33,649 nt of DNA from Mycobacterium sp. (GTDB lineage: Bacteria > Actinomycetota > Actinomycetes > Mycobacteriales > Mycobacteriaceae). Positions 1 to 33,649 of this stretch are shown piece by piece; the stretch's first letter is position 1, and every line of letters begins with the position of its first letter. The translations under genes were made by a program, and so were the position numbers. The notes beneath the pieces are model-generated. The model made no database searches and had not been told where the DNA came from. It saw nothing but the letters and a program-made list of their open reading frames with translations. Location: contig JAGQTU010000044.1 of NCBI GenBank assembly GCA_020438865.1, positions 1 to 33,649 on the forward strand, read 5' to 3'.

Positions 1-648
1 AACGACATCGACTGCACCGACGTGACCTTCGGCCACGACACCGCGCTGCAGATCGCCACCGAGGCCATCGACCGGTTGCACAGCACCGCCGAGTCGCATC
101 AGCGGGTGATGCTGGTCGAGGTGATGGGCCGCCACGCCGGCTGGATCGCGCTGAACGCCGGGCTTTCCTCCGGGGCGCACATGACGCTCATCCCGGAGCA
201 GCCCTACGACGTCGAAGAGGTGTGCCGGCTGGTCAAGCGCCGCTTCCAGCGCGGTGAGTCGCACTTCATCTGTGTGGTCGCCGAGGGCGCCAAACCCGCC
301 GAGGGCACCATGCAGTTGCGCCACGGCGGCACCGACGAGTTCGGTCATGAGAAGTTCACCGGCGTTGCCCAGCAGCTGGCCGTCGAGGTGGAGAAGCGGA
401 TCAAGAAGGAGGTGCGGGTCACCGTGCTCGGCCACGTCCAGCGCGGCGGCACCCCCACCGCCTACGACCGGGTGCTGGCCACCCGGTTCGGCGTGAACGC
501 CGCCGACGCCGCCCACGCCGGCGAGTTCGGGACCATGGTCTCGCTGCGCGGCCAGGACATCGGCCGGGTCCCGCTGGCCGACGCCGTGCGCCAACTCAAG
601 CTGGTGCCGCAGAGCCGCTACGACGACGCGGCGGCTTTCTTCGGCTGA
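1..648 (+). CDS. pfkA: 6-phosphofructokinase, C-terminal part (5' truncated by window)
   Basis: Glycolytic enzyme that phosphorylates fructose 6-phosphate to fructose 1,6-bisphosphate in the cytoplasm. The frame is open from base 1, giving about 215 residues, so the start lies outside the window; the mycobacterial enzyme is about 343 residues. Visible family motifs are NDIDCTDVTFG at the very start (metal/phosphate-side loop), EVMGRHAGW (substrate-binding region) and GHVQRGG near the C-terminus. The nucleotide-binding half, which would tell whether ATP or pyrophosphate is the donor, is not in view. The stop lies one base before the stop of the convergent acyl-CoA oxidase-like gene, so no separate terminator fits between them. 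The identification is secure from the motifs; the symbol rests on mycobacterial convention. Confidence 0.93.
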   Translation, partial: NDIDCTDVTFGHDTALQIATEAIDRLHSTAESHQRVMLVEVMGRHAGWIALNAGLSSGAHMTLIPEQPYDVEEVCRLVKRRFQRGESHFICVVAEGAKPAEGTMQLRHGGTDEFGHEKFTGVAQQLAVEVEKRIKKEVRVTVLGHVQRGGTPTAYDRVLATRFGVNAADAAHAGEFGTMVSLRGQDIGRVPLADAVRQLKLVPQSRYDDAAAFFG

Positions 649-649
649 G

Positions 650-2587
650 CTACACCGGTTCGGGCAGGTGCTCGGGATGCAGCATCTCGGCGTAGCGCAG
701 TGACTCGGGGATCCCGAACCCGTCGACCAGATCCTGCGCGTACGGCCGCAATGTGCGGCAGCGCTCGTTGATCCCGCGGGTGACCGCCTTGGCCCGCTCG
801 GTGGACAGGAACCGGTGCTCGATGAACCACGCCTTGTCATCCTCGATCACCGACAGCGCGTACAGATCGCACACCATCTCCAGCACCCGGCGGGCCTCCT
901 GCCCTTCAGCCGACGTGGACTCGCAGGCGTCGATACCGGCGACGAACGCCTCCAGCACGATGCGGTCGATGTGCGCCTTGGCGGTGTGCAGGACGTGGTC
1001 CTGAACGGCGTTGAACGCGTCGAACGCCGACATCTCCTTGGACTTGCCCTGCAGGCGGCGGGCCACCGAGGACAGCAGGTATTCCTCGCGGTCCTCGAAC
1101 ATCTTGACCTGGGTGCCGCGGTTGAACAGGCTGCCCTCCTCCTCGTTGTCCTGCCGGGTGTCGAGGATGGTCTGCATGATCGTCTCAGCCGCAGTCCTTT
1201 TCAGCACCCGGTCCCCGGCGAAGTTGGCGGCGAAGCGCACCCACTCCACCGGGCTCATCCCACGGATGTCGTCGGCGTAGGCGGTGAGCAGTTCCTTGGC
1301 CACCAACTGGGTGAGCACGTGGTTGTCGCCCTCGAAGGTGGTGAAGACATCGGTGTCGGCGCGCAACGCGATCAACCGATTCTCGGCCAGGTAGCCGGCG
1401 CCGCCGCAGGCCTCTCGCGCTTCCTGGATCGCGGTGCTGGCGTGCCAGGTGTTGGCGGCCTTGAGCCCGGCGGCCCGGGACTCCAACTCGCGCTGCTCCT
1501 CGGCGTCCGGGCTGTCGGCGGTCTGCAGGTCGTGCAGCCGGGCGACCAGCTCGTTCTGCGCGAACTGCAGCGCGTAGGAGCGGGCCAGCAGCGGCAGCAG
1601 CCGGCGCTGATGCACCAGGTAGTCCATGATCACCACTTCGCCCTCATCGTCGGGGGCGCTGAACTGGCGGCGCTGCAGGCCGTAGCGCACCGCGATGTCC
1701 AGGGCCACCCGGGCGGCCGCGGCGGCGCTGCCGCCGACGGTCACCCGGCCGCGGATCAGGGTGCCGAGCATGGTGAAGAACCGCCGGCTGGGGTTCTCGA
1801 TCGGGGAGGAGTAGCCGCCGTCCGGGGCGACGTCGGCGTACTTGTTGAGCAGGTTCTCCCGCGGCACCCGCACCTGGTCGAACATGATGCGGCCGTTGTC
1901 CACCCCTGGCAGCCCGCCCTTGTACTGGCAGTCCGAGGTGGTGACACCGGGCAGGTCGTTGCCGTCCTCGTCGCGGATCGGGACCACCAGGCAATGCACC
2001 CCGTGACATTCGTCGCCGGTGATCAGCTGCGCGAAAACCGCTGCTACCCTGGCGGTTTCGGCGGCGCCGCCGATGTAGTCCTTGCGCGACGTCGGGGTGG
2101 GCGAGTGGATGACGAACTCCTGGGTCGCCGGGTCGTAGGTGGCGGTGGTCTCCAGCGACTGCACGTCGCTGCCGTGCCCGGTCTCGGTCATCGCGAAGCA
2201 GCCCAGCAGGTCGAGATCGATGATCCGCTGCACGTAGGCCTTGTGGTGGCGTTCGGTGCCCAGGTTCTCGATGGCGCCGCCGAACAGGCCCCACTGCACT
2301 CCGGCCTTGACCATCAGCGACAGGTCCGACATCGCCAGCATCTCGATCTGGGTGATCGCGGCGCCGACGTCCCCGTTGCCGCCGTGCTCCTTGCGGAAAC
2401 CGTCCTCGGCGGCACCGTGGGCGGCCATGATCGCCAACTGCTCGGCCACCTTGGTGCGGGCGATCACGGTGTTGGGGGTGTAGTGCGGCCGGAACACCTC
2501 GGTGGCCAGTTCGGCGCGCAGCTTGTTCTTCACGTCGCGCCAACGACCGTCGAGCGCGTTTCGCAGGTGTGCGGCGGTGTTTGTCAT
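650..2587 (-). CDS. acyl-CoA oxidase/dehydrogenase family flavoprotein
   Basis: FAD enzyme that would introduce the alpha,beta double bond into an acyl-CoA. It is 645 residues, longer than the usual acyl-CoA dehydrogenase (about 390) and like peroxisomal-type acyl-CoA oxidases. The flavin/substrate loop MTETGHGSDVQSLETTA is at residues 133-149, a GGLPGVDNGRI segment at about 224-234, and RRQF at 306-309. The segment EACGGAGYLAENR at about 392-404 is followed by FEGDN at 418-422, whose Glu419 is at the position of the catalytic glutamate in the oxidase branch. Whether oxygen or an electron-transfer flavoprotein accepts the electrons cannot be read from the sequence. The ATG at 2587 gives the expected N-terminus. 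It diverges from the metal transporter gene across a 101-bp gap. Chain length and natural substrate are unknown. Confidence 0.85.
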   Translation of the reverse strand: MTNTAAHLRNALDGRWRDVKNKLRAELATEVFRPHYTPNTVIARTKVAEQLAIMAAHGAAEDGFRKEHGGNGDVGAAITQIEMLAMSDLSLMVKAGVQWGLFGGAIENLGTERHHKAYVQRIIDLDLLGCFAMTETGHGSDVQSLETTATYDPATQEFVIHSPTPTSRKDYIGGAAETARVAAVFAQLITGDECHGVHCLVVPIRDEDGNDLPGVTTSDCQYKGGLPGVDNGRIMFDQVRVPRENLLNKYADVAPDGGYSSPIENPSRRFFTMLGTLIRGRVTVGGSAAAAARVALDIAVRYGLQRRQFSAPDDEGEVVIMDYLVHQRRLLPLLARSYALQFAQNELVARLHDLQTADSPDAEEQRELESRAAGLKAANTWHASTAIQEAREACGGAGYLAENRLIALRADTDVFTTFEGDNHVLTQLVAKELLTAYADDIRGMSPVEWVRFAANFAGDRVLKRTAAETIMQTILDTRQDNEEEGSLFNRGTQVKMFEDREEYLLSSVARRLQGKSKEMSAFDAFNAVQDHVLHTAKAHIDRIVLEAFVAGIDACESTSAEGQEARRVLEMVCDLYALSVIEDDKAWFIEHRFLSTERAKAVTRGINERCRTLRPYAQDLVDGFGIPESLRYAEMLHPEHLPEPV

Positions 2588-2688
2588 GCCTGTTAATAGC
2601 CCGCGGGTGGCCCGCGGAAACGCGATCGTGGCAAAGACAGGTGAGCCTTAATGAGTGTGAGCCGCCCGGGTCGCGTTGAATATCGCTC

Positions 2689-3423
2689 ATGGCAATCCAG
2701 GACGGGGAACCGCTGCCCGCCGACGTCGATCTTCCGCACGTCATCGACCACACCCACGCCGACGTCACCGGGGGGTGGCTGCGGGCAGCGACGTTCGGTG
2801 CCATGGACGGGCTCGTCTCCAACACGGCCCTGATCGCCGGTGTCGCCGCCGGAGCGGGCGCGCACACCGTGGTGCTCTCCGGCGTCGCGGGTCTGCTCGC
2901 CGGCGCCTTCTCGATGGCCCTCGGGGAGTACACGTCGGTGACCACCGCCAACGAGCAGATCGACTCGGAGGTGCGCGCCGAGCGGCGCGCGTTCGAGAAC
3001 CAGCCACACGCCGAGAAGCTGGAACTCGTCGCGATGCTCATGGACATGGGGCTCAGCGAGGAGACGGCGCGCAAAGCCACCGAGGAGATCCACCTCGACG
3101 AGGAGCGCGCCGTCCACTTCCACCTGGCGCAGGAACTGGGCGTCGACCCCCGGGAGAAGCCGTCGGCGATCGTCGCCGCGGTGTCGTCGTTCCTGATGTT
3201 CGCCATCGGCGCCGTCGTCCCACTGCTGCCGTACCTGTTCGGCGTGGAGGCGCTGTGGCCGGGCCTGCTCTGCGGCGCCATCGGCCTGCTGATCGCCGGC
3301 GGTGTCGCGGCGCGCTTCACCCGCGGTTCGGTGGTGTTCGGCTCGGCGCGCCAGCTCGCGTTCGGGGTGATCGCGATCGCCGCCACCTACTTCGTCGGCA
3401 GACTCGTCGGCACGGTGATCTGA
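2689..3423 (+). CDS. VIT1/CCC1-family iron/manganese transporter
   Basis: Membrane protein of 244 residues in the VIT1/CCC1 (vacuolar iron transporter) family, which moves Fe2+ or Mn2+ across membranes; in bacteria it probably exports or detoxifies metal. The N-terminal GAMDGLVSNTALIAGV segment (about 38-53) and the GAFSMALGEYTSV segment (about 72-84) are the family's first two membrane helices with their conserved acidic residues. A charged cytoplasmic stretch rich in Glu and His (about 85-155) follows, holding the metal-binding helices, and then three hydrophobic segments to the C-terminus. No Shine-Dalgarno is obvious before the ATG, so a leaderless message is possible. The bestrophin gene starts four bases after the stop, so the two are probably co-transcribed as an ion-transport pair. 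Confidence 0.88.
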   Translation: MAIQDGEPLPADVDLPHVIDHTHADVTGGWLRAATFGAMDGLVSNTALIAGVAAGAGAHTVVLSGVAGLLAGAFSMALGEYTSVTTANEQIDSEVRAERRAFENQPHAEKLELVAMLMDMGLSEETARKATEEIHLDEERAVHFHLAQELGVDPREKPSAIVAAVSSFLMFAIGAVVPLLPYLFGVEALWPGLLCGAIGLLIAGGVAARFTRGSVVFGSARQLAFGVIAIAATYFVGRLVGTVI

Positions 3424-3427
3424 GCCG

Positions 3428-4312
3428 ATGATCCGCAGCGTCGGGCGCCTGGGGCCGGTCAAGGCGGCCGGCCTGGTGGCCTGGCAGCTGCGTTACGACC
3501 TGCTGGCCGTCCTGGTGGTCGCCGCCATCATGGTCCCGATTCCGGACGCGATCCAGAGCGAGTCGGTCGCGGTGCTGTCGGTGCTGGGCATCGCCGCGTC
3601 GATCTTCATCGGCTTCCGCAACAGCAACGCCTACAACCGGTGGTGGGAGGCCCGCACCCTGTGGGGCGGCATCATCATCAACTCCCGGGCGCTGCACAAC
3701 ACGCTGTGCTCGGTCGACACCGGCGCGCCCGCAATGGTTTCCACCCTCGACCGGATGCGCAGGCGGCAGGTCCGCTACGCCTGGCAGCTGGCCGCCGAAA
3801 TGCGGGGGATCGCGCCGCTGCCCGGGGTGGTGGACCTGACGCCGGAGGATGGGCCCGACACCGACGCCACCGATCTGCTCGCACAGCAGGCTCGCGAGGT
3901 GCAGGCGCTGTACGCGGACGGCTGTATCGACGAGCAGGCCCGGGTGATGCTGATGTCGGTCAACACCGGCACGGTGACCGCGCAGAGCGGCCTGGAGCGA
4001 ATCCGCAACCAGCCGGTGCCCATCCAGTACGACCTCTTCATCCGCGGCCTGGCGTGGCTTTTCGCGATCGTGGCCTTCAACCGGCTCGACTCCTCCAGCC
4101 ACCACCTCGGGGGCATCGTGGTGGGGGTGCTGTTGATGGCGGTGTTCGTGGTCGCGGAGCGGATCGGGCACTTCATCGAGTTGCCGATGCGCAACAGCAT
4201 CTTCGACCTGCCGATGTACCGGTTCTGCAGCCTGATCACCGGCAACCTGCTCGGCGCCGGGCACCCGCTGGCCCGCGCCCGCGAGCCCGACAGCGCCGCG
4301 GTGTGGATGTGA
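3428..4312 (+). CDS. bestrophin-family anion channel
   Basis: Putative pentameric chloride/anion channel (bestrophin, formerly UPF0187) of 294 residues in the cytoplasmic membrane. The diagnostic segment RNSNAYNRWWEARTLWG is at residues 64-80, after two N-terminal hydrophobic stretches (about 25-60). The C-terminal pair of membrane segments (about 205-245) is followed by the conserved PMRNSIFDLPMYRFC region (about 255-269). The gene lies four bases behind the VIT1/CCC1 gene and is followed eleven bases later by an internally deleted copy of itself. Known bacterial bestrophins pass anions or in some cases cations; selectivity cannot be read here. Confidence 0.88.
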   Translation: MIRSVGRLGPVKAAGLVAWQLRYDLLAVLVVAAIMVPIPDAIQSESVAVLSVLGIAASIFIGFRNSNAYNRWWEARTLWGGIIINSRALHNTLCSVDTGAPAMVSTLDRMRRRQVRYAWQLAAEMRGIAPLPGVVDLTPEDGPDTDATDLLAQQAREVQALYADGCIDEQARVMLMSVNTGTVTAQSGLERIRNQPVPIQYDLFIRGLAWLFAIVAFNRLDSSSHHLGGIVVGVLLMAVFVVAERIGHFIELPMRNSIFDLPMYRFCSLITGNLLGAGHPLARAREPDSAAVWM

Positions 4313-4322
4313 CGGTGCTTCG

Positions 4323-4535
4323 ATGATTCGCAGTGTGGGACGCGCCGGTCCGCTGATCATGACCCTGTTCATCGTCGCCGAGCGGCTGGGCCACTTCATC
4401 GCGGAACCGATGCGCAACACGATCATGGACCTACCGATGTACCGGTTCTGCGCCACCATCACCGGCGATCTGCTGGGCCCCGATCACCCGCTGGCGCGGC
4501 CGCGGGAGGGCGCCGACGCCAGCGCGTGGCGTTAG
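4323..4535 (+). CDS. internally deleted bestrophin paralogue (70 aa)
   Basis: The predicted peptide is a near copy of both ends of the preceding bestrophin with the middle missing. Residues 1-10 (MIRSVGRAGP) match the first ten residues upstream (MIRSVGRLGP). From residue 11 on it matches the last 60 residues, including FIVAERLGHFIAEPMRN and DLPMYRFC. About 225 residues, including most of the pore-forming helices and the RNSNAYNRWW signature, are absent. It therefore cannot form a channel by itself. The DNA has diverged at third positions, so the event is not recent, yet the frame is intact, which hints at either retained use or simple short-ORF survival. It could be a decaying duplicate or a small modulatory subunit; only the duplication is certain. 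Confidence 0.7.
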   Translation: MIRSVGRAGPLIMTLFIVAERLGHFIAEPMRNTIMDLPMYRFCATITGDLLGPDHPLARPREGADASAWR

Positions 4536-4536
4536 C

Positions 4537-5412
4537 TCAACGGCATTTGACCACAACCGATTCCGCGAACCGCTCGATGGACGGGCGGAAACGTTCGACG
4601 TCGGTGCCGTGGTCGATACCGGGCTCGGCGGCCCACGGCGCGCACATCACCGCGGTGATGCCGGCGTCCTCGGCGCGCTTGTAGAGGTCCGGCGACGGCC
4701 GTTCCAGCAGCGCCAGCATGATCTCGAAATGCTTTTCGGCGCAGCCGTATTCGCGGCGCAGGGCGGTGAGTCGCTCGACGTGTGCCACCGCACCGTCCCA
4801 GCTGTAGGCGGTGCCGATCCAGCCGTCGCACAGCCGGGCGGCACGGCGCAGCGCCGGCCCGGACTCCCCGCCACACAGGATCGGAATCGGTTGCGGCGGA
4901 TGCGGTTCGATCATCATCTCCGGCACCTGATAGTGGGTTCCGTCCCAGGACACCCAGCCGCCCCGCCACAGGGCGCGCAGCGCCGGGATCATCTCGTCGA
5001 GCCGCTTGCCGCGGTTGGAGAAATCCTGGCCCAACAGCTCGTATTCCTCACGCATCCAACCGATTCCGACACCCAGCGAGACCCGGCCTTCGGACAGTGA
5101 GGCCGCGGTGGCCACCTGCTTGGCCACCTCCAGCAGCGGCCGGGCCGGCGCGATGTAGACGGCATTGGAGAACCGCAGCCGTGTCGTCGCCGCGGCCATC
5201 GCGCCGATCAGTACCCAGCTGTCCGGCCACGGTGTCTCGGGCGCCCAGCCCGGTTCGCCGGACGGCGAGGGGTACGGCGAGCGCAACTCGCGCGGATAGA
5301 TCAGGTGGTCGGCGCAGATCATGCCGTCATAGCCGGCCTCGTCGACCATGCGGGCCACCGCGGGCGCTTCGGCGGGTCTCTTCATGAACGGGGTGCCGCA
5401 CCAGAACTGCAT
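4537..5412 (-). CDS. LLM-class (luciferase-like) F420-dependent oxidoreductase
   Basis: TIM-barrel oxidoreductase of 291 residues of the bacterial luciferase-like family; mycobacterial members mostly use coenzyme F420. Family marks include the N-terminal ARMVDEAGYDGMICADH strand/helix (about 20-36), the ATTRLRFSNAV segment (about 75-85), the SLGVGIGWMREEYELLG segment (about 110-126), and the PIPILCGGESGPALRRAARL strand-turn-helix (about 175-194). The ATG at 5412 is preceded by a GGAGGA Shine-Dalgarno at suitable spacing. The substrate is not recognisable. It converges on the truncated bestrophin copy with one base between the stops and points away from the MarR gene. Confidence 0.85.
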   Translation of the reverse strand: MQFWCGTPFMKRPAEAPAVARMVDEAGYDGMICADHLIYPRELRSPYPSPSGEPGWAPETPWPDSWVLIGAMAAATTRLRFSNAVYIAPARPLLEVAKQVATAASLSEGRVSLGVGIGWMREEYELLGQDFSNRGKRLDEMIPALRALWRGGWVSWDGTHYQVPEMMIEPHPPQPIPILCGGESGPALRRAARLCDGWIGTAYSWDGAVAHVERLTALRREYGCAEKHFEIMLALLERPSPDLYKRAEDAGITAVMCAPWAAEPGIDHGTDVERFRPSIERFAESVVVKCR

Positions 5413-5547
5413 GTTTCGTCCTCCGGTCCGGCCCCGTGCGTCAGCTCTTGTTCGCGACCGTCACCGCGGTGGCCTGTTCGGTGATGTCTTCGAGTTCATC
5501 ATGGGGGGTGTCGATACCGCTCGGGTGCGGGCCGTCTCAGCGGTCGG

Positions 5548-6000
5548 TCACTCGGGTGGTATGTCGAGATCGTCGAGCAGCCGGTGCAGCGCCCCGACGG
5601 CTGCCGACAGGGTCTCGCGGTCCGCGTCGGAGAGCCGCGCGATCCGCGGGTCGATCACGGCGGCCCGGTCGGCCCGGACCCGGGCCAGGGTCCGCTGTCC
5701 CTCCGGCGTGATGCGGATCCGCACCGCGCGCGCGTCGTCGGGATCCTGGGTTCGGGCCACCAGGCCGGCGTCCTCGAGCCGGCGGACCTGGGTGGTCATC
5801 GTCGGCTGCGAGCAGTGGTCGAGTTCGGCGAGATCGGAGATGCGCGCCTCACCCTGGTCGTCGATGGTGCCGAGCAGCCGGGCCTGCGCCCAGGGCAGCG
5901 GTAGCCCGATGCGCTGGGTGGCCAGCCGGTTCAGCTTCGCGACGACGGTGAGCAGCTCGGCACCCAGGGCGGTGGTGGTCTGCGGGGATATCGGACCCAT
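5548..6000 (-). CDS. MarR-family transcriptional regulator
   Basis: Winged-helix repressor of 150 residues with MarR architecture: an N-terminal dimer helix, the recognition helix in [20 protein letters not shown] (about 62-81), the wing around [16 protein letters not shown] (about 86-101), and a C-terminal dimer helix. It is transcribed divergently from the fused ECF transporter gene, with a perfect 8-bp palindrome (6013-6029) directly before its start, so autoregulation and control of the transporter are likely. By position and size it looks like the counterpart of M. tuberculosis Rv2327 (from memory). The ligand is unknown. Confidence 0.88.
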
Positions 6001-6012
6001 GTCCCCAACTTT

Positions 6013-6029
6013 ACATAGAAGTTCTATGT
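6013..6029. promoter_or_regulatory. palindromic MarR operator
   Basis: Perfect inverted repeat ACATAGAA-G-TTCTATGT in the 110-bp divergent region between the MarR gene (start 6000) and the ECF transporter gene (start 6111). Size, symmetry and AT-rich character in GC-rich surroundings are those of a MarR-dimer site. It lies only 12 bases before the marR start codon, so binding would block that promoter. Confidence 0.7.
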
Positions 6030-6110
6030 TGTCGGTCTCGGCGGCCGGCGGCTTTCCGCACAGACGCGCGGCGGCCGTGGCCCCGCCGTCCTGGCTGGCA
6101 GAATCGGGTG

Positions 6111-8171
6111 ATGACCGCGACGCGACCGGAGGCGCCCGAATTGCGGCCCCCGGGTTCGGCGGCGTCGCGGCGTCCCGGCCGGGCGCTGACCCCGGTGGAG
6201 TTGGCGCAGGCAGCCGTCATGGGGGCGCTGAGCGCGGCACTGGCCGTCATCTCGATCATCGTGCCCTTCGCCGGCGGGGTGTCGCTTCTGGTCAGCGTCC
6301 CGATGGGCCTGCTGGCCTACCGCTACCGGCTGCGCGTGCTGCTGGCCGCCACCTTCGCGGCCTGCATGATCGCCTTCCCGATCGCCGGGATCGGCGGATT
6401 CATGGTGGTGCTGAACTGCGCGTACGTCGGCGGTGCGACCGGCATCATCAAACGCCGCGGCCGCGGCACGCCCACGGTCATCGCGGTCGGGGCGGCCGCC
6501 GGCTTCGTCCTGGGCCTGTTCATCATCGCCGCGCTGACCGTGCTGGAACGGCTGCGCACCGTGACCTTCGCGGCGATCACCGCCAACGTCGAGGGCACCG
6601 TGCGGTTCATGTCCCTGTTCGAGCCGCTGCGGCCGGGCGCGGAGCAGGCCCGGAGCGTGTTCACCACCGCGCTGAACTACTGGCCGGTGCTGATGATGGT
6701 GTACGCGATGTTCACCATCATCATCGTGTCCCTGATCGGCTGGTGGGCGCTGTCGCGGGTGCTCGACCGGCTGCGTGGCATCCCGGACGTGCACAAGCTG
6801 GAGCCGCCGCTCGACGGCGCACCGCCCGCACCGGTTCCGGTCCGGCTCACCGACACCCGGTTCCGCTATCCCGGCGCCGACCACGACGCGCTACGGCCGC
6901 TGAGCCTGACCATCGGCAGCGGCGAGCACATCGCCGTCACCGGTCCCAACGGATCGGGCAAGACCACGCTGATGCTGTTGTTGACCGGACGCGAGCCGAC
7001 CTCGGGCACCATCGAGCGCCCGGGCGGGATCGGACTGGGCCGGCTCGGCGGCACCGCGGTCATCATGCAGCACCCGGAGAGTCAGGTGCTGGGCACCAGG
7101 GTCGCCGACGACGTGGTGTGGGGGTTGCCGCCCGGCACCGAGACCGACGTCGCGGGTCTGCTCGACGAGGTCGGCCTGGCCGGCATGGAGGAACGCGACA
7201 CCGGCGGGTTGTCCGGCGGCGAATTGCAGCGGCTGGCCGTGGCCGCCGCCCTGGCCCGCCAACCGGCCATGCTGATCGCCGACGAGGTCACCTCCATGGT
7301 GGACCAGCCCGGCCGGGAAGCCCTGCTGCGCGTGCTGTCCGGGCTCACCGATCGCCATCACATGTCGCTGGTGCACATCACGCACTACAACAACGAGGTC
7401 GAATTCGCCGACCGGACAATCAATCTCAGCGATTCCGAGGACAATACCGAGACGGTGGAAAGCGCCGCCGCGCCCGCGCCGACGGCAAGCACCGCGGCGC
7501 CCACCGGGGCGCCGCTGCTGACCCTGGACCGGGTCGGCTACGTCTACGCCAGCGGAACACCGTGGGCCAAGACCGCGCTGCGGGACATCAGCTTCGGCGT
7601 GCACCAGGGTGACGGCCTGCTAATCCACGGCGGCAACGGCTCGGGCAAGTCCACGCTCGCCTGGATCATGGCGGGCCTGTCGACCCCGACCACCGGTTCG
7701 TGCCTGGTGCGTGACCGGCCCGCCCACGAATGCATCGGCGAGGTGGCGATCGCGTTCCAGGCCGCCCGCCTTCAGCTGATGCGGGCCCGCGTCGACCTGG
7801 AGGTGGCCTCGGCGGCGGGATTCTCGCCCGACGACCGGGCCCGGGTGACCGCCGCGCTGGCGGCGGTGGGCCTCGACGCGTCGCTGGCCCGGCGCCGGAT
7901 CGACCAACTCAGCGGCGGTCAGATGCGCCGCGTGGTGCTGGCCGGGTTGCTCGCCCGCTCGCCGCAGGTGCTGATCCTCGACGAGCCCCTGGCCGGGCTC
8001 GACGCGGCCAGCCAGCGCGGGCTGCTGCGGCTGCTGAGCGACCTGCGCCGCAACACCGGGCTGACCGTCGTGGTGATCTCCCACGACTTCGTCGGGCTCG
8101 AGGAACTCTGCCCGCGCACGCTGAATCTAAGTGACGGTGTACTGACGCCGGCCGCCGAGGACATGTCATGA
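6111..8171 (+). CDS. fused ECF-type transporter: membrane domain plus two ABC ATPase domains
   Basis: Single chain of about 686 residues joining three parts. Residues 30-225 form an integral membrane domain with about five or six hydrophobic helices, resembling S-component/DUF2232-like proteins. The first ATPase has Walker [10 protein letters not shown] at about 278, Q-loop MQHPESQ at about 319, signature LSGGELQR at about 367 and Walker B AMLIADE at about 386. The second ATPase has Walker [10 protein letters not shown] at about 507, signature LSGGQMRR at about 600 and Walker B VLILDEP at about 620, followed by the H-loop VISHD. A Pro/Ala/Thr linker (about 448-470) separates the two ATPases. 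ATG at 6111 and GTG at 6108 are equally possible starts. It overlaps the EcfT-like gene by four bases (ATGA). M. tuberculosis Rv2326c has the same layout (from memory). The substrate is probably a vitamin or similar micronutrient and is not identifiable. Confidence 0.88.
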
Positions 8172-8989
8172 CGACCACCCGTCCGTCGCGCCCGGTGGTG
8201 CTGCTGCGCCCGGTCCCGGGCACCTCACCGATCCACGAACTGTGGGCCGGCACCAAGCTGGTGGTGGTGTTCGTGGTCTCGTTGCTGCTGGCCTTCTACC
8301 CGGGCTGGTCGGCGATCGGACTGGTCACGTTGCTGGTCGCGGTGGCGATCGGCTTGGCGCGCATCCCGCTGGGCGCGGTGCCGTCGATCCCGTGGTACCT
8401 GTGGGCGCTGATCGCGCTGGGCGGCATCACCGCCGCGCTGGCCGGCGGGGCCCCGGTGCTGCAGTTGTGGTCGGTCCAGCTCGGGCTGGGCGGACTGCTG
8501 AACTTCCTGCGGATCACCGTGCTGTCCATCGTGCTGTTGGCGCTGGGCGGGCTGGTGTCGTGGACCACCAACGTCGCCGACATCGCGCCCGCGGTGGCCA
8601 CCCTGGGCCGGCCGTTGCGCTGGCTGCGGATCCCGGTCGACGACTGGGCCGCCGCTCTGGCCCTGGCGCTGCGGGCTTTCCCGATGCTCGTCGACGAGTT
8701 CCGGCTGCTCTACGCCGCGCGCCGACTACGCCCGAAGCCGGTGCTCACCACCCGGCGGGCCCGCCGCCGCCGGTGGGCGATCGAACTGGTCGACCTGCTG
8801 TCGGCGGGTATCACCGTGTCGCTGCGCCGCGCCGACGAGATGGGCGATGCGATCACCGCTCGGGGCGGCAGCGGGCAGATCGCCGCCGCTCCGTCGCGGC
8901 CGCGCCGGGCCGACTGGATCGCGCTGGCGATCTCGGCGGCGGTGTGCGCACTGGCGCTGTGGCTCGAGGTGGGCGTCTTCCCCCGTTAG
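8168..8989 (+). CDS. EcfT-like transmembrane component of ECF transporter
   Basis: Integral membrane protein of 273 residues with several hydrophobic helices (about 22-60, 75-95, 110-130, 255-270) and a cytoplasmic Arg-rich coupling segment (about 160-225). That segment contains [20 protein letters not shown] and the [14 protein letters not shown] motif, which in EcfT proteins contacts the ATPases. Translation is coupled to the upstream ATPase gene through the ATGA overlap. Together with that gene it forms a complete ECF module apart from a separately encoded substrate-binding subunit. Its stop codon overlaps the stop of convergent uspC. It corresponds in place and type to Rv2325c (from memory). 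Confidence 0.87.
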
Positions 8990-10257
8990 CGCTGCGCGGC
9001 GGTGTTGGCCGCGCCCTGGGCTGCGGCCAATGTCGGTGCGACCGGTCGGCGGCCCAGGAACATCTCGTCGAAGTACGGCTTGATCGCCTGGTACCCGGCG
9101 GCGAAGCCGGCCCCGCCCGGTGCCGCGATGCGCGGGCCCCGCAGTACGGCGAAGAACGGTGTGACGTCCACCCCCTTGGCCGACCAGTACTCGAAATACA
9201 CCTTTTGGGCGGCCAGCACCGCGGGGATCGCCGCGCCCTGGCGGCCCACGAACTCGTTGCCGCGCGTGCTGCCCAGCCAGGCCAGCACCTCGCGGACCGC
9301 CGCCGGGTTGCGGGAGGCCGGATTGCCGGCAGCAACAATGCCATTGGTGACGCTCACCCGCCCGGCGGGTCCGGCGGGCAGCATCGCGACGCCCCAGCGG
9401 AAGCCGGCCTGCTGGGCGATCTGGGCGAGGTTGTAGGTGCCAGACTGAAACACCGCCATCCGCCCGGCCAGGAACTGGTTGCGGGAGAAGTCGCCGTTGT
9501 CGTTGGTGTCCGACGCCGGTGGGGACACCCGGTCGGTGTTGATCAGCCCGACCACATAGTCGAATGCGGTGACGGCGCCGGGGTTGTCGAACGCGAACCG
9601 GTCACCGGCGGTGAACACCCCACCGGCCGAACCGATGTAGTTGAGGTAGATGCCCTGCAGGTCGTTGGCGGCGTTGTAACCCCACTGCCGGCCGTGGGTG
9701 AGCCGGACGAGCAGCGGGCGCAGGGTGTCGACCGCGGGGTCGGGGTCCCAGCGGGCGTCGCCGAGCTGGGCGGGGCTGACGCCGTCGGCGGCCAGCAGAT
9801 CGGCGTTGTAGTACAGCGCGATACCGGCGTCGGTGAGTTGCGGCACCCCCCACAGCATGCCGTTGCGGGTGAACTGGCCGACCACCGACGGCTCCCAGCC
9901 CGGTGCGGGATCGACGGGCATCAGCCGGCCGTTGTCGGCGTACTCGGCGAAGTAGGAGTTGTTGATCCAGAAGATGTCGTCGGCGCCGCCGCCGGCGACG
10001 TCGGTGCGCAGGGTGTCGAAGTAGGTCGCGTACGACACCACGTTGACGTGCACCTCGATGTCCGGATGCTCGCGGGTGAACTGCGCGAACGACTCCCGGT
10101 AGGCCGCCGCGACCTGTTGATCCCACAGCCGGACCGTGACGACGGTGCGCCCACCCGGCTGCGCGGTGCGGCCCAGCACTACGGCGGCGGCCACCAGCAC
10201 CAGCGCGACCGCGACCAGCGCGGCCAGCATGCTCGTCGAGAATCGCGGCCGCCTCAT
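8986..10257 (-). CDS. uspC: UspC-like sugar ABC transporter substrate-binding protein
   Basis: Extracytoplasmic solute-binding protein of 423 residues, family 1, which delivers sugars to the UspAB permease; in M. tuberculosis UspC is reported to prefer amino sugars. The N-terminus has a 20-residue hydrophobic helix after MRRPRFS but no lipobox cysteine, so it is probably membrane-anchored rather than lipidated. Mature-part hallmarks are [18 protein letters not shown] at about 40-57, the [20 protein letters not shown] segment (about 90-109), the [16 protein letters not shown] segment (about 146-161) and [16 protein letters not shown] (about 263-278). It is the last gene of the minus-strand usp set, 88 bases after uspB. 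Confidence 0.88.
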
Positions 10258-10345
10258 TTCGGCCCGGCTTTGCCGAGATCGTCACCAGGGTTGCGAAATC
10301 GGCGAATCCACGACCGTGGTGTCGATGTCGATGCGCCGGTGGGGT

Positions 10346-11158
10346 TCATTTCAGCCCGGTCACCACGATCGAGGACACGATGCGGCGCTGGAAGGCCAGG
10401 AACAGCACGATCAACGGGACGATCGCCACCGTGGTCGCCGCCATCACCAGCGTCCACTGCGCGTTGTACTGCGACTGCAGCCCCGCGGTGGCCACCGTCA
10501 ACACCCGCCAGGTGCCCCCGCTGGTGATCACCAGTGGCCACATGAACGAATTCCATTGCGACACAACGGTGATCAACGCAAGCGTTACCAGGATCGGTTT
10601 GCTGGCGGGCAGCACCACGTGCACGATCACGTCCAGGGTGTTCGCCCCGTCCAGGCGTGCGGCGTTGATCAGGTCGCGCGGGATGGCCCGGAAGTACTCG
10701 CGCAGCAGGAAGATCGCGTAGGGCGAGCCGAACATAAACGGCAGGACCAGCGCCCAGAACGTGTTGCGCAGCCCGAGTTCGGCCATCATCAGATAGAGCG
10801 GGACCACCGTCACCGTGGCCGGCACCATCAGCGTCGCGATGTACACCCAGAACAGCACGTCGCGACCGGTGAAGTCCACCTGCGCGAAGGCGTATCCGGC
10901 CAGCACCGAGAACGTTAGCTGGCCCAGCGTGATCATCGCGGTCATCAGTGCGGTCACCGCCAGCGCGCGGCCGAACCCGGCGTCACCGAGGGCGGCGTAG
11001 TTGGCCAGTGTCGGCGGCCGCGGCAGCGAGAGCGGGGTACCGGTCGCGAACTGGCGCGCGGAGGTGACCGACGTCAGCAGCCCGAGGGCGAACGGGACCA
11101 GGGTGATCAGCGCCCCGGCGAGCAGGCAGGCGTAGATGGGGATCGCCCGCCGGGTCAT
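10346..11158 (-). CDS. uspB: UspB-like sugar ABC transporter permease (MalG type)
   Basis: Inner-membrane permease of 270 residues with six predicted helices. The EAA loop that docks the ATPase appears as REYFRAIPRDLINAARLDGA (about 153-172), followed by the family's typical NTLDVIVHVVLPASKP segment. The C-terminus (FQRRIVSSIVVTGLK) is characteristic of MalG/UgpE-type subunits. In M. tuberculosis uspA-uspB-uspC are contiguous; here about 1.07 kb containing a plus-strand hydrolase gene separates uspB from uspA, so uspBC may need its own promoter. No ATPase gene is nearby, as in other mycobacteria, which share an MsiK-like ATPase. Confidence 0.88.
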   Translation of the reverse strand: MTRRAIPIYACLLAGALITLVPFALGLLTSVTSARQFATGTPLSLPRPPTLANYAALGDAGFGRALAVTALMTAMITLGQLTFSVLAGYAFAQVDFTGRDVLFWVYIATLMVPATVTVVPLYLMMAELGLRNTFWALVLPFMFGSPYAIFLLREYFRAIPRDLINAARLDGANTLDVIVHVVLPASKPILVTLALITVVSQWNSFMWPLVITSGGTWRVLTVATAGLQSQYNAQWTLVMAATTVAIVPLIVLFLAFQRRIVSSIVVTGLK

Positions 11159-11325
11159 GAGAGCCGACTCTATCGCGGCGTTGCCGCTGGTGAGTTGTGT
11201 TTTGCTGGTGATGCGGCCAATTGGTTACCAGAATGCAGAAAGAACCAGTCAAGAGCGGTTTCAGCCGGTGTGTAGACTTTGCTGAAACAACAATCATGGA
11301 TTTGCTGAGGGGTCCGGAGGGTGAT

Positions 11326-12843
11326 GTGAAGGCACTGCTGAGGGCCGGTCTGTCGGTCGGATTGACGGCGGCCCTGATCGGGGCGCCGGCGCCCCTGAAA
11401 ACCGCCCACGCCGCGACGACGGCCGAGGTGCGGCTGGCGGCGACCGTGCTCACCCTCGAGGGCGGGCTGGTCGGCCTGCAGCACGTGGTCGCGTTCACCC
11501 AGATGCAGCTCGGTGGCCAATTGTGCGATGCCCCGAACAACTGCCGGTCCGTCAACTACTTCGCCCTTCCGCTCGGCCAGAGGTTCAACGAGATGGGCGC
11601 GGACCGGCTCATCGGAGACATCGCGGCCCTGCCGAACGACGGCACCCCGATCACGCTGTTCGGGCACAGCCAGGGCGGCCAGGTTGTCTACGCGGCGCTG
11701 CGGCGCTGGGCAGCCGACCCGGCCAACGCCCCCGACCCGTCGCGGGTGTCGTGGGTGTCGATCGGCAACCCGGAGAACAACTTCGGCGGCAAGGCCGCCA
11801 CGCCCCTGCCCGCCGACTCGCCGTACCAGGGCACCGAGGTCATCAAGCAGTACGACGGCTGGGCGGACTGGCCCACCGACACAACGAATCTGCTGGCGGT
11901 GGCCAACGCGGCAGTGGGTATGTCCACCACGCATGTGTTCGGCTACTTCAACGTCGACCTCGACGACCCCGACAACATCCGGTACACCCCCGACAAGGCC
12001 GACGGCAGCCCCGGGAACATCACCTACGTCTTCGTCCCCACCAAGGTGCTGCCCCTGGTCTCGCTGACCGGCCCGCTGGTGCCGCTGCTCAATCCGATCC
12101 TCGACCCGATCCTGCGCCCGCGCATCGAGGCGGCATACCACCGGCCGATCGGGCCGGTCCCCGCACCCACGGCCGCGGTGAACCCCGAACCCGTTGTCGC
12201 CCAGGCACAGCCGGCCACCCTCGCCTCAGTAGACGTCGTAGGTGGTGCGCCGCCGGAAGTACAGGTGCTGGACAACGGTGACACCGACCAGAACGACGAA
12301 CAGCGCCAGAGCCATGACCGCGGCCCGGCCTATCGCCGCAGCGCCGAAAGCCTCGGCGTAGATCCGGTGAGCGACCAGGTCGGTGCGACCGGCCGGGCCA
12401 CCACCGGTGAGGGCGTAGACGGTGTCGAAGACCTGAGCGGCGCTGACGACGCCGGTGACGGACACGAAGAACAGGGTGGGCCGCAGCATCGGCAGGGTCA
12501 CGTGCCAGAACCGCTGCCAACCGCTCGCGCCGTCCAGACGAGCGGCGGCCTGAATCTGCGGGGGGATGGCCAGAAGGCCGGCCAGGAAGAACAGCGTCAC
12601 GTACCCGACATTCGTCCACACGGTAACCGCCGAGACAACCGGCAGGGCCAGTCCGGGGTCGCTCAACCACTCGATGCGCCTGCCCAGCAGAGTGCTCAAG
12701 GCGCCGTCGGTGGGAGCCAGGATCCAGCGCCACAACACCGCAACGGCCAGCGGGGAGCACACCCACGGCAGAACGTACAGCGTGCGGAACGCCCCGCTGC
12801 CCGGCAGCCCGCGCGCCAGCAGCGAGGCGGCCAGCAGTCCTAG
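11326..12843 (+). CDS. secreted PE-PPE-domain alpha/beta hydrolase with antisense read-through tail
   Basis: Serine hydrolase of the PE-PPE domain type (cutinase-like esterase fold). The GTG at 11326 is chosen because it follows a GGAGGG Shine-Dalgarno and gives a signal peptide (VKALLRAGLSVGLTAAL then ending near TAHAA); the frame stays open upstream to 11221. The nucleophile elbow is LFGHSQGGQVV with Ser at about residue 115. Further conserved stretches are VSIGNPENNFGG, QYDGWADWPTD (acid region) and THVFGYFNVDLDDP (His region). The recognisable domain ends near base 12225. From there the frame runs about 205 codons antisense through uspA and becomes rich in Gly, Asp, Gln and Arg, which is unlike a protein domain. 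I infer that the native stop was lost at the insertion junction, or that a frameshift exists. The gene interrupts the usp operon. Confidence 0.75.
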   Translation: MKALLRAGLSVGLTAALIGAPAPLKTAHAATTAEVRLAATVLTLEGGLVGLQHVVAFTQMQLGGQLCDAPNNCRSVNYFALPLGQRFNEMGADRLIGDIAALPNDGTPITLFGHSQGGQVVYAALRRWAADPANAPDPSRVSWVSIGNPENNFGGKAATPLPADSPYQGTEVIKQYDGWADWPTDTTNLLAVANAAVGMSTTHVFGYFNVDLDDPDNIRYTPDKADGSPGNITYVFVPTKVLPLVSLTGPLVPLLNPILDPILRPRIEAAYHRPIGPVPAPTAAVNPEPVVAQAQPATLASVDVVGGAPPEVQVLDNGDTDQNDEQRQSHDRGPAYRRSAESLGVDPVSDQVGATGRATTGEGVDGVEDLSGADDAGDGHEEQGGPQHRQGHVPEPLPTARAVQTSGGLNLRGDGQKAGQEEQRHVPDIRPHGNRRDNRQGQSGVAQPLDAPAQQSAQGAVGGSQDPAPQHRNGQRGAHPRQNVQRAERPAARQPARQQRGGQQS

Positions 12844-13107
12844 CGCGATCTGGGCCGGAACCACGATCGCGATGAACAACAAGGTCACCAGCAACGAGTT
12901 GCCGAACGCCGAGTCGGTGAGCACCGACCGCCAGTTCTCCAGTCCCACATAGCGGATGGGGCTCAGCAGATCCCAGCGGTGCAGGCTCAGCCACACCACG
13001 ACGAGCATCGGCAGCAGCAGGAAGCACACCACCCCGAACAGGCTCGGGGCCAGCAGCGCGTACCCCAGCAGGGTCGAGCGGGCGCGCCGGGTGATCACCC
13101 CAGTCAT
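12226..13107 (-). CDS. uspA: UspA-like sugar ABC transporter permease (MalF type)
   Basis: Inner-membrane permease of 293 residues with six hydrophobic segments. The EAA loop is recognisable as PPQIQAAARLDGASGWQRFW (about 181-200). The N-terminus (LGYALLAPSLFGVVCFLLLP) and the GGGPAGRTDLVAHRIYAEAF segment near the C-terminus are typical of UgpA/UspA proteins. The gene appears full-length despite the hydrolase inserted right behind its stop. Its ATG at 13107 lies 29 bases from the divergent tldD start, so the promoters must overlap the coding ends. It is first in the usp order, uspA to uspB to uspC, on the minus strand. Confidence 0.88.
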   Translation of the reverse strand: MTGVITRRARSTLLGYALLAPSLFGVVCFLLLPMLVVVWLSLHRWDLLSPIRYVGLENWRSVLTDSAFGNSLLVTLLFIAIVVPAQIALGLLAASLLARGLPGSGAFRTLYVLPWVCSPLAVAVLWRWILAPTDGALSTLLGRRIEWLSDPGLALPVVSAVTVWTNVGYVTLFFLAGLLAIPPQIQAAARLDGASGWQRFWHVTLPMLRPTLFFVSVTGVVSAAQVFDTVYALTGGGPAGRTDLVAHRIYAEAFGAAAIGRAAVMALALFVVLVGVTVVQHLYFRRRTTYDVY

Positions 13108-13136
13108 TAAAGCCGGTGGCAGCTACGGTGGAGCCC

Positions 13137-14654
13137 GTGACAGCACATGACGTCGATCCCGACTTCATCGCCCTGCCTCGCCACCGGCTGGCCGACGCCG
13201 CGCTGAGCGCCGCGCTGCGGGCCGGCGCCGAGTATGCAGACCTGCGCATTCACGCCATCACCAACGAGGTGGTGCAGCTGCGCGACGGCGAATTGGAGAC
13301 CGCCGTCATCGACCGCGAGATCGGCCTGGCTGTCCGGGTGATCGTCGACGGCACCTGGGGCTTCGCCTCGCACGCCGAGCTGGCCCCGGAGGTCGCGGCC
13401 GAGACGGCGCGCCGGGCGGTCGCGGTGGCCAGGACGCTGGGAGCGCTGAACGCCGAACGCATCGAACTGGCCGCCGAACCGGTCTACGCCGACGCCACCT
13501 GGGTGTCGAGCTACCGGATCGATCCGTTCACCATCTCCACCGCCGACAAGATCGCCCTGCTCGAGGAGTACTCCGGCCGGCTGCTGGCGGCCGACGGGGT
13601 CGACCACGTCTCGGCGATGGTGCACCCGGTCAAGGAGCAGGTCTTCTACGCCGACACGTTCGGCTCGTCGATCACCCAGCAGCGGGTGCGGATGATGCCG
13701 ATGCTGGAGGCGGTGGCCGTCGACGCCGCGGCGGGCAGCTTCGAGTCCATGCGCACACTCGCGCCACCGACCGCCCGGGGCTGGGAGGCGCTGGCCGGCG
13801 ACGAGGTGTGGGACTGGACGGCCGAGCTGGCCGAGCTGCCGACCCTGCTGGCCGAGAAGACCAAGGCGCCCAGCGTCGTCGCCGGGCCCACCGATCTGGT
13901 GATCGACCCGACCAACCTGTGGCTGACCATCCACGAATCCATCGGGCACGCAACCGAATACGACCGCGCGATCGGCTACGAGGCCGCCTACGCCGGGACG
14001 TCGTTCGCCACCCCGGACAAGCTGAACACCATGCGCTACGGCTCCCCGGTGATGAACGTGACCGCCGACCGCACCATCGAATACGGATTGGCGAGCATCG
14101 GTTACGACGACGAGGGGGTGGCGGCGCAGAGCTGGGATCTGGTGCGCGACGGCATCTTCGTCGGCTACCAGCTGGACCGGGTGTTCGCACCGCGGCTGGG
14201 TCAGGCCCGCTCCAACGGCTGCTCCTACGCGGACTCACCGCATCATGTGCCGATCCAGCGGATGGCCAACGTGTCGCTGCAGCCCGGGCGTGCGGACCTG
14301 AGCACCGACGACCTGATCGGCCGGGTCGGCGACGGGATCTACATCGTCGGCGACAAGTCCTGGTCGATCGACATGCAGCGGTACAACTTCCAGTTCACCG
14401 GGCAGCGGTTCTTCCGGATCCGCGACGGCAGGCTCGACGGCCAGCTGCGCGATGTGGCGTATCAGGCCACCACCACCGACTTCTGGAACTCGATGGAAGC
14501 CGTTGGCGGGCAATCGACCTGGCGCCTGGGCGGGGCGTTCAACTGCGGCAAGGCCCAGCCCGGGCAGGTCGCGGCGGTCAGCCACGGCTGCCCGTCGGCA
14601 CTGTTCAGGGGGGTGAACGTCTTGAATACCCGTGAAGAGGCGGGCCACCGATGA
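13137..14654 (+). CDS. tldD: TldD-family metalloprotease subunit
   Basis: Zinc peptidase subunit that pairs with TldE/PmbA; the E. coli pair trims peptides such as microcin B17 precursor and CcdA. The HExxxH zinc site reads IHESIGHATEYDRA, with His266, Glu267 and His271 by the chosen start. The C-terminal cysteine region SHGCPSALFRG, conserved in TldD, is at about 480-490. The GTG at 13137 is preferred (N-terminus TAHDVDPDF), but in-frame GTGs at 13116 and 13128 are possible; the leader is so short that a leaderless message is plausible. It overlaps pmbA by four bases (ATGA), consistent with a stoichiometric complex. The order matches M. tuberculosis Rv2315c-Rv2314c (from memory). Confidence 0.9.
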   Translation: MTAHDVDPDFIALPRHRLADAALSAALRAGAEYADLRIHAITNEVVQLRDGELETAVIDREIGLAVRVIVDGTWGFASHAELAPEVAAETARRAVAVARTLGALNAERIELAAEPVYADATWVSSYRIDPFTISTADKIALLEEYSGRLLAADGVDHVSAMVHPVKEQVFYADTFGSSITQQRVRMMPMLEAVAVDAAAGSFESMRTLAPPTARGWEALAGDEVWDWTAELAELPTLLAEKTKAPSVVAGPTDLVIDPTNLWLTIHESIGHATEYDRAIGYEAAYAGTSFATPDKLNTMRYGSPVMNVTADRTIEYGLASIGYDDEGVAAQSWDLVRDGIFVGYQLDRVFAPRLGQARSNGCSYADSPHHVPIQRMANVSLQPGRADLSTDDLIGRVGDGIYIVGDKSWSIDMQRYNFQFTGQRFFRIRDGRLDGQLRDVAYQATTTDFWNSMEAVGGQSTWRLGGAFNCGKAQPGQVAAVSHGCPSALFRGVNVLNTREEAGHR

Positions 14655-16012
14655 TCCCCGCACAGCAGGTAGTCGAACTCGCTCTGGCTGCCGCTACCGT
14701 GGACGAGACCATCGTCATCGTCACCGACCGCGCCGATGCGTCGCTGCGCTGGGCCGGAAACTCCATGACCACCAACGGCGTGTCGACCACCCGCTCGGTG
14801 ACGGTGATTTCCATTGTCCGCAAGGGCGATACCGCACACACGGGGGCGCTGCGGTCCAGCGAGGTCAACCCGGCGTCGATCGCCGCACTGGTCGCGGCCG
14901 CCGAGCGGGCGGCCCACGCCGCGCCCGAGGCCCGCGACAGCGCGCCACTGCTCACCGGCGCGGGGCTGCCCGACGACTGGAACGAACCGGTCGCCGAAAC
15001 CGGAGCCGAGGCGTTCGCCGATGTCGCCGAGTCGCTCTCGGACGGTTTCGGCCGTACCGACCGGCTGTACGGCTACGCCCACCACCTGGTCGAGACCACG
15101 TTCCTGGCCACCTCGACCGGGGTGCGGAAACGCTTCACCCAGCCGACCGGCACGGTGGAGATCAACGCCAAGCGCGGTGACGCCAGCGCCTGGGCCGGGA
15201 TCAGCACCCCGTGGTTCGTCGACGTCCCGACGGACGTCCTGCTCGACGAATTGTCCATGCGGCTCGGGTGGGCCAAGCGCACCGTCGAGCTGCCCGCCGG
15301 CCGCTACGAGACGTTGATGCCGCCGTCCACCGTGGCCGACATGATGATCTACCTCGGCTGGTCGATGGACGGCCGCGGCGCCCAGGAGGGGCGCAGCGCG
15401 CTCTCGGCGCCCGGCGGCGGCACCCGGGTGGGGGAGAAGCTCACCGAACTGCCGCTGACGCTGTACTCCGATCCGTTCGCGCCAGGGCTCGAGTGCTCGC
15501 CGTTCGTCCATGCCAGCACCGGCTCGGAGCGAGTCTCGCTGTTCGACAACGGGATCGACATCGGCCGGGTGGACTGGATCCGCGACGGCACCATCAACGC
15601 TCTTGCCTACCCCCGCGCCGCCGCAGCCGAGTTCGGCACCACCGCCGCCGTGCCCGCCGACAACCTGCTGATGACCGGCGGCCCGGCCGAGCTGGCCGAC
15701 ATGGTCGCGGCCACCGAGCGCGGACTGCTGCTCACCACGCTGTGGTACATCCGCAACGTCGACCCGACCACGCTGCTGCTGACCGGGCTGACCCGCGACG
15801 GGGTGTACCTCATCGAGGACGGCGAGGTGATCGCGGCGGTCAACAACTTCCGGTTCAACGAGAGCCCGCTGGATCTGCTGCGCCGGGCCAGCGAGGCGGG
15901 CGTCGCCGAGACGACGCTGCCGCGCGAGTGGGGCGACTGGGCGACCCGCGCGGTGATGCCGGCGCTGCGAATCCCCGACTTCCACATGTCCTCGGTCAGC
16001 CAGGCGCAATAA
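14651..16012 (+). CDS. pmbA: PmbA/TldE-family protease subunit
   Basis: Partner of TldD, 453 residues, same fold but without the HExxxH zinc site, as expected for the non-catalytic half of the TldD/E heterodimer. Recognisable features are the N-terminal domain ([19 protein letters not shown]), the [20 protein letters not shown] stretch in the middle, and the C-terminal strand pattern with [20 protein letters not shown] and [12 protein letters not shown]. It starts inside the tldD stop codon (ATGA overlap), which implies translational coupling. The substrate in mycobacteria is unknown. Confidence 0.9.
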
Positions 16013-16020
16013 TCCTCAAG

Positions 16021-16863
16021 ATGGCCGACGATCTCGACGCTCAACTGCAGACGCTGGTGGTCCAGTCGCCGGCCGATTTGGCCCGGCTCGTCGGCCTGGT
16101 CCGTGCGACGTGTGCGTCCGCGCTGTCGTTGCCACCGCTGCCGGCCGAGGCCGAGGTCAGCGCACCCGAGTCGGATACCGAGCAGGTGGTCGCCGCCTTC
16201 GCCGAGCAGCTCAGCGTCGATGTGTCCGCGATCGGCGACGACCAGCGCGCCGCGTTGGGCGCCGCGCTGGGAGCCGCGACCTTCCCCGTGGTGGTGCAGA
16301 TGTTCATCGCGGACTTCCTGCCCCGGGTGCGGGCGGGTCTTGACGCGCTGGGCCTGCCGGTGAGCTGGGTGCCGGACCGTCTCCGGTGGGATCGCGGCAC
16401 CGACGCCACCGACGTGGTGTTCAACGCGCTGTTGCCCGCGGTCGCGCGGCTGCGTGCGCTCGACCCGGTGACCGCCGAGGTGGTGCGACTACGGGGGGCC
16501 GCCCAGCACAACTGCCGGTTGTGCAAGTCCCGGCGGGAGGGCACCGCACTGGACGCCGGCGGTTCGGAGACCCTCTATGGCGACATCGAGCGGTTCGAGG
16601 AGTCGGACCTGCTGACCGAGGCGCAGAAGGCGGCGCTGCGCTACGTCGATGCCCTGATCTGGTCGCCGGCACGGATCGACCCGTCGGTGGCCGCTGGTGT
16701 GCGGGAGCACTTCACCACCGAGCAGGCCCGGGAGCTGACGCTGGATGTGCTGCGCAACGCGAGCAACAAGATCGCGGTCGCGCTCAAGGCCGACGCGCCG
16801 CGAGTGGAGCACGGCACCGAGCGCTACCTCATCGACGCCGAGGGTCAGACGCAGCCCGCCTGA
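16021..16863 (+). CDS. carboxymuconolactone decarboxylase / AhpD-like family protein
   Basis: All-helical protein of 280 residues. The segment [19 protein letters not shown] carries a CxxC pair (Cys165, Cys168), as in AhpD-like peroxidase/adaptor proteins of the carboxymuconolactone decarboxylase superfamily, although a His normally three residues after the second Cys is absent (SRR follows). It is roughly twice the size of a single CMD domain; the N-terminal half may be a second, degenerate helical domain. The ATG at 16021 is eight bases after pmbA, so it probably ends that operon. Its end overlaps the end of the threonine aldolase gene by 19 bases in opposite orientation. A redox role is inferred from the CxxC only. 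Confidence 0.7.
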
Positions 16864-17885
16864 ACGATCCCCAGCGCGGCGTCGACGTCGTCGGCGGTGG
16901 TGGCCCACGAGCAGACGAACCGTACCGTCGGCCGCAGCGGGTCCGGAACATGCACGGCGAAGCGCTCCCGCACCGCCTTCAGCGTCGCGGAGGACAGGTC
17001 GACGAACACCTCGTTGGCCTCGGTGGGGGAAGGGATCCGCAGGCCAAGGGCGCTGAGCCCGGCGCTGAGTCGGCCAGCCATGGTGTTGGCGTGCCGGGCT
17101 AGCTCCAGCCAGGTGCCGCCGGACAGCAGCGCCTCGAACTGAGCCGAGACGTAGCGGTGCTTGCTGGCCAGGTGACCGATCTGCTTCTGGACGAACTCGA
17201 TGCCGGTGAAGTGCTCGGGGCGGCGGACCAGCAGGGCATCGCCGAACAGCATGCCGTTCTTGGTCCCACCTACCGTGACGACGTCGGCGTCGCCAATCGC
17301 TTCCGCGGGCGTAACGCTCAGCGCGGCAACGGCATTGGCCAGCCGCGCACCGTCGACGTGGACGAGCAGATCGAGCTCGTGTGCGTGGTCGACGAGCTTT
17401 GCGATCGCCGAGGGCTGCCACACCCGGCCGTTCTCGGTGGATTGCGTGATGCTGACGATCCGGGGTTGCGAATGATGGACCTCCCCGCGTCGCACGACCG
17501 CCCGATCCAGCGCTGCCGGGTCGATGAAGCCGTCCTCGCTGGGCAGTGGGGTGAGCGTGGCGCCGGACAGCCGCACCGGTCCACCGGCCTCGTCGAGCAG
17601 CGAGTGCGCGATGTCGCTGCACAGGATCTCCTGCCACGGGCGCACCGCCGCGCTCAGCGCGATGATGTTCGCGCCGGTGCCGGTGAACGCGAACAGCACT
17701 TCGGCCTGCGGGCTGTCGAACACCGCGCGGATGCGGTCGGCCGCGCGTCGGGTGATCGGGTCGGCGCCGTAGGACGGGGCCGGGCTTTCATTGGCTGCCG
17801 CGATGGCCGCCAGCGCCGTTGGGTGTGCGGGGGCGGCATTGTCGGAGGCGAACGCGGCGGACACGGCATCGGGCACGTTCGTCAT
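16845..17885 (-). CDS. low-specificity L-threonine aldolase (PLP enzyme)
   Basis: PLP-dependent beta-eliminating lyase that cleaves L-threonine or allo-threonine to glycine and acetaldehyde. The N-terminus [11 protein letters not shown] matches the family's FASDNxAxxHP signature. The phosphate-binding segment is [12 protein letters not shown], the pyridine-ring Asp lies in [10 protein letters not shown] (about 178), and the Schiff-base lysine is in TVGGTKNG (Lys209 with the chosen start). The ATG at 17885 is chosen because it gives the usual 346-residue length and N-terminus; the frame is open to an ATG at 17951, which would add 22 residues of uncertain value. The start lies about 85 bases from the tRNA gene, read in the opposite direction. 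Confidence 0.85.
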
Positions 17886-17969
17886 GATGTCACCGGATGC
17901 GGCGTCCCCGCCCAGCAGAAATACCGTTCGGCCGGTTCGACGTGCGACCATGGTGGCCGCTATACCCCA

Positions 17970-18043
17970 GGGGCGGTAGCTCAGTTGGTTAGAGCCGCGG
18001 ACTCATAATCCGTAGGTCGCGGGTTCAAGTCCCGCCCGCCCCA
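17970..18043 (+). tRNA. tRNA with CAT anticodon (tRNA-Met, or Ile2)
   Basis: A complete cloverleaf can be drawn. Acceptor GGGGCGG (17970-17976) pairs with CCGCCCC (18036-18042), with discriminator A at 18043. The anticodon stem is GCGGA/TCCGT around loop CTCATAA with anticodon CAT. The T stem is GCGGG/CCCGC around TTCAAGT. CC follows but no A, so CCA is not fully encoded. Elongator Met and the lysidine-modified Ile2 tRNA share this anticodon; I favour Met. The 3' portion is the attachment site of the integrated element. Confidence 0.92.
17999..18041 (+). repeat. attL core (43-bp direct repeat, copy 1)
   Basis: Starts with GGACTCATAATCC in the tRNA anticodon arm and ends with CCCGCCCGCCC in the acceptor. 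It is identical over 43 bases to 31136-31178; the flanks differ on both sides (GCCGC before it here, AAAAA before the other copy). Recombination at this site leaves the tRNA intact because the element supplies the 3' end. Confidence 0.92.
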
Positions 18044-18049
18044 CCTTGT

Positions 18050-18070
18050 AAGGCCTGATCAGGCCTTTTT
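18050..18070 (+). terminator. intrinsic terminator after the tRNA
   Basis: Palindrome AAGGCCTGATCAGGCCTT followed by a short T run (TTTTT in all). It lies seven bases beyond the tRNA and inside the element, so the element brings a terminator for the tRNA transcript. Confidence 0.75.
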
Positions 18071-18100
18071 GCCCGATCCAGCCGACCCTCGTAGCCAGCG

Positions 18101-18122
18101 TCACCCCGGCGTCACCCCGGCG
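18101..18122 (+). repeat. integrase arm-type sites, left end (two 11-bp units)
   Basis: Two tandem copies of TCACCCCGGCG, 60 bases inside attL. Exactly the same double unit in the same orientation occurs at 30984-31005, 130 bases inside attR. A short repeat confined to the two ends of a tyrosine-integrase element is what P-arm binding sites look like; the role is inferred. Confidence 0.7.
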
Positions 18123-18230
18123 GTCGCGGGGCGCGCGGCGTGACGTCCGATACCCCCACCTTGCTGTTGCTCGACACGGGTGCTACATCTTTTCTGCAAT
18201 TCCACTGCAAAAGTTCTGTAGTTAGTAGTG

Positions 18231-18290
18231 CATCAACTACGACATCAAATCCGGCATGAGGTTGCGCATGAGATCGGGTATCAGGTAGTG
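18231..18290 (+). repeat. five imperfect 12-bp tandem repeats
   Basis: Five consecutive 12-base units start at 18231, 18243, 18255, 18267 and 18279. They begin CATCAA, CATCAA, CATGAG, CATGAG and TATCAG, and A, T, A and T are fixed at positions 2, 3, 5 and 8. They sit 77 bases before the ParB-like gene. They could be protein-binding iterons (ParB-like, excisionase or integrase), or the coding part of a 30-codon ORF (GTG at 18228, TAG at 18318-18320) whose peptide repeats a His-Gln/Glu-hydrophobic-Arg pattern every four residues. Confidence 0.65.
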
Positions 18291-18291
18291 T
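18262..18291 (+). promoter_or_regulatory. candidate promoter of the ParB-like gene
   Basis: TTGCGC (18262-18267) and TAGTGT (18286-18291) are separated by 18 bases, close to a SigA-type promoter, and overlap the last 12-bp repeats. The rest of the 320-bp space between the tRNA and the gene at 18367 holds the terminator, the arm sites and the repeats described separately. The promoter is inferred from spacing alone. Confidence 0.3.
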
Positions 18292-18366
18292 CTGAATTGC
18301 GCCACTTCCCCCGCCGCTAGGCAAATCCCCCCGGCGCACCGAGAAAAGAAGAAAGAGGTGGCCATC

Positions 18367-19179
18367 ATGGCTGCGAAGTATCAGTACAAGTTGCCGGAAC
18401 ACGAGGTTGACTACGGGGTTCCGGTGAAGGTCGCGGATCTGAAGATCGATCCCCAGGCTCAGCGCACGCTCGTGGAGAAGCGCGCTCAGAGGCTGGCGGA
18501 CGAGTTCATCCCGGCTGCGATCGGGACGATCATCGTCTCCGAGCGCGAGAACGGCGAGAAGTACATCGTCGATGGCCAGCATCGCTGGCGCGCCTGCCAG
18601 CTGCTGGGCCAGGAGTACGTCATGTGTGAGGTCCACCGCGGCCTCACCCAGACGGAGGAGGCCGTCCTCTTCCTGATCAAGAACCGTGAGAGCGCGCGCC
18701 CCGCCGCGATCGATGAGTACGTGATCGGCCTGACCGGCGGCATTCCGGTCTTCGTGGATACCGAGAAGGTTCTGGTGGCGCACGGCCTGAAGATGGGCAA
18801 CACCAGCGTCAACTCGATCGGTGCGGTGAACGGCGTCCTCCGGATCACCGACAAGTACGAGGCCGAAACGCTCGACCGCACGCTGACCGTCGCCGAGAAG
18901 GCCTGGGGTCGTTCGGCGGATACCTGGGATGGCATGCTGCTCGGCGGCATCGGCGAGTTCCTCGGCCGGCACGGCAGCATGGTCAACGATGAGGAGCTGG
19001 CTAAGAAGATCGCGAAAGCCGGCTCCGCCGCGGGCTGGCGCGGCAATGTCCACTCGATCAGCACGGCGGGTGGGACCCAGCACTCGGGCACGGGCGGGCG
19101 CGTGATGACGTGCTACCACCTGATCGTCCATCAGTGGAACAAGGGCCGCCGCTCCGAGGCGACCAAGATCATCCTCTGA
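18367..19179 (+). CDS. ParB/Srx-fold N-terminal domain protein
   Basis: Protein of 270 residues. Residues about 18-85 resemble the ParB N-terminal domain: VADLKIDPQAQR, then YIVDGQHRWRACQLLG with the box II motif GQHR at 70-73, the nucleotide-binding/nuclease-like signature. No ParB helix-turn-helix is recognisable in the remainder, so a classic partition role is not shown. Such proteins are frequent in actinophages and their satellites, usually with unknown function. The ATG at 18367 is chosen over the GTG at 18358 because AGAGGTG lies at ideal spacing before it. It is the first gene inside attL, on the plus strand, followed by a strong terminator, and therefore transcribed apart from the integrase operon. 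The 12-bp repeats upstream may be its target. Confidence 0.72.
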   Translation: MAAKYQYKLPEHEVDYGVPVKVADLKIDPQAQRTLVEKRAQRLADEFIPAAIGTIIVSERENGEKYIVDGQHRWRACQLLGQEYVMCEVHRGLTQTEEAVLFLIKNRESARPAAIDEYVIGLTGGIPVFVDTEKVLVAHGLKMGNTSVNSIGAVNGVLRITDKYEAETLDRTLTVAEKAWGRSADTWDGMLLGGIGEFLGRHGSMVNDEELAKKIAKAGSAAGWRGNVHSISTAGGTQHSGTGGRVMTCYHLIVHQWNKGRRSEATKIIL

Positions 19180-19193
19180 CCCGACACCCACCC

Positions 19194-19229
19194 AGTAGGC
19201 CCCCGCTTCGGCGGGGGCCTACTCTTTTG
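19194..19229 (+). terminator. strong intrinsic terminator
   Basis: A 13-bp perfect stem (AGTAGGCCCCCGC and its complement) with a TTCG tetraloop, followed by CTTTTG. It sits 14 bases after the ParB-like gene and insulates the convergent integrase gene from that transcript. The minus strand lacks a T tract after the stem. Confidence 0.85.
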
Positions 19230-19252
19230 TGCCGGTGACGGTGCGGCCCGCC

Positions 19253-20620
19253 CTACCCCGGCGAACCGACTCTGCGGAGGGGCACAACGTTCCCGGCAAC
19301 GGCTGCGGGCGACGTCTGCGGGGGTGGGGCTGGCTCGGGCAGAGTGTTCAGTGCGCCGCCATCCTGCTCAGGAATGTAGTCGCCATAAACGTCCAGGGTG
19401 AGGGTGAAGGTACTGTGGCCCAACCACTTCGACACCTGCATGAAGTGGACGCCCGCCGAGAGCTGGAGCGTGGCGAAGGTATGCCGAAGGTCATGGAGCC
19501 GTACGCCCTGGGTCGCGGGCGCATCCGCCGTCGCGGGTCGGCTAGCCGGTAGCCCGTTCACCTCCAGGGCGGGCCGGAACAGGTTCTTGTAGAACGCGCC
19601 CATGTCGCACGGCTCCGAGTAGTCAAGCGGCGCGACCGCGAGGCAGCCCCGTCGCCGGGCACCACCCAGCGCCCTGTTGGGCCAGAGGGGTGCTTCGGCC
19701 GTGTTGGCCGCGGGGTGGTTGTTCAGGTAGTCGGCCATTCGTACCGCGAGCCAGGAGGGGAGCGGGACGTTGCGGCTGCTCTTCGCGCTCTTGAGCGTGT
19801 CTGAAAGCCACTCCCCGCCGCGACGTTTCTTCGCCCGCCGCACGTCCACCCGGGCGCGGGGCACCCCTGCTGGTCCCGGTGTAAAGACAAGGTCCTGGAC
19901 CTCCAGGCCGGCCAATTCCTCCGCGCGGAGGCCTGTGTACGCGGCGAACAGCGTCAGCAGCTCGTACACCGGGTAGCGGGTGCCGATGGTGGCGGCGACC
20001 GCCCCGACCTGCTCGGCGGTGAGCGGGTGGTGGCGCCGGTTACGCCGCTGCGCGCCGTTGGCTGAGAAGTCCACCCCGTCGACAGGGTTAGCAGGGATGG
20101 CCTTGTGGCGTACCGCGTAGCCGAATACCGCCCGCAGCACCGACCAATGGTGCTTGAGGGTCGCCGGGGTAAGCCCGCGCCCGGCCAGCCGGGCCAGGTA
20201 CCGCTCGCAGAGGGTCGGGGTAATCGCGCCGATAGCCATCCCGCCAAACTCCGGCAGCGCGTACACCGCCAGCCGCTTCCCGTAGCCGTCGACGGTGTCG
20301 GCCTTCAGCCGCCCGCTCGCAACCTTCACGCGCTGGGCCGCGAGCCACGCCGCAGCGTAGTAGCCGAACGTCTGCGCCCCGGCCTTGCGCTGGTCGGCCA
20401 GGGCGGTAGTGCCGCCCGTGTGCTTCGCGGCGTTGAGCTCGTCGCGGCGGGCCTCTGCGGCCTCTCGGGTCGGGTAGCTCTCCTGACGGGTGCGGGTCTT
20501 GCCGGGTATCGGTAGGCCGGTAGCGGGGTTGGTCGCTGGCTCCCGCCAGCAGACCTCATACCTCTTCGCCGCTTTGCCCCGGCGCTTCTGCGTCGTGTTG
20601 TGGGTCCTGATGTACGCCAT
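19253..20620 (-). CDS. tyrosine recombinase / phage integrase
   Basis: Site-specific recombinase of 455 residues that would integrate and excise the element at the tRNA. The N-terminal arm-binding region (about 1-80) precedes a core-binding SAM-like domain (about 84-180, with GRLKADTVDGYGKRL). The catalytic domain shows Arg232 in YTGLRAEELAGL, a probable Lys at 277-280 in TLKSAKSSRNVPLP, His376 and Arg379 in LHDLRHTFATLQ, His402 in WLGHSTFTL and the nucleophile Tyr412 in DVYGDY. All catalytic residues are present, so it should be active. It starts within the stop of the preceding 64-residue gene (TGATG, one shared base) and is the last gene of a coupled operon headed by a serine resolvase. 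Confidence 0.95.
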   Translation of the reverse strand: MAYIRTHNTTQKRRGKAAKRYEVCWREPATNPATGLPIPGKTRTRQESYPTREAAEARRDELNAAKHTGGTTALADQRKAGAQTFGYYAAAWLAAQRVKVASGRLKADTVDGYGKRLAVYALPEFGGMAIGAITPTLCERYLARLAGRGLTPATLKHHWSVLRAVFGYAVRHKAIPANPVDGVDFSANGAQRRNRRHHPLTAEQVGAVAATIGTRYPVYELLTLFAAYTGLRAEELAGLEVQDLVFTPGPAGVPRARVDVRRAKKRRGGEWLSDTLKSAKSSRNVPLPSWLAVRMADYLNNHPAANTAEAPLWPNRALGGARRRGCLAVAPLDYSEPCDMGAFYKNLFRPALEVNGLPASRPATADAPATQGVRLHDLRHTFATLQLSAGVHFMQVSKWLGHSTFTLTLDVYGDYIPEQDGGALNTLPEPAPPPQTSPAAVAGNVVPLRRVGSPG

Positions 20621-20814
20621 CAGTACCCGCCCCTCACCGACGTCAGATCCTCGGCCCAGTACTGCGCCTTGGTTCCGTCGGCGAACCGCACGACGTGGAG
20701 CATGTCGCCGCCAATATTCCGCGTGGTGTCGACGGTGCCTATGCGATGGCGGTGCGGGTCGCCGGGTAAGACAACGATGACCTGGTGCCGGGGCGCGTAG
20801 TAGTCGGCCTTCAT
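20620..20814 (-). CDS. small protein, unknown function (64 aa)
   Basis: Not recognised. The peptide MKADYYAPRHQVIVVLPG followed by HRIGTVDTTRNIGG and VVRFADGTKAQYWAEDL looks like a small all-beta (SH3-like) domain. It is supported by organisation rather than homology: its ATG shares a base with the stop of the gene before it, and its stop shares a base with the ATG of the integrase (TGATG at both ends). That arrangement suggests it is translated in step with the integrase and could be an accessory recombination or regulatory factor. Confidence 0.65.
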   Translation of the reverse strand: MKADYYAPRHQVIVVLPGDPHRHRIGTVDTTRNIGGDMLHVVRFADGTKAQYWAEDLTSVRGGY

Positions 20815-21113
20815 CAGCCCCTACCCCTTACGCGCCGCTGCGAGGTCTTGTGCTGGCCGTACAGCCGCTTCATGAACTTGTCGTGTTCCTGCTTGGTGAC
20901 GCGCCGCCGTACGCTCTGCTTGCGACCAAGGCGGGTCGCTTTCGGCCTAGGCATGGGTGCCTGCTTGGTGGTCATGAGTTCGACTACTTCCTGTATCTGG
21001 TTCTCTGATAGGTACTTCCGCCACGCGAAGTAGGCACGGGCGGCTACTTCGCGATGCTCGTCTGGGGTGAACGGCTCGCTGGGTTGGGCGAACGGCGGGA
21101 CGGTTAGGCTCAC
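20814..21113 (-). CDS. small basic protein, unknown function (99 aa)
   Basis: Not recognised. The GTG start at 21113 overlaps the resolvase stop by four bases (GTGA) and has GGAGG seven to eight bases before it, so I prefer it to longer in-frame starts that lie inside the resolvase. The N-terminal half (FTPDEHREVAARAYFAWRKY and LSENQIQEVVELM) is helical and acidic to neutral. The C-terminal 40 residues are very basic (KATRLGRKQSVRRR, KTSQRRVRGRG), which suggests nucleic-acid binding. It is second in the resolvase-integrase operon. Confidence 0.65.
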   Translation of the reverse strand: MSLTVPPFAQPSEPFTPDEHREVAARAYFAWRKYLSENQIQEVVELMTTKQAPMPRPKATRLGRKQSVRRRVTKQEHDKFMKRLYGQHKTSQRRVRGRG

Positions 21114-21790
21114 GAGACTGCCTCCATTTCCGTTGATGCCGAAGCACTTTGGTAAATGCGCCGAACCGTGCTCGACTGCCATCGCGGTAAGCCTGCGGGG
21201 CTGAGGATGCCTTCTGCTTCCAGGGCGCGGGCGATAGCGTCGAAGCTAAGGCCTGCGTTGCGCTCCATGACGATCCGGCGCACGACGCCGGGCTTGGCTA
21301 GCCGTGGCCGGCCAATCGGCTCACCGCGCTGCTTCTTGGCGTACAGCGCGGCCTTGGTGCGTTCGCTGGCGAGCTCACGCTCAAACTGGCCGAATACCGC
21401 GAACGTTCCGGCCATCGCACGCCCTGCTGCGGTCGTCAGATCCAGATTGAGATCGAGCACGACCAAGTCCCACCCTTGGTTCTGGGCGGCGTCGATTATG
21501 TTGGCGGCGTGAATGATCGACCGGGCCAGCCGATCAAGCTTGGCCACGATCAGTCCGTCGCCCTGCCCAGACGCCAAGAGCTGTAGTGCTTCTCCCAGAC
21601 TCGTGTTGATCTGCTTACCACTGGCGCCCTCATCGGCAAAGTGCTCTACGTCCCAGCCGCGGCGCGCTGCCTCGGCGTCGATGGCTGCTCGTTGCGCTTC
21701 CAGCCCGTTACGTTTGTCTGCCTGCTCCGCAGTACTCACACGGGTGTAGCCAAACATCAAGGGCTGCACACAGTTTGCTCGCTCAGTCAA
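21110..21790 (-). CDS. small serine recombinase (resolvase/invertase family)
   Basis: Catalytic domain with the nucleophile in GYTRVSTAEQ (Ser19), the conserved IVAKLDRLARS segment (about 79-89) and the E-helix region AGTFAVFGQFERELASERTKAAL (about 126-148, split here by position only). A Hin/Gin-type helix-turn-helix follows (about 185-215, LSFDAIARALEAEGI then WQSSTVRRIYQ). It is complete at 226 residues. The start is TTG at 21790, chosen because AGGAGG lies eight bases upstream; an in-frame ATG at codon 12 would cut into the domain. It resolves or inverts DNA between short sites, a job different from the tyrosine integrase with which it shares an operon. It may resolve dimers or multimers of the replicating element, or invert a segment; no target site is evident. 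Confidence 0.92.
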   Translation of the reverse strand: MTERANCVQPLMFGYTRVSTAEQADKRNGLEAQRAAIDAEAARRGWDVEHFADEGASGKQINTSLGEALQLLASGQGDGLIVAKLDRLARSIIHAANIIDAAQNQGWDLVVLDLNLDLTTAAGRAMAGTFAVFGQFERELASERTKAALYAKKQRGEPIGRPRLAKPGVVRRIVMERNAGLSFDAIARALEAEGILSPAGLPRWQSSTVRRIYQSASASTEMEAVS

Positions 21791-21812
21791 GGGTCCATCC
21801 TCCTACCTAGTC

Positions 21813-21845
21813 GGGGCGTAACCGTTCATCTACGCCTTACGCCCC
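21813..21845. promoter_or_regulatory. inverted repeat with GGCGTAA/TTACGCC boxes before the resolvase operon
   Basis: GGGGCGTAA (21813-21821) and TTACGCCCC (21837-21845) form a perfect 9-bp inverted repeat with CTACGCC between them (21830-21836). The site lies 23 bases before the resolvase start and touches the stop of the upstream 76-residue gene. The same 7-base boxes recur in the divergent region at 27567-27666, so an element-encoded repressor site is plausible; an attenuator hairpin is the alternative. Confidence 0.5.
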
Positions 21846-22067
21846 GGACGCTACGCCAGCCAGCCAACTCACGCGATACCTCTCACCAGGGTATTTAACG
21901 TCTGTGGCAAACGCTGGTTCGTGTATCGCCTGGTCGTGGCCCAGGGCCGGTATCGCCGCCCGCTCGGCGGCGTTCAGCGCCCCTCTCGCGTATGCGGAGG
22001 CCGCGCCGGTCCCGTTTGCCGGGTCGGCGGGCGTTCGGCCGTCAACGGGGCCATGAGGGGCCTTCAT
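21837..22067 (-). CDS. small protein, unknown function (76 aa)
   Basis: Not recognised. Its ATG overlaps the stop of the CCCH zinc-protein gene by four bases (ATGA), which is the main support. The N-terminal half is Pro/Ala/Gly-rich, and the second half (AIPALGHDQAIHEPAFATDV and KYPGERYRVSWLAGVA) is more structured in appearance. It ends at the inverted repeat that precedes the resolvase. Confidence 0.5.
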   Translation of the reverse strand: MKAPHGPVDGRTPADPANGTGAASAYARGALNAAERAAIPALGHDQAIHEPAFATDVKYPGERYRVSWLAGVASGA

Positions 22068-22516
22068 CGACGCCTCATGCGAGACCGTACTACCCGCGCT
22101 TTCGGGTTACCGCGACCCACTTGGGTCATGGCTTCGGTGAGGCCCATCAGCGGCGTCTCAGTTTGCTTGGGCGGCTCGGCTTCTGGGGCTTCTGCGGGCG
22201 AATCTGACTGGGGGGCTGGGTCAGCCAGGGCGGGTTCGGCCGGCTCCGCGGTGGCCGGCGTGTGCACCTCGGGCGGGTCGCCGGGTATCGGAACGTGGGG
22301 TGGCGCTTCCCGGCCGCGCAGTCGGCGCACGGCGTCGCGCACCGTCTGGAGGTCGAGCCGCTGCTTGGCCTTCGCTTTGGTCTGCGGAGCCATCCCGCCG
22401 TGGATCCGACATACGTTCCCGCCCTTGATCGCCCAGGCTCCACATGGCTGCTTATCGCCACTCCTACGGGCCGTGCATTTCCGTGGGTGCCCTTGGCGTT
22501 CTTCATAGGTACGCAT
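22064..22516 (-). CDS. CCCH zinc-motif phage-type protein (150 aa)
   Basis: The N-terminal 42 residues hold a C-x10-C-x10-C-x2-H motif (Cys14, Cys25, Cys36, His39; QPCGAWAIKGG then VCRIHGG), a compact putative zinc site ending in HGG that recurs in phage and actinobacterial mobile-element proteins. The middle is a charged helix (KAKAKQRLDLQTVRDAVRRL). The C-terminal half is a Pro/Glu/Ala-rich linker ending in a basic tail (VVRSRMRRR). The ATG at 22516 is used; a TTG at 22525 is also open. It follows the primase operon closely and overlaps the 76-residue gene. Nucleic-acid binding is inferred; function unknown. Confidence 0.65.
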   Translation of the reverse strand: MRTYEERQGHPRKCTARRSGDKQPCGAWAIKGGNVCRIHGGMAPQTKAKAKQRLDLQTVRDAVRRLRGREAPPHVPIPGDPPEVHTPATAEPAEPALADPAPQSDSPAEAPEAEPPKQTETPLMGLTEAMTQVGRGNPKARVVRSRMRRR

Positions 22517-22528
22517 GGGTCGCAATAC

Positions 22529-22741
22529 TCATGGGTTATCCAGGCCCCCGTAGACGGGTAGACGGGTAGACGGGAAGAGTTTTCGCGTCATAGTCGAAAG
22601 ACTCCTAAACGCGCGGATCGAATTTTGTAACATGACCAGGTCTTTTACGATTTTCGGTAGACGGGTATCGCCCACGTGACCGCGTACCCCTCTTACCCGC
22701 CTACCCGGCTTACCCGCCTTTATCACAGTTAGCTGCTTCAT
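22529..22741 (-). CDS. possible small basic protein (70 aa)
   Basis: Not recognised. Support is the ATGA overlap of its ATG (22741) with the primase stop codon, the pattern used by most genes of this operon. The peptide is strongly basic (KAGKPGRRVRGVRGH, then VKDLVMLQNSIRAFRSL and STMTRKLFPSTRLPVYGG). The DNA contains the repeat cluster described separately, so the frame could be accidental to an origin. It ends four bases before the possible TTG start of the zinc-protein gene. Confidence 0.4.
   Translation of the reverse strand: MKQLTVIKAGKPGRRVRGVRGHVGDTRLPKIVKDLVMLQNSIRAFRSLSTMTRKLFPSTRLPVYGGLDNP
22551..22718. repeat. iteron-like repeat cluster next to the primase gene
   Basis: TAGACGGG is repeated three times without a gap (22551-22574) and again at 22658-22665. 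TTACCCGCC occurs twice, 17 bases apart (22693-22701, 22710-22718), with TACCCGG between. The stretch from 22575 to 22657 is visibly AT-richer than its surroundings. Repeats flanking an AT-rich zone beside a replication gene resemble a replication origin. The cluster also lies inside a 70-codon reading frame, so it may simply be coding DNA. Confidence 0.45.
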
Positions 22742-25185
22742 GATTCGTTCAGGTGGATTCGCCACCCATCCCGCCCTCGGTAGTTGATCTCTTGACGGGT
22801 GACAGTCCCGTCCTCTTCCAGATCATTGAGTGCCTCGTCCACATACTGTTTGTCCGGCCCGAATTGCTTCTTGAGTTCGTTCAGCGTCTGGTCGTTCTTC
22901 GTGTTCAGCTTTTCCACAACTCGCTCGGCTATCCGTGCGACCTTCTTGACGTGCTCATCTGCAATCTGTTCGGCCTCAGCAAGTTTCCGAACACCAGACG
23001 CCTTCCCAGCCTTTATATTCCGCTCTCCCGTCTCTGTAGCCAATGTCCTCAGGACATCTGCGCGGGTGAGGTCACTGATCTTCATGGCCGTCCCGGCGAG
23101 GTCCCAATCTTGTTGGGTGATTTCTCTGTGCTGGCGCAAGATCGCGATGGCTGCGGCAAGCTTCTCCCGACATAGCAGCTTGTGACCGTCGAGTGGATCG
23201 ATGTCCTCCTGGTCACCGAGAACCGCAAACGCCTGCTCGTCGATCGCCGTGTACACCGCCTCGGGAACCGCGATGACGTCAAAACTCTCAGGGTCTGCGG
23301 GTTCGCTCATCCGGCTCGCCAGGGTGATATCCCGGTCAAGCCGCAGGACACCTTCCACTTCGCCCTCGGTGTCGTGGGCGTCGGTGTCGGTCTGCGGCCA
23401 CGGTGGCAGATCGAGTCTCGGCGGTTCGGAAGGGCGTTCTTTCGGGCGGTCGGGGTCGCTGACCGGAAACCACACGATCCGTTGGGGAGTTCCAGCGTCG
23501 GCATCATCGAATACCGGTCCTGCCCGCAGTGGCTGGACTCCGACGATCATGCACAGCCGGTAGCGATGCGATTGGAGGACGATGGCTTTGTCGTCGGCGG
23601 CATAGTCGATTCCGAGCCGCTCACCCGACCATGCGTAGCGCAGCTCTGACATCAATGTCGATCCGCCGCGGCCGCCCGTCGCAGTCAGTGTGTCGACTTC
23701 GGGTATCTCAGCGAGCACCGACCAGTTCTTGCCGATCTGAACGCTCGGCTCGCCTTTGCCCGGCTTCTTGACGTAGGCGAAGCACTTCGCCAGTCCCTCA
23801 CCACTACCGGGCTTCTTGGGATTTGGAGGGGGATCAACACCTAGCCAGTCGAACGCCGCACCCATCGCGGCGCTCTTGATGCTGCCGCTCTTGCCCACGA
23901 GCGCCACGAACGTGTTCAGACTGGCGACCCGCCCCACTAGGGGCGGCAGCACTACGTACGGCGGGACCGCCGAGACAGCTACTGCCGCACAAACCCCGAA
24001 CATGGCCCACGGCCCGACCCGGCGTGATCGCGCGAACCGGCGCATGTCCTGCAACTCCGGGCATGAGTTCCAGAATGCTTCCTCATCAATCTGTTCGGCG
24101 TGTTTATGGTCGCCAAGCTCAGCGCGGACCTGCTCGTCCGTCTTGCACGCGGCGAGTTCGATCCCATATTCAAAAGCGGCGGGTACCTCCACCTCTGGCA
24201 CACCCTCGCCGGTCTCAGCCCGTAGCTGGATCAGGCGCTGCTCTACCAAATTCCTGGCCGTCGAATAGTCCGAGGCGCTAAGGCACCCCAGCCTCACGGC
24301 ACAGGCCAACCGCACTGCCTGGCTCATCAACCACTGGTGTCTACCGGCGTTCGGGCGGTCAGTCGATATGCCGACGAGCCACTTTTTCAGGTAGCCGCAG
24401 GTTTCCTCGGCTGGCTCCCACTCGTTCGGGTCGCTCACAATCTCGCTGTTGTCACGGTCGCCGTTCTCGTCATAGGCGCCGGCTGCATCCAGCCGCTCAC
24501 GGACCTCATCCAAAGTCAGCGGGTCGCCGTCATCGGCAAAACAGGCGACGGCGATACCGTCCGATCCGTTGGTCGCGGTCTTGCAGTTGAAGGTCCCAGG
24601 CACGCGCATGATGCGGTCCAGGTTGAACACTGAATCCGCCGTGGACCCGTGTCTTCCAGCAACGGCCTTCACCAGACGGCCCCATCGGCTCAGCACCGCG
24701 TTCAGCGCTTCGGTATCACCCTCACCGTCGATGATCTCCCAATATGGCTGGAGGCCATGGCCGCTATGCGTCGTCGCTGACGGTCGGGTGCCCAGCACCG
24801 TCGACAGATCCCTGATGATCGCGCGCGCCACACCCATATCCGGGCAGGCTCCCGGCTTCACGTCTAGGTCTGCCCAGAGTGCGGCCAGTCGGGTCACTTC
24901 CTCGGCCTTGCCTTTGCTTCCGACCCGCGCGGGGCCGGCCACCGGGCAGACCCCAAACCACACGTCGCCCCTCGGCAGTTTGTCGACGTACTTCCAAACG
25001 TCGGTCACCTTCAGCACCTGCGCGCTGAAGCTGCCGTTGGTTCTACAGCAGACTGAGGTGTACTCCCAGGGTTTGTACCCCAGCACGTCGAGCAGTAATG
25101 CTGAATGGTTCAGAGCGATGCCATTTGTCGGAATTAGGCTGCCGCGGTTAAGGTTTCGCGCCTTGGCCCTTTCGGGTAGACTCAC
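22738..25185 (-). CDS. primase-helicase-like replication protein (AEP type)
   Basis: 815 residues with two recognisable parts. The N-terminal part resembles archaeo-eukaryotic primases of mobile elements: WADLDVK with Asp106/Asp108 as the metal pair, THSGHGLQPYWE with His140/His143, and FNLDRIMRVPGTFNCK at 187-202. The middle has a P-loop-like VALVGKSGSIKSAAMGAA (Lys437, Ser438), in which the glycine that normally precedes Lys is Ile, then LAEIPEVDTL (about 491-500) in the Walker B position and a DUF3987-like ATPase region. The C-terminal 100 residues look like a winged helix (KQYVDEALNDLEEDGTVTRQ). It probably primes or initiates replication of the excised element at a nearby origin. It heads the long minus-strand gene set after a hairpin. 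Confidence 0.75.
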   Translation of the reverse strand: MSLPERAKARNLNRGSLIPTNGIALNHSALLLDVLGYKPWEYTSVCCRTNGSFSAQVLKVTDVWKYVDKLPRGDVWFGVCPVAGPARVGSKGKAEEVTRLAALWADLDVKPGACPDMGVARAIIRDLSTVLGTRPSATTHSGHGLQPYWEIIDGEGDTEALNAVLSRWGRLVKAVAGRHGSTADSVFNLDRIMRVPGTFNCKTATNGSDGIAVACFADDGDPLTLDEVRERLDAAGAYDENGDRDNSEIVSDPNEWEPAEETCGYLKKWLVGISTDRPNAGRHQWLMSQAVRLACAVRLGCLSASDYSTARNLVEQRLIQLRAETGEGVPEVEVPAAFEYGIELAACKTDEQVRAELGDHKHAEQIDEEAFWNSCPELQDMRRFARSRRVGPWAMFGVCAAVAVSAVPPYVVLPPLVGRVASLNTFVALVGKSGSIKSAAMGAAFDWLGVDPPPNPKKPGSGEGLAKCFAYVKKPGKGEPSVQIGKNWSVLAEIPEVDTLTATGGRGGSTLMSELRYAWSGERLGIDYAADDKAIVLQSHRYRLCMIVGVQPLRAGPVFDDADAGTPQRIVWFPVSDPDRPKERPSEPPRLDLPPWPQTDTDAHDTEGEVEGVLRLDRDITLASRMSEPADPESFDVIAVPEAVYTAIDEQAFAVLGDQEDIDPLDGHKLLCREKLAAAIAILRQHREITQQDWDLAGTAMKISDLTRADVLRTLATETGERNIKAGKASGVRKLAEAEQIADEHVKKVARIAERVVEKLNTKNDQTLNELKKQFGPDKQYVDEALNDLEEDGTVTRQEINYRGRDGWRIHLNES

Positions 25186-25218
25186 GCTCGTCTAGTTCCT
25201 TTCAACACAGACACCCTC

Positions 25219-25252
25219 GCCCCCGGTCGATGGCCAAGGTTCGACCGGGGGC
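25219..25252. terminator. 12-bp hairpin between excisionase-like and primase genes
   Basis: GCCCCCGGTCGA (25219-25230) and its exact complement (25241-25252) are separated by ten bases. No clear T tract follows on the minus strand, so it may attenuate transcription into the primase gene rather than fully stop it. Confidence 0.5.
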
Positions 25253-25261
25253 AACATTTGC

Positions 25262-25519
25262 TTATTGGGCAACAGATTCCGACGCTCTGCCGATATTGAA
25301 GCCGACATATCTTGTTGGGGCAGGCTGCTTTCGGCTGGCGATGAAGTCCCAGCCATCCTGCTTAGAGAAGTAGTTGCCATTCCCGTATCGGGTCGGCTTG
25401 ATCTCCCGATTGATCACCGCCATTTTGATGGTTCGACGGCTGACGGGAATGCCCTCGTCGTGGTGAAGCCACTCCCAGAGCTCCTGCTCAGTCATGGTCG
25501 GCTTCTTGTCTTCATCCAT
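25262..25519 (-). CDS. excisionase-like winged-helix protein (85 aa)
   Basis: Small DNA-binding protein of the MerR/excisionase (HTH_17) style. MTEQELWEWLHHDEG, then PVSRRTIKMAVINREIKP with the recognition helix, then the wing RYGNGNYFSKQDGWDFIAS. The ATG at 25519 follows AGGAGCG at good spacing. It is the most upstream gene of the minus-strand replication-integration unit. It could be the recombination directionality factor for the tyrosine integrase or a regulator of the operon; the gene at 27195-27548 is a second candidate for the same job. Confidence 0.7.
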   Translation of the reverse strand: MDEDKKPTMTEQELWEWLHHDEGIPVSRRTIKMAVINREIKPTRYGNGNYFSKQDGWDFIASRKQPAPTRYVGFNIGRASESVAQ

Positions 25520-25814
25520 GGACGCGCTCCTGTGCCACAAATCGATGGTTCGGATTTGCGCCCACTTCCAATCCCTGGTTTATCTAGGAAGCGCGCCCAG
25601 GGGGAGGTGCGGGACTTTCGGCCCACACGTCTCTAACTATACCCGAGACGCCGCGCGCCCGTCGGATAGGAAATCGACGAGACGCGAAGCGGCGCAACCA
25701 GACATGGCCGATTCCAGTGATCCTTGGGCTCCAGTTCGGGAGTCTCTGGATTCTGTGTCCAAAGACATCGCGTGTCGGTTGGAGCACAGGTCCAAATCGA
25801 CACTAACTAAGAGG
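25520..25814. other. non-coding stretch left of the CRP-type site
   Basis: No gene with a plausible start and ribosome site is seen on either strand. It probably holds the promoters of the minus-strand excisionase-like gene and of the plus-strand zinc-ribbon gene. An alternative plus frame that begins at ATG 25704 lacks a Shine-Dalgarno and runs out of phase with the cysteine-rich gene. Confidence 0.4.
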
Positions 25815-25830
25815 TGTGAAGCAAATCACA
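25815..25830. promoter_or_regulatory. perfect CRP/FNR-type palindrome
   Basis: TGTGA-AGCAAA-TCACA, the exact consensus form recognised by CRP proteins, including mycobacterial CRP (Rv3676 type). It lies 112 bases before the zinc-ribbon gene and about 295 bases before the start of the divergent excisionase-like gene. Binding is inferred from the match. Confidence 0.55.
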
Positions 25831-25942
25831 TGCCCCTGTCGAAGTCGCGCCACCGTAGGTTTGGAATCACCATTTTGGTAGCGAATGGCGGAAGCCTGCG
25901 CTCCCAGGTCTACACCGAGGAGCATCGGCGGGAAGGACGGAA

Positions 25943-26527
25943 ATGGTTCAGTATCGAGTACCCGAAGGCCGGGAGAGTTGGCCGCACTACCAGCCATGTC
26001 GACGCTGCGGTCATCCGAGGGGCTTTCACAAACCAGCCTATGACGGCAGCGCATGGTGTTGCGGTACAGAGGAACAGAAGCGTGTGGAACGCACGCAAAG
26101 CAGCTGCGACTGTCCCGGATTTCGCACGGTGTGGCCGGCTCAGCATGGTGCACACGAATGCGTCGAGTGTGGAATCAGATTCGAGTGGAAGGGTCGAGAA
26201 CGGTTCTTTTGTGCTAAATGTGAGCGCCGTTGTCCGCACTGCCGCGCATACTGTCGCGGCGGCACCCATTGCCCAAACTGTCTCGGATACCGGGGTTTGA
26301 CCCCCACTCAATTCGCCGAAGATGCGCCGCCACTGTCGATGGGGCAGCGCATCAAGCTGGAGGGACTGTTCAATCTAGGCGAGCGCAAACTGGGTGCGCC
26401 TTACTTGAGCTTCACGAGCCGTTTCCGATGCGTCAAGTGTTCACGGCGCATCCCACACGCCGTTCCGGCGATGTGCGATGACTGCTTCGAGGGGCTCCAT
26501 GGATTTGCGCGGTCGTCGACGACGTAG
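25943..26527 (+). CDS. protein with four putative zinc ribbons (194 aa)
   Basis: Not recognised as a named family. It has 19 cysteines in 194 residues, arranged as CxxC pairs at 19/22, 73/76, 90/93, 97/100, 110/113, 163/166 and 178/181, plus Cys39, 40, 55 and 57. Natural pairings give four ribbons: 19/22 with the 39-57 group, 73/76 with 90/93, 97/100 with 110/113, and 163/166 with 178/181. A helix-prone linker (about 125-150) precedes the last ribbon. The ATG at 25943 follows GGAAGGACGG. It is the only plus-strand gene in this part of the element, between two minus-strand groups and behind the CRP-type site. Serial ribbons suggest contacts with nucleic acid, ribosome or polymerase; this is inference. 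Confidence 0.7.
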   Translation: MVQYRVPEGRESWPHYQPCRRCGHPRGFHKPAYDGSAWCCGTEEQKRVERTQSSCDCPGFRTVWPAQHGAHECVECGIRFEWKGRERFFCAKCERRCPHCRAYCRGGTHCPNCLGYRGLTPTQFAEDAPPLSMGQRIKLEGLFNLGERKLGAPYLSFTSRFRCVKCSRRIPHAVPAMCDDCFEGLHGFARSSTT

Positions 26528-26584
26528 GGCGAGGGGCGCCGGGCATATCCTTAGCGGGCTGGTGAGCGGCCCGCACGGCGGGGT

Positions 26585-27247
26585 CTAGGGGCGGGGCGGG
26601 ACCCGGCTACCGGGGTCGATGGTCGCGTCGCGCAGGAGCTTCGCCTGGGCTTCCATGACGCTGATCTTGAAGTTGGTCTCGGCCATCTGGCCGGCCTTGG
26701 CCTCGCAGGCAAGGCAAATCTCGAACATGAGCACGACACGCCCACAGGCAATCGGTAAAGGTCTGATCGGCTGGTCCACAAGACACAGGGAGTGGCAGTC
26801 CTCGACAATCTGCACATCGCAGATGCCGGACGGCCCCATGTTGTCCAACATCGCCCCGAATCTGTCGGCGTTGCTTCGGCACACGAAAATCCTGCGGTCG
26901 TGCGGCCATTTGAGCAGGACCACGCCGCCATCGTCGGGGTCGTGCGGGTTGTATGTTTCGCCACGAAATGTCTTGTACTCAGCAGTGATGCCGTCTTCAT
27001 TGCCACCTTCGCGCTCCAGGGCGTGGAGTGCCTGAATCTCGGCGACGAGAATGTCGTGCAAGACCGGGGACCACGCCGGGTCGAACAGGGCCGCGGTGTG
27101 TGCGGTGTCCTCATTCAGGTACGCCTCTATGTACTCCGCTTTTTCGATGCCCTGAGTTGTCAAGTTCAGCGCGGGGGACATTGGGCGAGTGTTGTTAATG
27201 GCGGGGTACTTTGCGGTCAGGTAGTCGCGGCGAGTTTGGTCGATCAA
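26585..27247 (-). CDS. unknown protein (220 aa)
   Basis: Not recognised. The start is TTG at 27247, favoured by AAGGAG eight bases before it. The N-terminal half is soluble and acidic (EYIEAYLNEDTAHTAALF, then HDILVAEIQALHALERE). A beta-rich middle (DDGGVVLLKWPHDRRIFVCR) follows, then a cysteine-bearing region with Cys in GICDVQIVEDCHSLC, ACGR and ICLACEAK, which could bind metal. A C-terminal helix (ISVMEAQAKLLRDA) ends the chain. Its beginning overlaps the end of the winged-helix gene by 53 bases, so the two are co-transcribed and probably work together, for example as regulator and effector. Confidence 0.6.
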   Translation of the reverse strand: MIDQTRRDYLTAKYPAINNTRPMSPALNLTTQGIEKAEYIEAYLNEDTAHTAALFDPAWSPVLHDILVAEIQALHALEREGGNEDGITAEYKTFRGETYNPHDPDDGGVVLLKWPHDRRIFVCRSNADRFGAMLDNMGPSGICDVQIVEDCHSLCLVDQPIRPLPIACGRVVLMFEICLACEAKAGQMAETNFKISVMEAQAKLLRDATIDPGSRVPPRP

Positions 27248-27548
27248 TTTGGGTTCTCCTTGTTATCCATGAGCCGGTGCTGACGTAGCGGGATCGACCA
27301 TCGGGAGCCAAATCGGACAGGCTGGCTACCCAGTCGAAAATGTCTTGGGTTGAGAAGTACCGCGCGTGGCCCATGCGCTTGCTAGGAAGCTGGCCAGATT
27401 TCGCGGCGGCGCGTACAAAGTTAAAGGCCAGCGGCACTTTCAAGTCGTACACGATGAAGGCGTGAGCTTGGATGGTGCTCCTGATCGTGAGCAGCCGGCT
27501 CAGCTCAACACCGGGCGGGTAGTCGAATCTAGGTACAGCTTTAGCCAT
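27195..27548 (-). CDS. winged-helix/excisionase-like protein (117 aa)
   Basis: The central segment LKVPLAFNFVRAAAKSGQLP, then KRMGHARYFSTQDIFDWVASL, has the helix-turn-helix plus wing of excisionase/MerR-type small regulators. The N-terminal 35 residues and the C-terminal tail (about 88-117, basic) are not recognised. The ATG at 27548 has GAGAAG at suitable spacing. It is transcribed divergently from the capsid-like gene and shares with it a 182-bp control region holding a palindrome and TTACGCC boxes, so it is the best candidate for the regulator of that region. Confidence 0.6.
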   Translation of the reverse strand: MAKAVPRFDYPPGVELSRLLTIRSTIQAHAFIVYDLKVPLAFNFVRAAAKSGQLPSKRMGHARYFSTQDIFDWVASLSDLAPDGRSRYVSTGSWITRRTQIDRPNSPRLPDRKVPRH

Positions 27549-27566
27549 TTCTTCTCAATTCCGTAA

Positions 27567-27666
27567 TTACGCCTATCCTACGCCATTTACCCGATTCATT
27601 CTCGGGCGTTCTATGCGGGTATTACCGCCGCTCCTAGCCGATACTCAAAGGCGCATTTGGGCGTAA
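27567..27666. promoter_or_regulatory. divergent control region with TTACGCC boxes and a minus-strand promoter
   Basis: TTACGCC (27567-27573), CTACGCC (27578-27584) and GGCGTAA (27660-27666) repeat the boxes found at 21813-21845. On the minus strand TTGAGT (27648-27643) and TAATAC (27624-27619) are spaced 18 bases and would drive the winged-helix gene with a leader of about 65 bases. Assignments are by motif only. Confidence 0.4.
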
Positions 27667-27680
27667 GGTCCGGTTATCGC

Positions 27681-27702
27681 GCGGCGAATATGTATTCGCC
27701 GC
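27681..27702. promoter_or_regulatory. 22-bp near-perfect palindrome before the capsid-like gene
   Basis: GCGGCGAATA-TG-TATTCGCCGC, a 10-bp perfect inverted repeat with a two-base centre, ends 28 bases before the ATG at 27731. A two-base loop is too tight for a normal hairpin with all pairs, so a dimer-binding operator is more likely than an RNA structure. Confidence 0.6.
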
Positions 27703-27730
27703 CCCGATTGAAAATGATAGGGAAACGGTA

Positions 27731-28870
27731 ATGGCGAAATTGCTTATCCAAGGCGGGAGTGGCCAGCGGGGCTATAGCACCGGAGGCGATGTTCTCGTCA
27801 ATCTGACAGCCGACGGTGTCGACCTCAACCAGATCTGGGCGGAGATCAGGGACGCCCTGGCTCTGTACAACTCCGAGCGCTCCACCATCACGCGGCTGTT
27901 GTCGTACCCGACGACGTTGGCGGCCGACGCGGCACCGCAGACGAGTTCGACCAACGAGAGCTTCGACCGGGCGACTGAGTTTGGCATCCCGACTGCGATC
28001 CGTGAGCCCGCTGACTACTTGAAGCTTGGCTTCACCTTCCACGACTACGACAAGGCGACTCGCTACTCTTGGCGCTTCCTCAGAGAGGCGACCGCCGATC
28101 AGGTAAGCGCTCAGATCACCCGCATCCTGGAGGCTGACAACCGGCTCGTCACAGGGACCATCTTCAACCGGCTGCTCAGCCCCACTGAGGCCGCGAATGA
28201 GTGGGGCCACCGCGTATTTGGTCTCTGGAACGGCACTGACGGCTTCGCACCGCCGCCGTACCTGGGCCGCACGTTCAACAGCAGCGTGACGCACTACCTC
28301 ACGACCCAGAGCGCAACACTCGACTCTGCCGACGTTGAGGATGCTGTCCGGCTCCTCAAGATCAAGGGCTACGGCCTTCAGCCTGGTCAGCAGCTCCTAA
28401 TCCTGGCGAATCAGGACGATGCCGAGCACATGACGGCATGGCGAGCGGGCGTTGAGTACGCGACGGGCAAGACGCCCAAGTTTGACTTCATCCCGAGCGC
28501 GGCGATGCCTGCCTATCTGTCGAATGAGACTGTCCACGGCGCGATCCCGCCCACCGACTACAACGGCCTGAGGGTGTGGGGGAGCTACGCCGACGCGTGG
28601 CTGACCCTCTCCAACTACATCCCCGCCGGGTATGTGATTGTCGCCTGCACAGGCGGCCTCGACTCCGACATCAATCCGGTCGGCTTCCGCCAACATGTCA
28701 ATCCGGCCTACCACGGCCTTCGCCATATCCCCGGCCACTGGCAGAACTACCCGCTGATCGAGTCCTTCTTCGCTCGCGGCTTTGGTGTCGGCGTTCGCAA
28801 CCGGGGCGCGGCGGTCGTGGTTCAGGTGACTGAGAATTCGCACTACACCGCTCCGACGATTGCGACCTAG
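27731..28870 (+). CDS. HK97-fold major-capsid-like protein
   Basis: 379 residues whose layout resembles HK97-type major capsid proteins of actinophages. An N-terminal arm (1-55) is followed by an extended E-loop-like stretch rich in strands (about 75-112, ATEFGIPTAIREPADYLKLG), a long spine helix (about 116-150, ATADQVSAQITRILEADNRL), and a P/A-domain-like part with SADVEDAVRLLKIKGYG and QLLILANQDDAEHMTAWRAG (about 199-240). The C-terminal strands include DINPVGFRQHVNP, NYPLIESFFARGFGVGVRNR and AAVVVQVT. I recall the NPVGFR...YPLIxSFxxRGFG pattern from actinobacterial prophage capsids; no search was made. There is no cleavable scaffolding N-terminus and no protease, portal or terminase gene nearby. 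Encapsulin-like use is the main alternative. AGGGA precedes the ATG. Confidence 0.6.
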   Translation: MAKLLIQGGSGQRGYSTGGDVLVNLTADGVDLNQIWAEIRDALALYNSERSTITRLLSYPTTLAADAAPQTSSTNESFDRATEFGIPTAIREPADYLKLGFTFHDYDKATRYSWRFLREATADQVSAQITRILEADNRLVTGTIFNRLLSPTEAANEWGHRVFGLWNGTDGFAPPPYLGRTFNSSVTHYLTTQSATLDSADVEDAVRLLKIKGYGLQPGQQLLILANQDDAEHMTAWRAGVEYATGKTPKFDFIPSAAMPAYLSNETVHGAIPPTDYNGLRVWGSYADAWLTLSNYIPAGYVIVACTGGLDSDINPVGFRQHVNPAYHGLRHIPGHWQNYPLIESFFARGFGVGVRNRGAAVVVQVTENSHYTAPTIAT

Positions 28871-29187
28871 CGATGGGCGCTAGGAGAGCCAACGGTCGGC
28901 AGTGCCGCGGCAACGCCAGCCACCAAGACACCAAGAGTGGCGAGTTGGGGTGGGGGCCAGGGCTTAGGCCTGCGGGGTGGGCAAGCCGGCCACCCTCTGC
29001 GGGCGGGGTGTACAGCGCAAAGTCGCCGCCGGTGGTTCTCCTGACGCCAGACTCGCTGCGCCCGCGTGAGCCGCGTCAGCTTCCTGACAATCAGCGATGT
29101 CCCGGCGACCGCATCGGCTGACAGCGGCACGTCGGCGAGCGCTGCGAAAAAGGTTGCCGCAAGGACCGAGCCTGACAATATTTAGAC
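28871..29187. other. stretch without a convincing gene
   Basis: Neither strand has a frame with good start signals. A minus-strand frame (28867-29178) has hydrophobic ends but an Arg/Pro-rich middle and looks like noise or a decayed gene. Near the right end, TTGCCG and AATATT spaced by 17 bases form a possible promoter only about five bases before the ATG at 29188, which would give a leaderless message. Confidence 0.4.
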
Positions 29188-29670
29188 ATGATCTCCGCGA
29201 AGGGGCACAACGGCACCGTCTACTTTGATGGCCGGTTCGTCACAATCAAGCGTTCGGGATTTCTAGCGCGCGCATCGGTAGGCAAGGGCGAGAAGCGAAT
29301 ACCGATTACGTCGATCCAAGCTATCCAGTGGAAGCCTCCGGGATTGATCATGAATGGGTTCATCGAGTTCACGGTCGCGGGGGGCGTAGAAAAGCGTTCC
29401 CGCTTCGGAGCCGCGACGCACGACGCGGGTACGAACGAGAATGCCGTCGTCGTAACCTTTCAGCAGAGGTCGGAGTTTATTGCGCTTCGATCTGCGATCG
29501 AGGATGCGATGGTCGGCGGAACGCCAGTTCGGCCGTACGCCGGTTCCGCAAGTCCTCCGCCTCCGCCGCCGTCTGTGCCTGCCGGTTGGTATCCCGATGC
29601 TGACAGATCTGGGATCCAGAGGTATTGGAACGGTACGGCGTGGACTGAGCACACAGCGCCGCTCGTGTAA
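29188..29670 (+). CDS. DUF4429 plus DUF2510 domain protein (160 aa)
   Basis: Residues about 3-112 match the DUF4429 (PH-like) pattern: KGHNGTVYFDGRFVTIKRSG, RIPITSIQAIQWKPPG, FIEFTVAGG, VVTFQQRSEFIALRSAIEDA. After a run of prolines comes a DUF2510 motif, PAGWYPDADRSGIQRYW then WNGTAWTEHT (about 131-156), with its conserved GWYxD and YWxGxxWT. Both domains are common in actinobacteria and their phages, with unknown biochemical roles. No signal peptide or membrane segment is seen, so it is probably cytoplasmic, perhaps docking to the membrane. The next gene repeats the DUF2510 domain, which suggests a functional pair. Confidence 0.8.
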   Translation: MISAKGHNGTVYFDGRFVTIKRSGFLARASVGKGEKRIPITSIQAIQWKPPGLIMNGFIEFTVAGGVEKRSRFGAATHDAGTNENAVVVTFQQRSEFIALRSAIEDAMVGGTPVRPYAGSASPPPPPPSVPAGWYPDADRSGIQRYWNGTAWTEHTAPLV

Positions 29671-29768
29671 ACGATGAGTTTCTTGCTGACCCACCCAAAT
29701 CGGCAATGGCGCCTTCAACTGTCGGTTGCGTGTGGTAGTTCTGTCGACAGCCAGGGAGGGGCTTTCGC

Positions 29769-30269
29769 ATGACAACACCACCGCCGCCGCAACCACCACC
29801 GCCACCGTATGGGCCGCCCGCAGGCTGGTATCCCGACCCTGAGGGCGGTGGCGGACAGCGGTACTGGACCGGAACTCAATGGACAGCCAAGTTGCCGGCC
29901 ATGAAACCGCAGCCTGCGATGGGCACAGGAGCGAAAGTGCTTCTTGGACTGCTGGGGCTCGTCGTCGTCGTTGTTATTGGGTCTGTGATGTTCGGCGGAA
30001 ATTCGGGCAGTAATTACAAGCCACCCGCTGGGGTGAGTGACACCGACGCCTCGTTTCTGAAAGCCATCCACGGCCACGGCATCACCAACGACGGCGGCGA
30101 CCCCGCCCTGATCCGCTTGGGGCGCAGCATCTGCACCGAACTCGCATCCGGCCAGTCGATTGACGGAATCGCCGAACATTGGGGTCTGACCTCAGAGCGA
30201 ATGTCAACCGACTCCGCGCGGTTCTTCACTCGTACAGCCGCGGCGGCCTACTGCCCTGAGTATCTCTGA
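29769..30269 (+). CDS. DUF2510 - transmembrane - DUF732 protein (166 aa)
   Basis: A proline-rich N-terminus leads into DUF2510 (PPAGWYPDPEGGGGQRYW, TGTQWTAK; about 16-41). One membrane helix follows (VLLGLLGLVVVVVIGSVMF, about 57-75), then an outer DUF732 domain (DTDASFLKAIHGHGI at about 90-104 and the end pattern TRTAAAAYCPEYL). DUF732 domains are mycobacterial secreted or surface modules of unknown role with a conserved Cys pair, here in GRSICTEL and AYCPEYL. The topology puts DUF2510 inside and DUF732 outside. GGGAGGGG precedes the ATG. It ends three bases from the convergent secreted-protein gene. Confidence 0.82.
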   Translation: MTTPPPPQPPPPPYGPPAGWYPDPEGGGGQRYWTGTQWTAKLPAMKPQPAMGTGAKVLLGLLGLVVVVVIGSVMFGGNSGSNYKPPAGVSDTDASFLKAIHGHGITNDGGDPALIRLGRSICTELASGQSIDGIAEHWGLTSERMSTDSARFFTRTAAAAYCPEYL

Positions 30270-30272
30270 CCG

Positions 30273-30581
30273 TCAGTAGTCGGGCGGAATGGTCACGCCG
30301 TTGCACATGGGGTTCTGGTGCCAGTGGACTGAGCTATACGCCTTCTTGGCCAAGTTGAGAGCTTGGTTGTAGGTCATATCCGGATACCGCTGAACCATGC
30401 CGAGGGCGTAGCCGTCGTTGGGATCGTACGGATTGATGTTCAAGGCCATTACAGCCAGGCACACCTCCGTGTTGACGTCGGCGTGTGCAGCCGGCGCGAG
30501 TCCCATGGCTAAGCCCGCAGCCATAACCACCGCAGGAATTAGACGCGCGGTGATTGTCGAGTTTCCGAGCCTCACAGCCAT
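30273..30581 (-). CDS. secreted DUF732-like small protein (102 aa)
   Basis: The ATG at 30581 gives a classic signal peptide: MAVRLGNSTITARL, hydrophobic core IPAVVMAAGLAMGLAP, cleavage after AAHA. The mature 67 residues (NTEVCLAVMALNINPYDPND, YALGMVQRYPDMTYNQALNL) have the two-cysteine, helix-rich look of DUF732 proteins, but the match is weak. The start codon overlaps the end of the DUF3761 gene by ten bases, so the two are co-transcribed. Longer in-frame starts upstream would bury the signal peptide. Export to the cell surface or medium is predicted. Confidence 0.7.
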   Translation of the reverse strand: MAVRLGNSTITARLIPAVVMAAGLAMGLAPAAHADVNTEVCLAVMALNINPYDPNDGYALGMVQRYPDMTYNQALNLAKKAYSSVHWHQNPMCNGVTIPPDY

Positions 30582-30844
30582 TGGGCTACACCGCCATGGC
30601 CTGAGCATGTGCCCGAGCGATGGGTGCTGAATGAGTATGTGCCATCCCTGCATTGAGCGGTTGCACCCGGTGGTGCCCCCGAACCCGTTGGTGCCTGTTC
30701 GTCCGGTATGCACTGACCGTCTGAGTTCTGGTACGTACCGCTTGGGCACGCCAGCGCCGAGGTAGGGGCAGGCGGTATGAACGCAGGGATCAAACTCAGT
30801 GTGGCCGCGCTGACGATTCCAATAAACAATGCCCGAACGGACAC
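30572..30844 (-). CDS. secreted DUF3761 protein (90 aa)
   Basis: GTG start with a signal peptide (MSVRALFIGIVSAATLSLIP, cleavage near ALA-CP). The mature part carries YQNSDGQCIP and the DUF3761 signature AQCRDGTYSFSTHRSGTCSG followed by HGGVAQWL, including the conserved Cys and the HxxGTCSxHGG core. These small secreted proteins are common in mycobacteria; their role is unknown. It is the first gene of a two-gene minus-strand unit near attR, a typical place for cargo genes. Confidence 0.8.
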   Translation of the reverse strand: MSVRALFIGIVSAATLSLIPAFIPPAPTSALACPSGTYQNSDGQCIPDEQAPTGSGAPPGATAQCRDGTYSFSTHRSGTCSGHGGVAQWL

Positions 30845-30983
30845 TAGGCAACCCCCTGTTACTTACCCTTCACCAGCTATTCGGACCCCGTCGGCAGATT
30901 ATTACGGCCCACGGCTCCGCTCCGCCCGATCGCACAGATTCTGGAGCGGTACTGCCGTCCGAAACCACTCGCTGACCGCTCCT

Positions 30984-31005
30984 TCACCCCGGCGTCACCC
31001 CGGCG
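30984..31005 (+). repeat. integrase arm-type sites, right end (two 11-bp units)
   Basis: Two tandem copies of TCACCCCGGCG, identical in sequence and orientation to those at 18101-18122. The space from 30845 to 31351 otherwise holds attR and no recognisable gene. Confidence 0.7.
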
Positions 31006-31135
31006 ACCAGGGGCGTTTTTGGGGCGTACCGCACCCGTACCCAAGCCGTACTTGAATCGCCCAATTTGGACCGCTTGCAGCGCTTATGGGTGTTTTCAGT
31101 AGTCGGTTCGCGCTGGTCGGAATCGGCCCAAAAAA

Positions 31136-31178
31136 GGACTCATAATCCGTAGGTCGCGGGTTCAAGTCCCGCCCGCCC
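31136..31178 (+). repeat. attR core (43-bp direct repeat, copy 2)
   Basis: Exact copy of 17999-18041. It lacks the 5' half of the tRNA (the preceding bases are AAAAA), so it is not a functional tRNA. After the core it reads TACAG, whereas attL reads CACCT. Confidence 0.92.
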
Positions 31179-31351
31179 TACAGAACAGCGCGACTGGTTC
31201 CCGATCGACCGATTAATTCCTGCTGGGACCCAGATTGTTCTTGTCCACTAGGCCCCGGCTCAAAGTGTCCTTTCCGCACGTATGACGTCGCTGCGCCCGT
31301 TAGTCCGTAGCCCGCCAAAGGCGTAGGAGAATCCCGGTCGGGTGGTCGAAC

Positions 31352-31771
31352 TCAGGGCGTCACGTCGATGGTGGCCACCGTCTGATCGAGGTGATGCAGT
31401 TCGACCTCAACCTTGCCAGGGTTGTTGATGGTGAAGGTGAATGTCTGGTTCGGAGCGGCGGCGATAGCGAACTCTTGATCCGGGGTGGAGTGCACGTGCA
31501 GTTCGTCGGCGGCGTCGCTGCTCACATGCACGGTGATGGGTTGTCCCACATGTGCTGACAGCGCCGAATTGGCGGGGGTGGCTTTACCGGCGGCGATGGT
31601 GAAATCCAGGACCGGACCAGTAGGTGCTGACGACGTGGTCCCCGCCGCCGACGCCGTCGTGGGGGTGGCGGTCGCTGAGCTCGGGGTGGTCGAGGTGGTG
31701 GCCGTGTTGCCGCAGCCGACTGCTGTGGCTGCAGCGATCGTCAGGATCGCTGTGAGAGCTCCGTGCCGCAT
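31352..31771 (-). CDS. cupredoxin-like lipoprotein (139 aa)
   Basis: N-terminal signal with lipobox TAVGC (Cys about 20) marks a lipoprotein attached to the outer face of the membrane. A Thr/Ser/Pro-rich spacer (about 21-52) follows. The C-terminal 85 residues (VLDFTIAAGKATP, GQPITVHVSSDAADELHVHS, FTFTINNPGKVEVELHHLDQ) have the beta-sandwich pattern of cupredoxin-like domains, with His residues in ELHVHS and ELHHLD that could bind copper. The YcnI-like copper protein gene lies upstream on the same strand, consistent with a copper-handling unit. The metal is inferred. Confidence 0.75.
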   Translation of the reverse strand: MRHGALTAILTIAAATAVGCGNTATTSTTPSSATATPTTASAAGTTSSAPTGPVLDFTIAAGKATPANSALSAHVGQPITVHVSSDAADELHVHSTPDQEFAIAAAPNQTFTFTINNPGKVEVELHHLDQTVATIDVTP

Positions 31772-31876
31772 GGTTTTCCAGCCCTTTCGTTGTTGTCGTC
31801 TCGAGAAGTAGTCGCATCCACGCGCGGGCGGGTTCCGGGCACTCCTTTGCCGATTTGGTTTCGACGCTCGGGCTGA

Positions 31877-31936
31877 TCAGCGCGGGGCCCGGGTCCACCA
31901 CAGCGCGGCGGCGACGAGCACCCGCAGCGGTCTCAT
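31877..31936 (-). pseudogene. stub of a truncated gene after the YcnI-like gene
   Basis: An ATG overlapping the YcnI-like stop (ATGA) begins a 19-codon peptide, MRPLRVLVAAALWWTRAPR, that looks like the start of a signal peptide and then stops. In related copper clusters the next gene is often a CopC/CopD-type protein, so this may be what remains of such a gene after a deletion that joined the lipoprotein gene to the cluster. It could also be a chance ORF. Confidence 0.35.
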
Positions 31937-32535
31937 GACCGGCGCCAGCGCGCCACCAGCAGGGCTGCACTCCCCACAGCGATCGCCAGGGCTGCGCCGG
32001 CCAGCCATCGCGTCACCGGATCGGAGGCCGGGGCCGGTGGCGGCTCCTCGGCGGCGGCCGTCAGATTCAGCGTTGGGGCGGGGTGCTCGGGTTCGCTGCC
32101 GTCGGGCAGCGGCGGCTGATCCCAGTGGACCGTTTTGCCGTCGGCGTAGATCTGGGTGGCCGGAAAGCTGGCCGTGTCGGAGTCGGGCAGGTTCACCTGG
32201 ATGCGGAACAGGGCGAACTCATCGGCCGGAATCCCCGCATCGGGTGTGGCGGTCCAAGTCGCCGACCGGAAGGTACCGCTGGGTATGTCGTGGTCGAGTT
32301 GTGCTGTCCAGCCCGGCATCAACTCGGTGTGTGCTGAGGTGACATTCGGCAGCGCGACTCGAAATTGTGTTGTTGGCGAACCCGTTTCGGACTCATTGGG
32401 CACCATGAATGTCACCATGGCCACCCCCGCGCGCCACGTGTGATCGGCGGTCACGGTGACATGGGCCGAGGCGGGAGCCGCCGTCAGCAAGGCTGTCAGT
32501 GCGAGACTGGCGACAACGGCGGCACTCCTCTTCAC
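31933..32535 (-). CDS. YcnI-like (DUF1775) copper-binding membrane-anchored protein
   Basis: The GTG at 32535 is chosen because it gives a clean signal peptide (KRSAAVVASLALTALLTAAP, cleavage at ASA) with the mature chain starting HVTV; that N-terminal His is the copper-site residue in YcnI proteins. A longer GTG start at 32589 is open. The domain (about 25-160) contains the paired strands AGVAMVTFMVPNESE, TTQFRVALPNV and the Trp residues in WTAQLDHDIPSG and HWDQPPLPDGSE. A C-terminal membrane helix (WLAGAALAIAVGSAALLVA) and RWRRS anchor it outside the cell. About 200 residues is normal for the family. Confidence 0.85.
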   Translation of the reverse strand: MKRSAAVVASLALTALLTAAPASAHVTVTADHTWRAGVAMVTFMVPNESETGSPTTQFRVALPNVTSAHTELMPGWTAQLDHDIPSGTFRSATWTATPDAGIPADEFALFRIQVNLPDSDTASFPATQIYADGKTVHWDQPPLPDGSEPEHPAPTLNLTAAAEEPPPAPASDPVTRWLAGAALAIAVGSAALLVARWRRS

Positions 32536-32993
32536 CGTCGCGACCGCCGCGGACCGGGCCGGTGGGCCGAACTGACCGCAAGAGAGCACTCTGCTGTGAC
32601 GCCCGAAATCATCGGTGATGCCGCTTCAGTAACCGCAGGAACAGTCAGATCAGCGCGTGCGTGGATTCGGTCCAACTGTGTCTCACGAGCGATGTCGCAG
32701 TCCATACGTTGATAGTCGGGCAGCTGGCCGGTTTTGTTCCAGTGTCCGTTCGACCCGTTCGGCTAGCTTCTGAGCATTCGCCCAAGGATTACTCTGACAC
32801 GATTCCGCCCCGAGGGTGGGGAACTCGGCCGCGGGACAAGCCAGCTTCGGCAGAGACCCGCCCTGCCCAAAGCAAATAGAACCGCACGGCCCTTCATCGA
32901 GTACGACTGGCGATGGTAAATCAATCAGCGAAAGATATTGCAGCAGTGAATAAAACAGGAACTCAAAGAGTCATAAAGGAGCGACTCTTTCCA
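32536..32993. other. stretch without a convincing gene
   Basis: No frame here has credible start signals or recognisable content; base composition drops toward the right end. AAAGAGTC (32965-32972) and GACTCTTT (32983-32990) form a perfect 8-bp inverted repeat directly before the third tRNA-like fragment. Confidence 0.4.
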
Positions 32994-33030
32994 AATCCGT
33001 TGGTCGCGGGTTCGAGCCCCGCCCGCCCTA
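32994..33030 (+). repeat. third, diverged copy of the tRNA 3' end (old att site)
   Basis: Aligns with 31144-31180 with 34 of 37 bases identical; differences are T for A in the variable loop and CGAGCCC against CAAGTCC at the T loop. No 5' half is present. It ends CGCCCTACC, sharing the CCTA end with attR rather than the CCCA end of the intact tRNA. The best explanation is the right end of an older insertion at the same tRNA. Confidence 0.7.
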
Positions 33031-33041
33031 CCTGGCGACCG

Positions 33042-33649
33042 TCACCCGTAGCGGCGGACACCATTGATCGGGGCGGTGTACAACGGCTCGACGGTCACCG
33101 GCAAGCCCTCGAACGAGGCGTGAATGACCCTGCCGTCCCCCACATAGATGCCCACATGCGATGCATCGGGAAAGAAGCTGATCACGTCGCCGGGTTGCAT
33201 CTGGTCCAGCGCTACCGGCTGGCCACCGGTTGCCAGCGCCTCACTCGAGTGCGGCACGGTTATGCCGGCCTGGTGGAACGCCCACACAACCAGGCCGGAG
33301 CAGTCGAAGCTGTCCGGCCCCGCGTCGCCCCAAATGTATGGCGCGCCGACGCGGGTCAGCGCGGCGTTCACCACGATCAATCCCACATCGCGGTCCGGCG
33401 CGGCCATAGCGCTTGAGCCCGCGGGAAGGCCCTGGGCGGTGGCGGGGGCCGCGGCCACCGGCGTCGTCGCCACGACGGGTTGGGCTACTGCCGCTGGCGT
33501 CGTCGCGATGACTGGTTGGGCTGCGGCCGCTGGCGTCGTCGCCACGACGGGTTGGGCCGGGGCCGCCAGTGTGGTTGCCACGACCGGTTGTGGCGGGGCC
33601 ACCACATTCGGATCGTGGGGCGGGGGTTCGAGCGGGTGGAAGGGGGTGA
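33042..33649 (-). CDS. NlpC/P60 endopeptidase, C-terminal part (5' end outside window)
   Basis: Peptidoglycan endopeptidase (C40) that cleaves stem peptides in the cell wall. The frame is open to the window edge, so the N-terminus is missing. A Pro/Ala/Thr/Val linker with four 12-residue repeats precedes the catalytic domain: RVGAPYIWGDAGPDSFDCSG carries the catalytic Cys, MQPGDVISFF and ASHVGIYVGDG carry the first His, and RVIHAS gives the second polar/His position. The domain closes with INGVRRYG. It resembles the mycobacterial Rip-type hydrolases, but which one cannot be decided from this part. It is probably normal chromosome to the right of the integration hot spot. Confidence 0.88.
   Translation of the reverse strand, partial: TPFHPLEPPPHDPNVVAPPQPVVATTLAAPAQPVVATTPAAAAQPVIATTPAAVAQPVVATTPVAAAPATAQGLPAGSSAMAAPDRDVGLIVVNAALTRVGAPYIWGDAGPDSFDCSGLVVWAFHQAGITVPHSSEALATGGQPVALDQMQPGDVISFFPDASHVGIYVGDGRVIHASFEGLPVTVEPLYTAPINGVRRYG
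33447..33590 (-). repeat. four 36-bp repeats encoding a 12-residue linker unit
   Basis: Within the NlpC/P60 gene the unit QPVVATTPAAAA occurs four times in a row, with small changes (ATTLAAPA, PVIATTPAAVA, ATTPVAAA). Such linkers vary in copy number between strains and set the reach of the catalytic domain in the wall. Confidence 0.8.

Follow-up and report, generated by a model that had tools for sequence, protein, structure and literature searches.

The window analysed here, a stretch of 33,649 nucleotides of Mycobacterium DNA, contains an element of 13,137 bp flanked by perfect 43-bp copies of the 3' part of a tRNA-Met (CAT) gene. Judging from its sequence, this segment is probably an integrated phage satellite of the PICI type that brings its own homologue of a phage capsid protein and would borrow the rest from a helper, and its most likely way of spreading is to hijack a virus that infects the cell. 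The element belongs to a widespread family, with relatives of nearly the same length in many other mycobacteria. A sequence-only reading of the window had proposed a satellite-like, site-specific insertion into a tRNA gene, and this is supported by the att cores, the integrase, and the absence of tail and TerL genes. The features are as follows.

17970..18045, + strand: tRNA-Met (CAT) gene, the attB target, with its 3' part as attL core (ARAGORN; Rfam tRNA 75.7 bits)
17999..18041, + strand: attL core, 43 bp (perfect 43-bp run in common with 31136-31178)
18101..18122, + strand: left arm-type repeat, two tandem 11-mers (identical 22 bp in the same orientation at both ends)
18358..19179, + strand: DUF6551 / ParB-N-like protein, cargo (PF20188 E 3e-12; no PADLOC match)
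19253..20620, - strand: tyrosine integrase (PF00589 E 6e-10; phrog_1 E 1e-55)
20814..21182, - strand: 122-aa open frame (no family match, open frame only)
21110..21790, - strand: small serine recombinase of the resolvase/invertase type (PF00239 E 3e-37; family in 42/57 bounded elements)
22064..22525, - strand: zinc-motif (C-C-C-H) TerS-like protein, a short variant of its family (family in 55/57 bounded elements)
22738..25185, - strand: phage-type DNA polymerase/primase (phrog_28894 E 6e-129; family in 54/57 bounded elements)
25262..25540, - strand: small HTH-like protein (same sequence cluster as 27195-27548; weak family matches)
26585..27247, - strand: 220-aa family protein (relatives in 16/57 bounded elements)
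27195..27548, - strand: excisionase / AlpA-like HTH protein (phrog_1840 E 0.0026, weak; family in 46/57 bounded elements)
27731..28870, + strand: major capsid protein (MCP) of the Patience/Adjutor type, HK97 fold (phrog_3990 'major head protein' E 3e-101)
28873..29121, + strand: 82-aa conserved protein directly 3' of the capsid gene (family in 36/57 bounded elements)
29188..29670, + strand: DUF4429 + DUF2510 protein, cargo (domain matches)
29769..30269, + strand: DUF2510 + DUF732 protein, cargo (domain matches)
30572..30844, - strand: DUF3761 protein, cargo (PF12587 E 7.5e-25)
30984..31005, + strand: right arm-type repeat (identical to the left 22-bp arm-type repeat)
31136..31178, + strand: attR core, 43 bp (perfect match to the attL core)

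The direct repeat at the two ends (17999-18044 and 31136-31181) is identical at 45 of 46 positions, including the perfect 43-bp run. In 100 first-order Markov shuffles of 17501-31700, exact direct repeats reached 17 bp at most, which rules out chance for the 43-bp as well as the 22-bp repeats. Both the duplication of the tRNA part and the paired arm-type repeats inside each end are thus as the sequence-only reading had described them; the 11-mer of the latter occurs four times in the window, on one strand and confined to 18101-18122 and 30984-31005. G+C content is 62.6% within the element, 69.7% on its left side and 65.4% on its right side. Rather than the same segment lacking the 43-bp duplication in all relatives, an outcome named beforehand as contrary to the satellite reading, we found four relatives (G018, G009, G024 and G021) with the left-flank gene, tRNA-Met and no capsid relative genome-wide; this empty-site comparison rests on the left flank and yields no exact junction, since relatives show no synteny with the right flank of the window.

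In several respects the gene content likewise agrees with that of a PICI (features after PMC6092414). The integrase, claimed to be intact, indeed lies in an open frame with the matches given above and shows an R..HxLRH..LGH..Y pattern, which we take to be the tyrosine-integrase motif; together with the 43-bp att cores in tRNA-Met it provides the integrase and specific att sites of these elements, whose length of around 15 kb is also approached here (13,137 bp; family median 12,870 bp). PICIs are further characterised by att sites that prophages never occupy, by induction by a phage, by interference with it and by packaging into infectious particles. The primase fits the replication-type enzyme that had been claimed and, with a weakly matching excision function, represents the excision and replication module of PICIs. 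Two excisionase-like proteins had been reported, of which one matches phrog_1840, weakly, and the second co-clusters with it. As to a regulator of the Stl/Rpr or AlpA type, two small HTH-like proteins are encoded on the same strand, and no repressor model among the families and PHROGs searched matched. The serine recombinase (21110-21790, - strand) and the TerS-like protein (22064-22525, - strand) had been missed in the sequence-only reading. For the 82-aa protein, the family profile gave no significant PDB match and one member searched gave no phage match; a relationship to gp4, the hexamer-bridging protein of Patience-like phages, was considered and rejected (PDB sequences, no significant match, best E 0.58).

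The protein encoded at 22064-22525 is a TerS-like, packaging-type candidate; some PICIs encode a TerS homologue. Among 29 members of its family, 19 and 18, respectively, hit two PHROGs that bear the name terminase small subunit, and hhalign relates the family to Cece gp1, annotated as TerS (E 1.4e-9), and to Pajaza gp1, which is encoded directly upstream of the terminase gene (E 6e-9). The element's own copy, being a short variant, reaches phrog_10899 at E 0.36 only and has an unnamed PHROG as its sole good match. An AlphaFold model of the family (pTM 0.37) found no useful PDB match, and the four viral proteins that it matches best (E < 0.001) are phage proteins with uninformative names, e.g., from Microbacterium phage Megan. 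A C-C-C-HG motif within 2.5 kb upstream of TerL was seen in 2 of 29 same-capsid viral contigs, both times chance-like, and a TerS of the zinc-motif type is therefore not typical of the supposed helpers.

Relatives of the MCP are present in 98 of 396 genomes of the same genus, many of which hold capsid fragments only. Counting the present one, 57 elements could be bounded, 51 by exact duplication of a tRNA part (repeats of 18 to 60 bp) and another 6 by searching for repeats under relaxed criteria; the retrieved stretches spanned at most 20 kb, so that much longer elements could not be bounded. These 57 contain the MCP (57), the integrase (56), the TerS-like protein (55), the primase (54) and the excisionase-like protein (46), counts whose queries include members of the same elements and which cover near copies such as L109 and L110. 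Their median length is 12,870 bp, with 52 of the 57 at 11.5-14.1 kb. Many genomes and several tRNA targets share this core and length, which bears on the earlier suggestion to look for the same gene order at other tRNA sites. In 24 of the 80 same-genus loci the two ends could not both be fixed, in some owing to contig ends; L039 and L044 among these show a weak repeat some 15 kb along, which was left uncounted. The set of 80 omits both G172 hits, G324, G333, G114, G134, G381, G338 and G262, all weaker hits, and retains some partial ones (G108, G304, G277 and G230). The loci from named genomes (L113-L192), with Mycolicibacterium among their hosts, were found with the MCP alignment as query, and the window MCP alone confirmed none of them.

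Sister elements also carry cargo that gives some weight to a defence element whose capsid homologue mainly poisons the assembly of phages with the same shell and which spreads by other means. Eight of nine large cargo proteins match restriction or other defence models (PADLOC), which is not a rate, as the nine were picked by hand from 189 cargo frames by size and methylase-like look; moreover, PMC6092414 reports a block of phage reproduction by Ccm. Packaging is nevertheless better suited by the TerS-like gene in 55 of 57 elements and the narrow size range, and the DUF6551 protein, the only cargo protein of the present element compared, lacks a defence match in PADLOC, so that we regard this explanation as unlikely. 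The defence role and the satellite role are mutually compatible.

The claim of one capsid-like gene proved right, and the assignment to a different capsid family is supported in that the MCP has no Pfam match. Searched against PDB, the family profile finds 8saj (E 2e-120) and 8giu (E 7e-113). The MCP is under strong purifying selection (median dN/dS 0.11, 88 pairs), and in a tree of 175 rows a single branch splits all 68 phage rows from 105 of the 107 element rows. TerL, portal, protease, tail and lysis functions had no match among the element proteins scanned with Pfam and PHROGs, so the claim that packaging, tail and lysis genes are missing stands for these functions but not for packaging as a whole, given the TerS-like candidate. 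As in PICIs, no structural or lytic genes beyond capsid redirection (a single MCP) are seen among the proteins scanned; neither the full set of portal, protease, connectors, TerL and TerS that cf-PICIs encode beside the MCP nor the terminase, portal, tail and lysis genes of a complete prophage are found. With 26 virion proteins of the same-capsid phages Predator and Kurnik as queries (E 1e-4), relatives were detected in none of the 80 same-genus loci and in 1 of 80 named-genome loci, as against 78 of 80 contigs of viral origin. The tail and packaging genes of a full prophage, whose presence nearby had been named as contrary evidence, were thus not seen in the sister loci, though these queries alone cannot exclude foreign virion genes because they missed an unrelated PF03237 TerL in the G068 stretch (L109) and partly in the G279 stretch (L105). 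PF03237 occurs in 18 of 67 carrier genomes (0/1 in one more) and lies within 14 kb of an element MCP only in G068 and G279, with both TerL genes outside the repeat-bounded element. The portal family PF05133 is found in 18 of 68 carrier genomes, at the nearest 21 kb from the MCP (G037), and PF04860 in 3 of 68, none sharing a contig with the MCP.

These observations bear on the alternative that the element is the fossil of a formerly complete tailed phage whose packaging and tail genes have been lost. Decay does occur in the family, as 2 of the 57 bounded elements are remnants of 5-6 kb and capsid fragments are all that many of the 98 genomes retain. However, the recurrence of core and length across many genomes and several tRNA targets, the purifying selection on the capsid, the separate branch of the element capsids and the 26 virion proteins without relatives in the 80 sister loci all speak against it, and we find a decayed prophage distinctly improbable. 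Hardly credible is a PICI that forms capsids with a full head and packaging module of its own, which has gone unrecognised, and that takes tails only, since, although several small element genes lack a family match, the widely shared core comprises only MCP, integrase, TerS-like protein, primase, serine recombinase and small proteins, no other portal- or TerL-sized frame is widely shared, and the Pfam TerL and portal models match nothing inside bounded elements of the genomes searched.

Unlike the present element, phiRv1 of M. tuberculosis has a protease and additional head genes from a different capsid family. Both phiRv1 and phiRv2 are small mycobacterial prophage-like elements that have been called PICI-like (PMC10654092), and the integrase of phiRv1 is a large serine integrase according to the title of a paper. 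The suggestion that the element is possibly undescribed did not hold, since "candidate PICIs" of Mycobacterium with integrase plus capsid are already in print, and SaPIbov5 (Ccm), PmCI172 and EcCICFT073 are PICIs already known to encode a capsid-protein homologue (PMC6092414, PMC8569155). Abad et al. 2023 (PMC10654092) describe the former as phage-like regions that hold integration genes together with a gene for a major capsid protein, those with a tyrosine integrase sitting in tRNA genes, and the present element likewise combines integrase and major capsid protein in one such region. They call the capsids highly diverse and mention terminase and scaffold genes in some, while the section on mycobacterial PICIs does not set out the present lineage, its core of MCP, TerS-like protein and primase, its length or its helper. 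Members of this lineage may stand in the supplementary lists of that paper; the lineage-level description and the helper prediction seem new.

SaPIbov5-type PICIs resemble the element in having their own phage-capsid homologue and helper-supplied virion parts, with Ccm forming the pentamers and the helper capsid protein the hexamers of a small T=4 shell (PMC8569155, PMC10945586, PMC6092414). They differ in being staphylococcal, in their capsid family and in a scaffold that is a domain of the coat proteins. The cf-PICIs and the Streptomyces satellites MulchRoom and MiniFlayer, the latter two infecting actinobacteria, also encode a capsid protein but add portal, TerL, TerS and head-tail proteins (PMC10690885), of which portal and TerL were not found here. 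EfCIV583 with CpmE was dropped as a precedent, EfCIV583 being described as without capsid proteins of its own. Experimental validation is said to lag for actinobacterial phage satellites (PMC10023795), and induction by phages is stated not to be demonstrated for the mycobacterial candidate PICIs (PMC10654092). With its ends, length and core fixed and a capsid branch of its own, the lineage offers a definite test set and names phages to try as helpers, among them Patience (8GIU) and Adjutor (8SAJ), whose capsids are solved.

The likeliest helpers are probably phages of the same (Patience/Adjutor/Predator) capsid family, because the satellite's capsid homologue must work together with helper parts. 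These phages look virulent, as neither tyrosine integrase (PF00589) nor serine recombinase (PF00239) was found in 27 same-capsid phage records, an absence that is no proof since 26 of the 27 are without a completeness estimate or partly fragments. Infection by such a helper would lift repression of the satellite, whose integrase and excisionase-like protein would excise it and whose primase would replicate the excised DNA. The TerS-like protein could then direct the helper's large terminase onto satellite DNA, and the MCP would join, or substitute for, the helper shell to give satellite-type heads in the manner of SaPIbov5 Ccm, with portal, scaffold, protease, TerL, tail and lysis supplied by the helper. 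By volume scaling, 12.9 kb is a tight fit to none of T=7, T=4 and T=3. Going further, we tentatively propose, as a possibility short of an even chance, a distinct actinobacterial satellite family with just two helper-facing virion genes (the Patience-type MCP and the zinc-motif TerS) that parasitises virulent same-capsid phages and turns their T=7 shell for 65-70 kb into heads that take a genome of 12.9 kb or its concatemer. If true, Ccm-like capsid redirection would have arisen a second time, independently, and the helper class would be predictable from the capsid family alone. Should these satellites block Patience-like phages, they could also bear on the choice of therapeutic phages.

The sequence-only reading had described a 43-bp duplication of the 3' part of a tRNA gene and additional inner repeats at both ends of a 13.1-kb segment, and both kinds of repeat are present. 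All 43 bases of the tRNA-Met 3' part at 17999-18041 recur at 31136-31178, where they close the segment, as against 22 bp for the inner repeat. Shuffling the region 100 times (first-order) gave no exact direct repeat longer than 17 bp. G+C content is 62.6% in the segment, 69.7% in the left flank and 65.4% in the right flank. The window is an entire contig (33,649 bp) of a 4.96-Mb genome in 366 contigs that is 90.9% complete. The earlier gene list was correct as far as it went but left out two genes, those for a serine recombinase and a zinc-motif protein. The order from left to right is as follows.

17970-18045, tRNA-Met(CAT) gene, with the 13.1-kb segment after it
18101-18122 and 30984-31005, 22-bp repeat of two tandem 11-mers, in the same orientation inside each end
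(+) DUF6551/ParB-like protein
(-) tyrosine integrase
21110-21790 (-) serine recombinase
22064-22525 (-) zinc-motif protein
(-) 815-aa DNA polymerase/primase
(-) small HTH-like protein
(-) 220-aa protein
(-) excisionase-like protein
27731-28870 (+) major capsid protein, divergent from the preceding (-) genes
28873-29121 (+) 82-aa protein
then cargo: DUF4429, DUF2510, DUF732, DUF3761

In six relatives (G018, G009, G024, G004, G020 and G021) the left-flank gene is present with a tRNA-Met, and the 0.8 to 1.5 kb read past the tRNA contains no element-like DNA; four of them (G018, G009, G024 and G021) lack a capsid match anywhere in the genome. The right flank shows no synteny in relatives, and the comparison therefore stops short of the exact junction. 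At 32994-33032, 1.8 kb past the right-hand 43-bp copy, the tRNA-Met 3' end occurs once more as an imperfect third copy (90% over 39 bp). Between the two are a gene for a DUF1775 protein and a small frame resembling a secreted protein, an arrangement that hints at tandem insertions into the same tRNA.

Of 396 same-genus genomes, 98 contain capsid relatives, many of which are fragmentary proteins, and 80 stretches were fetched around the better matches. Many of these share the order integrase, serine recombinase, zinc protein, primase, HTH and excisionase-like protein, followed by capsid and 82-aa protein; others have an oppositely oriented integrase that is distant in sequence, and in one (L045) the modules are inverted with respect to the capsid gene. 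The sequence-only reading had proposed looking for this gene order at other tRNA sites, and the family indeed occupies tRNA-Gly, Leu, Met, Lys, Arg and Val genes, the targets of 51 elements (including the one in the window) bounded by a duplicated tRNA part of 18 to 60 exact bp. A relaxed repeat search added 6 for a total of 57, which carry the capsid (57), integrase (56), zinc protein (55), primase (54), excisionase-like protein (46), serine recombinase (42), 82-aa protein (36) and 220-aa protein (16). Their median size is 12,870 bp, with 52 of 57 at 11.5 to 14.1 kb, two remnants of 5 to 6 kb and three elements of 14.9 to 17.6 kb. Beyond the genus, capsid relatives (80 of 85 kept) were found in genomes named Hoyosella, Gordonia, Rhodococcus, Williamsia, Dietzia, Nocardioides, Micromonospora, Microbacterium and others, and several of these loci also have the serine recombinase, integrase or zinc protein. 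Mycobacterium "candidate PICIs" with integrase and capsid are already described in PMC10654092, and searches of open-licence papers showed no account of the lineage; the kind is therefore known, while the lineage-level description and helper prediction seem new.

Virion genes other than the capsid were sought by tblastn (E 1e-4) with 26 virion proteins from Predator and Kurnik, two phages with capsids 41-42% identical to that in the window. None of the 80 same-genus loci and only one of 80 named-genome loci (L171, a single tail protein) matched. The positive control was a set of 80 viral contigs, of which 78 matched; TerL was hit in 41 of these partial contigs, a portal in 53 and tail proteins in 57. 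The other two are L193 with the satellite gene set and L194 with the capsid alone. Since such queries are blind to unrelated proteins, Pfam models were added. TerL model PF03237 matched 18 of 67 carrier genomes (and not G007, searched additionally), within 14 kb of an element capsid gene only in G068 (contig C5) and G279 (contig C1), at 11 to 13 kb. These two TerL genes, overlooked by the tblastn queries, lie inside fetched stretch L109 and partly inside L105, yet outside the repeat-bounded elements, and perhaps belong to an adjoining prophage or tandem insertion. Portal model PF05133, which is weak on portals of the Predator/Kurnik kind covered by the tblastn queries, matched 18 of 68 carrier genomes, the nearest match (G037) being 21 kb away from the capsid gene; PF04860 matched 3 of 68, never on the capsid's contig.

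The capsid protein in the window has no Pfam match and is clearly related to the solved capsids of Adjutor (8SAJ) and Patience (8GIU). Excerpts of PMC10635136 give their shells an inner diameter of 63 nm for genomes of 64.5 and 70.5 kb, and we read them as T=7. Selection on the capsid is strongly purifying, with a median dN/dS of 0.11 (Nei-Gojobori) over 88 pairs at 70-98.5% identity; a further 10 of the 98 pairs tried yielded no value. In a 175-row tree, built quickly and without bootstrap, a single branch splits all 68 phage rows (Predator, Kurnik and viral contigs L195-L272 minus L257, a biased sample mostly found by an element-built query) from 105 of 107 element rows, with L166 and L257 on the phage side. 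Neither tyrosine integrase nor serine recombinase was found in 27 same-capsid phage records, many of them fragments, and these phages therefore look virulent.

Several profile matches suggest that the zinc-protein family is likely a small terminase subunit (TerS). When 29 rows selected from the 68 members are aligned, three cysteines and one histidine are invariant. All 29 match an unnamed PHROG, 19 match phrog_10899 and 18 phrog_2538, the latter two both named terminase small subunit (best E 6.6e-11 and 1.5e-7). Pairwise hhalign connects these proteins with Cece gp1, which carries a TerS annotation (E 1.4e-9, 89 columns), and with Pajaza gp1, encoded directly upstream of terminase and portal genes (E 6e-9); the link to Predator gp3, also annotated as TerS, is confined to the zinc motif. 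The motif lies near TerL in just 2 of 29 same-capsid viral contigs, both chance-like, and the predicted structure of the family gave no informative PDB match. For the protein in the window, a short variant of 153 aa in which a large share of the second conserved part is missing, the assignment is uncertain.

At the level of sequence, the element is an insertion that has its own recombination and replication genes, carries a capsid gene whose family is under selection, and lacks other recognisable virion genes; the remaining steps of the proposed satellite cycle would follow those of PICIs. The nearest mechanistic parallel is SaPIbov5, where according to PMC8569155 the pentamers in a small T=4 shell consist of Ccm, a homologue of the helper capsid protein. 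If shell volume is scaled as T to the power 1.5, the capsid family would have capacities of about 28-30 kb at T=4 and 18-20 kb at T=3, so that 12.9 kb would underfill both; two such copies would suit T=4 and five T=7, all of this being arithmetic and not evidence. In 36 of 57 elements the next gene after that for the capsid encodes the 82-aa protein, which could have a role in assembly or in setting size. This protein shares with its relatives a conserved (S/T)EFSWGxGLxPxxxxxxPSEGGxY-like motif; a search with a single member found no phage relative, and the family profile has no significant PDB match.

The serine recombinase is 68-80% identical to the copies of many sister elements whose capsids are only 42-65% identical, and about 27-44% identical to those of others, as if the gene had been swapped between elements. 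Sister elements L043, L058, L073, L036, L089, L098, L080 and L033 have cargo of restriction-modification, cytosine methylase, GmrSD-type or type IV restriction-like kinds; among nine sister cargo proteins picked by hand, eight matched models of restriction or other defence. Viral contig L257 (IMG/VR 3300048930_000551) carries the capsid, a minor capsid protein relative, a serine recombinase and a TerS-like gene, with TerL and portal not matched, and in two Microbacterium loci (L170 and L173) the capsid is paired with a Predator-type TerS relative; all three may represent sister satellite lineages.
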